Shown piece by piece: positions 1 through 64,000 of a DNA stretch of 64,000 nucleotides. Within the stretch, counting starts at the first letter, position 1; every line of letters starts with the position of its first letter. Origin of the DNA: Nostoc sp. FACHB-280 (GTDB lineage: Bacteria > Cyanobacteriota > Cyanobacteriia > Cyanobacteriales > Nostocaceae); contig NZ_JACJSD010000010.1 of assembly GCF_014697615.1 (NCBI RefSeq), positions 62,001 to 126,000 of the forward strand. Reading direction: 5' to 3'. The notes under the pieces were generated by a model. The model had not been told where the DNA came from, made no database searches, and worked only from the letters and a program-made list of their open reading frames with translations. The position numbers and the translations under genes were made by a program.

Positions 1-238
1 TGCTGGTGTTGATTACTTGAGTTTTTTCAGGTAGTCCTAATGGAACTCTTAGGTAAACAATAGTTTTTATTTATCTCAATTTACCTATACATAAGGTTTT
101 TTCTGAAATTTTAAATAATCATAACTTATTATTACACTGACAAATTTAGGGGTTAAAACTACGAAAGCTGATGTTGCCGCGATCGCCATTGCTTGACTTA
201 GTTTATACACATTTTGGTTTCCTCCAGATATAATGCAA

Positions 239-250
239 GCAAGTACTTGC
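239..250. promoter_or_regulatory. 12-bp palindrome upstream of the RND efflux genes
   Basis: A perfect palindrome (GCAAGTACTTGC) ends 10 bases before the start codon of the efflux adaptor gene. Its position would suit a TetR/MarR-type operator controlling the pump, but no regulator gene is next to it in the window. Bases 1-238 hold no gene that I can support. Confidence 0.25.
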
Positions 251-260
251 ATGAAAAGCC

Positions 261-1826
261 ATGTCCCAATCTGAGTTCCCTGATTCACAGTTTCCGCTTG
301 AAATAGAACAGCCTGTTACTCCGGACTCTCATCAGGCTCAACCAACAGATTCTCCAGCCGAACCAAAACATATCTCCCCAGCGAAGAAAAAGCTGCTTTG
401 GCCAATAATTTTAGGACTCCTGCTGCTATTTACGGGTTTGCGTGCAGGTTGGCAATGGTGGAAAACTAACCCAGCGAGTAATGCACCTGCTGGGGCAGCA
501 GCTGGGCAACCGATGGGAGTTCCTGTGAAATTAGCCACTGTGGAGGATGCAAAAATTCAGGAAACGTCAGAATTAGTTGGGACTTTGGATGCACCACGTT
601 CAGTCACACTCAAGCCAGAAATTGACGGACGCATCACACAAATTTTATTTCGAGAAGGCGATCGCGTTTCTCAAGGACAAGTCGTGATTCGCCTGCAAAG
701 TGATGATGCAGCAGCGCAGTTACTCCAAGCCAAAGCCTCGCTTGAACAAGCCCAAGCACGTCTGGCAGAACTGAAAGCAGGTACACGCTCAGAAGAAATT
801 GCCCAAGCCAGAGCGCAGCTATCACAAGCCCAAGCGCGTTTACGAGATGCTCAAACAGGTTCTAGTCCCGAAGAAATGGCTCAAGCCGAAGCCCAAATAG
901 AAGCTGCTAAATCTGACTTAGCCCTAGCCAAATCCCGCGCCGAACGCTACGAAAACTTACAAAAACAAGGCGCGATTTCCGAAGATCAGATGGAAGGCTA
1001 TCTCAAAGAACAACGTAGCGCCGCCGCCGCCTTAGTAGTAGCCGAAAAACGCCTAGAGCAACTCAGCAAAGGTAGAACTTCCAATATCAATGAGTTGCAA
1101 GCAGCCGTTGAACAGCAAAGACAAAACTTAAGACAACTAGAAAACGGCCCCCGTCAAGAAGAAATAGCCCAAGCGCGATCGCAAGTTACCCAAGCCGCAG
1201 CTCAAGTCAAAGCCGCCGAAGTACAATTGCAATACACCAACGTCCGCGCTCCCTTTACTGGCCTTTTAGGCGATATCCCGGTAAGAGTCGGAGAATTTGT
1301 CAGCAAAGCCGATAGCCTCACCACCCTCACCAGAAATGACTCTTTAGAATTAAATATCTCTGTCCCTCTCACTCAGTCCAAGCAATTACGTGTCGGTTTA
1401 CCTGTGCAGATGCTTGATACTCAGGGGCAACCTACCGCTACAGGTAACATCAGTTTTATTTCGCCCAATGCCAATTCTACTTCGCAAACAGTTTTAGCCA
1501 AAGCCACCTTTAGAAATGGTGGTAGACAACTATTGAACCGTCAGTTAGTCCAAACAAAAATCATTTGGGCTGAACGTCCCGGAATTTTAATTCCTGTAAC
1601 AGCAGTATCCCGTCTTGGTGGAGAAGCATTTGTATTTGTGGCTCAAGCACCGGAAAATCCCAAACCCGGAGCGCCAGCTTTAGTAGCTTTGCAAAAACCA
1701 GTCAAATTAGGAGCCATTGAAGGCAGTAATTACCAAGTGCTAGAAGGACTCCAAGCCGGAGACAAGATTGTAGTTTCTGGCATCCTCAACTTAACCAACG
1801 GCGCACCCATAACCCCGACTCCCTAA
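261..1826 (+). CDS. RND efflux periplasmic adaptor (MFP/HlyD family)
   Basis: Periplasmic adaptor of a tripartite RND pump, linking the inner-membrane permease to an outer-membrane channel. The 521-residue product has an acidic, proline-rich cytoplasmic N-terminus, one membrane segment at about residues 45-62, a biotinyl/lipoyl-like half-motif at about 110-148 (GRITQILFREGDRVSQGQVV), and a long alpha-helical hairpin at about 150-325. The hairpin is built from Ala/Gln-rich repeats of the type QAQARLAELKAGTRSEEIAQ. A second lipoyl half follows (NVRAPFTGLLGDIPVRVGEF), then the beta-barrel and membrane-proximal domains. The hairpin is longer than in AcrA. The permease gene follows after 77 bases of cttcatactt-type short repeats, so the two are probably co-transcribed. 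Substrate is unknown. Confidence 0.9.
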   Translation: MSQSEFPDSQFPLEIEQPVTPDSHQAQPTDSPAEPKHISPAKKKLLWPIILGLLLLFTGLRAGWQWWKTNPASNAPAGAAAGQPMGVPVKLATVEDAKIQETSELVGTLDAPRSVTLKPEIDGRITQILFREGDRVSQGQVVIRLQSDDAAAQLLQAKASLEQAQARLAELKAGTRSEEIAQARAQLSQAQARLRDAQTGSSPEEMAQAEAQIEAAKSDLALAKSRAERYENLQKQGAISEDQMEGYLKEQRSAAAALVVAEKRLEQLSKGRTSNINELQAAVEQQRQNLRQLENGPRQEEIAQARSQVTQAAAQVKAAEVQLQYTNVRAPFTGLLGDIPVRVGEFVSKADSLTTLTRNDSLELNISVPLTQSKQLRVGLPVQMLDTQGQPTATGNISFISPNANSTSQTVLAKATFRNGGRQLLNRQLVQTKIIWAERPGILIPVTAVSRLGGEAFVFVAQAPENPKPGAPALVALQKPVKLGAIEGSNYQVLEGLQAGDKIVVSGILNLTNGAPITPTP

Positions 1827-1903
1827 AAAAGTATGAATGATGAAGTCTGAAACTTCATACTTTATGCTTCATACTTCATACTTTACACTTCACACTTCTA
1901 ATT

Positions 1904-4900
1904 ATGTTTGTTGATTTCTTCATCAAGCGACCAGTCTTCGCTACGGTCTGTGCCATTATTATTCTGCTGGTGGGATTAATTAGTATTCCCACGCTACCCA
2001 TTGCCCGATTTCCCGATATTAGTCCCACACAAATTAACGTTACAGCTAACTACAGTGGAGCCAGTGCCGAAGTTGTAGAAAGCGGTATCACTAATCTCTT
2101 AGAAAGACAAATTAATGGTGTTGAAGGTCTCAAATATATGACCTCCAGCAGCAGCAACGACGGTACAAGCAATATTACAATTACCTTTGATGCTTCACGA
2201 AATAAAGACTTAGCTGCTGTTGATGTCCAGAATCGGGTTTCCATTGCCGAGGCACAATTACCAGATGTGGTGCAACGTACAGGAGTTAGAGTCAGCAAGC
2301 AATCCAGCAATATTCTGTTGGGGATAGGTTTATATACCGAAAATAACGAGTATGACAACACATTTTTAAGCAACTATGCTGACTTGTACATAGCTGATGC
2401 ACTCAAGAGAGTCAAAGGTGTTGGAGAGGTCAGAATTTTTGGTGAACGCCGCTATGCAATGCGCCTGTGGTTAGATCCAAATCGGTTAGCAACTCGTGGA
2501 TTAACCACAGAAGATGTCACTACAGCATTAGCACAACAAAACTTGCAAGTTGGTGCAGGCAGAATCGGCCAAGAACCTGCACCCAAGGGACAACAATATC
2601 AAATTGATGTGCGTGCTGCCAGCCGACTTACAGAACCCACAGAATTTGAAGACATTGTTCTGAAAACAGAAGATGATGGAACTTTAGTTAAACTCAAAGA
2701 TGTTGGTCGTGCCGAACTAGGGGCAGAAAATTACAACACGTTTCTGCGATATCGGGGTAAAGATGCTGTTGGCTTAGGCATCAATCAGGTTCCTGGGAGT
2801 AACGCCTTGGATGTAGCCAAGGGAGTTAAAGCCGCGATGGCGGAACTAGCTCCGAGTTTTCCACCAGGGATAAAATATGAAGTAGCTTTTGACACAACTA
2901 TCTTTGTCGAAGAGTCGTTAGCAGAAGTAGTTAAGTCTCTGTTTGAAGCCGTTGTGCTGGTTGTAATTGTGATTTTTTTGTTTTTACAAAACTGGCGCAC
3001 TACATTGATTCCAGCACTGACGATTCCCTTTTCTTTAGTCGGGACATTTGCTTTTGTTAAAGTTTTTAATTTTTCGATTAATAGTTTGACCTTATTTGGT
3101 TTGACTCTGGGAACAGGGATGGTGGTAGATGATGCGATCGTGGTTGTGGAGCAAATTAGCCGATTTATTCAAGATAAAGGCATCAATCCCCGCCGTGCTG
3201 CTAGTGAATCAATGGCGGAATTATTTGGTGCTGTAATTGCGACTTCCTTGGTATTGATGGCGGTGTTTGTCCCGGTAGCGTTTTTTCCAGGAACAACAGG
3301 CGCACTCTACCAGCAATTTGCGCTGACAATTGCCTTTTCCATTGCTATTTCTACGTTTATCGCTCTGACGTTAACACCTTCATTGTGTGCTTTGCTACTA
3401 CGCCAAGGACAAAGACCTACTGGTTGGCTTGGCTGGATTTTTGGACATATTAACAGATTTTTGGAGTGGGTAAGACAAGGATATCAGCGATCGCTTGGTT
3501 TTCTCACACGCATTAAAAGTGTGATTATTGGTCTATTTATCGTTTCTTTGGGATTGACTGCTTGGTTGTATACCAGCGTCCCAACGGCATTCCTCCCCGA
3601 CGAAGACCAAGGTTACTTCATCACAATTATTCAAGGGCCGCAAGGAGTATCGCTGCAATACACCAGCGATGTTATGTCCAAAGTTGAAAAAGAAATCTTG
3701 CAACTTCCCGAAGTCGTTGGAACTTTTGCAGTTGGCGGTTTTGGTTTCAGTGGAAGTACTGCCAACAGTGGTATTATCTTTACTACCCTAAAAAATTGGG
3801 ATGAACGTAAACGACCAGATCAGACAGTCCAAGCCCTCATCGGTAAACTACAAGGCAAGTTTTTCGCCATTCCCGAAGCCAGAGTCTTTGCTGTCAACCC
3901 CCCAGCAATTCAAGGTTTAGGTAACTTTGGTGGTTTTACCTTTCAACTCCAAGACCGCAGAGGTAACGGTGGCTTAGATAACCTAGTGCAATCAATGGGT
4001 CAATTGCTTGGTCGTGCCAATCAAACTCCTGGACTGCAACGTGTATTCACCACCTTTGCCGCTAATACACCCCAGCTACTTGTAGAAGTAGACCGCAACA
4101 AAGCCAACGCCCTGCAAGTTAATGTAGATGATATCTTTACTACCTTACAAACTGCCTTGGGGTCGCAATATGTCAATGACTTTAACCTCCAGCAGCGGAA
4201 CTATCGGGTATATGTCCAAGCTGATGAACAGTTTCGTTCTAACCCCCAAGATATCGGTAAACTCTACGTTCGTTCCCGCAGAAATGAAATGATTCCGTTG
4301 AGTAATTTGGTGAAAATTACTCCCACCACAGGAGCGCAAACCATCAACCACTATAATTTATTTCGCTCCATTGAAATCAACGGTGCCGCCGCGCCAGGCT
4401 TTAGTTCTGGAGACGCTATCCAAAAAATGGAACAGGTAGCAAAACAAGTTTTACCCCCTGGTTATGGCTACGAATGGTCAGGTACATCTCTAGAAGAACT
4501 CGCCTCTGGCGGTTTAGCACCCGTGATTTTTGGTTTAGGATTAGTCTTTGTCTTCTTAGTATTAGCGGCTCAATATGAAAACTACATCGACCCTTTAATT
4601 ATTATGCTGTCAGTGCCTTTAGCAATTTTTGGCGCACTGTTAGCCCAATCAATGCGGGGTTTTCCTAACGATGTATACTGTCAAATTGGTTTAGTCATGT
4701 TGATTGGTTTGGCAAGTAAAAATGCAATTTTGATTGTAGAATTTGCCAACCAATTGCGAGACCAAGGACTATCAATTACCAAAGCAGTTATAGAAGCTTC
4801 TCAAGAACGGTTACGTCCAATTTTGATGACGGCTTTTTCCACACTTTTAGGGATTTTTCCCTTAGCAGTAGCCACCGGTGCCGGTGCAGGTAGCCGTCAA

Positions 4901-5038
4901 TCTTTGGGAACAGCCGTATTTGGTGGAATGTTAATTGCAACATTCTTAAGTTTGTTTGTAGTCCCTGTTTTATATATTGTGATTAAGTCGCTGACAGAAC
5001 GATTGATTAAACCACGTCACGAAGAAACAACGTATTGA
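1904..5038 (+). CDS. RND efflux permease, HAE1 (AcrB-like) family
   Basis: Inner-membrane proton/drug antiporter of 1044 residues, the normal length for AcrB homologues. It starts with MFVDFFIKRPVFA, typical of the family, and has the two large periplasmic loops and about twelve membrane segments. The TM4 acidic pair expected for proton relay is present in GTGMVVDDAIVVVE (Asp409/Asp410). The TM10 Lys region is seen in LIGLASKNAILIVEFANQ. It pairs with the adaptor immediately upstream. No TolC-like outer-membrane factor is in the window, so the third component must be encoded elsewhere. HAE1 members usually export hydrophobic or amphiphilic compounds; the actual substrate cannot be read from sequence. 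Confidence 0.95.
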   Translation: MFVDFFIKRPVFATVCAIIILLVGLISIPTLPIARFPDISPTQINVTANYSGASAEVVESGITNLLERQINGVEGLKYMTSSSSNDGTSNITITFDASRNKDLAAVDVQNRVSIAEAQLPDVVQRTGVRVSKQSSNILLGIGLYTENNEYDNTFLSNYADLYIADALKRVKGVGEVRIFGERRYAMRLWLDPNRLATRGLTTEDVTTALAQQNLQVGAGRIGQEPAPKGQQYQIDVRAASRLTEPTEFEDIVLKTEDDGTLVKLKDVGRAELGAENYNTFLRYRGKDAVGLGINQVPGSNALDVAKGVKAAMAELAPSFPPGIKYEVAFDTTIFVEESLAEVVKSLFEAVVLVVIVIFLFLQNWRTTLIPALTIPFSLVGTFAFVKVFNFSINSLTLFGLTLGTGMVVDDAIVVVEQISRFIQDKGINPRRAASESMAELFGAVIATSLVLMAVFVPVAFFPGTTGALYQQFALTIAFSIAISTFIALTLTPSLCALLLRQGQRPTGWLGWIFGHINRFLEWVRQGYQRSLGFLTRIKSVIIGLFIVSLGLTAWLYTSVPTAFLPDEDQGYFITIIQGPQGVSLQYTSDVMSKVEKEILQLPEVVGTFAVGGFGFSGSTANSGIIFTTLKNWDERKRPDQTVQALIGKLQGKFFAIPEARVFAVNPPAIQGLGNFGGFTFQLQDRRGNGGLDNLVQSMGQLLGRANQTPGLQRVFTTFAANTPQLLVEVDRNKANALQVNVDDIFTTLQTALGSQYVNDFNLQQRNYRVYVQADEQFRSNPQDIGKLYVRSRRNEMIPLSNLVKITPTTGAQTINHYNLFRSIEINGAAAPGFSSGDAIQKMEQVAKQVLPPGYGYEWSGTSLEELASGGLAPVIFGLGLVFVFLVLAAQYENYIDPLIIMLSVPLAIFGALLAQSMRGFPNDVYCQIGLVMLIGLASKNAILIVEFANQLRDQGLSITKAVIEASQERLRPILMTAFSTLLGIFPLAVATGAGAGSRQSLGTAVFGGMLIATFLSLFVVPVLYIVIKSLTERLIKPRHEETTY

Positions 5039-5043
5039 ATGAG

Positions 5044-5087
5044 GCAAAAGGCAGAAGTCAGTTTTCCTCCTGACTTCTGCCTTTTGC
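5044..5087 (+). terminator. Strong hairpin after the RND permease gene
   Basis: A perfect 18-bp stem (GCAAAAGGCAGAAGTCAG and its complement) with an 8-base loop begins 5 bases after the permease stop codon. It is built from the gcaaaaggcagaag type of short repeat found elsewhere in the window. No long T-run follows, so it could act as a transcription terminator or an mRNA 3'-end stabiliser. Confidence 0.55.
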
Positions 5088-5165
5088 ATTCAAAGATAAA
5101 GTTTTACTTGCTACTGCTTGGGAAAGCCTTCAACAGAAGGGGACTTAGCAATGATTTCTGACTGA

Positions 5166-5399
5166 CTAACGACTACCAGCAATAACTAGTCGTTCAGGAA
5201 AAGCACTATCTAACATAAACTCTGGTTCTACAGGAGATGCAGACATCTGATTTAATGATGTGTGATTAATGCCAGATCCGACAGTCATATTATTAGTTAA
5301 AGTTGTTGCAGTATGAAAGCCTGGTATAGAGTAACCAAAAGCAATTAATCCAGATGCCAGAGAGGAGGCAATTAACTGAGAGTAGAATTGTGTTGTCAT
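5166..5399 (-). CDS. Small exported protein of unknown function
   Basis: 77-residue product, MTTQFYSQLIASSLASGLIA at the start. The chosen ATG has a strong ribosome binding site (GAGGAGGAGACT) directly in front, which argues for a real gene and against the longer reading that begins at 5441. The first 30 residues form a weakly hydrophobic, signal-like helix; the remainder is rich in Thr, Asn and Ser with no recognisable motif. It is convergent with the RND permease gene. No function can be assigned. Confidence 0.5.
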   Translation of the reverse strand: MTTQFYSQLIASSLASGLIAFGYSIPGFHTATTLTNNMTVGSGINHTSLNQMSASPVEPEFMLDSAFPERLVIAGSR

Positions 5400-5518
5400 A
5401 GTCTCCTCCTCTGATAAACAATGCTGGCAATACAGCCACAATTGTTAATAGGAAGAACATTGTCTGAGTATGCACATGAGAGACAGGACTTATACCATTT
5501 TGGATTTTAGATTTTGCG

Positions 5519-5577
5519 GAAAGTTGCGTGCGGAGAGAACTTGCGTGCGCGGGTTCCCCCCGTTGAGCAAACTTTCC
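5519..5577 (+). repeat. Dispersed cyanobacterial repeat, copy 1
   Basis: The stretch with gtgcggagagaacttgcgtg followed by cgcgggttccccccgttg and agcaaactt recurs in inverse orientation at 13403-13493. It lies in the gene-poor stretch 5400-5747, where I see no other feature. Apparent ORFs crossing it on both strands are repeat-derived. Confidence 0.7.
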
Positions 5578-5747
5578 AAGACAGATTTTGGATTGATACC
5601 ATTTCACTTCAAGGGGCGACAATCGCATCTGTGGTTCCATATTTCGTCACTTGTGTGTAAGTCTTGCAACAGTAAAAACCCTGGCTTCTTAGTAAAACCA
5701 GGGTGAGATTAAAATTAAGCTCCATTTTTTGTGAAATTGGATGCTTT

Positions 5748-6509
5748 CTATTGAGGTGTAGTCACTTCTGAGGTGTGATTGATTGGTTGCAGTAGATTTT
5801 TTTCTGGAACTAATGGTGCTTCAGCCACTTCAGTATCTAATTTTACGCCCTCTGTTGTTAATAAACTTACCCAATCAGCTTTGAGTGCTGAATCTTGAGG
5901 GCTAGAGTAGCGTAACTGTGCCAAAGTATTAAGAGCATCTTGCCAAATGCCAGCATCGGCATAAAGTTTCAAGCGTTCTGGCAAAGAAGCTTTGTCTACT
6001 TTACTCATCAATTGTGGATTATCAACCCGTTGGATAGTTCCTTGAACTAACTTATCCGAGGAACGGTCTTGAGTATTACAAATTATTGAAAAGTTCCAGC
6101 GATATTTTTGACCTTTAGCAAGGGTATTAGCTGGGAGGCTTACACCAACTACACCCGCATTACCATTGGGTTTGTACTTTTGTTTGTACACCTCTTGCTC
6201 ATTGTCATCTTGAACAACTAATTCTACTTCTGGTGCTTTATTTTCAGGAATATAAAAATATAAGGTAGGGTTAGCTACAGTTGTTAAACCAATATTGGAA
6301 ATCGGCACAATAGCAGTCAAATACTGATTTTTCGCAACACAATTTACCCCCCGTGAACCCCCCGGAACTCTTCTACCAGGGCCTTTACCTAAATCTGGTA
6401 AATTAATCTTAACTTCTGCTTGTACTGGTAATAAAGGACTGACAATTGCTAATCCCACAATTGCAGAGATTGCGGTAGACAAAAATTTTCGTGGTAAAAG
6501 GTTGTTCAT
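5748..6509 (-). CDS. DUF928 family exported protein (third of three)
   Basis: 253 residues with a signal peptide at about 1-31 (AIVGLAIVSPLLPVQAEV). It then has an arginine/proline-rich segment (GPGRRVPGGSRG) and the DUF928 core: a Cys-containing opening (NCVAKNQYLTAIVP), NIGLTTVANPTLYFYIPENK, and the TLAKGQKYRWNFSIICN strand with a second Cys. A helical tail carries LYADAGIWQDALNTLAQLRY. The two conserved Cys suggest a disulphide outside the cytoplasm. It is last in a three-gene run of paralogues transcribed leftward, 25 bases after the previous gene. DUF928 proteins are cyanobacterial, of unknown function, and often found in genomes with secreted CHAT and TpsB proteins, both of which occur at 39-43 kb here. 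Confidence 0.85.
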   Translation of the reverse strand: MNNLLPRKFLSTAISAIVGLAIVSPLLPVQAEVKINLPDLGKGPGRRVPGGSRGVNCVAKNQYLTAIVPISNIGLTTVANPTLYFYIPENKAPEVELVVQDDNEQEVYKQKYKPNGNAGVVGVSLPANTLAKGQKYRWNFSIICNTQDRSSDKLVQGTIQRVDNPQLMSKVDKASLPERLKLYADAGIWQDALNTLAQLRYSSPQDSALKADWVSLLTTEGVKLDTEVAEAPLVPEKNLLQPINHTSEVTTPQ

Positions 6510-6534
6510 AAATTATGTACTTCTGGGTTAGAGC

Positions 6535-7431
6535 TTAAAAGTTGTGCTTGTTGTGGGACTGTAATGCTTCTGGTGGAGGAATTAAAGGCTGCCGTACAAT
6601 TTGTTGATTTAAGCGAACACCTGGTGTAGTTAACAATTCTTGCCAATCAGATGCTATTTCGGAATTATTCGGAAGCAAGTAACGTCTTTGTGCCACAGTC
6701 GCAAGGGCATCATGCCAAATACCTGCTGCTGCATACAAAACGGCACGTTCTTGTCGGGTTGCTTGTTGTAATTTTTTTACTAGTTGCAAGTCTGGTAGGA
6801 TACGTTGCACCACACCAGCTACAACTTTATTTTGAGATTGATCTGTAGGATTACATATTACAGAAAATGTCCATTTGTATTGTTTGTTAACTGCTAACAA
6901 ATTAACAGGCAGCCGTATGCTAATTATGCCAGCTTTGTTATTTGGTTTATATTTTTGTGTGTAAACCTCTTGCTCAGTTTCATTTTTAACAACTAACTCT
7001 AACTCTGGTGCAGAAGTTTGGGGAACGTAAAAAAACAAGCTCGGATTGGAAACTGTGGTTAATCCTAATTGAGATTCGGGAATTAAAGCTGTAAAAGGTA
7101 TTTTACCTCGTAAACACTGGCCTGTAACTGGTACTGGGCTAGTGTTCTGTTCTGGCGGAATTGTATTTTCGACCGGATTACCTCTAATGCGACCCGGAGG
7201 TGCTACTATCGGTGCTGGTTGTGGTTGAATGTCTATGTTTGCATTCTCGTTCAATGGCGGTTCATACGCTCTCGTTCCGGCTGGTATCAATCTCCGTGGA
7301 CTACCAAGAACCGGAGGAAGAAAGATAATTTTTTCTCTTGCTACTGCGGTATTTACTGAATAAATACCAGTCATACCGACTGTAGTGGCTAAGATTGTTA
7401 TCCCGATTTTTTGTAGTTTTGGGGAGATCAT
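6535..7431 (-). CDS. DUF928 family exported protein (second of three)
   Basis: 298 residues with a signal peptide at about 1-30 (ILATTVGMTGIYSVNTAVA). A longer Pro/Asn-rich linker than in its neighbours (about residues 35-100) precedes the same DUF928 core: QCLRGKIPFTALIPESQLGL, NPSLFFYVPQ, YKWTFSVICN and LYAAAGIWHDALATVAQRRY. The predicted fold is secreted beta-rich plus a helical C-terminal segment. It is 31 bases downstream of the first paralogue. The extra linker is the main difference and points to divergence after tandem duplication. Function is unknown. Confidence 0.83.
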   Translation of the reverse strand: MISPKLQKIGITILATTVGMTGIYSVNTAVAREKIIFLPPVLGSPRRLIPAGTRAYEPPLNENANIDIQPQPAPIVAPPGRIRGNPVENTIPPEQNTSPVPVTGQCLRGKIPFTALIPESQLGLTTVSNPSLFFYVPQTSAPELELVVKNETEQEVYTQKYKPNNKAGIISIRLPVNLLAVNKQYKWTFSVICNPTDQSQNKVVAGVVQRILPDLQLVKKLQQATRQERAVLYAAAGIWHDALATVAQRRYLLPNNSEIASDWQELLTTPGVRLNQQIVRQPLIPPPEALQSHNKHNF

Positions 7432-7462
7432 CTGCTTAAATTCTGCTATGAGGAAATGTTGC

Positions 7463-8269
7463 TCAATTATTTAACAACAGTTTTGGAGCTTCTTTTTGGG
7501 GAATTAAAGGTTTCTGTGCTATTTGTTTATCAAACTCCACTCCTGGTGCTGTTAATAATGCTTCCCAATCAGCTTTGACTTTGAAATCATTTGGTCTTGA
7601 TGATCTTAATCTTGCTAAAGTATCAAGGGCATCATGCCAAATGCCAGCTTCTGCGTATAGTTGCACACGCTCTTGCAAAGTAGCTTGTGCTAGTTTTTTC
7701 ATCAGTGAAGGGTTTTCAAAACGTTGGATAGTACCTTGGACAAGTTTGCTTAAAGCAGGATTTTGGGGATTACAGATAATTGAGAAATTCCATATATACT
7801 TTTGGTTTACGGCTAAAGTATTTGGTGGCAAATTAATTCCCACTATTCCGGCTTTAGTGTTTGTTTGGTACTTCTGCTGGTAAATTGTTTGCTCATCTTC
7901 ATTTTGAATCACTAATTCCAGATAAGCACCAGTATTTTGAGGAATAAAAAAATATAACGTGGGATTGCCTATGGTTGTTAATCCCACGTTGGATTGTGGA
8001 ATTAGGGCTGTAAGATTTTGTTTGTTGGCTATGCAACTTCCGCCTCTTGTGGCTGCTGGGACTCGGCGATTAGGCTTACCTAAAGAAGGTGGTAGATTTA
8101 ATCTCACACGAGTAGCAGACTGGACTGTTCTTTGAGGCTGTCCCAGATTATTTGGCAGAGTTTCTTTTTTTTGCTGGGCTATTGCAATGTAAGTAGGAGA
8201 GAGAAAAGTTAACCCAAAAGCAGCTGTGAAAAATGTAAGCCAAGTTTTTGGCGGCATTGTAGCGGGCAT
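7463..8269 (-). CDS. DUF928 family exported protein (first of three)
   Basis: 268 residues. The start is supported by an AGGAG site nine bases upstream. A signal peptide at about 1-31 (LTFFTAAFGLTFLSPTYIAIA) is followed by two copies of a short PSLGKPNRRVPAATRG-like segment, then the DUF928 core (SCIANKQNLTALIPQSNVGL, NPTLYFFIPQN, YIWNFSIICN) and the C-terminal LYAEAGIWHDALDTLARLR helix pair. Spacing to the next paralogue is 31 bases, so this is the promoter-proximal member of a likely operon of three. Function is unknown; extracytoplasmic location is inferred from the signal peptide. Confidence 0.85.
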   Translation of the reverse strand: MPATMPPKTWLTFFTAAFGLTFLSPTYIAIAQQKKETLPNNLGQPQRTVQSATRVRLNLPPSLGKPNRRVPAATRGGSCIANKQNLTALIPQSNVGLTTIGNPTLYFFIPQNTGAYLELVIQNEDEQTIYQQKYQTNTKAGIVGINLPPNTLAVNQKYIWNFSIICNPQNPALSKLVQGTIQRFENPSLMKKLAQATLQERVQLYAEAGIWHDALDTLARLRSSRPNDFKVKADWEALLTAPGVEFDKQIAQKPLIPQKEAPKLLLNN

Positions 8270-8314
8270 TAAAGTATACTCCTACTATTGCGTAATTTGC
8301 ATAAATTTATTTAA

Positions 8315-9037
8315 CTATATTCCCCCAAACCACTCATAACCTTCGTCAATCCAATATCCTTTTCTGCTGCTGAGAGTACTAGTTAAAGTGACACGAGTTA
8401 CCCATTTAGATTGTTTGTAACCCAGTTTGATGGGAGAGGCTAAACGTAATGGCGCACCGTTTTCTGGTGATAAGGATTGACCATTTTTTTGATAAGCCAA
8501 CAAGGTTTGAGGGTGTAATGTGGAGGCTATGTCCCAGCTTTCGTAGTAGTTATCAGCAGATTCAAAGTAGGCGTAACGCACTTGAGATTTTGGTTGGGCT
8601 AATTTGATCAAGTCACTCAAGCGCACACCCCCCCACTGAACGATCGCCGCCCAGCCTTCGACGCACACATGACGAATTACCATTGAGTTAAAGGGCAGTT
8701 TTTGGATATCTGCCATGCTTAATTGCATTGGCTGATTGACTTCACCATCAATAATTAGGCGAAATTTGTTGGGGTCAATTTGAGGAGTACCATTAAAGCT
8801 ATTAATTAACAGTGCATTTGGTTCAATCGCACTGATGGGAAATTCGGGGACTGGTGTCTGTGGTTTAAGTAATAATTCTCCGACTTTCAGGTTCAGTGGT
8901 TCTGTCAATTTACCGACTGGCTCTGAGAGTAAACTTGTACCACAACTACTGAGGAGTAAACCCATGCTTGACACTCCCGATAGTTGCAACAAGCGGCGGC
9001 GTGTCAATAGATGGCGCGGTGCGTTGAATTCTTCCAT
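8315..9037 (-). CDS. Molybdopterin-dependent oxidoreductase, MsrP/sulfite-oxidase type
   Basis: 240-residue exported protein of the oxidoreductase molybdopterin-binding family. The N-terminus has a twin-arginine-like motif followed by a lipobox-like end (TRRRLLQLSG ... LLLSSCG), suggesting Tat export and possible lipid attachment. The conserved Mo-ligand cysteine is visible in VIRHVCVEGWAAIVQWGGV, with the cofactor-contacting segments LRLASPIKLGYKQSKWV and GYWIDEGYEWFGG near the C-terminus. The cytochrome b561-type membrane gene lies 10 bases upstream in the same direction, as in MsrP-MsrQ, where the membrane haem protein feeds electrons to the molybdoenzyme. Substrate (methionine sulfoxide or other S-oxide) is not determined. 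Confidence 0.85.
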   Translation of the reverse strand: MEEFNAPRHLLTRRRLLQLSGVSSMGLLLSSCGTSLLSEPVGKLTEPLNLKVGELLLKPQTPVPEFPISAIEPNALLINSFNGTPQIDPNKFRLIIDGEVNQPMQLSMADIQKLPFNSMVIRHVCVEGWAAIVQWGGVRLSDLIKLAQPKSQVRYAYFESADNYYESWDIASTLHPQTLLAYQKNGQSLSPENGAPLRLASPIKLGYKQSKWVTRVTLTSTLSSRKGYWIDEGYEWFGGI

Positions 9038-9047
9038 ACCACCTCTT

Positions 9048-9656
9048 TTAAGTAAACATTGATTTAATTAGACGATAGCCCCCAACTTTTTGGGATAGCA
9101 GAAAATGACCAATGACAAAGATGATAACTATGGGTACGGTAATAAAGTGAATTACTCGTAAGGTTTGCCAACTACCAAATAATCCAGACAACCAATGCAG
9201 TTGAGCTGGTTTGTACATTGCCACACCGGAGACGATCGCCAAAATTAATATTGGTACAATTCCGGTATAAATTAACCGATGCCAAGCATAGTTTTTCCGT
9301 TTGGGATTCTGGCCTTTCTGTAAAACTTGCAAGTCACCTTGGGAAACAAATCGCTTTTCCCAACGCCGCGTTGAAAATATGTAAATGCCATAAGCTAATA
9401 AATTCAACGCAAACAACCACATGGCTGCAAAGTGCCAATTGCGTCCACCGCCTAACCATCCTCCGAGTAAGAATGTGCGGGGAAATGTCCATCCGCCTCG
9501 TCCACCAAACACAGGGTTAGCATTGTAAATTTGCAAGCCACTGCCAATCATCAAGAATAAACTGATGATGTTGAGGCCATGAAAGATTTTAGCAGCCAAT
9601 TCTTGTTTCGGCCCTGCCGGAGGTTTGCTACGTTTACCAGCTTTTGAAGCAGCCAT
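9048..9656 (-). CDS. Cytochrome b561-type membrane subunit (MsrQ-like partner)
   Basis: 202 residues with four clear membrane segments: FHGLNIISLFLMIGSGLQIY, WLFALNLLAYGIYIF, IYTGIVPILILAIVSGVAMY and VIHFITVPIVIIFVIGHFLL. Histidines sit in the helices as expected for b-type haem ligands (His at the start of segment 1 and in segment 4). The N-terminus is short and basic (KAGKRSKPPAGPK). It is the first gene of a two-gene unit with the molybdoenzyme, separated by only 10 bases. The probable role is passing quinol-derived electrons to the exported molybdoprotein. Confidence 0.82.
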   Translation of the reverse strand: MAASKAGKRSKPPAGPKQELAAKIFHGLNIISLFLMIGSGLQIYNANPVFGGRGGWTFPRTFLLGGWLGGGRNWHFAAMWLFALNLLAYGIYIFSTRRWEKRFVSQGDLQVLQKGQNPKRKNYAWHRLIYTGIVPILILAIVSGVAMYKPAQLHWLSGLFGSWQTLRVIHFITVPIVIIFVIGHFLLSQKVGGYRLIKSMFT

Positions 9657-9854
9657 AGAAAATCCTAATTTTTGTATTCAAACTGATAATGTCTCAGGTG
9701 TTCTACTGCCTTATTTTTATTGGGTAATAATTGCTCACTAATACTTATATCAGGTTTATTTAGCCACTTTATGCGTTATTGAGATTAGTAATAAAATGAT
9801 TACAAAACTATTTATCTATTCCCGATGAATAAAGATTAATTTGTCGGCAGATGA

Positions 9855-10343
9855 TTACTTGAAGGCTGCATAACTAAAGGTGGCGTTAAAAGTCAGACAC
9901 CAAATTACTGCACTGGCAAAATCTGCAATCTTGATATTCTTGGAGATGGCATAGCGTTGGCTACCAGAAGTTTTTTGTAAGCGCCCCAAACTGACGTACT
10001 CTTTTTCAGTAATGCCGTAAATTTTGGGTTGCTGTTGCCGATGTAAAATTACTAACAAGTCTGGCCCACTGTCAGTTTTGAAGTTTTGATCAAATTCCAA
10101 AAAGGTTTTACCATTTTCGGTAATAATGCTTGCATTACCTTGAGTGATGTGTTCTCCTTTGACAAAATTACCAGATTTGACAATTTTAGTTGGGGTTGCA
10201 GTTGTGGAAGTTGCGGGTTCTGTGGCTTGAACGCTTTCTAGAACTGGAATTGTCGAATTACCAGTCGGTTTTGTCTGTACTTGGGTTGTACAACCCATAA
10301 TCGCTACAGCCGCCAAACTCAAAATTAGTAATTGCCTGTGCAT
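9855..10343 (-). CDS. DM13-domain lipoprotein
   Basis: 162 residues starting MHRQLLILSLAAVAIMGC, a lipoprotein signal with a lipobox ending in Cys18. I chose this start rather than one six codons upstream because it directly begins the signal peptide. A Thr/Ser/Pro linker leads to a DM13 domain at about 60-162 (SGNFVKGEHITQGNASII ... FDQNFKTDSGPDLLVILHR ... NIKIADFASAVIWCLTFNATF). DM13 domains have been proposed to act in redox or adhesion at the cell surface; the Cys in VIWCLTFN is typical. It lies in the same direction as the CcdA/thioredoxin genes, 218 bases away. Confidence 0.8.
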   Translation of the reverse strand: MHRQLLILSLAAVAIMGCTTQVQTKPTGNSTIPVLESVQATEPATSTTATPTKIVKSGNFVKGEHITQGNASIITENGKTFLEFDQNFKTDSGPDLLVILHRQQQPKIYGITEKEYVSLGRLQKTSGSQRYAISKNIKIADFASAVIWCLTFNATFSYAAFK

Positions 10344-10375
10344 AGCGCCAACGCCTCCCAATACTCATCGAAACA

Positions 10376-10407
10376 TGAGCGCAGTCTGCAATTACTGGCT
10401 GCGCTCA
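10376..10407 (-). terminator. Hairpin between CcdA-like and DM13 genes
   Basis: TGAGCGCAG and CTGCGCTCA form a 9-bp stem around a 14-base loop, 155 bases downstream of the leftward ccdA-like gene and 33 bases upstream of the DM13 start. No clear T-run follows, so a terminator or attenuator role is only possible. Confidence 0.3.
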
Positions 10408-10561
10408 ATTCGCTGCTCATTGATGTTGCATTTTTCTGTGTAGTCATGATTGCAACTTACCATGAAGTTACTATTAACTACACTGAAAGTAGCGGTAAAC
10501 CCTGAAAATTTAGCAAGTTTTTATAAATTTCCTCAAGAATTTTATTTGCTTTTTAGAGAAT

Positions 10562-11251
10562 TTACAGAGGGAGGCGGGGAAACATGGGAGCTAACCACAG
10601 TTGAATCTGCACATCCCAACCCAAGAGAATGGCGATCGCAGATGCGGCTACCAAAACACCACCCACTCTATGTAACATTTCACTGCGTGATCGCAACCCT
10701 AGCAAAGATTTGCTGGCATAACGCCCAGCATAAGCGATCGCTAATAACGGTAACGCTGCCCCTACACCAAAAGCCAATAATAGTGCAAATGTCCCAAAAA
10801 TTTCATGCTTGCTGGCTGCCAAAACTAAAATGCTCCCCAGCACAGGCCCAGCACAAGGAGTCCACAATAAACCAAGCTGAGTGCCTAACCAAAACTCTCC
10901 GGCTAATCCTACCCCTGTATTTCTTTTAATCCTGCCTAATTGCAAATAACTCAGCAGTAAATAGCTCCATTTAGGAAAGATTGCTAACACACCCATGAGC
11001 AATAAAATCAATATGCCCAAATAACGTAGAGTATTAGCCAACCCAGCTAACCAACTGCTGGCAATTCCTAGCACACTCCCGGCTGTGGCAAATCCACCGA
11101 CTAAACCCGCTACTAAGGCTACAGGCCCATAACGGTGGGTAGAAAGCGATCGCCCCACTAACACAGGCAAAACCGGCAAAACACAAGGTGACAGTACTGT
11201 TAACGCTCCCGCCAAAACTGCTAACCCGGCTGATAGGGAAGTGATTGCCAT
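10562..11251 (-). CDS. CcdA-type cytochrome c biogenesis / thiol-disulfide transporter
   Basis: 229-residue membrane protein of the DsbD/CcdA family, which carries reducing equivalents across the membrane. The two signature cysteine motifs of the family are present: LTVLSPCVLPVLPVLVG near residue 23 and LLWTPCAGPVLGSILVLA in the second half. About six membrane segments can be drawn. The thioredoxin-like gene begins transcription just upstream and ends 6 bases before this gene starts, so the two are almost certainly co-transcribed and functionally paired (the carrier reduces the exported thioredoxin). Confidence 0.88.
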   Translation of the reverse strand: MAITSLSAGLAVLAGALTVLSPCVLPVLPVLVGRSLSTHRYGPVALVAGLVGGFATAGSVLGIASSWLAGLANTLRYLGILILLLMGVLAIFPKWSYLLLSYLQLGRIKRNTGVGLAGEFWLGTQLGLLWTPCAGPVLGSILVLAASKHEIFGTFALLLAFGVGAALPLLAIAYAGRYASKSLLGLRSRSEMLHRVGGVLVAASAIAILLGWDVQIQLWLAPMFPRLPL

Positions 11252-11257
11252 CTCAAC

Positions 11258-11878
11258 TTATCCTAAAAGCTGACGGATCATTTGTTCTGTATCGGAATAA
11301 GCACCTTCACCGATGTGATCGTAACGAATTACCCCTTGGCGATCGGCTAAAAACAAATGCGGCCAGTATTCGTTTTTATAAGCATTCCAAGTTTGAAATT
11401 CGTTGTCTATTGGTACTGCATAGTTAATTTTGTGCTTTTTCAAAGCTTGTTTGACGTTGTTGACCACTTTTTCATAAGCAAACTCTGGTGTGTGGACACC
11501 GACGATTTTTAAGCCTTTATCAGCATATTCTTGATGCCAACGAGTCACATAAGGCAGGGTACGCTGACAGTTAATGCAGGCAAATGTCCAAAACTGCACT
11601 AACACCACACTACCTTTGAGGTCAGCAGTGGTTAAGGGTGAGGAATTTAGCCACTGAGAAATGCCTTGGAATTCTGGAAGCAGTTTTGCATCAGGAGGTA
11701 AGGCGGCGGTAGTATTTTGCGCTGGAGTACTAGAGTTAGCAGTTGGCGCAACATTTGTAGGTGTGGAAATAACGCTTTTCTCAGAACATCCAGATGCGAT
11801 CGCTACTCCACCTGCTCCTATCGCTCCTAACCCCAGATAAGTAAGCAGTCGGCGGCGCTTGATGAAATATCTATCCAT
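11258..11878 (-). CDS. Exported thioredoxin-like protein (DipZ/TlpA type)
   Basis: 206 residues from the ATG at 11878, which has an AAGGA site ahead; an in-frame extension to 11986 looks untranslated. The N-terminus MDRYFIKRRRLLTYLG...IASGCS combines an RRR export motif with a lipobox-like Cys. The thioredoxin fold follows, with the redox motif Cys-Ile-Asn-Cys in WTFACINCQRTLPYVTRWH, the form seen in DipZ-like proteins that accompany CcdA. Downstream strands (GLKIVGVHTPEFAYEK, YAVPIDNEFQTWNAY, WPHLFLADRQGVIRYDHIGE) match that family. Probable role: lumenal/periplasmic disulphide reduction or peroxide-linked redox, fed by the adjacent CcdA. Confidence 0.87.
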   Translation of the reverse strand: MDRYFIKRRRLLTYLGLGAIGAGGVAIASGCSEKSVISTPTNVAPTANSSTPAQNTTAALPPDAKLLPEFQGISQWLNSSPLTTADLKGSVVLVQFWTFACINCQRTLPYVTRWHQEYADKGLKIVGVHTPEFAYEKVVNNVKQALKKHKINYAVPIDNEFQTWNAYKNEYWPHLFLADRQGVIRYDHIGEGAYSDTEQMIRQLLG

Positions 11879-11965
11879 AAAGCAATCCTTGTAGTTATGA
11901 AGATATAGTTCAATACTTCTTGGTTTCGGATGATTACGGAGATACCGAAACAGCTTTTCGGAGAA

Positions 11966-11990
11966 ATGGGTGCGTACACAACGCACCCAT
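11966..11990. promoter_or_regulatory. Hairpin upstream of the thioredoxin-like gene
   Basis: ATGGGTGCGT and ACGCACCCAT form a perfect 10-bp stem with a 5-base loop about 90 bases upstream of the leftward thioredoxin-like gene. It could be an operator or a leader-RNA structure. The rest of 11879-12216 shows nothing else I can name. Confidence 0.3.
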
Positions 11991-12216
11991 AAATCAATGG
12001 CTTTGGTAATTTTTATCTGTGTTGAAAAATCGTTCTAATCTAAGAACTTTTACAGTATAAAAAATTACCATTTTTACATCAAAGTTTTCCAGAACGGTTA
12101 CAAAAAGTTTTTCAGCGATGCTTGTATGCACAAGTGGCTTCAGGATACAAACTTCTTAATTATTAATGATGTAAAAACAGTCTTTTTAGGCAATGTATCC
12201 TCAGCGACGCAAAATA

Positions 12217-12573
12217 TTAGGGTGTTTTAGCTGGTGCTGGTTTAGTAGCATCTTCTTTCTTCATAGCGTCACCATCTTTCTTCATAGCGTCGCCTTCTTT
12301 CTTCATAGCGTCACCATCTTTCTTCATAGCGTCGCCTTCTTTTTTCATAGCGTCGCCTTCTTTCTTCATAGCGTCGCCTTCTTTTTTCATAGCGCCGTCA
12401 TTCTTCATAGCGCCGCCGTCATTCTTCATAGCGTCGCCACCAGTGTTAGAAGCAGGAGCAGCCGAAGGAGCATTATTGGGAGCAGCTTGATTATCACCAG
12501 CGCCAGAGCAAGCAACTAAGCTACCAACCAAAGCAAGACTCGCAATCACACCAACAAATTTTAACTTCATCAT
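12217..12573 (-). CDS. Lipoprotein with Asp-Ala-Met-Lys-Lys tandem repeats
   Basis: 118 residues from MMKLKFVGVIASLALVGSLVAC, a lipoprotein signal with lipobox LVAC. The start at 12573 has an AGGGG site upstream; a reading from 12621 adds a non-signal extension. The mature part opens with an Ala/Asn/Pro linker and then about nine tandem heptads of the form GDAMKKE/D, with two degenerate GGAMKND units first, ending TKPAPAKTP. At DNA level this is a 21-bp tandem repeat (12262-12440) whose units differ by a few bases, a set-up prone to copy-number change. Similar pentapeptide/MKK lipoproteins occur in other bacteria without a known function; a cell-surface or periplasmic charged spacer is a guess. 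Confidence 0.75.
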   Translation of the reverse strand: MMKLKFVGVIASLALVGSLVACSGAGDNQAAPNNAPSAAPASNTGGDAMKNDGGAMKNDGAMKKEGDAMKKEGDAMKKEGDAMKKDGDAMKKEGDAMKKDGDAMKKEDATKPAPAKTP

Positions 12574-12931
12574 CTTTTGGAACCCCTTAAAAGTCTTACT
12601 AAAGAAATAGACAAGGATCATCCTGTATAATCATACGGATGGAGCCAGATTTTGATAACAAATTAACTTTTTTTTTTAATTACTTTGCAAAAATTAATTT
12701 TACTTAACTATCTGACTTCATCTTGATGATTGAGAAATGTCTATTGATTAGTACACTAATATCGTTGGGGATTACGCAAAAAGTCAAGACTTCCAGATAT
12801 ATTGTCTGATGTACACCCAAATTTTGGGCTGTTGCGAATGGGTGTAAGGGTGTCAAAAGAGGCGAGGGAGCAGAGAGTCAAGGGGATGAGTCTGAGGCGG
12901 AGGTTGTAACCTGCTCCAGATGAACAGTTTT

Positions 12932-13026
12932 TTAACTCAGCAATTTTGATTCAATTGGGTTTTTGGGAACTGCTGCATTTCTACTATCGTCACAGCTACC
13001 AACAAAAACCCAATTGTTTGAGTTAA
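12932..13026. repeat. Long imperfect palindrome (nested stems)
   Basis: An inner 14-bp stem, CAATTGGGTTTTTG at 12952-12965 with its complement at 13003-13016, sits inside an outer 8-bp stem TTAACTCA/TGAGTTAA (12932-12939 and 13019-13026). It ends 6 bases from the stop of the leftward small gene at 13033, so it could terminate that gene or be a small palindromic element. The remainder of 12574-12931 is AT-rich and holds nothing else I can support. Confidence 0.5.
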
Positions 13027-13032
13027 GGAAAT

Positions 13033-13224
13033 TTATAGATCGGTTTTGATTTTGATTTTACCAACGGCTCTACCAACTTTCTCCCATGTTCTCGCTGTTT
13101 CTACGTCTTGCCAATTGGTTCTCAAATGTTCGGCTTTCTCGTAACAGACCTGCGAAAGTATACTAAGCACACCAGATAAACTCATATTCTCAATCATTAT
13201 CTCTATGTCGCTTTTGTCGTACAT
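13033..13224 (-). CDS. Small conserved-looking hypothetical protein
   Basis: 63 residues, MYDKSDIEIMIENMSLSGVL at the start. The chosen ATG has a GGAG site about 9 bases upstream, which favours it over the longer reading from 13332. The protein is mostly helical and contains VLSILSQVCYEKAEHLRTNW and TWEKVGRAVGKI. Short cyanobacterial and plasmid-borne proteins with a similar DNMSL...ALSEVC..KAEH.R..W pattern exist to my recollection, but no function is known to me. Confidence 0.55.
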   Translation of the reverse strand: MYDKSDIEIMIENMSLSGVLSILSQVCYEKAEHLRTNWQDVETARTWEKVGRAVGKIKIKTDL

Positions 13225-13402
13225 TTTTACAACTCCGAAGCAAAAATTTTTGAAACAGCTTTGATATAAGTAATCATCTACCAAATTTGGTAGTGATAAT
13301 ACCTGGAATTGCACTATCTCGTCATGCGGCAATGGGATGAATTAAAAATTACACGGAGTATAGGCAAGATATACTTCTGATGGATAGGTGAGTGATGAGT
13401 CA

Positions 13403-13493
13403 CCGAAGTTTGCTCAACGGGGGGAACCCTCCGAAGTTTGCTCAACGCGGGGAACCCGCGCACGCAAGTTCTCTCCGCACGCAACTTCTCGCT
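13403..13493 (-). repeat. Dispersed cyanobacterial repeat, copy 2 with internal duplication
   Basis: The reverse complement matches the repeat at 5519-5577 (gtgcggagagaacttgcgtg, then cgcgggttcccc). Here the ccgaagtttgctcaacg plus gggg-aaccc unit occurs twice in tandem. It lies in the gene-poor stretch 13225-13627, which also holds gggtgtaagggtgt-type short repeats near 13570-13620. Confidence 0.7.
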
Positions 13494-13627
13494 GAGTGCT
13501 GAGTAGAAACTTAGTATGCTCAGGTGTTTCAACTATAAATAACCTCTGCTTCGATTGCGGTCAGTAACCAGGGTGTATGTATCCACAACCCATACACCAA
13601 TACACCCCTAAACTCTTACACCCGACT

Positions 13628-14536
13628 TCAACAAACATCATCCTTAGCTTGCAGAAGTTGATACTGTCGCCATTTTTCTTGTTGACGGACTCGTTTTTCT
13701 GCCGTGAGTTGCTCAAAACAGTAGGGACAAGAAATACCCTCTTCATACTGAGGCGAGGCTTTATCTTTGTCAGAAATTGGATGTCCACAACAAAAGCACA
13801 ATTCATGGCTACCAATTTCTAAACCATGACTCACAGCTACCCGCTCATCAAAGACAAAGCATTCGCCTTCCCATAAGCTTTCGGTGGCGGGAATTTCTTC
13901 TAAGTATTTTAAAATGCCGCCTTTGAGGTGATAAACTTCGCTGAATCCTTGAGCAAGCATAAAGGATGAAGCTTTTTCGCAGCGTATTCCCCCCGTACAA
14001 AACAAAGCTATTTTTTTGTGTTGATTTGGGTCGAGGTGATGCTGGACATATTCTGGGAACTCCCGAAAAGATTGTGTGTGGGGGTTCTCTGCGCCTTGAA
14101 AAGTCCCAATTTTGACTTCATACTCGTTGCGTGTATCAATTACTGTCACTTCTGGGTCAGAAATTAATTCATTCCATTCAGATGGAGTGACGTAAATACC
14201 TACTTGTTGATTGGGGTCAACTTCTGGCAAACCTAAAGTCACAATTTCCGACTTTAAACGCACCTTCATTCTTTCAAAAGGTGGGGTTTGAGCATAAGAT
14301 TCTTTGTATTCTAAATCTGCTAAACGGCGATCGCTACTTAAATAAGCAAAAACAGCATCAATTCCTTGACGCGAACCGGCAATTGTGCCGTTGATACCTT
14401 CTGCTGCTAACAAAATTGTCCCTTTAATACCTTGTGCTGAACAGAAAGATAGTAAGGGTTCTTGTTTCTCGGCAAAGTCAGGCAAACTGACAAATTTATA
14501 AAATGCTGCAACAATTTGGGTATTTTCTTGGTTCAT
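13628..14536 (-). CDS. trhO: tRNA uridine(34) hydroxylase (rhodanese domain)
   Basis: 302 residues, matching TrhO/YceA, which hydroxylates U34 of certain tRNAs on the way to 5-methoxyuridine-type modifications using prephenate. An N-terminal acylphosphatase-like domain ([20 protein letters not shown]) is followed by a rhodanese domain at about 125-220 with the active-site loop [18 protein letters not shown]-terminal Cys-rich segment follows (CFCCGHPI ... [19 protein letters not shown]), as in the family. A tRNA gene lies 72 bases upstream on the other strand. Confidence 0.92.
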
Positions 14537-14608
14537 CCCTTTGGAAATGGAACAATCTTCAGGTACGATATTTAAAGTAGTTAAATTTAACTACATTTTT
14601 AATTGTAC

Positions 14609-14681
14609 GGGGGTTTAGCTCAGTTGGTAGAGCGCCTGCTTTGCAAGCAGGATGTCAGCGGTTCGAGTCCGCTAACCTCCA
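14609..14681 (+). tRNA. tRNA-Ala (anticodon TGC)
   Basis: A full cloverleaf can be drawn. The acceptor stem pairs GGGGGTT with AACCTCC (one G-T pair). The D arm is GCTC-AGTTGGTA-GAGC, the anticodon stem CCTGC/GCAGG has loop TTTGCAA and anticodon TGC at 14642-14644, and the T arm is CAGCGGTTCGAGTCCGCTA with the invariant TTCGA. The discriminator is A and CCA is not encoded. Length is 73 nt. Confidence 0.97.
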
Positions 14682-14729
14682 TGTTTAATAATGGGTGCAA
14701 GGGTATAAGGGTGTAGGGGTTGTGAACAC

Positions 14730-15641
14730 CTACATCCTACTTTGTACAACATCCAAGATTCCTTGATCACCGTCTAATGTGACTTCTACACCCACTGGTA
14801 AAGCTGCATTTTCTTCGCCGTGACCAAAAGGTAAATCTGAGATAATGGGAATGCCTAAATCGCCCAAGCGATCGCGCACAACTTCCTCCACACTAAAGCT
14901 AGGTACATTGGCGGGAGGTTCGCAGCGAGTGAAGCCGCCTAGAACTATTCCCCGCACTTGGGATAAAACTCCACTCAACCGCCACTGGGTCAGCATCCGG
15001 TCAATTCGATATGGTGCTTCGGTGACATCTTCAAAAGCTAAAATCACATCTGTAAAATCAGGTTGTAGTGGTGTACCTAAAAGATGAGTTGCAACTGTCA
15101 AATTACCCGGAAGCAAAATTCCTGTTACCACTCCACCACCCCAACCACAGCCTTTAAGTGGGTTGATTGGTTTCCCTTCTACCCAATTCAATAGTCGTTC
15201 TCTTGACCAGTCTGGTTCATTAGCAAATGTGGTCAACACAGGCGCATGAATGCTAGAAATTCCGACATTAAACAAACTCCACAACAAAGCTGTAATATCC
15301 GAAAATCCAATTAACCATTTTGGCGTTGTTGAGTGACTCTGCCAATCCCAACTTTCTAAAATGCGAGTGCTACCAAAACCACCTCTAGCGCAGAGAATTC
15401 CACGACAATCAGGGTCAGACCAAGCTGCGGCTAATTGATGACGGCGGATTTCGTCTTTATCGGCTAGATAGCCCCAACTTTGGTCAATATTCGGACTAAT
15501 CTCCACACGATAACCACGCGATCGCCAAATTTCTATACTCTGATTAAAAGCATCAAATTCTCGCAAGGCACCACTAGGCGCAATTACACGCAATAAGTCT
15601 CCAGGTTTTAGGGGTGCAGGTAATATTGCTGATTTCATCAA
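14730..15641 (-). CDS. LD-carboxypeptidase (peptidase family S66)
   Basis: 303 residues, matching LdcA/MccF-type serine peptidases that trim tetrapeptide stems of murein or cleave microcin-like conjugates. The S66 features are visible: LLRVIAPSG near the N-terminus, the nucleophile Ser in CARGGFGSTRIL (about 108-116), IGFSDITALLWSLF, the catalytic Glu segment AFEDVTEAPYRIDRML, and the catalytic His in SDLPFGHGEENAALPVG. Length is normal. Cytoplasmic murein recycling is the likely role. Confidence 0.88.
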   Translation of the reverse strand: MMKSAILPAPLKPGDLLRVIAPSGALREFDAFNQSIEIWRSRGYRVEISPNIDQSWGYLADKDEIRRHQLAAAWSDPDCRGILCARGGFGSTRILESWDWQSHSTTPKWLIGFSDITALLWSLFNVGISSIHAPVLTTFANEPDWSRERLLNWVEGKPINPLKGCGWGGGVVTGILLPGNLTVATHLLGTPLQPDFTDVILAFEDVTEAPYRIDRMLTQWRLSGVLSQVRGIVLGGFTRCEPPANVPSFSVEEVVRDRLGDLGIPIISDLPFGHGEENAALPVGVEVTLDGDQGILDVVQSRM

Positions 15642-15795
15642 TAAAGTTTTCAGTAGTTAGAATTAAATAATTCACAAGACTCCAACTATATACTTTAGTC
15701 TTGACGATGTACACTCATACCAATTGATCACAAAAACAGAGTCAATCGTTATTATCGACTCTGTTGCACAGGATACTGCAAAAATTAAAGAGAAA

Positions 15796-15966
15796 TTATC
15801 TTTGAGGTGTATTAGTTGGGGTAGGTGTACTAGTTGGGGAAGGAGAAGGACTTTGCTGTGCAATTTCAGCATTTAGTTGATTGGCATCTGGAAAATTGGA
15901 AAATAAAATCCCCCCAACAACAGTACTGGCCAGCACTGCTATAACCATAGATGCTGTACTCTTCAT
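15796..15966 (-). CDS. Small exported Ser/Pro/Thr-rich protein
   Basis: 56 residues, MKSTASMVIAVLASTVVGGI at the start, with an AAGGA site eight bases upstream supporting this ATG. A hydrophobic N-terminal helix (about 5-22) is followed by FPDANQLNAEIAQQ and a low-complexity tail of SPSPSPTSTPTPTNTP. It is probably anchored or secreted. Function is unknown. The upstream gap to 16291 shows no other feature. Confidence 0.5.
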   Translation of the reverse strand: MKSTASMVIAVLASTVVGGILFSNFPDANQLNAEIAQQSPSPSPTSTPTPTNTPQR

Positions 15967-16291
15967 CACAATTTCCTTTTTGCAGAAATTTATGACATCT
16001 ATTCTGATCAATCTGAAAAATTATGCTATCTCGCTCAAGAAATAAGCAGCAATTGATGGTTTCGTAACATTAGATAGATGGTAGATTCAGGTTGATTTTG
16101 TAGTCAGAGCGATCGCTCGGCAAAACTAGATAAGTTAAAAGAATTCTAAATTTTATATAAAGTAAAAATTTATTATCGGAATTTGGGAAAACTAAATACG
16201 GCAATACTGGCTTTTTTCGTACCTGAATTTGTAACTATAGTTCAGGGCGAAGCTGGGAAATATAACCCAAAAAATGCAAAGGATTGATTTT

Positions 16292-17656
16292 ATGCTTGCT
16301 ATACATAGCATGACAAATACTAATGAGCTTAATCTGCGATTAGAGTCAACTTTGCAAGAAGTACCTATGTGGGAAGTTCAGCTGGAATTAGATTGTCCTG
16401 GAGATGAGTTAATTAGACTTTTTAGTCAGGAACCTTTACTTCCTGGAATTATTTTGACTAAAAACCAAGCTTTTATGGGAATGCTGTCGCGGCAAAAATT
16501 TTTTGAAAATATGAGCCGTCCCTATAGTTTTGGTTTATTTTCCCGCCGACCTATTGAAAATTTATATAACTTTCTTCAGCCCGATTTATTAGTCTTATCT
16601 GGAAAACTCAGTGTTGTCGCAGCCACAGAAAAAGCATTACAAAGGTCAATCAATTTGGTATATGAGCCGATTCTTGTATTAACTGATACTGGAAAGTATG
16701 GTTTAATTGATTTTCATCAATTACTGTTGGCTTATTCCCAAATATATGCTTTGACTTTAAATCATTTGCAATTTGTAGAAGAACAATCACAAGTTGCTAA
16801 AGCTGGTTTTCAAGATTTGCAAAATAACTATACTCGCTTACTCCAAAGTGAAAAAATGGCGGCTTTGGGGCAATTAGTGGCTGGTATTGCTCATGAAATC
16901 AATAATCCAGTCAATTTTATCGCTGGGAATATTGTTCACGCTATTAATTATACTCAGCATTTATTAGAACTAATTAGTTTATATCAACAATATTATCCTG
17001 CTCCTGAAAAAACAATTCAAAATACAATCTCGAAAATAGATTTAGATTATGTCACTGTGGATTTTCCAAATTTATTGGCATCAATGAAATTAGGTTGCGA
17101 TCGCATTCAGCAAATTGTCCAATCTTTACGTAATTTTTCGCGTCTTGATGAAGCTGAGAAAAAAATAGTTGATATTCACGAAGGTATTGATAGTACTCTA
17201 CTGATTTTACACAGCCGCATCAAAGAAGAAATCAACGGAGAACACATCAATGTGATTAAAGAGTATGGCGATATTCCAGCCATAGAGTGCTACCCTGGAC
17301 TACTCAATCAAGTTTTTCTGAAAATCTTGACTAATGCAATTGATGCTTTGCAAGCATCTCAACCACAAAACTCTGGAGTATTAACTAAACCCATCATTAA
17401 AATTGGTACAGAATTCACTGATGAAAACCATATCAATATTCGGATTATTGATAATGGAATTGGTATTCCAGAAGAAATCCAAAAATATCTTTTTAACCCA
17501 TTTTTTACGACTAAACCAGTCGGTAAAGGTACAGGATTAGGACTATCTATTAGCTATCAAATTGTTGTAGAAAAACATGGTGGACAATTACAGTGTCTAT
17601 CTAATGTAGGCAAAGGAACTGAATTTATTATTCAAGTTCCTGTCAAACTTTCATAG
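16292..17656 (+). CDS. Sensor histidine kinase
   Basis: 454 residues from the ATG at 16292, which has AAAGGA eight bases upstream (an in-frame ATG at 16274 lacks a clear site). The N-terminal 170 residues ([34 protein letters not shown]) form a sensor region that I do not recognise with confidence; it resembles the CBS-like heads of some cyanobacterial kinases. A short coiled coil leads to the H-box [14 protein letters not shown]-box [16 protein letters not shown]1 [10 protein letters not shown]-box [11 protein letters not shown] and G2 [11 protein letters not shown]. No membrane segment and no receiver domain are seen, and no response regulator lies next to it. The kinase core is closely similar to that of the kinase at 26797-28590. 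Confidence 0.88.
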
Positions 17657-17839
17657 TGTACAAAGATGATTGATGAAGACTGGTTATAAGGGTTCAAGGG
17701 TTTTGGTTCACTGATATCTATAGACTCTTATTCCAACCTACTTGCAAATTTTCATCAAATCATGGCAGTATATCTCTGCACATACTAATCAAAGTGCGAT
17801 TGAGTATCAATACTATTGATGTTTCTCAAAGAAAATTTT

Positions 17840-18295
17840 ATGAACAAAAAATTGCAATTTAGCTTCATCGTACTTGCAGCGTTAGGAAATTTGGCTACGC
17901 CATTGATGGCTAGGGCTAATTTTAATGGCAATCTCACTGTAGAAATTGATGGCTTAAAAAATACAGAGGGACAAGTTTGTGCCAGTATATTTGCCAGCAG
18001 TCAAGGATTTCCTAGCGATCGCGATCGGGTTTTAGAAAGACAATGTACTAAAATCACCGAAACATCTGTCACTATCACTTTTACAAACTTAAAAGCAGGT
18101 AACTACGCCGTCGCTGTGATGCACGATGAAAATAACGACTTCACCGTAAATCGGAGTGACATAGGTTTTCCCCTAGAAGGTTTTGGATTTTCGCAAAACC
18201 CCGAAATTCGTAACCGAGCGCCTAAATTTGACGAAGCTGCGGTTCTAGTTGCAGGTGCGAATACAGATATCAAAATTCATCTGAAATATTTATAA
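17840..18295 (+). CDS. DUF2141 exported protein
   Basis: 151 residues from MNKKLQFSFIVLAALGNLAT, giving a clean signal peptide cut after about residue 27 (PLMARA). The mature domain matches DUF2141: LTVEIDGLKNTEGQVCASIF, KAGNYAVAVMHDENNDFTVN, IGFPLEGFGFSQNPEIRNRAPKFDEA and a final IKIHLKYL. The MHDENxD motif is typical and may bind a metal. Its stop codon overlaps by 6 bases the end of the convergent gene at 18290. Function of the family is unknown. Confidence 0.85.
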   Translation: MNKKLQFSFIVLAALGNLATPLMARANFNGNLTVEIDGLKNTEGQVCASIFASSQGFPSDRDRVLERQCTKITETSVTITFTNLKAGNYAVAVMHDENNDFTVNRSDIGFPLEGFGFSQNPEIRNRAPKFDEAAVLVAGANTDIKIHLKYL

Positions 18296-19459
18296 AGCTG
18301 ATTTACCGGAATCTTGTTGAATATCTTCTGGTAGATTTGGTTGAACTGCCAAGCCACGCATTCGCTTCATCTGAGTTAAAGCATACTTCGCGGTTGCTTG
18401 TACTTCTGCATCTGGATCTTCGAGTGCGTGGCTTAATATCTGACTCATTTGCGCCATCGTATCGTAAACACGAGTTAAGTCACGGATGGCGTTTTGCCTT
18501 ACTTGGGGACTGTCATCTTGCAAAGAAATAGCCAAAGCCCGGTTAATTGGCTTGAGAACACGGGTGCTAATTTCGGACAACGCCGCCAAAATTAAGCTGC
18601 GTTGCTGAGAGTCAGCATCAATCATTAAGTCTAGTAAAGGTTGAATGGCGCGAGAATCTCCTTGCTGTCCTAAGTCCCAAATTGCTTTGCGCCGCTTACT
18701 GGGGTCGGTACTGTGTAAATCTTTAACTAATTCATCAACAATATTCAGTTTGGCTAAACGAGAAGTTTTTTCGATTGGGATAATTTTTGCTGGTACGGCT
18801 GATGTAGTTTCTGGTGCAGTGGTTTCTGGAGTAGCTGTTGTGCTTTCCAACTGTGGTAGCGGTTCGGGAACTGACTCTTCAGCTGCTGGACTCAAGGCGG
18901 GAAGTGGATAATCTTCTGGTATTTGGGCTTGCTTAGACTGACGCAATCTTTTTAAGAAAAATAGCAGTGCGCCAAGACTGCCGAAAATTCCCACTCCTAG
19001 TAATGACCACCAAACAAAGTCTTTTTTCTTGGACTTGGCTGGAGGTTGAGATTTAGTATTTGGGGTGGGTGAGGCCAAAATTGGCGAAGTTGGAAACGGA
19101 CTTTGTGAAACAATAGCAGCTTTGAGACTCATCTGTGTTGTCTGGTCAGCAACGCCATCTGTTCTTTTTAAAACCTTGGTTTTTTGAAATTGAGAGACAG
19201 CTATTTGCGTACTAGAGCCGTAAGTACCATCTATCGTCCCTTTGTAAAAGCCTAAATCTTGCAATTGAGATTGTAATTTTTTTACTTCCAGCCCCTGACT
19301 ACCCAATGTCAGAACCCCTTGCTTGGTAGGCTGTGGGGAATTGAATTGGGCAATTTTTGGGTATGTAGGGTTAGATGTGGCTGTACTTGGACGGTTTGGG
19401 TAAAAACCCAGACTAGTAAACCAGATGAATACCAGGATAGAGGAAGGACATCGCCTCAT
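18290..19459 (-). CDS. Peptidoglycan-binding domain plus HEAT-repeat membrane protein
   Basis: 389 residues. A possible signal or first membrane helix covers 8-20. A PG_binding_1 domain at about 49-115 is recognised by LTLGSQGLEVKKLQSQLQDL, GFYKGTIDGTYGSSTQ and AVSQFQK. After a Pro/Ser linker there is a membrane segment at about 149-169 (FVWWSLLGVGIFGSLGALLF). An acidic Pro/Thr region then leads to four to five HEAT-like repeats at about 235-380 (RRKAIWDLGQQGDSRAIQPL, VRQNAIRDL, VQATAKYALTQM). The architecture suggests a wall-binding outer part and a cytoplasmic HEAT scaffold. Partner proteins are unknown. Confidence 0.8.
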   Translation of the reverse strand: MRRCPSSILVFIWFTSLGFYPNRPSTATSNPTYPKIAQFNSPQPTKQGVLTLGSQGLEVKKLQSQLQDLGFYKGTIDGTYGSSTQIAVSQFQKTKVLKRTDGVADQTTQMSLKAAIVSQSPFPTSPILASPTPNTKSQPPAKSKKKDFVWWSLLGVGIFGSLGALLFFLKRLRQSKQAQIPEDYPLPALSPAAEESVPEPLPQLESTTATPETTAPETTSAVPAKIIPIEKTSRLAKLNIVDELVKDLHSTDPSKRRKAIWDLGQQGDSRAIQPLLDLMIDADSQQRSLILAALSEISTRVLKPINRALAISLQDDSPQVRQNAIRDLTRVYDTMAQMSQILSHALEDPDAEVQATAKYALTQMKRMRGLAVQPNLPEDIQQDSGKSAL

Positions 19460-19595
19460 ATTGCAAGCTTTAGCCTGAAGGTAATTTTGAAATTATCCAT
19501 ACCACAATAGCCTCTACTATGTCTAAATGTTAAGTATAGTTAACAGACTTTTGTGATTATTTATTCTTCCCTTGTACTTGAGCTATGTACACAAA

Positions 19596-20666
19596 TTAGG
19601 GTAAAGTTTCGGCTTCAGATTCTCTCACCTTGAGAGAAACGGAATTAAGTTTTTTTGATGATACTTCTAAAACTTGTGGCTGTTGTGTCGTAGTTGTTTC
19701 GGTGACATTGAGAGTTTGCTTCTGTCCGGCTAGGTTATCACGTTGATTAATGAGATAGATACTGATTAGTGTTAGCGCAACGCCTATCCATTGCAACGGA
19801 CTGAGAATTTCGGAGAGGAAGAGATTACCAAAAAGTAGGGCAAATACTGGTGTGAGAAACGTGAGGGAACTGAGGCTGGTTAAACTACCACTAGAAGCAA
19901 AATAAAAGAATAAACCATAAGCGATCGCACTACCAAATACTGTGGCGTATCCCAACGCTAGCCAATCAGGTGTCACAATATTCTGCCATTGCTGAGATTC
20001 TGTCACAGCCGACACTCCCCATAATGGCAAACCACCAATAATCATGTGCCAGCCAGTAGCACTTACTGGGTCAGCATAACGTGTCACAAATCTAATTAAC
20101 ACTGTCCCAATAGCCATCGACAGCGCCGCTAACAGCATTAACCATTCACCACTCGCAAATAAGTCTTGCCAATTACCAATGGTGATATTTCCTTGCGTAC
20201 CCAGCAAATGAAAAATCCATTCATCCGGTAAGCCAATTAAGCTAATACCTGTAACTCCTAAACCCAGTCCTAACCATCCCCAAAAACCAATATGTTCTTG
20301 AAATAGCCACAGCGACAACAAAGCCACTGCTAGAGGTTGGGAATCAATCATCACTGATCCTAACCCGGCACTGGTTCGCACCAAACCCTCTGCTAAAAAG
20401 CCTTGGAATAACGTCCCATCAACCAACCCAAATAAAGAAATCCATAACCAGGCTTTCCAACCCTGTGGCTGGGGTCTACCCATCAGTGCGGCTGCGACCA
20501 AAATTAACACTCCGGCCGGTAGCAAGCGCACACCCGCCATGAACAGTGGTGTGGTGTGGGGAATAACACCTTTCATAGCGACCATTGCTGTTCCCCAGAG
20601 GAAAAACGGCGCAATTAACAGTAGAGGTGCGAAGGGTAGACGAGATGCACTGAGTTTCAGTTGCAT
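19596..20666 (-). CDS. EamA/DMT-family transporter
   Basis: 356 residues, with ten hydrophobic segments arranged as two EamA repeats: LLLIAPFFLWGTAMVAMKGV and LAALSMAIGTVLIRFVTRYA open repeats one and two, and LGVTGISLIGL and WIGVALTLISIYLINQ close them. A cytoplasmic tail of about 50 polar residues (TETTTTQQPQVLEVSSKK) extends beyond the usual end. Family members export amino acids, nucleobases or other metabolites; the substrate here is not predictable. Confidence 0.85.
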   Translation of the reverse strand: MQLKLSASRLPFAPLLLIAPFFLWGTAMVAMKGVIPHTTPLFMAGVRLLPAGVLILVAAALMGRPQPQGWKAWLWISLFGLVDGTLFQGFLAEGLVRTSAGLGSVMIDSQPLAVALLSLWLFQEHIGFWGWLGLGLGVTGISLIGLPDEWIFHLLGTQGNITIGNWQDLFASGEWLMLLAALSMAIGTVLIRFVTRYADPVSATGWHMIIGGLPLWGVSAVTESQQWQNIVTPDWLALGYATVFGSAIAYGLFFYFASSGSLTSLSSLTFLTPVFALLFGNLFLSEILSPLQWIGVALTLISIYLINQRDNLAGQKQTLNVTETTTTQQPQVLEVSSKKLNSVSLKVRESEAETLP

Positions 20667-20786
20667 GGATTTGCTGAGACCTTTAGTTCAGATGAGCAGA
20701 GATGGCTTTAACCAATTCTACCCAATTGTGTCTTTTTGTGAAGGGAATAATACTTAGGTGTGGGGAGTGTGGGGAGTGTGGCTGAC

Positions 20787-21303
20787 CTGACAGGTGTAGG
20801 TTTTTTACAAGAGTGTGAGCATTCAATCATGTTCGACAGAAAATAAAAGCAGACTCACAGAGTGAAACAGAGGCTCAAATGCTAAAAAATGAGTACCTCA
20901 AACAGTGGACAAATATAGTGTCACAGAAAATACCACATCTGAGGCTACCAGAAGTGGTAGGGCTGGCAACATGGAGTTTTGGCATAGTGATGACAAAATC
21001 AAGTAGCTTGAGCAAAGTGTCAAAATTTATAGCTCAAGTCAACGGTGAAAAGGCAAATACAGTACGTCAAAGATTAAAAGAATGGTATCAAGAAGCAAAA
21101 GCCAAAAAAGGAAAATTGCGTCGCACTCTAGATGTGAGTAGTTGTTTTGCGCCATTGCTGTTATGGGTGATCAGTTTACTACCGGCAAATATCTCAACCA
21201 TCTTCCTCTTCGTCTTCCGAGTTGGAGTTCTTTTCCTTCTACTCCTGTTGATGATTTCTTTTGCTTCAATTCCTCCTAATTGTAAAAAACCTACACCTGT
21301 CAG
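20787..21303 (+). mobile_element. Internally deleted insertion sequence, copy A (517 bp)
   Basis: Bounded by a perfect 24-bp terminal inverted repeat: 20787-20810 begins CTGACAGGTGTAGG, and 21280-21303 is its exact complement. Inside are the first ~100 codons of a transposase and the 3' end of the element, with the middle missing. The right ~100 bp match, with differences, the reverse complement of the end of copy B at 46589-46700. The flanks are rich in ggggagtgtgg and cacaccc short repeats. No clean target duplication is visible. Confidence 0.85.
20879..21200 (+). pseudogene. Transposase N-terminal fragment (IS4-like)
   Basis: Reads MLKNEYLKQWTNIVSQKIPH, PEVVGLATWSFGIVMTKSSS and EKANTVRQRLKEWYQEAKAK, like the N-terminal part of DDE transposases of the IS4 group. 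At about 21150-21200 the reading runs into the element's 3' end, which is coded on in the wrong frame (a Phe/Leu-rich string with no transposase character). No catalytic DDE residues remain, so it is inactive. The missing middle and end survive in copy B. Confidence 0.75.
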
Positions 21304-21388
21304 CACACCCCTGGTTACACCCCTAAACCCTACACCCTGTTCATTAATTCTGCTTAAATGGCTGTGAAAGTCAGTATTTAATAGCTTT

Positions 21389-23026
21389 ATGGTGAATCGG
21401 CAAAGCTCATTTTTTGGTTTTATAGTGGCTGGTGCGATCGCACTGGTATTAATTGCGATCGCAGGTTTTTGGTTCTTCACCAGAACTCCTGTTACCCTCG
21501 TCACTTCCACCACCTCCCAGCCCGGTGCAGCTATTTTTGTGTCGAAGCTTTCCCCGGTGATGGTGTCTTTACTCACCAACCCTGACCGTTTGCAGGCTTT
21601 GGAACGAGAAGGGGAAATTTCTAAAATCAAAACCAGTTTATTGGCTAAGAGTGGCATAGATTATCAAAAAGATATTCAGCCGTGGCTAGGGAACGAAATT
21701 ACACTAGCTGTCACCACCACAGATTTAGACCGTGATTCCGCCAATGGACAGCAGCCAGGATATCTCATGGCTTTAGCTACCAACAAACAAGACAAAAGCC
21801 GTGAGTTTGTGGAGTTGCTATTTTCTAAGCGGGTATTGGCTGGCGCTAACTTAGATACCGAAGAATATCAAGGTGTGAAGGTGCTTTATGATAGCCAACT
21901 CGCAGCCGCAGTGGTTGGTGATGGCTTTGTGTTATTTGCGAATAGTCCCAGCGTTGTTAAGGATGCAATTAACAACGTCCAAGCACCAGACCTCAATTTA
22001 ACTAGTTCGCCCCAATACCAAAAAGCTCTCCAGCAATTACCTGAAGCTTCTTTAGCCGTAGCTTTCTTGAATTTTCCCATCATTGCTCAATGGCAAGGTT
22101 TAGAACTACCAGAACCAACCTACGACAGTGAAATTGTATCTCTGGGCTTGAACTCCAAAGGTTTATTAGCAGAAACCAGCTTTTTAACAGCATCAGAACT
22201 CACGCCGCCAACAACGCCACTCATAAAACCAGTCGGGGCGTTGAAATATATTCCAGCATCGGTGGGTTTGGCAATTTCTGGCGCAAACTTAAGCAACTTG
22301 GCTGATAGTGATTTAGCAAAATTCTGGGCGCAAATTAAAACAGCTATTTCTGGTTCGGAAACAGATGTGATTTCCCGCTTGGTACAACCATTAACAGAAG
22401 TACAGAAAACCTGGGGGATGAACTTTAATCAAGATATTTTTAGCTGGGTGAAGGGAGAATATGCGATCGCACTTTTACCGCGTACAGGCCAAGTTCTCCC
22501 CGATTGGATTTTTGTCGTGGAGAAAACCGAAGAAGTACCAGAAGGAATTGCCAAATTAGATGCGATCGCCTCTGCAAAGGGACTTAGCAGTAGTACCCTG
22601 AGTTTAGATAAACAAAAAATCTCCGCTTGGACAGAGTTAACCGCTAAAAAAACAGCAAATAAAGACCAACCATCCTTCACCATTGAAGCCACAGCCCAAG
22701 GAATACACACCACCCTCGACAATTACGAAATTTTTACTTCTGACTTGGCGACAATGGATGAAGTTCTCGCAGGTAAAGAAAAGTCTTTACTAGACAATCG
22801 CAATTTTCAAACCAGCATCGCAGCGATTCCCCAACCCAATCAAGGTTATATATATCTAGATTGGGCAAAAAGTCAAGGAGTTTTAGAAAGACAAATCCCC
22901 GTGCTGAAACTCATAGAAGTACTGGGTAAACCATTTTTTAACAGATTGCGATCGCTCACAGTCAGTAATTACAGTAGCGAAACCAACGCACTCAAAGGCG
23001 GGATTTTCCTACAACTGCAAGAGTGA
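21389..23026 (+). CDS. DUF3352 membrane-anchored exported protein
   Basis: 545 residues. A membrane segment at about 8-29 (FFGFIVAGAIALVLIAIAGF) anchors a large extracytoplasmic domain with DUF3352 features: AAIFVSKLSPVMVSLLTNPD, DYQKDIQPWLGNEITLAVTT, GYLMALATNKQDKSREFVEL, VVGDGFVLFANSPSVVKDAI and YIYLDWAKSQGVLERQIP. The fold is a long beta/alpha repeat protein of unknown function, common in cyanobacteria. The start is the first ATG after the IS remnant, and no strong ribosome binding site is visible. It is a single gene. Confidence 0.85.
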   Translation: MVNRQSSFFGFIVAGAIALVLIAIAGFWFFTRTPVTLVTSTTSQPGAAIFVSKLSPVMVSLLTNPDRLQALEREGEISKIKTSLLAKSGIDYQKDIQPWLGNEITLAVTTTDLDRDSANGQQPGYLMALATNKQDKSREFVELLFSKRVLAGANLDTEEYQGVKVLYDSQLAAAVVGDGFVLFANSPSVVKDAINNVQAPDLNLTSSPQYQKALQQLPEASLAVAFLNFPIIAQWQGLELPEPTYDSEIVSLGLNSKGLLAETSFLTASELTPPTTPLIKPVGALKYIPASVGLAISGANLSNLADSDLAKFWAQIKTAISGSETDVISRLVQPLTEVQKTWGMNFNQDIFSWVKGEYAIALLPRTGQVLPDWIFVVEKTEEVPEGIAKLDAIASAKGLSSSTLSLDKQKISAWTELTAKKTANKDQPSFTIEATAQGIHTTLDNYEIFTSDLATMDEVLAGKEKSLLDNRNFQTSIAAIPQPNQGYIYLDWAKSQGVLERQIPVLKLIEVLGKPFFNRLRSLTVSNYSSETNALKGGIFLQLQE

Positions 23027-23177
23027 GAAAAAGTCTAAAACCAATGACCAATGACCAATAACTAATCTTTTCTGTGTCACATCCTAATGTGGCACAGCCA
23101 AATCAAACTTTTCAGGAATGAATTAATTACAATATGTATATATAACTACACTTATTTAAGCTTGTTGGAGAGCTACT

Positions 23178-23669
23178 ATGAAAGACTGTCGCCCCCGACT
23201 TCAGAAGCGAATCGGCTGGGTTTTAGCTATCTTAGCAGCTGTTACAGCAGCACCAGCGATCGCCGAAACACCCAACTTTGGTAAGTTCAGTCTAGTACCA
23301 GGGTTTGAAACTGCCCAAGGTAAATTTTCGGGTTATACAGGTGGTTCTTTTTCCTTATCGGCGATTAGTAACCGCGATCGTGATAAAAAAGCTTGTATCG
23401 GCTTTGCAGATCCTAAACCAGATTACACAATGGTTTTAGAAAAAGACTTTGAGCAACTAACAATATTAGTTAACACTGGGAATACAGATACAACATTGCT
23501 AGTGAAAGGCCCAGACAATGACACAATTCGTTGCGGCGATGACACTGGTAGAAGTAAAGATGCTAGTATTAGCGATCGCAACTGGAAAAAAGGTATTTAT
23601 CAAATTTGGGTCGGTACATTTAATCCTGATGCCAAGCATAAGTATACTTTGACAGTTCAGCAGAAATAA
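23178..23669 (+). CDS. Small secreted protein of unknown function
   Basis: 163 residues with a signal peptide cut near residue 29 (IGWVLAILAAVTAAPAIAET). The mature part is beta-rich with two Cys (KKACIGFADPKPDYTMVLEK and DNDTIRCGDDTG), likely a disulphide, and ends in GIYQIWVGTFNPDAKHKYTL. The layout resembles bacterial pre-peptidase C-terminal-like beta-sandwiches (the IWVGT...YTL pattern), but I assign no function. The ATG has GGAG ten bases upstream. Confidence 0.7.
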   Translation: MKDCRPRLQKRIGWVLAILAAVTAAPAIAETPNFGKFSLVPGFETAQGKFSGYTGGSFSLSAISNRDRDKKACIGFADPKPDYTMVLEKDFEQLTILVNTGNTDTTLLVKGPDNDTIRCGDDTGRSKDASISDRNWKKGIYQIWVGTFNPDAKHKYTLTVQQK

Positions 23670-23687
23670 TAGGAAATATGGGTTAGT

Positions 23688-23757
23688 AAGGCAAAAGGAA
23701 AAAGTCAAAAGTCAAAAGGTAGAAGATTAGTTCCTTTTTACTTTTGCCTTTTTATTT
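23688..23757 (+). terminator. Hairpin with T-rich tail before the CIS module
   Basis: AAGGCAAAAG at 23688-23697 pairs with CTTTTGCCTT at 23741-23750 and is followed by TTTATTTTTT. The long loop is made of aaagtcaaaag short repeats. It would separate the upstream secreted-protein gene from the CIS genes. Confidence 0.4.
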
Positions 23758-23791
23758 TTTACTTTCTCAATTCCATCACCACTCCCCAACT

Positions 23792-24313
23792 ATGACAACT
23801 CGTTTAGTAAAAGCAAAACTCATCGCCACAGAACAAGCTGCGCCAGATATCGAGTTTATGTTTAACCCCAGCCAGTTAGACTTCTCGCAGCAAATTAATT
23901 TGACCAAAAGTAGTGGTGCGCGTACCGGAAGAGGTTTACCAAAAGTTAGTTTTGCTTACCCAGAACCGTGCAGACTCAGTATTAATAACATTATCTTTGA
24001 TACCTACGAGAGCGGTACTACTGTCCTCACCCATCTGAAAAAATTTGAAAAAGCCGTTAACTTTGCCGAAGCTGGAGCAGGTAAAGAAAAACGCCCACCC
24101 GTATATATATTTACCTGGGGCGACCAGCAATATTTACGCTGTTTTGTCCAATCTCTTAACTACAGCCTGACTTTGTTTTTACCAGACGGTACACCAGTAC
24201 GTGCCAAAGTTAACCTCACTCTAGAAGAAGTTGATGAATCAATCTCTCAGCCAGGAATGGGAGCATCTAGCAGCGTAGACCGCACTGGCGACAGCAGAAG
24301 TAGCCGCAGTTAA
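23792..24313 (+). CDS. CIS tube-initiator / baseplate hub protein (Cis7/Afp7-like)
   Basis: 173 residues from MTTRLVKAKLIATEQAAPDI; a longer reading from 23744 adds only intergenic repeat sequence. The conserved core of the CIS tube-protein family is visible: IEFMFNPSQLDFSQQINLTK, PEPCRLSINNIIFDTYE, THLKKFEKAV, RPPVYIFTWGDQQYLRCFVQ and DGTPVRAKVNLTLEEVDE. This protein sits between inner tube and spike. Afp7/Pvc7 relatives end in a LysM domain; here the protein stops after a short Ser/Arg-rich tail, so the LysM is absent. It is the first gene of the baseplate run. Confidence 0.85.
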   Translation: MTTRLVKAKLIATEQAAPDIEFMFNPSQLDFSQQINLTKSSGARTGRGLPKVSFAYPEPCRLSINNIIFDTYESGTTVLTHLKKFEKAVNFAEAGAGKEKRPPVYIFTWGDQQYLRCFVQSLNYSLTLFLPDGTPVRAKVNLTLEEVDESISQPGMGASSSVDRTGDSRSSRS

Positions 24314-24522
24314 TTGCCCTTCGGGCGAGGCAGAAGGCAGAAGAAAAATTTTTGAATTAAGAATAAAGCCTTTTTGACTCGCCGATTTGGGTTTAAGTCC
24401 CCTCTAATCGGCCTCCTGCCTCCTGCCTTTCAACTCCTGCCTCCGTTAATTCGACCTTTGGGGAATAGCCTGTAATATGCTATCTTCACTAGGCTATTGG
24501 CAACCTCCTCTTGCCAATATGT

Positions 24523-26487
24523 ATGCCTGTTCTTTACATACCTGAGCTACTATTACAAATTGATAGCACTAATGCTTCTGCTGATTTGCTCAATGATATT
24601 TTGCAAATCACAGTTGAAGAAAGTCTGCATTTACCAGGAATGTTTACTTTAGTAATCCGTAATGATTACTTTCCAGGACAGACAACAGAAGCAACTTGGA
24701 AGCATCAAAAATTATTTGCAATTGGTAAGAAAATTAAAATTGGCTTTGTTTCCAGCACGACGCAAAACGCAGATTTTGAAGATGCAGAGCAAGGTTACGT
24801 CTTAGAAGGGGAAATTACAGCCATAGAAACTGAGTTCACCAGTGGTTCTCAAGCTCCCATCATCATTCGTGGCTATGATATGTCCCACCGCTTGCATCGA
24901 GGACGTTATAATCGCTCCTTTCAAAATGTTACTGATAGCGATGTGGTAAACCAAGTTATCGGTGAAGCAGGCATTAGTGCAGGTACAGTTACTTCAACCA
25001 CTATTGTTCATGATTACGTCTTTCAAGAAAATCAGACCAATATGGAATTTTTGCGGGAACGAGCCGCCCGCCTCGGCTTTGAACTTTATGTGCAGGATAG
25101 TAAGTTAAACTTTCGCCAACCGGCTCAAGATGAATCTTTATCACTCAAATGGTTAGAAGATATCCATAACTTCCGGGTTCGTGTTAGTAGTGCCGAACAA
25201 GTCAGTTCTGTGGAAGTAAGAGGCTGGGACTACTCTACTAAAAAGTCTATTGTTTCTACAGCCTCCACAGAACAGGTGATTACAGATACAGATAACGGCA
25301 AAGGCAGTTCAAGCAGCACAAAATTCACCATCAAGCCAAAAATGATTGTGGTAGACCAGCCTGTGTTTAGTGTGAATGAAGCTGCAAAAATCGCCCAAGC
25401 ATTGTGTAATGAACTAGGCGGTGAATTTGTTGTAGCTGATGCTGTCGGTGAAGGAAATCCCGATATCAGGCCAGGGAAAGTAATTAAATTGACAGATATG
25501 GGCAGTTACAGTGGTAGTTACTACGTTACCGAAACTCGCCATTTGTTTCATGAGCGAAAATTTGTCACTGAGTTTAGTGTGCGGGGTTTGCGTTCTGGAG
25601 ATTTATTAGCCACCCTCTCTCCCCAAACACGTCTGCAAGCAGGACAAACTCTATTGGTAGGTGTAGTGAGTAACAATCAAGACCCAAAAGGTTGGGGTCG
25701 TGTGCGGGTGAAGTTTCCAACTTTAACTGAAGAACATGAAAGTAATTGGGCAAGAGTTGTGAGTGTTGGTGCAGGCCCAGGAAGAGGTTTTGACTGTTTA
25801 CCAGAAGTCAACGACGAAGTTTTAGTCGCCTTTGAACACGGTGATATTCATCGTCCTTATGTCATTGGTGGTGTGTGGAATGGCACAGATGCACCACCAG
25901 AAGCCGTTGCTGATACTGTTGTTGGTGGCAAAGTGCGTCTACGAACTTTTAAAACCCGTGTTGGGCATAAACTCCAATTTGTTGAGGAAGACAAAGGCAC
26001 TAAAAAAGGCGCATATCTGCAAACAGTAGACGGTCATAATTTGCGGATGAATGACAGCGATAAATTTGCTGAATTAGAAACTACAGGCGGTCACAAATTT
26101 CGCTGTGATGACAGTAGTAAAACTATTAGCTTGACTTCTACAGGTGACATTACAGTTAAATCTGGGACAACCGGAACAGCCAAGAAAATTAGTGTCAATG
26201 GTGGTGAAATTGCTTTAACTGCAACACAGAAAATTTCTTTAACTGTAGGGGGTACAAGTATTGAACTTACAACTAGCGGTATTACCATGCGAACAACTGG
26301 AACTTTGAGTATACAAGCAGCTAGTTCCATCAGCGTGCAATCTGGAGGTTCTTTGAGTGCTAATGCTGGTGGCGCACTCTCCGCTAATTCTAGTAGTTCG
26401 ATTAGTGTCAATGCTGGCGCTGCTGTCAGTATCAACGGTGCAGCTTCCGTCGGCATTTTAGGCGGGATAATTCGGTTGAATTGTTAA
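24523..26487 (+). CDS. CIS spike protein (VgrG / gp27-gp5 fusion, Cis8-like)
   Basis: 654 residues from the ATG at 24523; a TTG at 24511 is an alternative start. The N-terminal ~370 residues form the gp27-like hub (MFTLVIRNDYFPGQTTEATW, DSDVVNQVIGEAG, FLRERAARLGFELYVQDSKL, SGSYYVTETRHLFHERKFVT). A gp5 OB-fold follows (LVGVVSNNQDPKGWGRVRVK, FPTLTEEHESNWARVVSVGA, GFDCLPEVNDEVLVAFEHGD, YVIGGVWNG). A C-terminal beta-helix is made of short Ser/Gly/Ala repeats (ISVQSGGSLSANAGGALSAN). No extra effector domain is fused at the C-terminus. As trimer it forms the membrane-piercing spike and is sealed by the PAAR tip encoded next. Confidence 0.92.
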   Translation: MPVLYIPELLLQIDSTNASADLLNDILQITVEESLHLPGMFTLVIRNDYFPGQTTEATWKHQKLFAIGKKIKIGFVSSTTQNADFEDAEQGYVLEGEITAIETEFTSGSQAPIIIRGYDMSHRLHRGRYNRSFQNVTDSDVVNQVIGEAGISAGTVTSTTIVHDYVFQENQTNMEFLRERAARLGFELYVQDSKLNFRQPAQDESLSLKWLEDIHNFRVRVSSAEQVSSVEVRGWDYSTKKSIVSTASTEQVITDTDNGKGSSSSTKFTIKPKMIVVDQPVFSVNEAAKIAQALCNELGGEFVVADAVGEGNPDIRPGKVIKLTDMGSYSGSYYVTETRHLFHERKFVTEFSVRGLRSGDLLATLSPQTRLQAGQTLLVGVVSNNQDPKGWGRVRVKFPTLTEEHESNWARVVSVGAGPGRGFDCLPEVNDEVLVAFEHGDIHRPYVIGGVWNGTDAPPEAVADTVVGGKVRLRTFKTRVGHKLQFVEEDKGTKKGAYLQTVDGHNLRMNDSDKFAELETTGGHKFRCDDSSKTISLTSTGDITVKSGTTGTAKKISVNGGEIALTATQKISLTVGGTSIELTTSGITMRTTGTLSIQAASSISVQSGGSLSANAGGALSANSSSSISVNAGAAVSINGAASVGILGGIIRLNC

Positions 26488-26596
26488 TTTGGTCAATGGT
26501 CAATAGTCATTGGTCATTTGTCCTTTGTCATTTGTTCTTCTCCCCCTTGCACCCTGCACCCTGCCCCCTACCTCTTCTTCTACTCCCTAAAAAATT

Positions 26597-26884
26597 ATGT
26601 TTCCCGCAGCAAGATTAACTGATTTAACTGTCACAGGTGATCCAATTACTGCGCCTGGTGTGCCGAATGTGTTAATTGCAGGTTTACCCGCAGCTTGTGT
26701 TGGCGATTTAGTAGCGGGGCCTGTGGTGACTGGTAGTATTGTAATGGGGTCGTTTACGGTTTTGATTGGTGGTAGACCTGCGGCGCGAGTTACATCTCAG
26801 GTAGCTGGTGTGAATACTGTCACAGGTGTGCCGTTAACTACTGTTGTGGGTATAGGTGCGCCGACGGTGTTAATTGGTGGTTGA
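26597..26884 (+). CDS. PAAR-domain spike tip (Cis10-like)
   Basis: 95 residues, a stand-alone PAAR-like protein: MFPAARLTDLTVTGDPITAP, NVLIAGLPAACVGDLVAGPV, TGSIVMGSFTVLIGGRPAAR and the closing GAPTVLIGG. It caps the spike trimer and can carry or dock effectors; this one has no fused effector. It lies 109 bases after the spike gene, with short ggtcatttgtc repeats in between. Its last 88 bases are overlapped on the other strand by the 3' end of the histidine kinase gene. Confidence 0.88.
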   Translation: MFPAARLTDLTVTGDPITAPGVPNVLIAGLPAACVGDLVAGPVVTGSIVMGSFTVLIGGRPAARVTSQVAGVNTVTGVPLTTVVGIGAPTVLIGG

Positions 26885-28590
26885 AAGGTAAAAGAGCCTT
26901 TACTCAGCATATTTTTTGGGACTTCCACATTCTTGCGAGCGGTGATGGGAATGTGAATGCAGAAAACTGTACCTTGTTCGGGTTCGGAGAAGCATTCTAT
27001 TTTACCGTTATGCTTTTCGATGATTTTGCGACAAATGGGCATTCCTAAGCCTGTACCTTTGCCAATGGGTTTGGTGGTGAAGAAGGGTTCAAAAAGGCGA
27101 TCGCGCACATCTTGGGTCATTCCTGAACCATTATCTTGAATCCGAACCACTACATAAGGCGCATTCGTCAATGTTTTACCATTTTCTAATGAGGTGCTAA
27201 TAGTAATCACCCCTTCTTTTTCTTGACCATCTAAAGCATCGATCGCATTGGCTAGAATATTCATAAATACCTGATTTAGTTGGCTGGGATAACACTCAAC
27301 TAAAGGTATGACATCATAATTTTTAATGACTTCAATTCCTAAGTTGCCACAGCTGGTCTTTAAGCGATTATTCAAAATTAGTAGAGTGCTATCAATACCT
27401 TCATGAATATCGGCTGGAGTCATTTGTGATTGTTCGGTGCGGGAAAAGTTGCGTAAAGATAACACAATCTCCCGGACACGCTTAATCCCTAAACTCATGG
27501 AACTGATTAGTTTTGGTAAGTCTTCTGAAACAAAGTCTAAGTCAATTTCTTCGCTGAGTTCTTGCGCTGCTGGAATATAATCGCAGTTATCTTGATAAAT
27601 ATGCACTAGACGCAATAAATCATCAACATATTGTTGAGCGTGGTTAATATTTCCACTAATAAAGTTGACTGGATTATTAATTTCATGGGCAATACCAGCA
27701 ACTAATTGCCCCAAACTTGACATTTTTTCACTTTGAATTAACTGTGCTTGTGTTTGTTGTAATTCATGCAGTGTAGTTTGGAGTTGTTGTGCTTGAATTT
27801 GGGCAATTTTCGCCGCTTCACAACTTTGTTCATAAAGCAAGGCTTTTTCAATCGCCACTCCCGCCTGCATTGCCAATATACTTAATAGTTTTAAGTCTCG
27901 GCTAGTATAATTAACCGCAGTTTCGCTACCAATTACAATTGCCCCAACTACCCGTTCTTCCACATTTAACGGCACACAAATCAAGGAATTGAATTGTTTA
28001 TTTTCTCCTAGATATCTGGGATAAGCGACAATATTGTTCACAATTTCTCCGCGTCCCATCTGTACTATATTACCAATAATGCCTTCGCCTAATTTTATCG
28101 GTTGCTGGAGATAACCGCTGCTACCAATTTCTGCGAGAATTTCAAAAACATTGGTTTTTTGATTTAATAATAAAATCGCGCCACCAGTTGAGGGAATTAA
28201 TTGAGCGGCTTCTTGGATGAGTAATCGAGAAACTGGGCGGAGATTGAGACTGGCAGTTACTTGAATGGAAATATCATGAAGTAAATCAATTTCCTGATAT
28301 CTTTCTAGCAGTTCATGGGCGAGATTTTTCTTCTCAGATTCTTGTTTGAGTGCATAGAGGAGGAGTGAAACAACACCAGATGCTTGTTGTGAACCGCGTA
28401 CCCAACCAATTACTTCACCAGCAAATTCTATTGGATGGGCGATCGCACAATTTTCTCCTGCTTGCCCGAAGAGTATTTCGCCTTCTGTATTTTCTATAGT
28501 AAACTGACAATCTATCGCTTTAGCAAAATCATTCAGAAGAGCTAATACATCCTTTTTTACAATCAGATTTCTGAAATTGCTTTTAACCAT
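26797..28590 (-). CDS. GAF-domain sensor histidine kinase inside the CIS module
   Basis: 597 residues. The N-terminal ~95 residues (VKKDVLALLNDFAKAIDCQF, GEILFGQAGENCAIAHPI) resemble a small sensor fold with a Cys-containing turn. A GAF domain covers about 105-250 (TGGAILLLNQKTNVFEILAE, LICVPLNVEERVVGAIVIGS). A coiled coil leads to H-box [14 protein letters not shown]-box NQVFMNILANAIDAL, G1 QDNGSGMTQD, FEPFFTTKPIG and GKGTGLGMPI. The kinase fold ends near IHIPITARKN, after which a 43-residue tail continues; its last ~29 codons are antisense to the PAAR gene. It is soluble, with no membrane segment. It lies opposite to all CIS genes and splits them in two blocks. No response regulator is adjacent. 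Confidence 0.88.
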   Translation of the reverse strand: MVKSNFRNLIVKKDVLALLNDFAKAIDCQFTIENTEGEILFGQAGENCAIAHPIEFAGEVIGWVRGSQQASGVVSLLLYALKQESEKKNLAHELLERYQEIDLLHDISIQVTASLNLRPVSRLLIQEAAQLIPSTGGAILLLNQKTNVFEILAEIGSSGYLQQPIKLGEGIIGNIVQMGRGEIVNNIVAYPRYLGENKQFNSLICVPLNVEERVVGAIVIGSETAVNYTSRDLKLLSILAMQAGVAIEKALLYEQSCEAAKIAQIQAQQLQTTLHELQQTQAQLIQSEKMSSLGQLVAGIAHEINNPVNFISGNINHAQQYVDDLLRLVHIYQDNCDYIPAAQELSEEIDLDFVSEDLPKLISSMSLGIKRVREIVLSLRNFSRTEQSQMTPADIHEGIDSTLLILNNRLKTSCGNLGIEVIKNYDVIPLVECYPSQLNQVFMNILANAIDALDGQEKEGVITISTSLENGKTLTNAPYVVVRIQDNGSGMTQDVRDRLFEPFFTTKPIGKGTGLGMPICRKIIEKHNGKIECFSEPEQGTVFCIHIPITARKNVEVPKNMLSKGSFTFQPPINTVGAPIPTTVVNGTPVTVFTPAT

Positions 28591-28906
28591 TTGCTCTCAT
28601 CCTGATTTTATTTCAGATTTTGCCTAAGCATCAGTCTTGTATACCTAATAGATGGACATTTTCATTTATTCTTGGCTATTTGTCACCCCTATAATTAGTG
28701 CCAAACAACTGCCATTTTTTAGGTATTTGCTGGGATTTTGTAAAATTATATTTTTAAATAAAGTTGATGCAACTCGATTATAAGTTACTCATTTCTGATA
28801 GTTCACCGTAAATTCATTGATTTTTGTACATTCAGTAAATGTACTGAGGCAAAATACTAAAAACTTTTCAAGACAGACGGACGCGGATGGAATTTCGGTG
28901 ATTGTC

Positions 28907-29024
28907 AGGACTTACGCACAGGCTACAGAAAATCGTAGACGCGATAGCGGCTTGCCGCAGGCTACCACAGAGGCGCAGAGTTCACGGAGAAATGAGAGTT
29001 TAAGAGGTGTTTTGCGTAAGCCCT
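28907..29024. mobile_element. MITE-like element (118 bp)
   Basis: Ends are near-perfect inverted repeats: AGGACTTACGCA at 28907-28918 and TGCGTAAGCCCT at 29013-29024 (11 of 12). Inside are an inner palindrome (gtagacgcgatagcggc, ttgccgcaggctac) and the accacagaggcgcagag repeat common in Nostocales. It has no coding capacity; the 69-codon ORF over it is not a gene. The rest of 28591-29169 is AT-rich, probably carrying the divergent promoters of the kinase and gp25 genes, though I cannot define them. Confidence 0.6.
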
Positions 29025-29169
29025 AATTGTAATAGATTCGCTGAAAGGTAAGGATATAGAATCACTTAGGATGTTGCCAAAAAGAAAGTTAACTCGACTT
29101 TTGGCGAATGGTATTAGTTTTAGCGATCGGCATAAAGTAGCGTAAACTGCTCATCACTGTGTACCTACC

Positions 29170-29571
29170 ATGCCAGAACTCAATCAAAATCAACACCTGG
29201 GTGCAGGCTGGTCGTTTCCGTTGCGGGTGAATGTCCAAGGAGGTCTGCAACTTAGTAAAGCAGAACGCAATATTGAAGAGTCGATGATGCTGATTTTGCG
29301 TACCGAGTTGGGTGAACGTGTCTATCGTCCTAACTTTGGTTCGCGGTTGTCGGAGTTGACTTTTGCACCGATGAACACTCAAACTTTATTACTTTTGCGT
29401 CTACACGTCCAAGAAGCTTTGGAAATGTGGGAACCGCGCATTGTTTTAGATGCGGTGCGTGCTGACCCAGATCCCCTGCGAGGTCGTGTAGATATTGTGA
29501 TTGAATATCATCCCAAAGATAGCCATGATTCGCGGAGTTTAGTATTTCCGTTTTATTTAAATGGTCAGTAG
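29170..29571 (+). CDS. CIS baseplate wedge protein, gp25/TssE-like (Cis9-like)
   Basis: 133 residues of the GPW/gp25 family, which connects baseplate wedges to the sheath. Diagnostic pieces are GAGWSFPLRVNVQGGLQLSK, NIEESMMLILRTELGERVYR, PNFGSRLSELTFAPM and the family's EPR motif in ALEMWEPRIVLDAVRADPDP. Length is normal. It starts the second block of baseplate genes after the kinase, and the J-like gene follows after 56 bases. Confidence 0.92.
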   Translation: MPELNQNQHLGAGWSFPLRVNVQGGLQLSKAERNIEESMMLILRTELGERVYRPNFGSRLSELTFAPMNTQTLLLLRLHVQEALEMWEPRIVLDAVRADPDPLRGRVDIVIEYHPKDSHDSRSLVFPFYLNGQ

Positions 29572-29627
29572 TCATTTGTTATTGGTCATTTGTCATTTGT
29601 GTGTTTTAACTAATTATTTTTAATATT

Positions 29628-31820
29628 GTGGAATTTGATTTTTTACCAAAATTACCCAAGTCTAATCTAGACGATCGCACTTTTAAAGATTTAGTTGATG
29701 AGTGTATTCTGCGGATTCCCCGCTATTGTCCAGAATGGACGAATTATAATCCCAGTGACCCAGGTATCACGCTGATTGAGCTATTTGCTTGGTTGACTGA
29801 CCAAATGTTGCTGCGGTTCAATGAAGTACCCAAGCGCAATTACATTACTTTTTTAGAATTATTGGGCGTTAGGTTGCAAGCACCAGCCCCTGCGGTGGCA
29901 GATATTACTTTTTATCTCAGTGCGGCTTTACCAGACACTTATACAATTCCGGCTGGGGTGGAGGTGGCGACAATTCGCACGGAAACAGAAGAGGCGATCG
30001 CATTCACTACAGATCGGCCTTTAATTATTGATAAACCACAAATTCGCCACTTTCTCACCTGTCCCACTGCTGATCAAAAACCGGAAATTTTGCGCGATCG
30101 CTTTACTAATTTATGGACGATGCGCTCTGATGGTGAGTGGTATGGTAGAGAGTTGGCACTGTTTGAAGAACAACCCCAACCCGGAAACACTTTTTATTTA
30201 GTGATTGATGGGGAATCTCAGTGCGAAGGAAATGTTCTCGCCTTGCAATTAAAAGGAGAAGCCGCCACCGCCACAGGGATTAACCCAGATATTCCGCCGC
30301 GCCGTTGGGAAGCTTGGAACGGGGTGGAATGGGAAGCAGTACTACTACAAGAATCGGATGATAGCACTAAGGGTTTTAGTTTTAGCGAATTGCTGACTCA
30401 AGGAATTAACCCCCTGCAAGGTGCAGATATTGTCCTGCATTTACCGCAATCTTGGCCTGTGACGACTTTCACCGCCTATCAAGGGCGTTGGTTGCGTTGC
30501 GTTTATACTGCACCCCAACCCAATCAACCAGGATATAGCAGTTCACCACGGATGATTGGTTTGGCTGTGAGATCCATTGGCGGAACGGTGGGTGCGAGTC
30601 AAAGTGAATTGATTCGCAATGAAATTTTAGGGGAAAGCGACGGTACACCGGGACAGACTTTTCAGTTACAAGGCGTTCCGGTATTGAACCGTCGAGAAGA
30701 TGAATATTTGATCATTTCACCACCAGGGGGAATTCCTCAACGGTGGTATGAAGTCAGCGATTTTGCTAATTCTCTTCCCCAAGATTTGCACTACACAATT
30801 GATTCGCGCACCGGGACGGTACAGTTTGGCCCGGTGATTCGAGAACCAGCCCAACTCCAGCAACAGACGGAATTAAGGAGGAGTGGTGGTTCGGCTCCGC
30901 TCACCAACCGGGAGTGGGGAGTGGGGAATATTCAGGAATTAGAAAGGCAATATGGGGCTGTTCCGCCGCGTGGGTCGGTCATTCGGATGGTTGCATACCG
31001 CACAGGTGGCGGGCGTAAGGGGAATGTGCAACGGGGGACGATTACCGTAGCGAAAAATGCGGTTCCTTATGTGGCGAGGTTGATTAACCATACACCTGCG
31101 CGTAACGGTTCAGATGCGGAATCTTTGGAAGATGCGGTGATTCGCGTTCCGGCGATGTTGCGAACCCGCGATCGCGCTGTGACTCCTGAAGATTTTGAAG
31201 TGCTGACCCTACAAGCTGGCGGTGGTGCGGTGGCGCGGGTGCGTTGCTTACCACCAACAACTACACAAGAGGCTGGAACCATCAAATTATTAGTTGTCCC
31301 GGCGGCGAATACAGATGCAATTAATCGTGGTGAAGGTATTGAACCGGAATTATTTAGTTTGAGTCCGCAACTACGCGACCAAATTATTGCTTATCTAGAT
31401 GAACGGAGGTTATTAGGAATCCAAGTTAAATTGCAAGCCCCGGAATATGTGGGGGTAGCCGTGCAAACCGAAGTTGCGCTGGAACCAGAATACAACCATC
31501 CTGCCGCCCAGCAAGAGATTTTGGGTAAGTTACGGGTGGCGTTGTATCGATTTCTTAACCCGATTACGGGGGGTCAGGATGGGAGAGGCTGGCCGTTTGG
31601 GCGACCTGTTTACCCTTCGGATATTGTCAATTTGTTCCAGCAATTCCCGGCGGTGCGGTATTTAGGGGTAGTGCAGTTGTTTGAATTACGCTATGTGGGT
31701 TCAACTTGGGTGCGATCGCTTCCCCAAAATCCGGTGATTGATCCGGGGGCGTTGGGTTTAATTTGTTCTTGGCAAAATACGCGGTTGCGTTCTGGTCATG
31801 TGGTCAATTTAATTCAGTAA
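29628..31820 (+). CDS. CIS baseplate protein J / gp6-like (Cis11-like)
   Basis: 730 residues from a GTG start. The N-terminus is FLPKLPKSNLDDRTFKDLVD, then RIPRYCPEWTNYNPSDPGIT and LIELFAWLTDQMLLRFNEVP, the standard opening of Afp11/Pvc11-type wedge proteins. Later pieces are PPRGSVIRMVAYRTGGGRKG, RDRAVTPEDFEVLTLQAGGG, VRCLPPTTTQEAGTIKLLVV and YPSDIVNLFQQFPAVRYLGV. At codons ~418-434 (30881-30928) the gene contains an in-frame stretch, SGGSAPLTNREWGVGN, encoded by an intergenic repeat that recurs identically at 47871-47899. It forms the wedge ring of the baseplate with gp7-like protein. Confidence 0.9.
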   Translation: MEFDFLPKLPKSNLDDRTFKDLVDECILRIPRYCPEWTNYNPSDPGITLIELFAWLTDQMLLRFNEVPKRNYITFLELLGVRLQAPAPAVADITFYLSAALPDTYTIPAGVEVATIRTETEEAIAFTTDRPLIIDKPQIRHFLTCPTADQKPEILRDRFTNLWTMRSDGEWYGRELALFEEQPQPGNTFYLVIDGESQCEGNVLALQLKGEAATATGINPDIPPRRWEAWNGVEWEAVLLQESDDSTKGFSFSELLTQGINPLQGADIVLHLPQSWPVTTFTAYQGRWLRCVYTAPQPNQPGYSSSPRMIGLAVRSIGGTVGASQSELIRNEILGESDGTPGQTFQLQGVPVLNRREDEYLIISPPGGIPQRWYEVSDFANSLPQDLHYTIDSRTGTVQFGPVIREPAQLQQQTELRRSGGSAPLTNREWGVGNIQELERQYGAVPPRGSVIRMVAYRTGGGRKGNVQRGTITVAKNAVPYVARLINHTPARNGSDAESLEDAVIRVPAMLRTRDRAVTPEDFEVLTLQAGGGAVARVRCLPPTTTQEAGTIKLLVVPAANTDAINRGEGIEPELFSLSPQLRDQIIAYLDERRLLGIQVKLQAPEYVGVAVQTEVALEPEYNHPAAQQEILGKLRVALYRFLNPITGGQDGRGWPFGRPVYPSDIVNLFQQFPAVRYLGVVQLFELRYVGSTWVRSLPQNPVIDPGALGLICSWQNTRLRSGHVVNLIQ

Positions 31821-31876
31821 CCTCTTGCATAGATATTTTTTGTCTCGCGCAAAGGCGCAAAGGCGCAAAGAAAGAT

Positions 31877-32905
31877 ATGAGTAGTCAAATTCTGCACTTG
31901 CAATTAACTTCAATGCAATTACCTAACGCCATTCAAACATCGGCGGTGGGTAAGGGTGCAGATGATTTTTCGCAAATAGCACTTAGTAGTCAAACTACGG
32001 TACGTGCGGGGTGTGATTTGGTGGTTCATCCGCCGGAACCGAGTGAAATAGTTTTACAGCTAGAAAACTTGGGTAGTCGGATGCTGCGGTTGAATGTGCG
32101 GGTGGAGGGAAATTTCCCGGCTGAGTGGTGTCGCATTGGGATGGAGGGGTATGAACTCGCGCCGCGATCGCGGATGGATGTGGTGTTATATTTCCAACTT
32201 CCCGCCGATTTTTTTGAAACTCCCGCGTTGGTGGCTGGTCAATCTTTGGTGTTGGATTATCACAGTCGCATTCACGTTAATTACACCGAGGAGGGTACTG
32301 GTAGACAGTTAGTTGAAACGGCTGGGTTAAATTTGTATGTCCGTCCCCGCAGTCTTTATCCTAAGTTTTTACCTGCGGTTTATCGAGAAGTTGATTTTAT
32401 TGGGCGCTTCTTGAAGATTTTTGAACAGGCGTTTGAACCCTCAGTGCAAACGCTGGATGTGTTTTGGGCTTATCTCGACCCCATGACCGCACCGCAGACA
32501 TTGTTACCTTTTCTCGCGCACTGGGTAGCTTGGCCTGTTGATCGTCGTTGGACTATAGAAAGACAACGTTATTTAATTCGTTCGGCGGTTGAACTGTATC
32601 GCTGGCGGGGAACACGTAGAGGTTTGCGTTTATATATACATCTTTATACAGATTTACCTTTAGATGAACACGTTACTAGAGAAGTTGATAAACATATTTG
32701 TATTGAAGAAATTCGCGGCGAAGGTTTTGTTTTAGGTAATACGCGCTTAGGCGAAGATGCAATGATTGGCGGCGGTCGTCCCTATCATTTTATCGTCCGC
32801 CTCCGTCCCCAACGCCCAAATCAAGTAGATGAACAATTAGTAAGACACATTATTGAACAAGAAAAACCTGCTTTTTGTACCTACGAACTTTATGTAGATA
32901 GTTAA
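31877..32905 (+). CDS. CIS tail protein I / gp7-like wedge protein (Cis12-like)
   Basis: 342 residues from MSSQILHLQLTSMQLP; the ORF can be extended back to 31763 but that part overlaps the previous gene and a cgcaaagg triplet repeat. The N-terminal ~150 residues form an Ig-like domain (RAGCDLVVHPPEPSEIVLQL, GSRMLRLNVRVEGNFPAEWC). The phage-tail-protein domain follows: LYPKFLPAVYREVDFIGRFL, KIFEQAFEPSVQTLDVFWAY, QTLLPFLAHWVAWPVDRRW, IRSAVELYRWRGTRRGLRLY and EEIRGEGFVLGNTRLGEDAM. It pairs with the J-like protein in the wedge. Confidence 0.88.
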   Translation: MSSQILHLQLTSMQLPNAIQTSAVGKGADDFSQIALSSQTTVRAGCDLVVHPPEPSEIVLQLENLGSRMLRLNVRVEGNFPAEWCRIGMEGYELAPRSRMDVVLYFQLPADFFETPALVAGQSLVLDYHSRIHVNYTEEGTGRQLVETAGLNLYVRPRSLYPKFLPAVYREVDFIGRFLKIFEQAFEPSVQTLDVFWAYLDPMTAPQTLLPFLAHWVAWPVDRRWTIERQRYLIRSAVELYRWRGTRRGLRLYIHLYTDLPLDEHVTREVDKHICIEEIRGEGFVLGNTRLGEDAMIGGGRPYHFIVRLRPQRPNQVDEQLVRHIIEQEKPAFCTYELYVDS

Positions 32906-32989
32906 AAGTGCTGAGTGCTGAGTGCTGAGTGTTAAGTAAAATATATTCCCCCTATACCCCTACACCCTTACACCCCTGAACCCCCAATT

Positions 32990-34222
32990 ATGGAAATTCA
33001 CCCCCTAGAACGACTACAAATTCAAGATGGTTTATTAATTAACGCTGAACGGTGGAAGCGATCGCATGATTATCACCGTCAGAGGCAAAATATTCATTAT
33101 CAATCACTTCATGAACCGGGAATAGTTGAAGGTTTGGGGGTGAGTTTGATTCCTGCGCCGAAGGATGTACCATCACAATATAACGATGGGCGATGGTTAC
33201 AAATTCAGCCAGGAATTGCCATTGATGTGAATGGGAATCCGATTGTGGTTCCGCAACCGATAGACTTTCATATCTCGGCTGATATTACGGAAGAAAAACC
33301 CCGCTTAATTTATTTAGTTGTGCGTTATGTAGACCCAGATACTTTACAACGCAAACAAGTAAGTGAATTTGAAACAGAAACTTTTCGGATTGATGAAAAA
33401 ACAACACCGCCTGATGCTTTTGAGGTGGAGTTATGTCGAATTTTATTACAACCGGGATTAGTAACTTTAGAAAATCCCCAGGATGTATTTTATCCTAGTT
33501 TGAATAGTTTGGATTTTCGTTATCGGAAAATTGCGCGATCTCGTCCCACTAAGTTGGTGCGTGTGGCGCATCTTGATACTCAGGAAACTAAAGAAGGTAA
33601 TAGTTTTGCAAATCTCGCTTCTTTATTAAGATACACCGAAAGTCTTACCTGTACTCTCCAAGGAGATGAGCAAATTCCCCGCTTAAATTTTCCGCTTTTA
33701 GACCCAACGATAGCAATTAATTATGATTTGCTATTTATTACTGGGAGTGAACCATTAATTTTAAATGTGCAAGAATTAGCTAATCTCAAAAGTTATCTAG
33801 ATAGTGGTGGAGTTTTATTAGTTGAATCATCCACTGATGCTGTTGATAGATTAGAAAGCGTTTTAGAAATTACGGAAAGTTTAGCCACACCTTTAGAAGA
33901 TTTACGCCGACTTGATAAACATCATCCCTTACGAACACAACCATTTTTATTTGCTGCTTTACCAGCTATAAATCAAAAGCCTCTGCAAATTTTAGTTGCA
34001 GGTGGCATTGTTTTAGTTATTGGTGATTTATCCCTAGCTTGGGGATTAGATGAAAAGTTAACTTTACCACGAGAAACAATTCGCACGGCCCAAGAGTTAG
34101 GCATTAATATTCTCAACTTTGCCTGGAGTCGTAAGCGAATGACGCAATTAAGGCAACAAACTGCAATTCCTGTCTCAACTAAACCTGATGCTTTAAAAAA
34201 TATTTTCAACAAATTAGAATAA
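32990..34222 (+). CDS. CIS-associated protein with C-terminal DUF4159-like domain
   Basis: 410 residues. The N-terminal ~180 residues (HPLERLQIQDGLLINAERWK, GIVEGLGVSLIPAP, WLQIQPGIAIDVNGNPIVVP, EKPRLIYLVVRYVD) look like the beta-rich domain of baseplate or fibre-attachment proteins seen in cyanobacterial CIS loci. The C-terminal half (VRVAHLDTQETKEGNSFANL, YDLLFITGSEPLILNVQELA, NLKSYLDSGGVLLVESSTDA, HHPLRTQPFLFAALP) matches the DUF4159 fold, a glutamine-amidotransferase-like domain of unknown role. No catalytic triad is evident. It is 84 bases after the gp7-like gene, separated by short ccctacacccttacaccc repeats, and in the same direction. A structural adaptor role is likely. Confidence 0.7.
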   Translation: MEIHPLERLQIQDGLLINAERWKRSHDYHRQRQNIHYQSLHEPGIVEGLGVSLIPAPKDVPSQYNDGRWLQIQPGIAIDVNGNPIVVPQPIDFHISADITEEKPRLIYLVVRYVDPDTLQRKQVSEFETETFRIDEKTTPPDAFEVELCRILLQPGLVTLENPQDVFYPSLNSLDFRYRKIARSRPTKLVRVAHLDTQETKEGNSFANLASLLRYTESLTCTLQGDEQIPRLNFPLLDPTIAINYDLLFITGSEPLILNVQELANLKSYLDSGGVLLVESSTDAVDRLESVLEITESLATPLEDLRRLDKHHPLRTQPFLFAALPAINQKPLQILVAGGIVLVIGDLSLAWGLDEKLTLPRETIRTAQELGINILNFAWSRKRMTQLRQQTAIPVSTKPDALKNIFNKLE

Positions 34223-34267
34223 TTTCTTAACTTTTGCATTTTTACTTTTTACTTTTAACTTTTTTAT

Positions 34268-36436
34268 ATGGCAGTTAATCTCGTTAATACTAAAATTTCT
34301 ACTCAAGTATTGAACTTTCAACCAGGTGGTTCACCAGCTTCTTTTGAAGTAACTGTAGTGAATGAAAGTAATCAGTTTGCTTCGTTTCAAATCGAAATCA
34401 TTGCGGCTGGTGGTGGTGAAAGTTTGGGGACTAATTGGTACAGTATTAAACCTGCGGTGAGTGCGAAAAATCCACCAGGGGATAGTACAAAATTTGAAGT
34501 CACAATTACTAATACACCTGTTGTCGGTTTTATCGGCAAAATGAACTTGATTGTGCGGATTTTTTCGCTGGAATTGCGGGATGAAGACAGACAATTGCTG
34601 CGGTTAATAGTTGAAGCAGGTGTTGGTGCTGTACCGATGCAGGTTGAGTTACCAATAAGAGAATTTACAACTCAACCACAGGGAACGATTGAGATTCCTG
34701 TGCGGGTTTTTAATCCTAGTCAGCTACCTGCGAGTGTTTCTTTAAAACCAATGGGACTTAAACCCCAATGGTTTATTAATGGCGATGAAAAACTATTATC
34801 AGTTCCGCCAGGTAATAAAGCAGAAACTTCATTTTTATGTCAGTTACCAATTGCAGAAGAAGTACCGAGTCAAGCCTATCTTTTTACTATTGAGGCTAAT
34901 TATCTCAATGGACTTCCATCTAGTAGTCGAGAAGGCGTAGTTAATGTTACTCCGTCTGGATTTGTTGATTTTCAATGCACACCAGAAAAACAACAAATAC
35001 CTGCATCTCGTCCTTGGCTACCACAATTAAAAGTTAATTATACTACTTATCAACTCGAATGCCAAAATCACAGCAATATAACTCAAAAGGTAAGTATTGA
35101 AGTTAAAGAAGATGAGGAAACCAAGCGCAAATGTTTTTGGGAAGTACACCCAGAATTTGTAGAAGTAAATCCGGGAGAAGTTAAAAATTTACAATTATTA
35201 ATTAGTAAGCAGCGGTGGTGGTTAGGGTGGAAGGAAAAACGGGCATTTAAAGTTAAGGCTATTGTACCAGATAACCGCGTCAATATTAATAATGAAAATC
35301 AATATTTACAACTCATTATTCATCCAATTTTACATCCTTGGCTACAGATGGGCTTAGGATGTCTTTTACTATATTTACTTTGGTATATATCATGGTTAAA
35401 TCCTGATAACCCATTTTTTGGTCATCGTGATGCTGTAACATTTGTACAGTTTAATGGAGTAGGCGATCGCGCCGTTAGTAGTTCCCAAGACCAAAGTATT
35501 ATTAGATGGAATATTGCAGGTTTTACTAATCCCTTGATTAACCAAGATGATGGCAGAATGGCTAAAAAGATTGGTAAATCTGTGCGAATTGTACGCTATA
35601 AACCTGTGAGTAATGATGTAGTCGCCGCAGGTTTAGAAAACGGAGAAATCCAAATTTGGGATGTACTTGGTGGGACAAAAAAACCAAAAGCAACTTTTTC
35701 ACTTGAAGGTGAGAAATCAGACCGGGTTTTAAGCTTAGAATTTAGCCAAGATTCTCACTTTTTATTTAGCGGTCATGGTAGTGGTGTAGTGGCGCAATGG
35801 GATGTAAATAGCGCATTGTTAGATGATGAGAAAACTATGACTAACCCGATTAATAGTAAGAATTTCAACTTTCCTGTATATGCTCTTGCTACTGTTGGAC
35901 ATGATAAACAAAATTTAGTCATTGCTGGGAGATATAACAATTTAGCTATCTGGAATTTTACCAAAGATAAATTATGGAAAATTCTCTATAATCGCCCAGG
36001 TAGCCAAAACGATTATATTGTCAGTATGGATAGTCCTGAATACAAACCACATTTATTAGCAACAGCCGATAATAGGGGACAAATTACATTATGGGATATG
36101 AACCAATGTTTAAAAAATAGTAACAATCAATGTCAAATTTTAGAGAAATGGTCTGATGGTCATGGTGAGAAAGCAGTGCGTTCTGTGGCGTTGAGTCGAG
36201 ATGGTTGTTATTTAGCTAGTGGTGGTGATGATAATCGCGTTATGCTATGGTCTTTAACTCAAGAAGGTAAAAGAATTTCTCCAGTTGGTCAAGAAATACG
36301 TAAGGAAAAACAAAGATTTAATAGTGTAGATGTGAAAGTTGTGAAGAATAAAATTTTGATTATTAGTGGTAATGATGATCATAAAGTCAGGTTAGATATT
36401 AGAGATTTAAATAAAAATGTTGGTTGTAAACAATAA
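34268..36436 (+). CDS. CIS-linked membrane protein: Ig-like domains, TM segment, WD40 propeller
   Basis: 722 residues, without signal peptide. Residues 1-350 hold two to three Ig-like/bacterial-CARDB-type domains (NLVNTKISTQVLNFQPGGSP, FEVTVVNESNQFASFQIEII, IEIPVRVFNPSQLPASVSL), closing with NPGEVKNLQLLISKQRWWLG and KRAFKVKAIVPDN. A single membrane segment lies at about 357-377 (PWLQMGLGCLLLYLLWYISW). A WD40 propeller at about 385-715 follows (HRDAVTFVQFNGVGDRAVSS, VQFNGVGD, DQSIIRWNI, AVRSVALSRDGCYLASGGDD, NRVMLWSL). It belongs to the CIS gene run by direction and spacing (45 bases). It is a good candidate for holding the baseplate on a membrane, with the propeller as interaction platform (inference). 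Confidence 0.75.
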   Translation: MAVNLVNTKISTQVLNFQPGGSPASFEVTVVNESNQFASFQIEIIAAGGGESLGTNWYSIKPAVSAKNPPGDSTKFEVTITNTPVVGFIGKMNLIVRIFSLELRDEDRQLLRLIVEAGVGAVPMQVELPIREFTTQPQGTIEIPVRVFNPSQLPASVSLKPMGLKPQWFINGDEKLLSVPPGNKAETSFLCQLPIAEEVPSQAYLFTIEANYLNGLPSSSREGVVNVTPSGFVDFQCTPEKQQIPASRPWLPQLKVNYTTYQLECQNHSNITQKVSIEVKEDEETKRKCFWEVHPEFVEVNPGEVKNLQLLISKQRWWLGWKEKRAFKVKAIVPDNRVNINNENQYLQLIIHPILHPWLQMGLGCLLLYLLWYISWLNPDNPFFGHRDAVTFVQFNGVGDRAVSSSQDQSIIRWNIAGFTNPLINQDDGRMAKKIGKSVRIVRYKPVSNDVVAAGLENGEIQIWDVLGGTKKPKATFSLEGEKSDRVLSLEFSQDSHFLFSGHGSGVVAQWDVNSALLDDEKTMTNPINSKNFNFPVYALATVGHDKQNLVIAGRYNNLAIWNFTKDKLWKILYNRPGSQNDYIVSMDSPEYKPHLLATADNRGQITLWDMNQCLKNSNNQCQILEKWSDGHGEKAVRSVALSRDGCYLASGGDDNRVMLWSLTQEGKRISPVGQEIRKEKQRFNSVDVKVVKNKILIISGNDDHKVRLDIRDLNKNVGCKQ

Positions 36437-36495
36437 TGATGAATACTTATAGACCTAGTTAAAATTCTTTTTACTTTTACCTTTTTACTTTTAAC

Positions 36496-36512
36496 TTTTT
36501 TTTGGGGGGGGG
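36496..36512 (+). repeat. T8G9 homopolymer tract at a ribosome binding site
   Basis: Eight T followed by nine G, ending five bases before the ATG at 36518, so the G-run occupies the Shine-Dalgarno position. Such runs are prone to length change, which would alter ribosome spacing. Confidence 0.7.
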
Positions 36513-36517
36513 TAAAC

Positions 36518-39247
36518 ATGACTGCCATAAATTCAAGAACTAGTAATTCCCAACTCGGTTTGAGTATGGCAGATGTGTTACTATTACCGCCACAACAGCG
36601 CAAAATTGTCCAGTGGTTAATTAAGCATCCTGATAGCGTTACCCTCACCCAAGTATCAATTCATTTAGATTTAAATCAACAAGCAACTTTAGCTTTATTG
36701 GATGAATTAGTTGACGAAGGTTTTGTCCAGCAAATATTAACTGGCGGTGAGGTGAAATATCGCGTTAATTTGGCAGCAAAACGCGGTATTCAACAACAAA
36801 ATCTGCAACAAACCCTTGCGCCGGGAAATCCTCTGGCGATTATTTTTAATCCTTCTGGTGATTATGCAGTCCAGGCTGGCGCAAAATTTGAAATTAATGT
36901 CACGGTAACAAATAAAGGTCAAGAAAGTGCGTTAATTGATATTTTTATTGATGAATTATCACCGCAATTAATTCAATGGTGTGATGCACCAAAGCAAAGG
37001 TTAGCACTAAGTCCTAACTCTGTGGGTGAGGTGTTATTTGAATTTCAAGTACCTATAACAGCAATTCCTAGCACTTATAACTATGCAATTGTTGTTGATG
37101 CGCCGCTACATTATCCTGAAGATACGCCAATTCGACATGGGGCAAAAATTCAGGTTTTACCTGCAATTGAAACGGTAGTTAGAGTTAGTGACCCGACTTT
37201 TAGCTTACTACCTTTAACGAGTTCGCGATCGCCTGCCAAAATTCCCCCAGGCGGAATCTTGCAAGTTAATGTCAATGTCCACAACCGTTCGGATAGGGTA
37301 GACAGATTTCGCCTCAGTTGTCTTGATTTACCCGAAGAGTGGGTGAGTATCCGCTATCCCGAAGGCTTGGAAACAGCCGGACTTGTTATCCCCAACATGG
37401 GTTTGAATCTCAACCCCGGCGAGAAGGGAGAAATTTTACTTCAATTCCAACCACCACTAGGCGCAAACGCCGGACTTTATTACCCCAGCATCCGCTTGTA
37501 TTCGGCGAATAATCCCGATTTGATGCTGTTGGACGTGATTTATTGGGAAATTTTACCCTCTTACCTGCTAAATGCAGAAATGCTGATTGTGGTAAATCGG
37601 GTGAGACGCAAAGGTGGAACTTTTGAAGTTAAATTGACGAATGCGGGTAATACTGTCAGGGAAATTACTTGTCAAGCGGTTCCTGTCGATGAAGATAAGG
37701 TGTGTACTTACGTAACTTCGCCAACGGTGTTGCGTGTATTACCAGGGGAAAAAGCTGCGACACAAGTGACAGTCACACCTGTGAAATGGTGGTATCGTCC
37801 CATGTTTGGTGCAGGAAGATTGCTGAATTTTCGCATTGAATTAACAGATCAGCAACAAATACCTTTACCAAACCCCGCTTTACCGGGAAGCTTAATTTGG
37901 GAACCGCGTCCCTGGTGGCAATTTTTACTTGTATTACTGACGGCTTTAGGAATTATCGGTGCGATCGCATTTTTGATTTGGCTGTGGTTATTCCGTCCCC
38001 CAGCAGTTCCTAAAATTCTGCAATTTCTCTCCTCCGATGCTACTTATCAAGCATCCAACAATGATTTTATTCGCTTAAGTTGGCAAATTCGCCACCCCAA
38101 AAAATTGCAAACATTAGCTTTAACTGGTTTATTTGCTGATGGTACGGCGGCGGTACAACCAATAGTTTATACCTTTAACGGTAAACTTCCCCAAGAACTA
38201 CAACCATTTTGTCAAATGGGTGCAGTCTTAACTTGTTCTAACGTCCCTACCGATGCGCGTAAACCAGGAGATTATACTTTTCAACTGCAAACATTTGCTA
38301 ATAATCCCGACTTACCAGCCGACACAATTAAAACCAATACGATTAAAATCGTCCCCATTCCCCCACCACAAATTTTAGAATTTTCCCCAGCACAATCGGT
38401 TTACCAAGAAGTGAAACCTAGCACTAATAAAATTAGTCCCGATACCATTCGCCTCAACTGGAAAATTAACGATTTAGATAAAATCAAAGAATTACGAGTA
38501 ATTGGGCGATCGCCAGAAAATTTAGTTAACAGTCCATTGCAAACTTATAATGTTACTCAAGGTATTCCCGATACAATCAAAGCCTTTTGTAATCAACAAG
38601 ATAATCAACTAACTTGTCGTAATATTCCTGCTAACAATCGCGGCGCAGGCAACTATATATTTGAACTGCAAGTATTTACTAAAACTGATACAGATAAACC
38701 AAGTATTTCTCAAAAAACAGACTTAGTTAAAGTCCAACCGTTACCCAGTAAAATTCTCGAATTTAAAATTGATGGGAACAACCCCTTACCAAAATATCCC
38801 ATAGTAATTAATCCTCTTAAACCAAACAAACCCCTCAACTTATCTTGGAAAGTCGAAGGTAGTAATAATATTAAAGTCGAACTTCTTCCCGCGCCAGGAG
38901 ATATCCCTCGTAACGGTACAATACCCTACCCAGTTAATCAACAACCCAGTAGCGAAACCATCACTTTACAAGTTACCAATTCCACTGGTGAAAAAGTAAC
39001 TCGTTCCGTCACCATCGAAACTTTTTTACCACCTAATTCCGCAACCAATCAACCACAACTACCACAATTAGAAGGCGCAAAACCAGAAATCCCAACTATA
39101 CCCCCACCACCAACAACCCAACCCTCCGGTACATCTCCCGGAACCTCACCATCTCCAACCAACAACACCGCACCTAATCCCAACTCTCCCACACCATCCC
39201 AACCAGATAAACTCTCCCCCTTAGAACTCCCCCCAGGATTTGATTAA
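36518..39247 (+). CDS. CIS-linked membrane protein: winged helix, Ig-like domains, TM segment, Pro-rich tail
   Basis: 909 residues. Residues ~17-85 form a winged-helix-like domain (ADVLLLPPQQRKIVQWLIKH, VTLTQVSIHLDLNQQATLAL, LVDEGFVQQILTGGEVKYRV). Ig-like domains follow to ~460; the last has VLPGEKAATQVTVTPVKWWY and GRLLNFRIELTDQ, matching the PGE-to-WW module just before the TM of the preceding gene's product. A TM segment covers ~467-492 (FLLVLLTALGIIGAIAFLIW). Beyond it are three repeats starting PKILQF/PQILEF/SKILEF, with WQI, WKI and WKV strands, and a tail rich in Pro, Thr and Ser from ~845. No signal peptide is seen. It is the last gene of the CIS run. It probably spans a membrane with its N-terminal half on the cytoplasmic side. 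Confidence 0.72.
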   Translation: MTAINSRTSNSQLGLSMADVLLLPPQQRKIVQWLIKHPDSVTLTQVSIHLDLNQQATLALLDELVDEGFVQQILTGGEVKYRVNLAAKRGIQQQNLQQTLAPGNPLAIIFNPSGDYAVQAGAKFEINVTVTNKGQESALIDIFIDELSPQLIQWCDAPKQRLALSPNSVGEVLFEFQVPITAIPSTYNYAIVVDAPLHYPEDTPIRHGAKIQVLPAIETVVRVSDPTFSLLPLTSSRSPAKIPPGGILQVNVNVHNRSDRVDRFRLSCLDLPEEWVSIRYPEGLETAGLVIPNMGLNLNPGEKGEILLQFQPPLGANAGLYYPSIRLYSANNPDLMLLDVIYWEILPSYLLNAEMLIVVNRVRRKGGTFEVKLTNAGNTVREITCQAVPVDEDKVCTYVTSPTVLRVLPGEKAATQVTVTPVKWWYRPMFGAGRLLNFRIELTDQQQIPLPNPALPGSLIWEPRPWWQFLLVLLTALGIIGAIAFLIWLWLFRPPAVPKILQFLSSDATYQASNNDFIRLSWQIRHPKKLQTLALTGLFADGTAAVQPIVYTFNGKLPQELQPFCQMGAVLTCSNVPTDARKPGDYTFQLQTFANNPDLPADTIKTNTIKIVPIPPPQILEFSPAQSVYQEVKPSTNKISPDTIRLNWKINDLDKIKELRVIGRSPENLVNSPLQTYNVTQGIPDTIKAFCNQQDNQLTCRNIPANNRGAGNYIFELQVFTKTDTDKPSISQKTDLVKVQPLPSKILEFKIDGNNPLPKYPIVINPLKPNKPLNLSWKVEGSNNIKVELLPAPGDIPRNGTIPYPVNQQPSSETITLQVTNSTGEKVTRSVTIETFLPPNSATNQPQLPQLEGAKPEIPTIPPPPTTQPSGTSPGTSPSPTNNTAPNPNSPTPSQPDKLSPLELPPGFD

Positions 39248-39329
39248 AACTAATCTCTCAATTTCCTCTCTGCGCCTCTGGTTACTGAGCGAAGTCGAAG
39301 TATGCGCCTCTGCGTGAGATAAAAAAACC

Positions 39330-41675
39330 ATGAAACCCCATCTATTATTAACAATAACCTTAACCTCCTTCCTCCTCTCCTCCCTTCCCGCCAAACCAAT
39401 AGACGCACAACAATATCGCGCCAACTTACTCTTAAACCTTGGTAATAGACAACTCACAAACGGACAATTTAAATCAGCCTTAACATCCTTACAAGAATCA
39501 CTCAAACTATATCAAATAACAGGCGATCGCACCGGAGAAGCCACAGCACTATTTCGCATCGGTGACGCTTACTTTACTCTCGGTAGATATAGAACAGCCA
39601 TTAACTATTACAACCAAAGCTTACAACTAACTCAAAACTTTCCTAACCAATCACTGACAGTCCAGATTTTTGAACACCTCAGCAATACATATATTAATCT
39701 TGGTGATGAAAAGTTAGCAAAAAAATATCAAGCACAAGCCACCGCACTGAAAAAAGAAATTGGTAATCCCGACAGAGAAGCAGCTTTTTTAGGTAACGTT
39801 GGTTTAGATCATGATGCAGCGACTGAGTATAAACAAGCGATTGCTTTTTATTCCCAACAATTCACAACTGCTAAGGATAATAATAACTATCAACTGCAAA
39901 TTGATTCCTTACAAAACATCGCTGCAACTTATCGTAAATTAGGACAATATACCCAGGCGATCGCAACTTATCAACAACAGTTAAAATTAGCCCAGCAATT
40001 AAACAATAATACCATCGTCAGTTTAACCTTTAAACAGATAGCCGAAACCTATCAAACCCAAGGTGACTTTCAAGCTGCGATCGCTTTTTATCAACAACAG
40101 CTACAACTTACCGATAAAGCCCAAAAAGCCGAAGTCATCAGACAACTAGGACGCGCTTACACTTTTGCCAAGGAATACGAGCAAGCGATCGCATTATATC
40201 AAGAACAATTAAACTCTGCCAAAGCTAATAAAGATAATTACACCCAAGGTACAGCTTTAAATAACTTAGCTTTTGTTTATCTCAACTCAAACAAATTCGA
40301 TGAAGCTAAAACGATACTGCAAGCAAGTATTAAAACTTGGACATCTCTACGGTTAGATATAGGTAACACAATTGATTATGCTGTGGAACAAAGTAATACC
40401 TATCGCTTGCTACAACAAGTTTTAATTACGCAAAATCAGCCAGAAGCCGCTTTAGAAATAGCTGAACAAGGCAGTATTATGACATTCCTACAATTAATGG
40501 GAATGCGGTTAGCTTCAGAAACCAAAGATAATAATTTAAAAACTGCACATAAATCAATTATTTTACCGACAATTATTGATATTCAAAAAATTGCTAAATC
40601 ACAAAAAGCTACTTTAGTCAAATATTCTCTTATTCCTGATGATGGCTTATATATTTGGGTAATTCAGCCCACAGGTAAAATTAGCTTCCGCAAAGTAAAA
40701 CCAACACCAGAAAATACCTTCAATTCAACTAATTCGATTCCTGAAATAGTTGCAAGTATTCCTAATTACCTGGGCATCAATAGTCAAGATAACCAAGCAA
40801 AAAAGCTTGTCAATCCTTTATTACAGTTACATCAAATATTAATTAAACCCATTGCTGATTTATTACCGGAAAATCCGCAAGCCCAAATAATTTTTATACC
40901 CCAAGATGAGTTATTCTTTGTACCTTTCTCAGCTTTAGTTGATATTTCTGGTAAATATTTAATTGAAAAACACACAATTTCAACTGTACCAGCAATTCAA
41001 ATTTTGCAGTTAGCCAAAGAACAACGAGGTAGAACAGGCGGAAGTAAAGTTGTGGTTGTGGGTAATCCTACCATGCCAAAAATTTCCCACGCAATTAATC
41101 AAGCACCGCAACCTTTACCACAACTCATAAATGCAGAACAAGAAGCTTTAGCTGTTGCTGATTTATTTAAAACCAAAGCGTTCATTGGTAGTCAAGCAAG
41201 TAAAGCCGCAATACTTCCTTTATTACCCAAAGCTAAAATCATTCATCTAGCAACTTATGGTGTATTAGATGATATCAAAAGACAAGGTATCCCCGGCGGA
41301 GTTGCGTTAGCTGGAGAAAATACCGGACTCCTCACCGCCAGCGAAATTCTCAACTTATATAACCAACCAAAAGGTAAACGTTTGCGTGCTAGGTTAGCTT
41401 TTATAAGTGCTGGTGAGCCTGGACATGGTAGCATGGGTAACGGCTTATTGGGTTTATCGTTAGCATTGATGACATCGGGTATACCTAGTGTGATTGTCTC
41501 ACAATGGGCAGCGCCAGATACACCAACATTTATGTTAACTACTGAGTTTTATCGCCAATTAAAGCAAAACCCTAATAAAGCCCAAGCATTACAACAGGCG
41601 ATGTTAGTCACTATGAAGCAGTACCCTCATCCCAAGGATTGGGCAGGATTTAATTTAATTGGAGAATTACATTAA
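39330..41675 (+). CDS. Secreted TPR-CHAT protein with degenerate catalytic site
   Basis: 781 residues with a signal peptide cut near residue 26 (LLSSLPAKPIDAQQ). Seven or more TPR repeats cover about 30-400 (GEATALFRIGDAYFTLGRYR, YKQAIAFYSQQ, YTQAIATYQQQLKLAQQLN). A CHAT (caspase HetF-associated) domain follows at about 500-781: IFIPQDELFFVPFSALVDIS, LIEKHTISTVPAIQIL, then the His box as IIHLATYGVLDD with Tyr643 where the catalytic His is usual, and the Cys box as LAFISAGEPGHGSMG with Gly695 where Cys is usual. Both catalytic residues are therefore missing, so the domain is probably a non-enzymatic binding module. The TpsB gene follows in the same direction after 85 bases. Confidence 0.85.
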   Translation: MKPHLLLTITLTSFLLSSLPAKPIDAQQYRANLLLNLGNRQLTNGQFKSALTSLQESLKLYQITGDRTGEATALFRIGDAYFTLGRYRTAINYYNQSLQLTQNFPNQSLTVQIFEHLSNTYINLGDEKLAKKYQAQATALKKEIGNPDREAAFLGNVGLDHDAATEYKQAIAFYSQQFTTAKDNNNYQLQIDSLQNIAATYRKLGQYTQAIATYQQQLKLAQQLNNNTIVSLTFKQIAETYQTQGDFQAAIAFYQQQLQLTDKAQKAEVIRQLGRAYTFAKEYEQAIALYQEQLNSAKANKDNYTQGTALNNLAFVYLNSNKFDEAKTILQASIKTWTSLRLDIGNTIDYAVEQSNTYRLLQQVLITQNQPEAALEIAEQGSIMTFLQLMGMRLASETKDNNLKTAHKSIILPTIIDIQKIAKSQKATLVKYSLIPDDGLYIWVIQPTGKISFRKVKPTPENTFNSTNSIPEIVASIPNYLGINSQDNQAKKLVNPLLQLHQILIKPIADLLPENPQAQIIFIPQDELFFVPFSALVDISGKYLIEKHTISTVPAIQILQLAKEQRGRTGGSKVVVVGNPTMPKISHAINQAPQPLPQLINAEQEALAVADLFKTKAFIGSQASKAAILPLLPKAKIIHLATYGVLDDIKRQGIPGGVALAGENTGLLTASEILNLYNQPKGKRLRARLAFISAGEPGHGSMGNGLLGLSLALMTSGIPSVIVSQWAAPDTPTFMLTTEFYRQLKQNPNKAQALQQAMLVTMKQYPHPKDWAGFNLIGELH

Positions 41676-41760
41676 AAAATAATAAAAAAGATTCACAATA
41701 TAGCAAAACCAGAAACAATAAATCTTACATAGGAATGATTTTTTATAACCAAAATTTCAA

Positions 41761-43521
41761 ATGTCAAATTTAAAATCTACCGTTTATTTTGGGTTATTCA
41801 AAAAACACATACATTGGCTATCTATTAGCCTGATTTTTAGTTGTGCTTGTGTCATTTTAGCTTCGCCATCATTAGCACAAGCACCCAATCCTCAAGGAGA
41901 TCCAAACCAAGACCGTTTTCCCCAGCCAGGAACAACGCCAGAACCCTTACCGCCAGAATCACAACCACCCATACAACCAACCCCAAACCCAACCCCAACA
42001 CCTGAAACTCCACCCACAGAAAGTTCTCAAACTATTAAAGTAGAAAAAATCAATGTTACTGGGAGTACAATTTTCCGTCCAGAGAGATTCAAATCAATTA
42101 CTCAGCCTGTAGAAGGGCGTGAAGTTACAGTTGAAGAACTACGTAAAGTAGCGGATGCAATCACGCAATTGTACCTTGACCAAGGCTACATTACTTCTAG
42201 GGCAATTTTGGTAGACCAAACCGTTAACAATGGAGTAGTTGAAATTCGGGTAATTGAAGGGAGAATTGAAAAAATTGAAGTTCAGGGTACGAAACGGTTA
42301 AATCCTGAATATGTGCGTAGTCGTGTAGCGTTAGGCGCAGGTAAGCCGCTTTTGACTGCTGCATTAGAAGATCAATTAAGATTACTCCGGGCTGACCCTT
42401 TATTTTCTAACGTTGAAGCGAGTTTAAGGGCGGGTAGTGGTGTCGGTCAAAGTATTTTGATAGTGCGTGTTACTGAAGCACAACCATTTAATGCAGCTTT
42501 GACTGTTGATAACTATTCTCCTCCTAGCATTGGTTCGGAAAGATTGGGTATTAATGCTAGTTATCGCAACATCTCTGGGTTAGGTGATGAATTTGATGCT
42601 TCCTATTATTTAACGACCAGGGGAGGCGCAAATGTTTTTGATTTTAATTATCGCCTACCACTGAACCCAATGGATGGGACTTTACAACTGCGAACCTCAT
42701 TCAATGATACGAACGTTGTCGAAGAACAATTTGCGTTTTTAGACATCAGAGGAGAATCTCAACTCTACGAAATTAGTTTTAGACAACCACTAATTAGAAC
42801 ACCCCGTGAAGAATTTGCCTTATCTTTAGGTTTTGCGGTGCAGAATGGTCAAACCTTTACCTTTGCAGGGCCGACACCCTTTGGTATTGGGCCAGATGAG
42901 GAAGGTAACAGTCGTACTCGTGTAATTAAATTTGGTCAAGATTATGTTGTGCGAGATTTGAATGGTGCTTGGGCATTGCGATCGCTATTTAGTTTCGGTC
43001 TTGGTATATTTGATGCTACCAGCAATCCCAACCCAATTCCCGACGGACAGTTTTTTAGCTGGTTAGCACAAGCCCAACGAGTCCAACGCCTGGGTACAGA
43101 TAGCATATTAGTCGCCCAAGCCGAATTACAACTAACCCCCAATGCTTTGTTACCCGCCCAACAATTTGTAGTCGGTGGTGGTCAGTCAGTCCGTGGTTAT
43201 CGCCAAAACGTCCGCGCTGGTGATAACGGTGTGCGCCTCACCGTCGAAAACCGCCTGACAGTCCAACGCGATGCGTCTGGTAATTCCACACTGCAAGTTT
43301 CACCTTTCTTTGATATGGCTTATGTCTGGAATGTGGATGATAACCCAAATATTCTGCAACGACAAAAATTTATTGCAGGTATCGGACTGGGCGTATTATT
43401 TCAACCCATACCACAGCTTGATATCAAACTTGATTACGGATATCCCTTGATAGATTTGGATGACCGAGGGAGAAACGCCCAAGATGATGGTTTTTACTTC
43501 AGCGTTGGCTATCGGTTGTAG
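41761..43521 (+). CDS. TpsB-type outer-membrane transporter (ShlB/FhaC family)
   Basis: 586 residues with signal peptide (ISLIFSCACVILASPSLAQA), a Pro-rich linker at about 45-95 and two POTRA domains: the first from IKVEKINVTGSTIFRPERFK through VADAITQLYLDQGYITSRAI, the second with GRIEKIEVQGTKRLNPEYVR and LRLLRADPLFSNVEASLRAG. The C-terminal 16-strand barrel ends in Phe/Tyr/Arg/Leu (DGFYFSVGYRL) and has the VRGYRQN and LKLDYG-like pieces (FVVGGGQSVRGYRQNVRAGD). Proteins of this type export a partner with an N-terminal TPS domain. No TpsA gene is in the window; the neighbouring TPR-CHAT protein lacks a TPS domain. Confidence 0.9.
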   Translation: MSNLKSTVYFGLFKKHIHWLSISLIFSCACVILASPSLAQAPNPQGDPNQDRFPQPGTTPEPLPPESQPPIQPTPNPTPTPETPPTESSQTIKVEKINVTGSTIFRPERFKSITQPVEGREVTVEELRKVADAITQLYLDQGYITSRAILVDQTVNNGVVEIRVIEGRIEKIEVQGTKRLNPEYVRSRVALGAGKPLLTAALEDQLRLLRADPLFSNVEASLRAGSGVGQSILIVRVTEAQPFNAALTVDNYSPPSIGSERLGINASYRNISGLGDEFDASYYLTTRGGANVFDFNYRLPLNPMDGTLQLRTSFNDTNVVEEQFAFLDIRGESQLYEISFRQPLIRTPREEFALSLGFAVQNGQTFTFAGPTPFGIGPDEEGNSRTRVIKFGQDYVVRDLNGAWALRSLFSFGLGIFDATSNPNPIPDGQFFSWLAQAQRVQRLGTDSILVAQAELQLTPNALLPAQQFVVGGGQSVRGYRQNVRAGDNGVRLTVENRLTVQRDASGNSTLQVSPFFDMAYVWNVDDNPNILQRQKFIAGIGLGVLFQPIPQLDIKLDYGYPLIDLDDRGRNAQDDGFYFSVGYRL

Positions 43522-43567
43522 GTGTTTTGAGAGGTTAGAATGCGCGGGTGCATTCATTTTCAGCACA

Positions 43568-43698
43568 TAGCCCTCAGACTGAAGTCTGGGGCTATACAAA
43601 CTAAACCCGCGTAGGCGGGTTCAAAACCTTTGGTTTGATGTTAGTCCGCCTATGCGGACTTTGTTTTTATAGCCGCGAATTCCATTCGTTGGGGCTAG
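43568..43698. repeat. Multi-hairpin dispersed repeat
   Basis: A chain of palindromes: AGCCCTCAGACT/AGTCTGGGGCT, then AACCCGC-GTAG-GCGGGTT, then AGTCCGC-CTAT-GCGGACT, then TAGCC...CGAA/TTCG...GGGCTA. This layout is typical of a repeat family spread through Nostocales genomes and probably moved by a transposase in trans. It lies in the gene-free stretch 43522-44029 after the TpsB gene; the remaining bases show nothing else. Confidence 0.65.
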
Positions 43699-44029
43699 GT
43701 GCAAGATATGTGTCTACGTAATTATTTTCTAAAGAAAAAATAAAGATTGCGATCGCAAATTTTTAAAATATAGTAAATTAAAAATTAATCTCCTGTATAA
43801 AGTCATTTCAAGTTAATATTCAACAGGGGTTGCGCTACATTTAAAACCTGAAAAACTAGTATTTCAGCATTATTAATCATCGAAAAAAGTCTTCTATAAG
43901 ACAAAATTGAGTCTGGAATAATCAGCTTGCAAAAATTAATTGCAGGTTGCCTAACTGTTTTCAAGGTGAAATATCTACTACGTCTCATTAGAAACAAACA
44001 ACTTTAACAATTCACTTTATTCATCAAAA

Positions 44030-44851
44030 TTGATTATGACATCAATAGCAGGTAAAACAGTACTCTTAACTGGAGCATCTGGTGGTATTGGTTCATTTAT
44101 TGCGCGTGCTTTAGCAAAAGAAAAAGCGACAATAATTGCTGTTTCTCGCTCCCAAGCAAAGTTAGATGAAATCTGTACAGAAATAGAAGCTGTGGGTGGT
44201 AGAGGAATTAGCATTGAATTTGATATTAGCCAAGTAGCAGAATTACCAGAATTAATTCAGCAAATTAATCAAGTTGCAGGTCAAATTGATATTTTAATTA
44301 ATAATGCTGCTATTGAAAAATATCGACCATTTCAGCACTATACTTTACAAGATATTCAGTCTACTTTGACCACAAATTTAATTGCAGGTATGGAATTAAC
44401 ACGCCTGATTTTACCAAGTATGTTAGCGCGAAATAGTGGTCATATTGTGAATGTTGCCTCTGGTTCTGGTAAAAAAGGAATGCCGTACAACAGTATTTAT
44501 TCAGCTAGTAAAGCCGGTTTGATTATGTGGACTGATGCTTTACGCCAAGAATTAGCTGAGACAAATATTGGTGTGTCGGTAGTTTGTCCTGGATATACTG
44601 CAACGGGGATGTTTTCAGCTTTGGGAGTACCTGCGCCTAGTTTAGCGCGTGTTGCACCACCACAAGAAGTTGCGATCGCAATTTTAAACGCCATCAAGCA
44701 AAATCAAGCCGAAGTCATTTTAGATGGGTTGGTTTCTAAACTTTTATTTTCTAATTTTCAGCTTTTTCCCAAATTCGGTGACTTAGTTTTTAAATGGATA
44801 GGTGTCACTAAACTCAATAAAACTTGTGCTGAAAAGCAAATGCGAATTTGA
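44030..44851 (+). CDS. Short-chain dehydrogenase/reductase
   Basis: 273 residues of the classical SDR family: nucleotide-binding TGASGGIGSFIARALA (TGxxxGxG), the NNAAIEKYRPF motif (NNAA in place of NNAG), the catalytic Ser of VNVASGSGKKG, and YxxxK as YSASKAGLIMW. The second codon pair allows a start at 44036 as well. The N-terminal glycine motif with SRSQAKLDEI suggests NADP. It lies 72 bases before the GMC oxidoreductase gene and in the same direction, so a two-step oxidation pathway is possible. Substrate is unknown. Confidence 0.9.
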   Translation: MIMTSIAGKTVLLTGASGGIGSFIARALAKEKATIIAVSRSQAKLDEICTEIEAVGGRGISIEFDISQVAELPELIQQINQVAGQIDILINNAAIEKYRPFQHYTLQDIQSTLTTNLIAGMELTRLILPSMLARNSGHIVNVASGSGKKGMPYNSIYSASKAGLIMWTDALRQELAETNIGVSVVCPGYTATGMFSALGVPAPSLARVAPPQEVAIAILNAIKQNQAEVILDGLVSKLLFSNFQLFPKFGDLVFKWIGVTKLNKTCAEKQMRI

Positions 44852-44923
44852 TAACTAATAATTTATTCTGACTCCTAAACTCCGACTTCTCAACTCTTAT
44901 TTAATTAACAGGTTTAGATATCA

Positions 44924-46465
44924 ATGTCTAATAATCATTATGATTTTATCATCATCGGCACTGGGGCTGGTGGTGGAACTTTAGCATATAAGTTAGCTCC
45001 TAGCGGTAAGAAAATTTTAGTTTTAGAACAAGGGACTTTTTTACCTAGAGAAAAGAACAATTGGGACACAAAACAAGTATTACAAAAAAACTACTATCGT
45101 ACTAGCGATATTTGGTATGACCAAGATAATAAACCCATCAATCCAGCCGCACATTATTATGTAGGTGGCAATACAAAATTCTATGGTGGTGCGTTATTTA
45201 GGTTACGCGCAAGAGACTTTGAAGAAGTAATTCATCAAGGCGGAATTTCACCTGCATGGCCCTTAAAATATCAAGACTTTGCTCCTTATTACGACCAAGC
45301 AGAAAAACTTTACGAAGTACATGGTAAACGTGGTTTAGACCCGACGGAACCACCCACAAATTATGATTATCCCTTTCATGCTATTAGTCATGAACCTTAT
45401 GTTCAAGAATTATATTTAGGTTTAAAAAATCAAGGTCTACATCCATTTTATTTACCTCTCGCCATTAAACTCAACGAAGTCAACCGTCATTTAAGTGCTT
45501 GTATTCGCTGTGATACTTGTGATGGTTTTCCCTGCATGGTTCATGCTAAAGGTGATGCGGAAGTGAATGGGATGCGTCCAGCGATCGCCTATAATAATGT
45601 CACACTAATTACTCAAGCCAAAGTTGTTCGTTTACACACTAGTCCATCTGGTCGAGAAGTCACACAAGTAGAAGCAGAAATTCAAGGACAGCCGCAAATC
45701 TTCTCTGGCAATATTGTGATTGTGGCTGGAGGTGCAATTAATTCCGCCGCATTATTACTCAAATCTGCTAACGATAAACACCCCCAAGGTTTAGCTAATA
45801 GTTCACAACTTGTAGGGCGAAATTATATGGTACATAATTGTGCAGTCGTCATGACCTTAAGCACAAAACCAAACCAGACAATTTTCCCCAAAACTTTAGC
45901 ACTAACCGATTTTTATTGGGGTGAACCAGATTTTAACTATCCAATGGGTAGTATCCAATCACTGGGTAACATCCATAAAGATAGAATTATCACCTATGGG
46001 CCGCCATTAATGCCCAATATTGTTGCTGAAAAAATAGCGAATCATTCTCTGGCTTGGTGGGTAATGAATGAAGATTTACCCGATGAAAATAATCGGATAT
46101 CTGTGCAAGACGAGAAAATTTTTATTAACTATCAAAATAATAACCAAATAGCTTTTAATCGCTTAATTCAACGCTGGATTAAAACTTTAAAATCACTTGA
46201 TCAAGCTACAGCAAATCAGCAATTTTCATTACACATCACTCAAAATCTCGGCTTAGATGCTGTCGGTCATCAATGCGGTACTTGTCGTTTTGGCGAAAAT
46301 CCCCAAACCTCTGTCTTAGACATTAATTGTCGTACCCACGACATTGATAATCTTTATGTCGTTGATGGCAGCTTTTTCCCTTCTAGTGCTGCTGTTAACC
46401 CATCTCTCACAATTATGGCCAATGCTTTGCGCGTAGGCGAACATTTATTAGCAAGAATTAAGTGA
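44924..46465 (+). CDS. GMC family FAD-dependent oxidoreductase
   Basis: 513 residues. The N-terminal FAD-binding motif is FIIIGTGAGGGTLAYKLAPS, with VLEQGTFLPREK after it. The GMC signature region YYVGGNTKFYGGALFRLRAR, a Cys cluster ACIRCDTCDGFPCMVHAKGD and the C-terminal catalytic segment DAVGHQCGTCRFGENP with LYVVDGSFFPSSAAVNPSLT place it among GMC oxidoreductases (choline dehydrogenase/glucose-methanol-choline). The His at VGHQCGT is the expected active-site residue. The Cys cluster (CxxCxxxxC) is unusual for simple alcohol oxidases and typical of bacterial gluconate-type dehydrogenase relatives. Substrate is unknown. Confidence 0.9.
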   Translation: MSNNHYDFIIIGTGAGGGTLAYKLAPSGKKILVLEQGTFLPREKNNWDTKQVLQKNYYRTSDIWYDQDNKPINPAAHYYVGGNTKFYGGALFRLRARDFEEVIHQGGISPAWPLKYQDFAPYYDQAEKLYEVHGKRGLDPTEPPTNYDYPFHAISHEPYVQELYLGLKNQGLHPFYLPLAIKLNEVNRHLSACIRCDTCDGFPCMVHAKGDAEVNGMRPAIAYNNVTLITQAKVVRLHTSPSGREVTQVEAEIQGQPQIFSGNIVIVAGGAINSAALLLKSANDKHPQGLANSSQLVGRNYMVHNCAVVMTLSTKPNQTIFPKTLALTDFYWGEPDFNYPMGSIQSLGNIHKDRIITYGPPLMPNIVAEKIANHSLAWWVMNEDLPDENNRISVQDEKIFINYQNNNQIAFNRLIQRWIKTLKSLDQATANQQFSLHITQNLGLDAVGHQCGTCRFGENPQTSVLDINCRTHDIDNLYVVDGSFFPSSAAVNPSLTIMANALRVGEHLLARIK

Positions 46466-46512
46466 CTCTCCAAGATTCGGGGTGTAGGGATGAAGGGGTG
46501 TAAGGGTGTAAA

Positions 46513-46540
46513 CTGGATTTCTCACAAGAGAGAAATCCAG
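46513..46540. terminator. Hairpin within short-repeat block after the GMC gene
   Basis: CTGGATTTCTC and GAGAAATCCAG form a perfect 11-bp stem with loop ACAAGA, 47 bases after the GMC stop codon. It is surrounded by ggggtgtagg and gggtgtaagg short repeats (46477-46575). It could serve as a terminator, though no T-run follows. Confidence 0.4.
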
Positions 46541-46588
46541 GGGTGTGGGAGGTGTGGGAGGATGGTGAAGAAATCTTTCCCCCCACCC

Positions 46589-47359
46589 CTGACAGGTGTA
46601 GGTGTTTTACAATTAGGAGGAGTTAAAACGGTAGAAATCGTGAACAGGAGTAGAAGGAAAAGAACTCCAGCGAAGAAGTTGAATAGAAAGATGGTTGAGT
46701 AAATTAGCAATCAGAGTTAACAATCCTTGGAGAAAACAAGACAGATGAGGTTGAGGATGAAGGTTAAGAGGTTGAGAAAATAAAATGTGCCGAGAAGGAA
46801 GTGTTTCTAGGTTAGGGGGAGAAGATTGATTTTCAGCCTCGCCACCAAGCATAACCATCCAAAGAGTAGAAACAGCGATGGCTAACCAAAGACGTTCAGC
46901 ACGTTGAGGGTCAAGTAAACGGGTGTTGTGCCAATCCCAACCGTCAGACTTAACATCGCGGTAAACGCATTCAGTGCTAGGACGTAAACCGTACCAGAGT
47001 GTGGCAGCTCGTTGGCTCAAGGTCAGTCAGAATCAACCAAGGATCTTTGTCGCCAAGATCCCAACGGGCAAGTAATGTACATTCAACTCGATTGGTTACA
47101 AAGCAAATAATTCGACCTGACCAAGATGTTCCAGGCGCAGAAACCACATCTGCAAGTGGATGCCATATATTTTCATGTGGCAGGCGATAATTTCCTTGAT
47201 GGTTAATGCGTAAAAACGGATGCCAGCCAGCAGCGACAATCAATTCATATAACCAACAAGCATACAGTCCTCTGTCAGCAGTAACCATAACATCAAACTC
47301 AGTTGGTATGGCATCTTTGATTGCTACTCACACCCTTGTCAAAAACCTACACCTGTCAG
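46589..47359 (-). mobile_element. Internally deleted insertion sequence, copy B (771 bp)
   Basis: Same family as the element at 20787-21303. The ends are 24-bp inverted repeats, 46589-46612 and 47336-47359, matching at 22 of 24 positions, both ending CTGACAGGTGTAGG outward. This copy keeps the transposase C-terminal half and has lost the N-terminal half, the reverse of copy A, and lies in inverted orientation to it. The right flank (ccacactcccc) matches the left flank of copy A (ggggagtgtgg), so both sit in the same kind of short repeat. Confidence 0.85.
46613..47326 (-). pseudogene. Transposase C-terminal fragment with frameshift (IS4-like)
   Basis: Reading leftward from about 47326: VAIKDAIPTEFDVMVTADRG, LYACWLYELIVAAGWHPFLR, VECTLLARWDLGDKDPWLIL. 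The frame is then lost near 47015-47022 and resumes as LWYGLRPSTECVYRDVKSDG and RLLDPQRAERLWLAIAVSTL, ending at 46613. The D-R-G and WYxxR...E.xFRD-like (STECVYRDVKSDGW) pieces are the DDE transposase signatures of the IS4 group. The N-terminal third is deleted and the frame is broken, so it is inactive. Confidence 0.8.
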
Positions 47360-47490
47360 CCACACTCCCCACCCTCATTTGGAGCATCACTGAGAATCAT
47401 TGCTCATGCGAAGGGGAAGATTTTCTGTCAACATAAATGTATAGGATAGTTTACAAAAACTTCATTACCGATAAATCCTTTGGTCAACCT

Positions 47491-47823
47491 ATGATGCAAA
47501 TTAGTGTAGAGGAATTAGCCGAACGTTTAGCTACTGACGATGCAAATATTCAGTTAGTAGATGTGCGAGAACCCCAAGAATTAGCGATCGCCAGTCTCCC
47601 AGGGTTTGTTAACTTACCGTTGAGTGAATATGCTAACTGGAATGAGAAAATTTTCACGATGTTGAATCCAGAAGCCGAAACCCTCGTCCTTTGTCATCAC
47701 GGTGTACGTTCTGCTCAGATGTGTCAATGGTTAATTGCTCAAGGATTTACCAATGTCAAAAATATTACAGGTGGTATCGCAGCTTATTCCCAACTAGTTG
47801 ACCCAGACATCCCACAATATTAG
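47491..47823 (+). CDS. Rhodanese-domain protein
   Basis: 110 residues from MMQISVEELAERLATDDANI; the ORF opens at 47437 but those codons look like leader. A single rhodanese domain: IQLVDVREPQELAIASLPGF, INLPLSEY-like VNLPLSEYANW, and the active-site loop VLCHHGVRSAQMCQWLIAQG, where the catalytic Cys is in LCHHGVRS, followed by FTNVKNITGGIAAYSQLVDP. Probably a cytoplasmic sulfurtransferase or sulfide carrier. It is a single gene downstream of the IS copy. Confidence 0.88.
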   Translation: MMQISVEELAERLATDDANIQLVDVREPQELAIASLPGFVNLPLSEYANWNEKIFTMLNPEAETLVLCHHGVRSAQMCQWLIAQGFTNVKNITGGIAAYSQLVDPDIPQY

Positions 47824-47870
47824 TCAATAGTCATTGGTCATTTTTCCTTGCTTCTTCCCCCTACACCCAA

Positions 47871-47904
47871 GGTTGGTGAGCGGAGCCGAACCACCACTCC
47901 CCAC
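47871..47904 (-). repeat. Intergenic repeat also found inside the baseplate J gene
   Basis: The 29 bases 47871-47899 are the exact reverse complement of 30881-30909 within the gp6/J-like gene. Here it is non-coding, after catttttccttgc-type short repeats. The rest of 47905-48213 is AT-rich, upstream of hrcA, with no further feature I can support. Confidence 0.75.
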
Positions 47905-48213
47905 AATCAGCATTTATCCTGACGACATCTAACTTAAATGGTGAGAAAAATAAGTATCTACCAATACAACTTATTTGTAAAAATTGTGGGAAGATACTTA
48001 ATAATTAAAAAATTTTAAATTCTCAGACAGCTTTTTTTTGGCTGAAAAGATTAATAGGTTCAGAAATCGCAACTTAATTAATGTTGCTGTCGGTAACTAT
48101 AATAGAAATAAAAATTTTGCTATCTTAATTAACTAATATTAATCTTTTTTTGCATTAGCTCAAAAAATTTTTTTCAAACTTTTCTTAAATTTGCTTTCAC
48201 TAATAGACACCTT

Positions 48214-49311
48214 ATGGAAGTCCAGTTAACGAATCGACAACAGCACATCCTTTGGGCAACAATACGTCACTACATTGCGACAGCAGAACCTGTTGGATCA
48301 AAGGTTTTGGTGGAAGAGTATGACTTAGGTGTTAGCTCGGCCACAATTCGCAATGTGATGGGTGCATTAGAAAAATCTGGGCTACTTTATCAACCACATA
48401 CCTCAGCCGGAAGAATACCTTCTGACTCCGGTTATCGCATTTATGTTGATCAGTTAATTACACCTTCGCTGCGAGACGCTACACGAACAGAAACCTTAGC
48501 CAAGGAAGTAGAACTGTCACTCCAACAACGCCTGCATTGGGAAGATTGGAGTTTGGAAGCCCTCATTCACGGAGCTGCACAGATTTTAGCTACATTAAGT
48601 GGTTGTATTAGCTTGATTACTATGCCCCAAACTTCAACAGCCTTAGTGCGACATTTACAGCTGTTGCAAATTGAAGCTGGTAGAATCATGCTAATTGTCG
48701 TCACAGATGGCTATGAAACTCATTCTAAAGTGATGGATTTGCCACCAGGAAAAGAGGATTCACAACTCGATGCGGAAGTCATTGATCGGGAATTGCAGAT
48801 AGTTTCCAACTTCTTAAATAGTCATTTACGCGGGCGGAGTTTATTAGAAATAGCTAACTTAAATTGGAGTGAATTAGCTCAAGAATTTCAACTGTATGGC
48901 GAATTCTTGAAAAGTTCGGTTGCGGAATTAAGCCGCCGTACTCAAGTACCAGCCGCAACACAAATTATGGTGCGTGGTGTCACAGAAGTATTGCGTCAAC
49001 CAGAATTTTCTCAATTGCAGCAAGTCAAAACAATTATGCAATTGCTAGAAGAAGAACAAGATAAATTATGTCAATTAATCTTTGATGAACCAGAGACAGA
49101 AGATGCGAGTAAATCTAGGGTGACAGTGCGAATCGGTGCAGAAAATCCATTAGAGCCGATACGTACTTGCAGCTTAATTTCTTCTACCTACCGTCGAGGT
49201 TCTGTGCCGATTGGTAGTGTCGGTGTTTTAGGGCCAACGCGCCTAGATTACGAAAGTGCGATCGCAGTAGTAGCCGCCGCCGCCGATTACCTTTCCGAAG
49301 CTTTCAGTTAA
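48214..49311 (+). CDS. hrcA: Heat-inducible transcription repressor HrcA
   Basis: 365 residues. The N-terminal winged helix is seen in [60 protein letters not shown] and [18 protein letters not shown], exactly the HrcA opening. The C-terminal ligand/dimer domain ends in [20 protein letters not shown] and [10 protein letters not shown], also typical. HrcA represses groESL/dnaK operons by binding CIRCE elements. I see no CIRCE sequence in the upstream region here, and no chaperone gene is adjacent. Confidence 0.95.
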
Positions 49312-49526
49312 CAGTTTTTTTCGCAATCCCACGGAATAATTTTGTATCTTTAGTAACCCTTGATGATTTGACTTCATCTAGGTTTTAATGGAATTTCCTA
49401 CCTCATACGTTTCAACTTTACAGAAATTCTAGGGTATCATCTTGGAAACTAGGACTGTTCCCAAACAAGTGAAACGCATTTTGTGAGGAAGAATCACACT
49501 TGCAGATAGGCTAGAGAATTCAGTCA

Positions 49527-50264
49527 ATGATCAAAGTTGTGGGATTGTTGTTAATGGCCGGATTTTGGTTATTCATGCTTTATGACTGTATTCGCAATGA
49601 ACCAGACAAGCGATTATGGCTGTGGGTTTTAATTATTGTCAACTTTTTTGGGGCGATCACTTACTGTTTTCAACGTTGGATACCGCGAGAACATTTCCCA
49701 GTTTTGAAGTATTGGAAGAACTTGACAAGTAGCCGTAAACGGCGGAAAGCAAAAGTAAAAGCCAAAAGTATCAAGCAAGCTGCTAATTATGTAAATTTCA
49801 GTCATCATCTTCCAGATGAATTGGAAAACTTTGATCAAGCAGCAGCCGCAAATCAGCAAGATTTTAACAACGAAGATGACCATCTCCAAACCCTTTGGAA
49901 CGAAGTATTTATTGATATTAAAAATAAAAAATTTACTTCCGCCAAATCTTATTTAGAAACTATATTAAAAATAGACCCAGATTATAAATATGGTGATGCT
50001 TCTTTAATGTATGGCGAAACATTGTTTGCTTTACAAGAACTGGAAACCGCTAAACATCATCTAGAAAATCACATTCAAAATTGGAATCACCCACAAGCTT
50101 ATATCATCTTGGCTGAAATTCTCTCTCTCCAGGGAGATGTGGAAACTGCACGTAATTATCTCGAAACAATTATTGTTAAAATTCAAGAATCTTCCTATTT
50201 CCACTACAAACGTAAACGACTTGTCAGTAAAGCAGCCAAACTATTAAGAACCATAAAGCGTTAA
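49527..50264 (+). CDS. Membrane protein with PLD-N-like helices and TPR region
   Basis: 245 residues. Two N-terminal membrane segments, VVGLLLMAGFWLFMLYDCIR and LWLWVLIIVNFFGAITYCFQ, match the short PLDc_N (phospholipase D nuclease N-terminal) hairpin, which is a membrane domain without catalysis. A basic stretch (SSRKRRKAKVKAKS) leads to a cytoplasmic TPR region (KFTSAKSYLETILKIDPDYK, YGETLFALQELETAKHHLEN, ILAEILSLQGDVETARNYLE). A scaffold role is likely; partners are unknown. The next membrane gene follows after 21 bases. Confidence 0.75.
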   Translation: MIKVVGLLLMAGFWLFMLYDCIRNEPDKRLWLWVLIIVNFFGAITYCFQRWIPREHFPVLKYWKNLTSSRKRRKAKVKAKSIKQAANYVNFSHHLPDELENFDQAAAANQQDFNNEDDHLQTLWNEVFIDIKNKKFTSAKSYLETILKIDPDYKYGDASLMYGETLFALQELETAKHHLENHIQNWNHPQAYIILAEILSLQGDVETARNYLETIIVKIQESSYFHYKRKRLVSKAAKLLRTIKR

Positions 50265-50285
50265 AATAAACTTATTTTCAAGTTT

Positions 50286-50963
50286 ATGTTGCGGCAAGTA
50301 TCTCTATTTTCCCTTTGGGTTGGATTTGTGGTTTATGCTTTCTTTTTAGCACCACCTGATCAACCTGACACATTTGAGTTAATCAAGAAACTTTCTATCG
50401 GTCAGTGGCAAGGGATTAATCCTTTAATTATTTCGTTATTCAATATTATGGGAGTTTGGCCGCTCATTTATAGTGCAGTAGTCTTTACTGATGGGAGATG
50501 TCAAAAAATACCTGCTTGGCCGTTTGCAACTGCATCTTTTGGTGTGGGTGCTTTTGCTTTATTACCTTATTTATTTCTCCGGAAACCAAATCAAGAATTT
50601 TTTGGCAAAAAAACTATTTTCATCAAGCTGCTAGATTCTCGTGTGACTGGTATTATACTCACCGTAATTGCAAGCATATTAGTTGGTTATGGTGTGCAAA
50701 GTGGAAACTGGCAAGATTTTATCCAACAGTGGCAAACTAACCGCTTTATCCATGTGATGAGTTTAGATTTTTGTATGCTGTGCATATTATTTCCGGTGTT
50801 GCTAGGAGATGATATGGCACGTCGAGGCTGGAAAAATCATCAAATATTCTGGTTAATTGCTTTGGTTCCGTTATTTGGGCCATTGATTTATTTGTGTTTA
50901 CGTCCAGCTTTACCGGAAGTTGAGACAACAGGTATATCCAAGCAACAAGCGACTGTTAATTAA
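50286..50963 (+). CDS. Conserved membrane protein (paralogue 1)
   Basis: 225 residues with about six membrane segments: VSLFSLWVGFVVYAFFL, IISLFNIMGVWPLIYSAVVF, FATASFGVGAFALLPYLFL, VTGIILTVIASILVGYGV, FCMLCILFPVLLGDDM and IFWLIALVPLFGPLIYLCLR. A GVWPLIY..V..DGR motif and LFPVLLGDDMARR are shared with the next gene. Similar proteins occur in cyanobacteria and chloroplast-targeted plant proteins to my recollection. Function is unknown. Confidence 0.75.
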   Translation: MLRQVSLFSLWVGFVVYAFFLAPPDQPDTFELIKKLSIGQWQGINPLIISLFNIMGVWPLIYSAVVFTDGRCQKIPAWPFATASFGVGAFALLPYLFLRKPNQEFFGKKTIFIKLLDSRVTGIILTVIASILVGYGVQSGNWQDFIQQWQTNRFIHVMSLDFCMLCILFPVLLGDDMARRGWKNHQIFWLIALVPLFGPLIYLCLRPALPEVETTGISKQQATVN

Positions 50964-50969
50964 AAATTA

Positions 50970-51002
50970 AGATACCCGACTTCTTTTAGTATTCGGGTAT
51001 CT
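50970..51002 (+). terminator. Hairpin between the two membrane paralogues
   Basis: AGATACCCGA and TCGGGTATCT form a 10-bp stem with a 13-base loop, 6 bases past the first paralogue's stop codon. Short tcatacttcatac repeats follow. Confidence 0.5.
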
Positions 51003-51122
51003 GAGAGTTCATTTCATACTTCATACTTTAGACTTTATACTTCAGATTTTTTCTCTTCCTTTAGGGTTTTGCATCCTTTGAGGTTGTTGAGAATAATTTA
51101 GATGTTCTTAGGCTAATTAAAT

Positions 51123-51794
51123 TTGATGATGAAAAAACTTATATTATGGCTAATATGGGTTGGATTCATTATTTATATTGTGTTTTCTGCCCCACCACTG
51201 CACCTTGAAGAAACCCTAAAACTACTCAAGAATATACTGACTTTTAATTTAAGCGCAGTTAATCCCATTATTGTTGCTTTATTTTCATTGGTTGGGATTT
51301 GGCTTTTAGTTTACAGTGGTTTGTTGTTTATTGATGGCAGAATGCAACAAATTCCCTTTTGGCCTTTTGCCTTAGCATCAATAGGTTCAGGTGTTTTAGG
51401 ACTTTTACCATATCTAGCTTTACGTGAACCTAATCAAGAATTTTCTGGACAAAAGGATACATTTTTGCGCTTGTTAGATTCTCGCTTGTTCGGGATAATT
51501 TTGAGTTTAAGTACTATTGTGATAGTTGCTTATGGCTTATTAGGTAATTGGGCAGATTTTGTGCAACAATTTCAAAGCGATCGCTTCATTAATGGCATGA
51601 GTTTAGCATTCTGCCTATTCTGTGTTTTATTCCCCACCGTTTTGGGTGATGATATGGCGCGTCGTCGCTGGAATAGTCCCGCAATCTTTTGGACAGTATC
51701 ACTTATCCCTTTAATTGGTATATTGGCTTATCTGAGTTTACGTCCGTCTTTACAAACAAATCTTACTCAAGAATTTGCGGTAATAAATAGATAA
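51123..51794 (+). CDS. Conserved membrane protein (paralogue 2)
   Basis: 223 residues, collinear with the previous gene's product: LILWLIWVGFIIYIVFSAPP, IIVALFSLVGIWLLVYSGLL, FIDGRMQQIPFWPFALASIG, LREPNQEFSGQKDTFLRLLD, LFPTVLGDDMARRRW and LIPLIGILAYLSLRPSL. The two are tandem duplicates with clear divergence. A start one codon later (51126) is equally possible. Function is unknown. Confidence 0.75.
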   Translation: MMMKKLILWLIWVGFIIYIVFSAPPLHLEETLKLLKNILTFNLSAVNPIIVALFSLVGIWLLVYSGLLFIDGRMQQIPFWPFALASIGSGVLGLLPYLALREPNQEFSGQKDTFLRLLDSRLFGIILSLSTIVIVAYGLLGNWADFVQQFQSDRFINGMSLAFCLFCVLFPTVLGDDMARRRWNSPAIFWTVSLIPLIGILAYLSLRPSLQTNLTQEFAVINR

Positions 51795-51821
51795 TTTTAC
51801 TTTAGCGATCGCTGCATGTAC

Positions 51822-51864
51822 AAAAATAGATTATGGGTATTACTTTCCTCATAATCTATTTTTT
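51822..51864. terminator. Bidirectional terminator
   Basis: AAAAATAGATTATG at 51822-51835 pairs with CATAATCTATTTTT at 51850-51863 around a 14-base loop, giving a stem with A-run on one side and T-run on the other. It lies between the convergent membrane gene and hli and would serve both directions. Confidence 0.75.
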
Positions 51865-51880
51865 GCAAGCAGCCTAATTA

Positions 51881-52084
51881 TTAGTGGGAATTGTAAGCAA
51901 CCAAGTGCAGTACATCTCGAACTACACTAAAACCATTTAAATCCCACAGTAAATAAGCGAGAAAACCAATCATAGCTAAACGACCATTCCAAAGTTCTGT
52001 TTGAGGAGTTAATCCAGCTTCAAACGCATTTCGATCTTTGCCATTATATGCAGTTTCAGTTTTATCGCTAGGATAACGTTCCAT
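51881..52084 (-). CDS. High-light-inducible (Hlip/SCP) chlorophyll-binding protein
   Basis: 67 residues with one membrane helix carrying the Chl a/b-binding signature ELWNGRLAMIGFLAYLLWDL (Glu and Asn-Arg as chlorophyll ligands and helix-pairing residues). An N-terminal polar stretch (PSDKTETAYNGKDRNAFEAG) precedes it. Hlips bind chlorophyll and carotenoid in the thylakoid and protect photosystem assembly under high light. The start has an AGGA site 9 bases upstream. The 286-base gap after it (52085-52370) shows no gene. Confidence 0.92.
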   Translation of the reverse strand: MERYPSDKTETAYNGKDRNAFEAGLTPQTELWNGRLAMIGFLAYLLWDLNGFSVVRDVLHLVAYNSH

Positions 52085-52370
52085 TGTTAAATTTCCTAAA
52101 TAATATAATTACATCTCTTATAGTAATTACCAAACTACATCCTATTATCTGTCTCTAGTTTCAAATCACCAGTAAATCTAGAGAAAGAGCTTACTCATAA
52201 AATTACTCTTACAAAGGATGAGTGTTTTGGTTTATAAATACATAGTTTATAATTTATCAAAATTTATTAATACAAATAATTACCAACTAGAAAATAGTAA
52301 TAACTACTTTAGTCAGAAGTAATCCAAATTTTATTTTTATTAAACAATAAGCATTATTAGACGCTAAATA

Positions 52371-52685
52371 TCAGGTATAAGGGAATTTTCTTACTTGATA
52401 TTCTGCGGATTCAATCATCTGAAAATTCTTGCCTAATGCTTGCCCGAATTTATTATCAATCGCTGCTAAGTCTGCTTGAGAAATAGCTTGCCATTGTTCT
52501 CTTGTGGCCCAACGAATAATGAAAGTTACTTCTGAGGGGTTGTTTGGGTTAATCCAAACTTCTTTGCTGAGGAAGCCTGGATACTTTGCTAATGCTGTTG
52601 TCCAAATTTCTGCATCCTTTTGGATAAAAGTTTCGCGCAGATTTGGGTCAACCTGAAATTTTAGCAGTTCTATAACCACACCCAT
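52371..52685 (-). CDS. TIGR03792 family protein
   Basis: 104 residues of a small cyanobacterial family with a ferredoxin-like, antibiotic-monooxygenase-type fold: MGVVIELLKFQVDPNLRETF, IQKDAEIWTTALAKYPGFLS, KEVWINPNNPSEVTFIIRWA and REQWQAISQADLAAIDNKFG. It begins with an AAGGA site right before ATG. It is divergent from the phasin-like gene. Function of the family is unknown. Confidence 0.85.
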   Translation of the reverse strand: MGVVIELLKFQVDPNLRETFIQKDAEIWTTALAKYPGFLSKEVWINPNNPSEVTFIIRWATREQWQAISQADLAAIDNKFGQALGKNFQMIESAEYQVRKFPYT

Positions 52686-52814
52686 TGATTCCTTATGTTT
52701 GCTAATTTGCCAAAATAGAGATGTAGGCTAGAATTAACTCCGCTTCCAGCATAGCTTGATTGCATACACTCAAGAGCAAGGAGGCTGGTTTGAAATAAAT
52801 AACAGGAAGGACGT

Positions 52815-53138
52815 ATGGACAGCAACAACTGGTTGCAACAGCTAATGATGGTGGGAATTGGTACAACGTCTTTGGTGGCAGAAAAGCTGCGTGAGGTGAG
52901 TGATGAATTAGTCAAAGACGGTAAGCTGAACCCTGAGCAAGCTAAGGCAGTAATGGATGATATTGTACAGCAGCTAAAGTCAGAGCAAGGCAATTGGGAT
53001 GCTCAAATGCAACGACAAATGCGGAATATGTTGCAGGATTTAGGAGTGGCGCGTCAGTCTGAGGTGGATGAACTCCGAGGGAGAATAGACCGTTTAGAAC
53101 GTCAAGTACGCGATTTAGAAAATAAGCTTTGGCGTTAA
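52815..53138 (+). CDS. Phasin-like coiled-coil protein
   Basis: 107 residues, nearly all helical: MVGIGTTSLVAEKLREVSDE, LVKDGKLNPEQAKAVMDDIV, RQMRNMLQDLGVARQSEVDE and a C-terminal heptad coiled coil LRGRIDRLERQVRDLENKLW. This matches the PhaF/phasin-type family (poly-hydroxyalkanoate granule-associated, or regulator-like). A strong AGGAAGGA site precedes the ATG. No PHA synthase gene is in the window, so the granule link is by family only. Confidence 0.8.
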   Translation: MDSNNWLQQLMMVGIGTTSLVAEKLREVSDELVKDGKLNPEQAKAVMDDIVQQLKSEQGNWDAQMQRQMRNMLQDLGVARQSEVDELRGRIDRLERQVRDLENKLWR

Positions 53139-53216
53139 GATGTGCTTTGTGATTTAAACTAAATGTGTCCTGTTGGTATTGCTTTTACCAAACGACCTCA
53201 GTATGGAGGACTAATT

Positions 53217-53738
53217 TTGAAAGCAATTTTACTCAGCGTGGGTGTCATGCTAGTTTGTGTGGTGGTTTTAGTATTAGCGCAATTAGGCGGTAAACCGGAT
53301 ACTGCCGTTGCTGCTAATTTAACCCAAGCGCAATCATCACCCACTATCATTACAAAAAACGATACTCTGATAGCAAATAACACTATGTCTGATAAAAACG
53401 TTGTCACAACTCCTTCTGGACTAAAATACGTTGAAATCAAAGAGGGAACTGGGGCAACTCCTCAGCCTGGCCAAACAGTTGTAGTTCACTACACTGGTAC
53501 TTTAGAAGATGGGACTCAGTTTGATAGTTCTCGCGATCGCGGTCAACCTTTCCAGTTTAAAATCGGCATTGGACAGGTAATTAAAGGTTGGGATGAAGGA
53601 CTCAGCACCATGAAAGTTGGCGGTCAGCGTGAGTTGATTATCCCTTCAGCGTTGGGTTATGGTTCCCGTGGTGCAGGTGGCGTAATTCCACCTAACGCTA
53701 CCCTAATTTTTGATGTGGAATTGCTTGGTGTTAAATAA
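53217..53738 (+). CDS. FKBP-type peptidyl-prolyl cis-trans isomerase
   Basis: 173 residues from a TTG start at 53217 that has GGAGG seven bases ahead; the ATG at 53163 is in frame but lacks a site and would put a soluble stretch before the signal helix. A signal/anchor helix ([20 protein letters not shown]) is followed by a linker and an FKBP domain: [60 protein letters not shown] and [20 protein letters not shown]. Active-site aromatic residues (Tyr, Phe, Trp, Tyr) are present. Exported folding helper, in the lumen or periplasm. Confidence 0.9.
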
Positions 53739-53749
53739 AGTCTGAAGTG

Positions 53750-53788
53750 TGAAGTATGAAGTCTGAAAATTTCAGACTTCATACTTCA
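53750..53788. terminator. 19-bp stem between convergent FKBP and dnaB genes
   Basis: TGAAGTATGAAGTCTGAAA at 53750-53768 and its exact complement at 53770-53788 flank a single base. It lies 12 bases after the FKBP stop and 4 bases before the dnaB stop, so it could terminate both. It is made of tgaagtatgaag-type short repeats. Confidence 0.65.
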
Positions 53789-53791
53789 TAG

Positions 53792-56700
53792 TTAATAATT
53801 TGGTCTGGCTAAGTTTTTAAACTTGGTATATTGCGGGTCGAATAATAATTTCACTGTACCTGTTGGGCCATTGCGGTGTTTTGCTACTATGACTTCAGCA
53901 ATGCCGCGATCGGGGGTATCTGGTGAATAATATTCATCGCGGTATAACATAATAACTAAATCTGCATCTTGTTCAATCGAGTTGTGAACAATAATATTAT
54001 TGGCTACAAAGTTGTGCAAGCCAGGAACAGTTAGGTCAAACACTTCTTCCTCTCCACTTAATTCAATTGAAACTATTTCATCCCAATAAACATCGCTGTT
54101 GGCAAGTGTAAGTAGTTGATTTGATTTAACAAGCTTGGCTACTTTTAATGCTCTTTCTCTACTTAAATTTGCTTTGTAAAGTGTAGAGCCACAATAAGAT
54201 GTTCCTAGGGAGGAATGTAATAGCCTTGTAGTTAAACCAACACTTGGCATTGCAGGTACAACTAGTGTTTTCCAAACATCTTTGGGAATTATGTCTCTGT
54301 TTGGGTTATGAATTGATTTTTGCAAGTGTTGAGCAATTTGTTGTAATGAACTTAGCTTATATTCTCCTACTGCTCTAACTTTTTGGATAAATAACTCAAG
54401 GTCAGGCTTACCAGTAATTGTTACATGATATTGGTTTCTACCTTTGCCTATTTGAGGAATTATCTTGAGCTTGGCATTAATACCAAGCCTTAACAAAAGT
54501 GTTTGTACATCAAACGCTAATCTCTCACTACTGCTGGCATAATACGCAATAGGTCTTGGTCTTTTACCAGCAACTAATTTAATACAACCATCTGTACTCC
54601 AAAGGTGTCGTAAAAAGCAGGCGATTAACTCTTGTGGTTGTGAGAATAATTCTTGAGGTACAAATTTTTTGTAAGACCTTAAACCAAAAATTCCGAGGGA
54701 ATCTAACCATTTAGCAATGGGATTTCTCACATTATGAGTAAGACGTTGTGCTGCGGATAAATAAACTTGATACCAGCCTCGTTCAGGCGAGATTTTAGGA
54801 ACAATTGAATCTCCAAAAAATTCTCTGGCTAAGAAAGCAACATTCTCTGCTAAATCTATCTCTTTGGTTGTGTACTGTATCACATGACGTGGAAGTGTAC
54901 AGCCGTCACCAATTAAATGTCCTAATAATGCAACTTCGGCATAGGTCATTGTTTGTTTACCAGAACTAGGAATATGTCTTGGTAAACATAGATGTTGGTT
55001 AAGATTTAATTCATCAAGCCTTCTCCAGCCATTAATAGTTAAAAATTTATGATTACCTGTGGCACGAATTTTTCGTCCTAATCGAGTTTTGATGGTAAAT
55101 ACAGGCTTGATTCCTGTAGAAAAAGCATGGCTAACAATTGCCCTTTCTAATTGCATTGTAAATTCATTCAATGCCCAAACAGCAAAACCTGATTGACCAA
55201 CTAATTCTTTAATTGGTACTTGTAATCCACTATCTGCCAATGTGATTAAACTATCACCAGTTAAACAACCTGATTCTCTCAAATCAGATAACATTGGGCG
55301 CTTGTTGGTACGTGCTTCTACACCGCGACTTAACTGTGATAAAGCAATTATAGGTACAGATAATTCACGGGCTAAACCTTTGAGACTGCGTGTGATGCGA
55401 GATAATTCTTGTACGCGGTTATCGCCTGCGCCTTCCATTAATTGCAGGTAATCTATGATAATCAAGCCTAAGTCTGCACCTTGTTCAGCTTGCAATCTTC
55501 TGGCTTGCGATCGCATCTCGTTGACTGTTATATTCGGCGTATCATCGATATAAAGTGGAATCTCGGAAAGCATACCAATTGCCCGACTTAACGGTTCCCA
55601 CTGGGTTTGGCTGATACGTCCACTCCGCAAATAACCAGATTCAATTCCCGCTTCACTAGCTAATAGTCGTTGTACTAGCTGTTCTTTTGACATTTCTAAG
55701 CTAAACACAGCCACTGGTAATTTATATAAAGCAGCGATATTATGACCTAGGTTCAAACAAAAGGCTGTATTGTGAACACAGATATCGTTAGCGACAAAAT
55801 TGTGTGTTTCAGGAATTGTTAAGTCATAGACTTGTTTGTAACCTATTAACTCAATCGCTACAATTTCATCCCAATAGATATCACTAGTAGCTAACTGTTG
55901 TAGTTGTAAGTTTTCTAAAGCAGTTGCTAAATTCCACAGCCGTTCTCTTTTTAAAGCACGTTTACCGACGTGTATATTTGTAGAGTTTTGAATACCAGCA
56001 CGTTTGGCTAAACTTGCCCAAGATTCGTTGCCTTTAGCTACTGTTATCTGTTCCCAAATTTCAACTGGAATAAAGTCACAGTTAGTTTGATATCTTTTTT
56101 GTGAGATTGCGTCTGCAACTTTTTTTAAGGCTGCTTCTTTACCAAAAATCCCAATTTCAGAAATAAATGTTTTGATACTTTGGGCATCAGTAATATCTAA
56201 TTGCCAAGCTTGTCTGCGAGTGTCTTGATATTTTACCGAACGTTTTTTCAGTCTGGCAATAATGCCAAATCGCAATAATAAATGTTGTATTTGTCTTGCT
56301 AGTTTTTCGCTGACAGAACAGTAACCTAATTGGGATTGACCGCTTGACAGTAAAGTTGCCCATCCATCTGTAGCAAATAGACGATTGAGAAACATAGCTA
56401 TTTGCGATCGCTCTAACTGAAATACAATGGCTGGTACTGTTTTAGCATGAGCATCTTTGCCCCATAACCCTAGTTCTTCTAACCAATTTGCTAAAGAGTT
56501 TCGGCTGGCTTTGCTGATGCTAGTAAATCCATGAGGTGCAAATTCCTCTGGTTCAGTTTCGAGAAGTGTACACAGTTGTTTAAAGGTATCAAAATTTGGT
56601 ACACATTGCCCTTGCTGCCAAATACTAAACAAAGCTGGACTAACATTTAACTCATAACTCAATTGTCTAGCAGTTAAACTTTGAGACTGAACTAAAGTTT

Positions 56701-57919
56701 TTAAGCGTTGAGCAAACAGATGTCTTTGACTAGCAATAAATTCTAAATCACCTCGAACACAAAGTGATGGTGTGCGTTGTCCTTGGGAAGTCTCCCAGCG
56801 CACAGCTAAACCACCAAAATCAGCCACAGCTTGAGAAAATTCTGCTTGTAGTAACGGATTACTATTTGTAAATCTGGGATTGCTATTAGTTAAACCACCA
56901 TCACCAATTAAATAGGCTAGTAATTTCACCTCACATTCACGCAAAGTTTTTGTCCCAAATACATCTACTTTGCGCGGTACAGCAATTCGCTCTCCAACTT
57001 GGATATTTGCTAATTTTTGCCAACCTTGAATGGTTAGAAATGGATGGGTAATTGTGGTTTCAATGGTTCTTCCTAGGCGAGTTGTCACCCGAAAAACAGG
57101 TTTTATACCATCATCTACAAATGCTGATGGTTGAGTAAAGCTAAATTTCCAGTTATCATTTAACGTCAATAAGGAGCCTTGACGTTGTTTATACAATTGT
57201 TCAATTGTCGTAATTTGTCCATCTGCCAAGACAATTTCCGCATCAAAACTGAGGCATTTGCCCATTGACGGCCTGCCAGCGACGATAATCAAATCAGAAC
57301 GCTGAAAACCGCTAGTCATGGCATCTAAATCATAAAAGCCACAAGGAATTCCTGGTAAAGCGACACCTTGATGGCGTGTTTCAATATCTTGAAAAGTATT
57401 GACTAAAGTATCAGAAATATGGACTAAACCTGATTGGGGTCGTTCTTGGGTGACACCAAAAACTTTTTGTTCTGCTTTGTCTAAAACTATGGGTAACTCG
57501 GTTTCTGTCTCGTAACCAAGATGGACAATTTCGTTACCAGCTTTAATTAACTGTCGCCGCAGGTATTTTTCCATGACTAACCCTGCTAAAGCGTCGATGT
57601 TAACAGCAGAAACTGTTCTGTCTACGAGGGTCGCTAGTTTATTTCTCCCGCCAATCCGCGCTAGTAAATCATTATCTGCTAACCAACTGGTAATGGAGAG
57701 TAAATCTGTGGGTTTACCTTGGGCATGGAGGCGCAGGGCGGCTTGATAAATATCTTTATGGGCGCTAATGTAAAATGCTTCAGGAACTAAGCGATCGCTA
57801 ACTCGCCCAATCGCTTCTGGATCTAGTAAAATTCCCCCCAAAATCGCTTCTTCTGCTTCAATATTTTGGGGTGGTAGGCGATCGCTACCATCGCCTTGAA
57901 AATTTAATTCTTCCGCCAT
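53792..57919 (-). CDS. dnaB: Replicative DNA helicase DnaB with two inteins
   Basis: 1375 codons, of which about 450 encode the DnaB helicase after removal of two inteins (496 and 429 residues). Extein parts are the N-terminal primase-interacting domain (LPPQNIEAEEAILGGILLDP, EAFYISAHKDIYQAALRL), the P-loop GRPSMGK|TAFCLNLG (split by intein 1), Walker B IIIDYLQLM, and LSQLSRGVEARTNKRP...DLRESG|SIEQDADLVIMLYRDEYY (split by intein 2). It unwinds DNA at the replication fork as a hexamer. Both inteins sit in the ATPase core, so the protein is inactive until spliced. rplI lies upstream, the usual rplI-dnaB neighbourhood. Confidence 0.95.
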   Translation of the reverse strand: MAEELNFQGDGSDRLPPQNIEAEEAILGGILLDPEAIGRVSDRLVPEAFYISAHKDIYQAALRLHAQGKPTDLLSITSWLADNDLLARIGGRNKLATLVDRTVSAVNIDALAGLVMEKYLRRQLIKAGNEIVHLGYETETELPIVLDKAEQKVFGVTQERPQSGLVHISDTLVNTFQDIETRHQGVALPGIPCGFYDLDAMTSGFQRSDLIIVAGRPSMGKCLSFDAEIVLADGQITTIEQLYKQRQGSLLTLNDNWKFSFTQPSAFVDDGIKPVFRVTTRLGRTIETTITHPFLTIQGWQKLANIQVGERIAVPRKVDVFGTKTLRECEVKLLAYLIGDGGLTNSNPRFTNSNPLLQAEFSQAVADFGGLAVRWETSQGQRTPSLCVRGDLEFIASQRHLFAQRLKTLVQSQSLTARQLSYELNVSPALFSIWQQGQCVPNFDTFKQLCTLLETEPEEFAPHGFTSISKASRNSLANWLEELGLWGKDAHAKTVPAIVFQLERSQIAMFLNRLFATDGWATLLSSGQSQLGYCSVSEKLARQIQHLLLRFGIIARLKKRSVKYQDTRRQAWQLDITDAQSIKTFISEIGIFGKEAALKKVADAISQKRYQTNCDFIPVEIWEQITVAKGNESWASLAKRAGIQNSTNIHVGKRALKRERLWNLATALENLQLQQLATSDIYWDEIVAIELIGYKQVYDLTIPETHNFVANDICVHNTAFCLNLGHNIAALYKLPVAVFSLEMSKEQLVQRLLASEAGIESGYLRSGRISQTQWEPLSRAIGMLSEIPLYIDDTPNITVNEMRSQARRLQAEQGADLGLIIIDYLQLMEGAGDNRVQELSRITRSLKGLARELSVPIIALSQLSRGVEARTNKRPMLSDLRESGCLTGDSLITLADSGLQVPIKELVGQSGFAVWALNEFTMQLERAIVSHAFSTGIKPVFTIKTRLGRKIRATGNHKFLTINGWRRLDELNLNQHLCLPRHIPSSGKQTMTYAEVALLGHLIGDGCTLPRHVIQYTTKEIDLAENVAFLAREFFGDSIVPKISPERGWYQVYLSAAQRLTHNVRNPIAKWLDSLGIFGLRSYKKFVPQELFSQPQELIACFLRHLWSTDGCIKLVAGKRPRPIAYYASSSERLAFDVQTLLLRLGINAKLKIIPQIGKGRNQYHVTITGKPDLELFIQKVRAVGEYKLSSLQQIAQHLQKSIHNPNRDIIPKDVWKTLVVPAMPSVGLTTRLLHSSLGTSYCGSTLYKANLSRERALKVAKLVKSNQLLTLANSDVYWDEIVSIELSGEEEVFDLTVPGLHNFVANNIIVHNSIEQDADLVIMLYRDEYYSPDTPDRGIAEVIVAKHRNGPTGTVKLLFDPQYTKFKNLARPNY
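53981..55267 (-). other. Intein 2 in DnaB (429 aa, same site as Synechocystis DnaB intein)
   Basis: Precursor residues 885-1313, between the DLRESG and SIEQDAD parts of the helicase. It begins CLTGDSLITLADSG, has block B GNHKFLTINGW, endonuclease motifs LLGHLIGDGCTL and LRHLWSTDGCIKL, and ends NFVANNIIVHN before Ser+1. Position and length (429 residues) agree with the well-known Synechocystis DnaB intein. No helix-turn-helix is seen in this one. Confidence 0.93.
55769..57256 (-). other. Intein 1 in DnaB (496 aa, P-loop site, LAGLIDADG plus HTH)
   Basis: Precursor residues 222-717, inserted between Lys221 and Thr718 of the Walker A motif. It begins with Cys (CLSFDAEIVLADG), has block B THPFLTIQGW, and ends VHN before the Thr+1 nucleophile. 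Two LAGLIDADG-type motifs are present (LLAYLIGDG at 333-341 and LNRLFATDG at 511-519). Between them, at about 404-455, is a helix-turn-helix-like segment (LTARQLSYELNVSPALFSIW, then VPNFDTFKQLCTLLE). The homing endonuclease therefore appears complete. The Lys-Thr pair of the P-loop is only restored by splicing. Confidence 0.92.
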
Positions 57920-58102
57920 ATACGATTTTGGATGAGTAATGAGGATTCTCTATTACCCTTATAGTCCAAAATCTAGGTAATTACGGAGGCGGCAGAAGGC
58001 TGAAGACTAGAAAACTTGTACTGTAAGCTTTTTGTCTTTAACCACAGATTTAACACTGACAAAATATCTGTGTACATCTGTGGCAGAACCTCAAAAAAAT
58101 CG

Positions 58103-58561
58103 TTAGCTGGCAACGACTTCAAAGTCGATTTGCGCTGTAACGTCTGAGTGCAACTTGATTTCAGCTTTGTAAGTACCCAGCTTACCAATGTCGGGAATTG
58201 TAATCCCACGACGATCAACTTCTTGACTGGTAGCTGCTTGAATTGCATCGGCAACATCTTGAGTGGTGACAGTACCGAAGATGGCTTCGTTTTCACCAAC
58301 TTGTTTAGCAATTTTTAGACTGCCAACTTTTTCTAAAGCTGCTTTTTGTTCTAAGGCTTGTTGCTTGAGTTCCAATTGCCGTTGACGTTCTTGTTCACGA
58401 CGGCGTTCTACTTGTTTGAGAATACCAGGAGTGGCGCGGGTTGCCAAACTCTGGGGAATAAGGTAATTTCTAGCATAGCCAGGAGCAACTTCTACTAAGT
58501 CACCTAATTTGCCTAACTTGCTGACATCTTGAGTTAATACTAACTGAACGCGTTTCGCCAT
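58103..58561 (-). CDS. rplI: 50S ribosomal protein L9
   Basis: 152 residues from [20 protein letters not shown]; the ATG at 58561 is chosen over 58591 because it begins the conserved N-terminus. Two-domain L9: [20 protein letters not shown], a long connecting helix ([20 protein letters not shown]) and the C-terminal domain with [20 protein letters not shown] and [20 protein letters not shown]. It is 183 bases upstream of dnaB in the same direction. Confidence 0.96.
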
Positions 58562-58781
58562 TGTTTTGTTGTTTTTCCTGTAAAATCTCAATAACTTGGG
58601 TTGCAGCCGGATAACCTACATGAGTGTAGCTGTATCCCAAGGGGCTTTGTCTATACCCTAAAGCTTACAGATCCTAGCGAAAGGCGGGGGGCGATCGCAA
58701 CTGTTTAGTAAGTTAAAAGTTAAAAATCAAAAGGCAAAAGAATAAAAATTTGGATTAGCAAGGGTTTCCGACTTCGGGGGT

Positions 58782-59708
58782 TTAATTAAAGATTTTGCGA
58801 ACTTGTTTTTTGACTGTCCGTAGGGTTGTCTCCAATTGACTTGGTTTGGCTGGGGCGGGAATTGCCGCAGGTGGTATGGCAGGATTTAGATTACGGTAGT
58901 ACTCCCAAATTTCCCAGTAAGGACAGCCTGGTTGAATATGAATCCCTGCCCAATGGAGGAATTGTAAAGGTTGATTAACTGTTGGGTCAATGAGAATCTG
59001 ACCTTGTTGTTGGAACTGGGGACTACCTGCCCAATTGCCTGGGGCTTTCTCTGGGCGACGCACAATGTTAAAGCGACGGGGAATGCGCCGCAGCAGAAGG
59101 TAGTTGAGAATAGGTTGATCAGAAACTTTTTCGCTAAAGTCAAAATATTCTGGATGGGCAGCACACTCAGCAAAGGTGTCGTATAAATCTTGTTCCGAAA
59201 AAATGTTTTTCTTTGAACCCCAAAAACCACTGTTAAAAATATCTTTGGTTTCAGCTTGAGTAAATACCTTTGCTTCTACAACATAGGGACTGAAGACATT
59301 TTTTATCCCACCCAAATGTTGATAATCGCAACAAATAAAGTCGGATTCTGCTAAATATTGAAAGTTATTACTGAGTTTCTCAAAAACAACAACATCGGTA
59401 TCGATGTACAAAAATTCATCAAAGGGGCCAAACCAACAAGCTGGTTTGCGGAGTTTATTCGGACTGGCAAAAAACTTACCGCCAAAAATATCAAATAGTT
59501 TTTGGGAGAGGTGACTGATAAAATCTAAATCTTCATATAACTGCACTCCATAATTTTGGTTCAGCAGTGCAGCTATATTGTGGTAGTTTTCATCATAGGG
59601 AATCATGACAATCGGGATATCCGGGTCTGTTAACCGGATGCTATTTAACAGAGCGATCGCATGATCTGTGACCTTATCATTGGCAAAAATATAAATTCCC
59701 TGACTCAT
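58782..59708 (-). CDS. Glycosyltransferase of GT8-like fold (cyanobacterial Npun_R2821/R2823-like)
   Basis: 308 residues. The opening GIYIFANDKVTDHAIALLNS and VMIPYDENYHNIAALLNQNY is a nucleotide-sugar-binding Rossmann-like fold. The metal-binding DxD is FLYIDTDVVVFEKL, followed by ESDFICCDYQHLGG, NSGFWGSKKNIFSE and QPILNYLLLRR; an FLHWAGIHIQPGCPYWEIW segment closes it. It has the same layout as the next gene upstream, and the two stop/start one base apart. It is the last gene of the glycan operon. The sugar and acceptor are unknown. Confidence 0.78.
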   Translation of the reverse strand: MSQGIYIFANDKVTDHAIALLNSIRLTDPDIPIVMIPYDENYHNIAALLNQNYGVQLYEDLDFISHLSQKLFDIFGGKFFASPNKLRKPACWFGPFDEFLYIDTDVVVFEKLSNNFQYLAESDFICCDYQHLGGIKNVFSPYVVEAKVFTQAETKDIFNSGFWGSKKNIFSEQDLYDTFAECAAHPEYFDFSEKVSDQPILNYLLLRRIPRRFNIVRRPEKAPGNWAGSPQFQQQGQILIDPTVNQPLQFLHWAGIHIQPGCPYWEIWEYYRNLNPAIPPAAIPAPAKPSQLETTLRTVKKQVRKIFN

Positions 59709-59709
59709 C

Positions 59710-60720
59710 TTACTTACCTCCTACTGCCAAGCCTAATTTTTTGAGAATACGTTTACCTAAACTCGGCGGTGCATTATAAGCTTTGGGTTTAGTGGTAAAT
59801 TTTGGTCGCTGTTCTGGTGCTTTTAAATAACGATAGTGCAAGAAAATATCTCTATAGGGAAAATCAATATTTTCTCCAGCACACAAGCGATTAAAAAGTT
59901 TAGAAGACAAGCCAATATAATGCAGAAAAGTTAATTTATTCCCTTTGTCGTAGAGAACCTCATCTTGATTGATAAAATGTGGCGAATTAGCACAACAACC
60001 AGTTAATTGATTTTCGGGCAGATTCAGAGCAAAGTTATAATAAGATACATTACTCTTCATTCGCATATAATTCAAAACTGACTGGTTAGGAGCGCCCATA
60101 TACAAAATTTCTGAGTCACCATTATTTAATTGTGTAAGTAACCATTCTCTTTGTTCTGGGGGAAATACACCGCGCTTAGAAGCATAAAATCCAGAGCAGA
60201 AAATTTCCGATTCTATGCGCTCTTTGCTAAATACTTCGTACAATTTTGGCGATGAAACTTTAAATATATGAGCAGGGTCTTTATATTGAAAGTCGTAGGC
60301 GACAAAATCATACTCATCTAACTTGGCAAACACAAAATCTAATGGCTGCATTACTAATGTGTCAGCATCCAAATAGATAAACTTTTCAAAATAACTACCT
60401 GGGTCAAAAGCACAATAACGGCGATTTTCACCAACGCGATAAAATTTCTTAATGCCTTTCGCTTGCCAAGTTTCAATAGCTGTTGGGTGAGATTGCCAAA
60501 CGCGATGAGAAAATTCTTCCCAACGAGCAAAAATTTCTGGATCTTCTAAAAGCGTGACATTTTTTCGGGATGCAACTTCGGCACGTACTAAATCTATTTG
60601 ATCGTTATAAGCAATCACGCATACCGGCACATCGCCAGCATTAACTTCGATGCTATTGAGTAAGGCTACAAGTTGGTTGTAGACATAATCATTAGCCAAA
60701 GTATAAATGCCATTTGTCAT
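59710..60720 (-). CDS. Glycosyltransferase of GT8-like fold (paralogue)
   Basis: 336 residues with GIYTLANDYVYNQLVALLNS, VCVIAYNDQIDLVRAEVASR, the DxD motif in FIYLDADTLVMQPLDFVFAK, then DEYDFVAYDFQ, FCSGFYASKRGVFPPEQREW and NQSVLNYMRMK. It is collinear with the downstream gene's product over most of its length, a tandem duplication. Five bases separate it from the GT10-like gene upstream. It probably adds a sugar to a surface or exopolysaccharide unit. Confidence 0.78.
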   Translation of the reverse strand: MTNGIYTLANDYVYNQLVALLNSIEVNAGDVPVCVIAYNDQIDLVRAEVASRKNVTLLEDPEIFARWEEFSHRVWQSHPTAIETWQAKGIKKFYRVGENRRYCAFDPGSYFEKFIYLDADTLVMQPLDFVFAKLDEYDFVAYDFQYKDPAHIFKVSSPKLYEVFSKERIESEIFCSGFYASKRGVFPPEQREWLLTQLNNGDSEILYMGAPNQSVLNYMRMKSNVSYYNFALNLPENQLTGCCANSPHFINQDEVLYDKGNKLTFLHYIGLSSKLFNRLCAGENIDFPYRDIFLHYRYLKAPEQRPKFTTKPKAYNAPPSLGKRILKKLGLAVGGK

Positions 60721-60725
60721 AAGTT

Positions 60726-61691
60726 TTATCCATTATTTTTCACAAAATTTGCCAGCCAATTCAGCAGATTTAATTTATGCAGAATAATTTGACGAGCTTC
60801 TGCGATCGCATCTTTAGCTGCATACCAAGCATCAGGTGTAGCAGTGACTTCTTGAATGTAAGCAATGCCTTTTTCATCTAAGCTGGGTAATCTTAAAAAA
60901 CTCCCAGGTGGTAATAATTTATCCGCAGCCGGGCCGCCATAGTATATTGGCAAACACCATGCTAGTAGAGCATCCCAAAGTTTTTCACTTACATACCAAT
61001 TATTATCTGCATAGTTTTCAATCGCCAGATTGTAATAATACGGAGCCATGCCATACCATTTATTACCTAGCTCACCCTGAGATTTTGCTGATGTCGGTAA
61101 ATCACGCCCGTACAAATCAAATTTAATGTTGCTTGATTGCATGGATTGTAAAAAACTTAAACGCTGACGATGGTTAGCTGTGCGGTTAATTCCAGAAGTA
61201 ATCCAACTACAGGAAGAGACTTTTTCTGGCGGCGGCATTTCATTTAAATCTTTAAATGAGTTGCTGTGATACCAAATCGCTGGCATATATTCGGGAACTG
61301 GGGCAAAGTCATCGGGGCCAGATACATAACCACAATATTCTTGGGCGACTTGGTAAACTTTTTTATGTTTTTCTACTACCTCTTCTAAGGGTGGTTCGCG
61401 CATCAGGTAAATAATTTTTTCTTTGCTAACTCCCCGGAGAGAAGAGGCAAAATTTGATTCTGGTGCTGGCTGTTTTTTCTGCCAACGACTTAACCAAGTT
61501 TCCTTGGGCTTTTTGAGGATATGGGGAAAATCAAACTGATACATCAATAAAAATTCAGGCTTGTTTGCTAATGCCTGAATTTGAATATTTTGCCAAACTC
61601 CAAAAGGATGGGGTGTTTGTTGCCACAGCCAATCGCCTTGGGTTTTTAAGGCTTTATAGCTGCTAATCATACCAACGGTTGTAATTTGCAT
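60726..61691 (-). CDS. GT10 (fucosyltransferase-like) glycosyltransferase
   Basis: 321 residues. The C-terminal half has the GT10 alpha-1,3-fucosyltransferase pattern: SCSWITSGINRTANHRQRLS, IKFDLYGRDLP, YYYNLAIENYADNNWYVSEK, LWDALLAWCLPIYYGGPAAD and LLPPGSFLRL. In the family the ENxxxxxYxTEK segment binds GDP-fucose; here it reads ENYADNNWYVSEK, which is compatible. The N-terminal half is less conserved (QWLWQQTPHPFGVW-like). Possibly a fucosyltransferase, but the sugar is not proven. Confidence 0.8.
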   Translation of the reverse strand: MQITTVGMISSYKALKTQGDWLWQQTPHPFGVWQNIQIQALANKPEFLLMYQFDFPHILKKPKETWLSRWQKKQPAPESNFASSLRGVSKEKIIYLMREPPLEEVVEKHKKVYQVAQEYCGYVSGPDDFAPVPEYMPAIWYHSNSFKDLNEMPPPEKVSSCSWITSGINRTANHRQRLSFLQSMQSSNIKFDLYGRDLPTSAKSQGELGNKWYGMAPYYYNLAIENYADNNWYVSEKLWDALLAWCLPIYYGGPAADKLLPPGSFLRLPSLDEKGIAYIQEVTATPDAWYAAKDAIAEARQIILHKLNLLNWLANFVKNNG

Positions 61692-61711
61692 TTGGTTTAT
61701 TTGGATTGCAA

Positions 61712-62923
61712 TTAAGCTACAAGTTGCGGACGATAAGATTCATCAACATAACTGAGAATTTTGGCAGCGCGATTTTCCCAAGAAAATTGTTTAACAAATT
61801 CAATTGTTTCGGGATAACCATCAATTTTTTTGGGATGAGTTGCTAAAACTTGTTGTAGGGCAGCGGCAAATTTTACAGGGTTATCTGGTTCACACCAAGC
61901 TGCGATCGCCACAGTATTTTTAAATTCCATTAATGAGGGAATTTCTGTAGACACAATCGGATTTCCCGATGCTAAATAATCAAATAATTTTAAGGGTGAA
62001 GTAAAGGTAGCTGCTTGTCCTGAACAATGGGGATGAGCCAAAATATCAGCAGCTTGTAATAAAGGTGCTAATTCATCATGCAAAACATGACCCAAAAAAC
62101 AAATATTATCTGTTTGTTTGGTTTGGGCTAATTGTTGATAATGTGCAACTTCGCTTGGTTTACCACCAGCACAGGCAAACTGCACATTTGGCATTTGTTT
62201 GGCAACATCAATTAAAATATCAATGCCTTTAAATTGTTGGAGCGCCCCGGCATAAACTACTAAATGCGATCGCTGATTTCTTAGTAGCTTATCTCGCCAC
62301 GCGGTGGCTTTTTCGGGCTGTCTCTCCATAAATAAGCGGTTGAATCCATTATGGATTTTAATGAGTTTTTCCGGCGGCATTCCATGTTTAATCATGCTGT
62401 CTCGGACTGTATCTGCCACTGTGACAGCCACTTGAAATAAGGGATGATTAACGATTTCTGGTTCAAATTGCTTATCTTCATGGTGGTGATGCTCATAAAT
62501 TGCTGGCACACCATTTTTAATTGCCGCTTTGATAAAATTCCAATTCCAAGCATGAACAATTTTCGTCGTTGCTCGGATATGAAAGGGAAAATAATACTTG
62601 GTGGCGATGGTTTTAGAATTAGTAAATTTATTTTTAAAATAGTCAACAGGCCAAGGCATTGGTAGCCTAGCTACTTTGAGTTTATCTTGCAAATTGTAAT
62701 ATTTAACAACGCTTTCTGGCGGTTGTTCTGGTTGAAAAGGCTGCAATAAATGAACAGGATTCATTGCTGACAAGCCTCTTTGGGGATAAATTAAAACTGT
62801 AGGACAACCTAAGTTTGCAGCTCCATTGGCAGCATTAGCCGCCTGCACATAATAAGCATCTGGTTTAGGCAGTTCTTCTGTGAGAAAGAAGTTATAGTTT
62901 TTTTGTAAACTCTGGTTTGGCAT
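61712..62923 (-). CDS. GT4-family glycosyltransferase
   Basis: 403 residues with the two-domain GT-B layout. The N-terminal domain holds TEELPKPDAYYVQAANAANG and IVHAWNWNFIKAAIKNGVPA. The C-terminal domain has VYAGALQQFKGIDILIDVAK, NVQFACAGGKPSEVAHYQQL, CFLGHVLHDELAPLLQAADI, LAHPHCSGQAATFTSPLKLF and DYLASGNPIVSTEIPSLMEF. The usual EX7E is replaced by an SPLKLFDY-type site, as in a subset of GT4 enzymes. It is 5 bases from the ABC exporter gene, and 20 bases before the GT10 gene. Confidence 0.85.
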   Translation of the reverse strand: MPNQSLQKNYNFFLTEELPKPDAYYVQAANAANGAANLGCPTVLIYPQRGLSAMNPVHLLQPFQPEQPPESVVKYYNLQDKLKVARLPMPWPVDYFKNKFTNSKTIATKYYFPFHIRATTKIVHAWNWNFIKAAIKNGVPAIYEHHHHEDKQFEPEIVNHPLFQVAVTVADTVRDSMIKHGMPPEKLIKIHNGFNRLFMERQPEKATAWRDKLLRNQRSHLVVYAGALQQFKGIDILIDVAKQMPNVQFACAGGKPSEVAHYQQLAQTKQTDNICFLGHVLHDELAPLLQAADILAHPHCSGQAATFTSPLKLFDYLASGNPIVSTEIPSLMEFKNTVAIAAWCEPDNPVKFAAALQQVLATHPKKIDGYPETIEFVKQFSWENRAAKILSYVDESYRPQLVA

Positions 62924-62928
62924 AAAAT

Positions 62929-64000
62929 TTAAATTTTGTCTTCAAATTTTTGGAGTTTATCAAGCAGGTCAATGGCAGAACTATAAGCACTGGTAATAAA
63001 TTGATTTTGTTCTTCCGGGCTGTAAATTGTATTGTCAGACAGAGATTGCAAACTATTCAAAATAATATTTAAGCAGTCATGAAACTCAGAGAACATTAAA
63101 ATAAAGTGTTGATATTGATCATTGAGGTTTTGATTGGCTTCTGTGGACGGTAGAAATCGCCCTTGAATTTGCGTTTTCAAGACATCTTGAAAAATATCAA
63201 TGGTGGTGATAATTCTGAGAGCAGATTTATAAGATTCTTCGATTAATTCTTGCTGTTCTTGGACATTATCAATCAAATCATCTATGAGTAAACCCAACAC
63301 CCCAATCATCGAGTTGAGACGGGTACGAATTTCGTGAGAAATACGGGTTAAACTTTGATGTTGTTTTGTCTTATCATCTGGGCGATCGCCAAATTGCATC
63401 GCATACAGGCGAGAATAGTAACCACCTTTTTGTAAAAGTTCTTCGTGGGTTCCTACCTCCATAACTCGTCCTTGGTCGAGGACGGCGATTTGGTTGGCTT
63501 TTTGGACTGTGGAAAGGCGGTGGGCGATGACTAAGGTGGTGCGATCGCGGCTTAAATCATCCAATGCTTCTTGGACTAAGCGTTCGGAGACGGTATCTAA
63601 GGCGCTGGTGGCTTCATCTAAAATTAGAATTTCGGGATTTTGCAGTAAGGCGCGGGCGATGGCTAATCTTTGTCTTTGTCCCCCAGATAACATTACGCCG
63701 CGATCGCCAATTAAGGTTTCAAATCCTTGGGGTAATTTGCTGATAAACTCATAGGCATTCGCTCGCTTGGCGGCACTGATAATTTCATCTTCCGTGGCTT
63801 CTGTGCGTCCGTAGGCAATGTTATTTTTGATGGAATTATTAAACAGAAAGGTGTCTTGACTAACAATTCCCATCTTCTGGCGTACAGATGCAATATCAAA
63901 TTTTCGTAAATCTACGCCATCAAGGGTAATAGAGCCGGCGATCGGGTCATAAAATCGCGGTAACAGGTCGGCTACGGTTGATTTCCCAGCTCCAGAACCA
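62929..64000 (-). CDS. ABC exporter C-terminal part with HisKA-like tail (truncated by window edge)
   Basis: The reading frame is open to the window edge, so the membrane domain is outside. Visible parts are Walker A GSGAGKST (next to 64000), Q-loop KMGIVSQDTFLFNNSIKNNI, ABC signature MLSGGQRQRLAIARALL, Walker B ILILDEATSALDT and the switch His in LVIAHRLSTVQKANQIAV. After the normal end (GGYYSRLYAMQF) about 150 residues follow. They begin QSLTRISHEIRTRLNSMIGV, which resembles a histidine-kinase H-box, then LLIDDLIDNVQEQQELIEES and other helices, but no ATPase (N/G boxes) of a kinase. It probably exports a glycan or lipid-linked unit together with the four glycosyltransferases downstream. Confidence 0.9.
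   Translation of the reverse strand, partial: GSGAGKSTVADLLPRFYDPIAGSITLDGVDLRKFDIASVRQKMGIVSQDTFLFNNSIKNNIAYGRTEATEDEIISAAKRANAYEFISKLPQGFETLIGDRGVMLSGGQRQRLAIARALLQNPEILILDEATSALDTVSERLVQEALDDLSRDRTTLVIAHRLSTVQKANQIAVLDQGRVMEVGTHEELLQKGGYYSRLYAMQFGDRPDDKTKQHQSLTRISHEIRTRLNSMIGVLGLLIDDLIDNVQEQQELIEESYKSALRIITTIDIFQDVLKTQIQGRFLPSTEANQNLNDQYQHFILMFSEFHDCLNIILNSLQSLSDNTIYSPEEQNQFITSAYSSAIDLLDKLQKFEDKI

What the first reader, a model, noticed from the sequence alone, without database searches (positions are those of the whole stretch)
23792..39247. CIS baseplate module without sheath, tube, ATPase or cap genes
Seen directly: tube-initiator, VgrG-like spike, PAAR, gp25, gp6/J and gp7-like genes in one run, with three further proteins in the same direction. 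Absent from the window: sheath, inner tube, AAA+ ATPase, cap and tape measure. From known families: Afp/Pvc-type systems usually carry all of these together. Anabaena has a thylakoid-anchored CIS. Inference: this genome splits its CIS over at least two loci, with this locus as the baseplate-plus-membrane half, perhaps a membrane-docked type.
Basis: partly seen in the sequence, partly recalled or inferred. Interest (0 to 1): 0.8.

Follow-up and report, generated by a model that had tools for sequence, protein, structure and literature searches.

The report
Cyanobacterial injection machine split across genome
This stretch of a cyanobacterial genome holds the baseplate half of a phage-tail-like contractile injection machine whose sheath, tube, cap and motor genes lie at other places in the genome, an arrangement that recurs in many cyanobacteria together with its own set of membrane proteins.

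Summary
Window 23792-39247 encodes tube initiator, VgrG spike, PAAR, gp25, gpJ/Cis11, gpI/Cis12, a Cis13-type protein and two membrane-type proteins. The genome's only sheath, three tube proteins, caps and chaperones lie on contig C53; a Cis5-like tube and a long variable protein on C73; the AAA+ ATPase on C39. J and sheath both match best the Streptomyces coelicolor CIS, not Anabaena's thylakoid CIS. Of 386 cyanobacterial genomes, 22 have full-length J and 22 the matching sheath; 21 have both. Of 23 J/sheath sets, 12 are split (over 1 Mb apart in 4 few-contig genomes), 5 joined, 6 undecided. Two membrane proteins, WHTM in the window and a PBP-domain protein on C73, occur, at the thresholds used, in exactly the 22 J genomes. 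Relatives of the window anchors' Ig-TM half lie in 3 of 4 Streptomyces/Deinococcus CIS loci examined. Best reading: a functional IId-like CIS scattered over several loci and recruited to a membrane by bitopic proteins. Splitting and components are shown; docking and firing are inferred.

The parts
23792..24313 (+). tube initiator / Cis7-like protein, PF19266 CIS_tube; ORF reaches up to TTG 23744
   Evidence: Pfam 2e-21; 97% identical 173-aa ortholog in G352
24511..26487 (+). VgrG-like spike (Cis8)
   Evidence: NF033848 2.4e-109; PDB 9gtr_q 3.8e-57
26597..26884 (+). PAAR tip (Cis10)
   Evidence: PF05488 2.7e-13
26797..28590 (-). GAF/HATPase sensor histidine kinase inserted between PAAR and gp25; clade-specific, regulatory or a passenger
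   Evidence: present in the near relatives L136-L141
29170..29571 (+). gp25-like baseplate wedge (Cis9)
   Evidence: PF04965 2.1e-20; only match in the genome
29628..31820 (+). gpJ/gp6-like Cis11, TIGR02243
   Evidence: 1.7e-204; PDB 9gtp_1K 4.9e-116; only match in the genome
31877..32905 (+). gpI/gp7-like Cis12 with an N-terminal Ig-like extension; ORF reaches up to TTG 31763
   Evidence: TIGR02242 7e-39; 9gtp_E 3.2e-7; extension weakly resembles the Ig domains of the anchors
32990..34222 (+). Cis13-type docking domain fused to a DUF4159 (ThuA/GATase-like) domain, no clear TM helix
   Evidence: CIS13_fam 7e-11, matched by 37 of 37 aligned orthologs; DUF4159 in 37 of 37; model pTM 0.81; best hydrophobic segment +2.48
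34268..36436 (+). WD40TM: Ig-like domains, one borderline TM helix (aa 358-378), C-terminal WD40 propeller
   Evidence: helix +0.54 here, median -0.53 over 27 orthologs, not flagged by Kyte-Doolittle
36518..39247 (+). WHTM: wHTH, three Ig-like domains, TM helix (aa 466-491), three Ig-like domains, disordered tail
   Evidence: found at E<=1e-10 in exactly the 22 J-carrying genomes of 386

Best explanation
The locus is the baseplate-and-anchor module of one functional contractile injection system of the Streptomyces-like (IId) kind that is encoded in pieces. In this genome the spike/baseplate/anchor genes lie here (C2), the sheath, tubes, caps and chaperones with a sensor/regulator pair on C53, a Cis5-like tube, a long variable protein and a membrane PBP-domain protein on C73, and the AAA+ ATPase on C39. 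The particle would assemble in the cytoplasm as in Streptomyces: baseplate on the VgrG spike, tube and sheath polymerise on it, caps close it. Inferred: the particle itself has no membrane helix (Cis13's tail is replaced by DUF4159) and is recruited to a membrane by bitopic proteins, WHTM and WD40TM (Ig-TM) and the PBP-TM protein, whose N-terminal domains face the cytoplasm and whose C-terminal Ig, propeller or ligand-binding domains face the periplasm or thylakoid lumen; a cue there triggers contraction. Shown here: component identity, splitting, co-occurrence. Inferred: assembly from the scattered loci, topology, docking, trigger and purpose.
For: Gene identities. Single matches for sheath, TIGR02243 and gp25 in the genome, on different contigs. 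Both halves match the same solved particle best: J 9gtp_1K 4.9e-116, Cis12 9gtp_E 3.2e-7, VgrG 9gtr_q 3.8e-57, sheath 8bky/9gtp 4.8e-117 (entries identified). Co-occurrence: J in 22 and sheath in 22 of 386 genomes, 21 shared; 36 of 36 held genomes behind 38 chosen named J loci have the sheath (at least one, G416=G376 by coordinates, is in both sets). In 5 of 23 sets the halves sit within 5-25 kb of each other, which ties them to one machine. J and sheath distances correlate, r=0.86, 0 of 9999 permutations reach it; G024 carries two sets and swapping them drops r to 0.67. WHTM and the PBP-TM protein occur in exactly the 22 J genomes at the thresholds used. Ig-TM relatives lie in 3 of 4 actinobacterial/Deinococcus CIS loci, one ORF each, the only matches among 1287 open stretches and none among reversed decoys (the first of the three was the lead, found).
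Against: G338, a one-contig genome, keeps J, spike, WHTM, WD40TM and PBP-TM without an orthologous sheath and with only a 296-aa ATPase frame: a lone baseplate module can persist. G125 has two J sets but one sheath. The ATPase next to the cap gene on C53 is a remnant in this genome, so decay is possible here too, although a full ATPase exists on C39. The C73 tube's best PDB match is Anabaena All3324 (4e-15), with the Streptomyces chain at 1.2e-12. The 421-aa cap has no PDB or NCBIfam match; it is named from the DUF4255 annotation of its Brasilonema ortholog. No shared upstream motif between the loci was found. The J/sheath correlation and the co-occurrence partly reflect shared ancestry; no housekeeping-gene or unrelated-gene control was run, and the genome search scores only the best first-look candidates per genome. 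The genome is a 113-contig draft: distances between contigs are minima. No expression or imaging data.
Confidence: 0.77

Rival explanations
1. The Ig-TM proteins (WHTM, WD40TM) are not anchors but membrane-acting cargo of the CIS, like Sco4256-4258 of S. coelicolor, which each have one TM helix, a similar N terminus and a variable C-terminal domain and whose loss empties most tube lumens and abolishes CIS-mediated cell death. (This rival concerns the role of the anchors only; it is compatible with the split.)
For: Same modular plan (Ig-TM half, variable C-terminal domain: WD40, Ig, peptidoglycan-binding) in the window and in the S. clavuligerus and Streptomyces NBC_01324 CIS loci; published phenotype of Sco4256-4258 (PMC10066040, section 11 read).
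Against: Homology to Sco4256-4258 themselves was not tested (sequences not held). WHTM is present in 22 of 22 J genomes, against 47 of 94 CIS-carrying Streptomyces for those proteins as reported; size (722 and 909 aa), large Ig arrays and a place beside the Cis13-type gene fit an adaptor better.
Confidence: 0.3
2. The locus is a decaying relic or a tail-less adaptor module left after loss of its own sheath.
For: G338 shows that such a state exists; an ATPase remnant lies beside the cap gene on C53.
Against: Here a matching sheath, three tubes, caps, chaperones and a full ATPase exist elsewhere; the ORFs of the run are open and 79-100% identical to those of G352, whose sheath and baseplate are also far apart; the split recurs on several branches.
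Confidence: 0.07
3. The split is an assembly or binning artefact of the 113-contig draft.
For: 6 of 23 sets remain undecided for this reason; the 40-kb limit is arbitrary and G215 (40.1 kb) and G193 (39.8 kb) fall on either side of it.
Against: In few-contig genomes the halves lie on one contig and at least 2.26 Mb (G352, one contig, same genus), 3.00 Mb (G340), 1.49 Mb (G241, one contig) and 1.31 Mb (G255) apart (shorter way round a circle); in the named Calothrix brevissima NIES-22 genome about 2.5 Mb, and on the complete plasmid ABRG53d of Pseudanabaena ABRG5-3 about 52 kb, with nif genes annotated in between.
Confidence: 0.03
4. The window holds a thylakoid-anchored CIS of the Anabaena type.
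For: Cyanobacterial host; CIS13-family N-terminal domain; the C73 tube's best PDB match is an Anabaena chain.
Against: J and sheath match the Streptomyces particle better by over 60 orders of magnitude; no clear TM tail in the Cis13-type protein; the Anabaena genes form one cluster (PMC8894136).
Confidence: 0.04

Closest known systems
Streptomyces coelicolor cytoplasmic CIS (CIS-Sc, subtype IId; PDB 9GTP/9GTR/9GTS, 8BKY)
   Same: Closest solved relatives of J, Cis12, VgrG and sheath; in S. clavuligerus sheath, tube, TAC-like, Cis5-like, LysM-position, VgrG, gp25, J and Cis12 homologs in this order; a bitopic membrane protein, CisA, is needed for firing (PMC12237407, abstract and passages); an Ig-TM relative lies in the S. 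clavuligerus cluster.
   Different: One cluster there, several loci here; Cis12 has an N-terminal Ig-like extension that the 190-residue Streptomyces chain lacks; a Cis13-type DUF4159 protein is present; a S. clavuligerus protein taken as CisA-like by its position has no detectable similarity to WHTM or PBP-TM.
Anabaena PCC 7120 thylakoid-anchored CIS (tCIS, PDB 7B5H)
   Same: Cyanobacterial; Cis13-family N-terminal domain.
   Different: Weaker sequence match (J 0.0018, sheath 1.7e-51); tCIS uses TM helices of Cis13 and a Cis12 extension and is encoded in one cluster, all3313-all3327 (PMC8894136, passages).
Afp / Pvc extracellular CIS
   Same: Shared core (recalled): tube, sheath, gp25, gpJ, VgrG, PAAR, caps, AAA+ ATPase.
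   Different: Sheath matches only at 1e-28 to 1e-47; no Pfam tail-fibre match among the run's proteins; not one cluster here.
Roseiflexus/Chloroflexota CIS, subtype IId
   Same: Same lineage label as the Streptomyces CIS (PMC12998442, passages).
   Different: Described as gene clusters; genes 'dispersed in multiple contigs' were reported there for MAGs, which I read as draft assembly.

Membership tests
Streptomyces-type CIS (IId) | Cis11 and sheath closest to the CIS-Sc particle | tested here: met
   J 9gtp_1K 4.9e-116 (next 6.1e-9); sheath 8bky/9gtp 4.8e-117, 8bl4 2.2e-114, then 9ezm 6.8e-90; no lineage tree with reference sheaths was built
Streptomyces-type CIS (IId) | core set tube, sheath, Cis5/7-like initiators, VgrG, gp25, Cis11, Cis12, cap, AAA+ ATPase in the genome | tested here: met
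Streptomyces-type CIS (IId) | genes in one cluster | tested here: not met
   C2, C53, C73, C39
Streptomyces-type CIS (IId) | CisA membrane adaptor | tested here: inconclusive
   no BLASTP similarity of a S. clavuligerus protein taken as CisA-like by position to PBP-TM or WHTM; PBP-TM has a similar plan, TM then extracytoplasmic-type domain
Streptomyces-type CIS (IId) | free cytoplasmic particles, stress-induced death of the producer | not testable with these tools
   needs cryo-ET and mutants
Anabaena tCIS | TM helices at the C-terminus of Cis13 | tested here: not met
   best segment of the window protein +2.48 on an approximate insertion scale, inside the DUF4159 fold; median +3.05 over 68 orthologs, of which L148 has an N-terminal segment at -4.44; single values printed for 30 of 68
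Anabaena tCIS | large Cis11 (cage and extra domains) and Cis19 crown | tested here: inconclusive
   Cis11 is 730 aa against a 1231-residue chain; Cis19 was not searched
Anabaena tCIS | anchored in thylakoid membrane | not testable with these tools
   imaging needed
Type VI secretion system | TssJLM membrane complex | not tested
   no dedicated search; Foldseek lists TssK 5y0e for the Cis13-type model at E 3e-3 to 1e-2 only
Prophage | capsid, portal, terminase genes beside the tail genes | tested here: inconclusive
   24 window proteins were scanned with Pfam, 23 of the 62 ORFs of 100 aa or more; none of the 14 outside the run has a phage head match, 2 of the 14 have no match; the other ORFs were not scanned
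Afp/Pvc eCIS | Afp13-type tail fibre and release from the cell | not tested
   no fibre match among the run's proteins; no genome-wide fibre search; release not testable here

The most novel reading that the evidence does not exclude
Cyanobacteria carry an old, widespread and largely uncounted class of contractile injection system that is permanently scattered over the genome, assembled in the cytoplasm and armed at a membrane by a fixed trio of bitopic receptors (Ig-TM-WD40, wHTH-Ig-TM-Ig, kinase-like-TM-PBP) reading the periplasm or thylakoid lumen, so that it works as a membrane-triggered, self-directed or lysis-coupled device. The Ig-TM receptor would be an unrecognised common component of IId systems in Cyanobacteria, Actinobacteria and Deinococcota.
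Probability: 0.35. Interest if true: 0.82.

Novelty: new variant of a known kind. Interest (0 to 1): 0.64.

Why it matters
[quoted passage not shown] A machine split like this one would probably be missed or reported as fragments (inference; their database was not checked). The split shows that the modules need not be co-transcribed from one operon, which makes their co-regulation testable. The co-occurrence of two membrane proteins with the baseplate gives named candidates for how a cytoplasmic CIS is brought to a membrane, an open question in Streptomyces and cyanobacteria, and the Ig-TM link joins the cyanobacterial proteins to proteins inside actinobacterial and Deinococcus CIS loci.

Tried and rejected

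Thresholds and dropped rows: 'full-length J' means E below 1e-150; 14 further genomes pass the family cut-off with weaker or fragmented hits and were counted as other CIS types. The sheath count uses >500 bits (lowest counted 517, next 243). PBP-TM uses >170 bits (lowest best match 176, next 77 bits; 44 of 386 genomes pass 1e-10 in all). G066 (one locus) has divergent Cis13-type, WD40TM and WHTM-like proteins at 21-28% identity that the genome search at 1e-10 did not report, so 'exactly 22' holds at that threshold. Of 38 named loci that I chose out of 80 for, 2 were not held. Between 298 and 344 genomes per phylum search are reported only as unlisted genomes without a match. Actinobacterial and Deinococcus loci: four out of many plasmid hits were examined; S. 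clavuligerus gave the lead, two of three further ones confirmed it; the TM helix of the Deinococcus protein was not checked.
Full report
Observation. The window (G000:C2:62001-126000 of a 7.64 Mb, 113-contig cyanobacterial genome) carries, on the + strand, a tube initiator (PF19266 2e-21), a VgrG-type spike (NF033848 2.4e-109), PAAR, gp25, a TIGR02243 baseplate protein (1.7e-204), a TIGR02242 protein, a DUF4159 protein with a CIS13-family N-terminus (7e-11), a WD40 protein and a 909-aa wHTH/Ig protein. A minus-strand histidine kinase interrupts the run and overlaps the PAAR gene by 88 bp. The 14 other window proteins that I scanned are cellular families or have no match.

Where the rest is. 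The genome has a single sheath match, on contig C53. The same contig holds three gp19 tube proteins, a Pvc16_N cap protein (1.1e-21) and a histidine kinase/LuxR-type regulator pair, two small chaperone-like proteins (one with a sub-threshold Phage_TAC_7 match) and a 421-aa protein that I take for a second cap because its Brasilonema ortholog is annotated DUF4255; it has no PDB or NCBIfam match of its own. C73 holds a fourth tube-like gene whose best CIS-named NCBIfam model is CIS5 (5.6e-29), followed by a long repetitive ORF that runs off the contig and preceded by a 745-aa protein with one TM helix and a PBP_like_2 domain. The AAA+ ATPase with the PF22977 winged-helix domain, taken from the relative G352, has its counterpart on C39 (63% identity, 792 bits); next to the 421-aa cap gene on C53 only a fragment remains. 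eCIS_core proteins lie on C43 (120.6 bits) and, weakly matching (38.3 bits), beside the ATPase on C39. There is one gp25 and one TIGR02243 match, so the pieces have no competing partners of these families in this genome.

One machine. J and sheath were compared with all solved structures independently: J matches 9gtp_1K at 4.9e-116 (next 6.1e-9), the sheath matches 8bky/9gtp at 4.8e-117; Cis12 and VgrG match 9gtp_E and 9gtr_q best. 9GTP, 9GTR and 9GTS are the S. coelicolor CIS (PMC12237407, data availability passage). Anabaena's tCIS gives 0.0018 and 1.7e-51. Against this pattern, the short C73 tube ranks Anabaena All3324 first (4e-15) and the Streptomyces chain 9gtp_a lower (1.2e-12).

Distribution. 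In a draw of 386 cyanobacterial genomes, full-length J (E<1e-150) occurs in 22 and the C53-type sheath (>500 bits) in 22; 21 are shared, G338 has J only, G066 has the sheath with a divergent J next to it. With the C73 tube, 21 of the 23 genomes concerned gave a match above 170 bits; G008 gave two pieces (119 and 104 bits) and G116 only 83 bits. The named-genome scan gave 291 J relatives; the best 80, all cyanobacterial by title, run from Nostoc to Gloeobacterales, Pseudanabaena, Planktothrix and Spirulina. Of 38 of these loci that I chose, 36 lie in held genomes and 36 of 36 have the sheath. Within the fetched stretch around J (22 kb at most, often less) the sheath is found in only 2 of 80 named loci.

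Split or joined. Using contig lengths, 12 of 23 J/sheath sets are split by more than 40 kb, 5 are joined within 5-25 kb and 6 cannot be decided (the limit is arbitrary, and for the window's own contig, at least 126 kb long, a 30-kb margin was assumed). Four splits are on one contig of few-contig genomes: G352 (same genus as the window, one contig, 2.26 Mb), G340 (3.00 Mb), G241 (one contig, 1.49 Mb) and G255 (1.31 Mb), taking the shorter way round. On a J+sheath tree the decided sets need at least four changes of state. Where joined, sheath and baseplate modules lie side by side, in four of the five cases on opposite strands (G066 is the exception), which is what ties the separated halves together. 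Module borders vary: in L141 (Nostocales LEGE 11386) the Cis5-like tube, initiator, spike, PAAR, kinase, baseplate and anchors lie in one stretch, whereas in G000 and G352 the Cis5-like tube and long protein sit elsewhere. Named examples: Calothrix brevissima NIES-22, baseplate near 0.12 Mb and sheath at 2.63 Mb (that the second place is on the same 8.5-Mb record is inferred from the 9.3-Mb genome size); Pseudanabaena ABRG5-3 plasmid ABRG53d, PBP-TM gene, spike, baseplate, Cis13-type and WD40TM genes at 3-26 kb and sheath at 72 kb, with nif genes annotated in between; Kovacikia minuta plasmid pA, 300 and 427 kb. Joined: Brasilonema octagenarum pBOCT2.

Co-evolution. Pairwise distances of J and sheath over the 23 sets correlate at r=0.86 (0 of 9999 permutations as high); G024 carries two sets, each grouping with the same relative in both trees, and swapping their partners lowers r to 0.67. 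Shared ancestry contributes to r; I ran no housekeeping control.

Membrane proteins. WHTM was found at E<=1e-10 in 22 of 386 genomes, exactly the 22 with full-length J, and in none of the 14 genomes that pass the TIGR02243 cut-off only with weaker types. The match holds where the gene is not next to the baseplate (for example G167, G376, G241, G087). The PBP-TM C-terminal part is found above 170 bits in the same 22, with the next hit at 77 bits. Carriers and non-carriers occur in one genus (g2, g5, g7), so this is not just one clade; no control with an unrelated gene was run. G066 carries divergent copies. WHTM is predicted as wHTH, three Ig-like domains, a TM helix at 466-491, three more Ig-like domains and a disordered tail (pLDDT 77.8, pTM 0.33); its helix is clear in the orthologs (median -1.64 over 22), that of WD40TM is borderline (+0.54 here, median -0.53 over 27). 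WD40TM and WHTM are homologous over their Ig-TM halves (hhalign 97.9%, 3.4e-13). The N-terminal extension of Cis12, absent from the 190-residue Streptomyces chain, resembles the same Ig domains weakly (80.8% and 68.1%); the annotated Deinococcus Cis12 gene (1017 bp) is long enough to have one too. Long N-terminal halves without an evident signal peptide (read by eye) suggest a cytoplasmic N-terminus; that is inference.

Link to other phyla. A BLAST of a S. clavuligerus CIS locus gave the lead. Profiles of WHTM and WD40TM, run against 1287 open stretches of four CIS loci on Streptomyces and Deinococcus plasmids plus reversed decoys, hit one ORF per locus in three of the four (S. clavuligerus, Streptomyces NBC_01324, Deinococcus actinosclerus), and none in S. 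cadmiisoli. The S. clavuligerus protein has Ig-like domains, a hydrophobic helix (by eye) and a peptidoglycan-binding domain and lies between ATPase and sheath genes; the Deinococcus one follows gp25-J-Cis12 directly. In S. coelicolor, Sco4256-4258 have one TM helix, a similar N-terminus and variable C-terminal domains; their deletion leaves about 85% of lumens empty and abolishes CIS-mediated death (PMC10066040, section 11). Whether these are homologous was not tested. CisA (SCO4242), a bitopic protein encoded downstream of the baseplate genes, is needed for firing (PMC12237407, abstract and passages).

Literature. Searches for cyanobacterial CIS, split or separate loci, scattered core genes, IId with cyanobacteria, and unlinked or dispersed CIS genes returned no paper whose listing or read passages describe a split CIS in cyanobacteria; most listed papers were seen in the listing only, six in passages; subscription papers and preprints are not in that library, and supplements could not be read.

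Verdict. The splitting is real and recurrent in a Streptomyces-like CIS of cyanobacteria; the anchors are strongly associated components of unknown exact role. A new variant of a known kind.

Noticed in passing
G000:C53:32564-32866 (L002 12564-12866): Fragment of the CIS ATPase (69% identity over about 100 aa) beside the cap gene, where the relative G352 has the whole gene; the complete ATPase is on C39.
   Followed up: partly
G338 (L086): One-contig genome with spike, baseplate, Cis13-type, WD40TM, WHTM and PBP-TM genes but no orthologous sheath and only a 296-aa ATPase frame: a natural baseplate-only case.
   Followed up: partly
window 39330-41675 and L009 3680-7708: CHAT-TPR (caspase-like family) genes beside both the baseplate locus and the C73 locus; the first is kept downstream of WHTM in 8 of 80 named loci, L136-L143.
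   Followed up: no
L009 10837-13455; L125; L217 6462-14057: Long, poorly conserved protein between the Cis5-like tube and the tube initiator; the gene at this place ranges from 187 aa (G125) to 2531-2533 aa (Pseudanabaena ABRG5-3, G340).
   Followed up: no
L216 (Oscillatoria nigro-viridis pOSC7112.04): 74-kb plasmid with gp25, J and Cis12, two CIS-type ATPases and several DUF4157 genes; it is not among the 20 listed of 138 sheath-matching plasmids.
   Followed up: no
window 53792-57919: DnaB helicase of 1375 aa with intein-splicing and LAGLIDADG domains, two stretches each: apparently two inteins.
   Followed up: no
L078 6843-7868 (G352): Ankyrin-repeat gene between the kinase and gp25, where the window has no ORF of that size.
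   Followed up: no
L009 7843-10080: PBP-TM protein has a kinase-like N-terminal region (Pkinase 2.2e-5, below the Pfam cut-off, in its Pseudanabaena ortholog): possible sensor for firing.
   Followed up: partly
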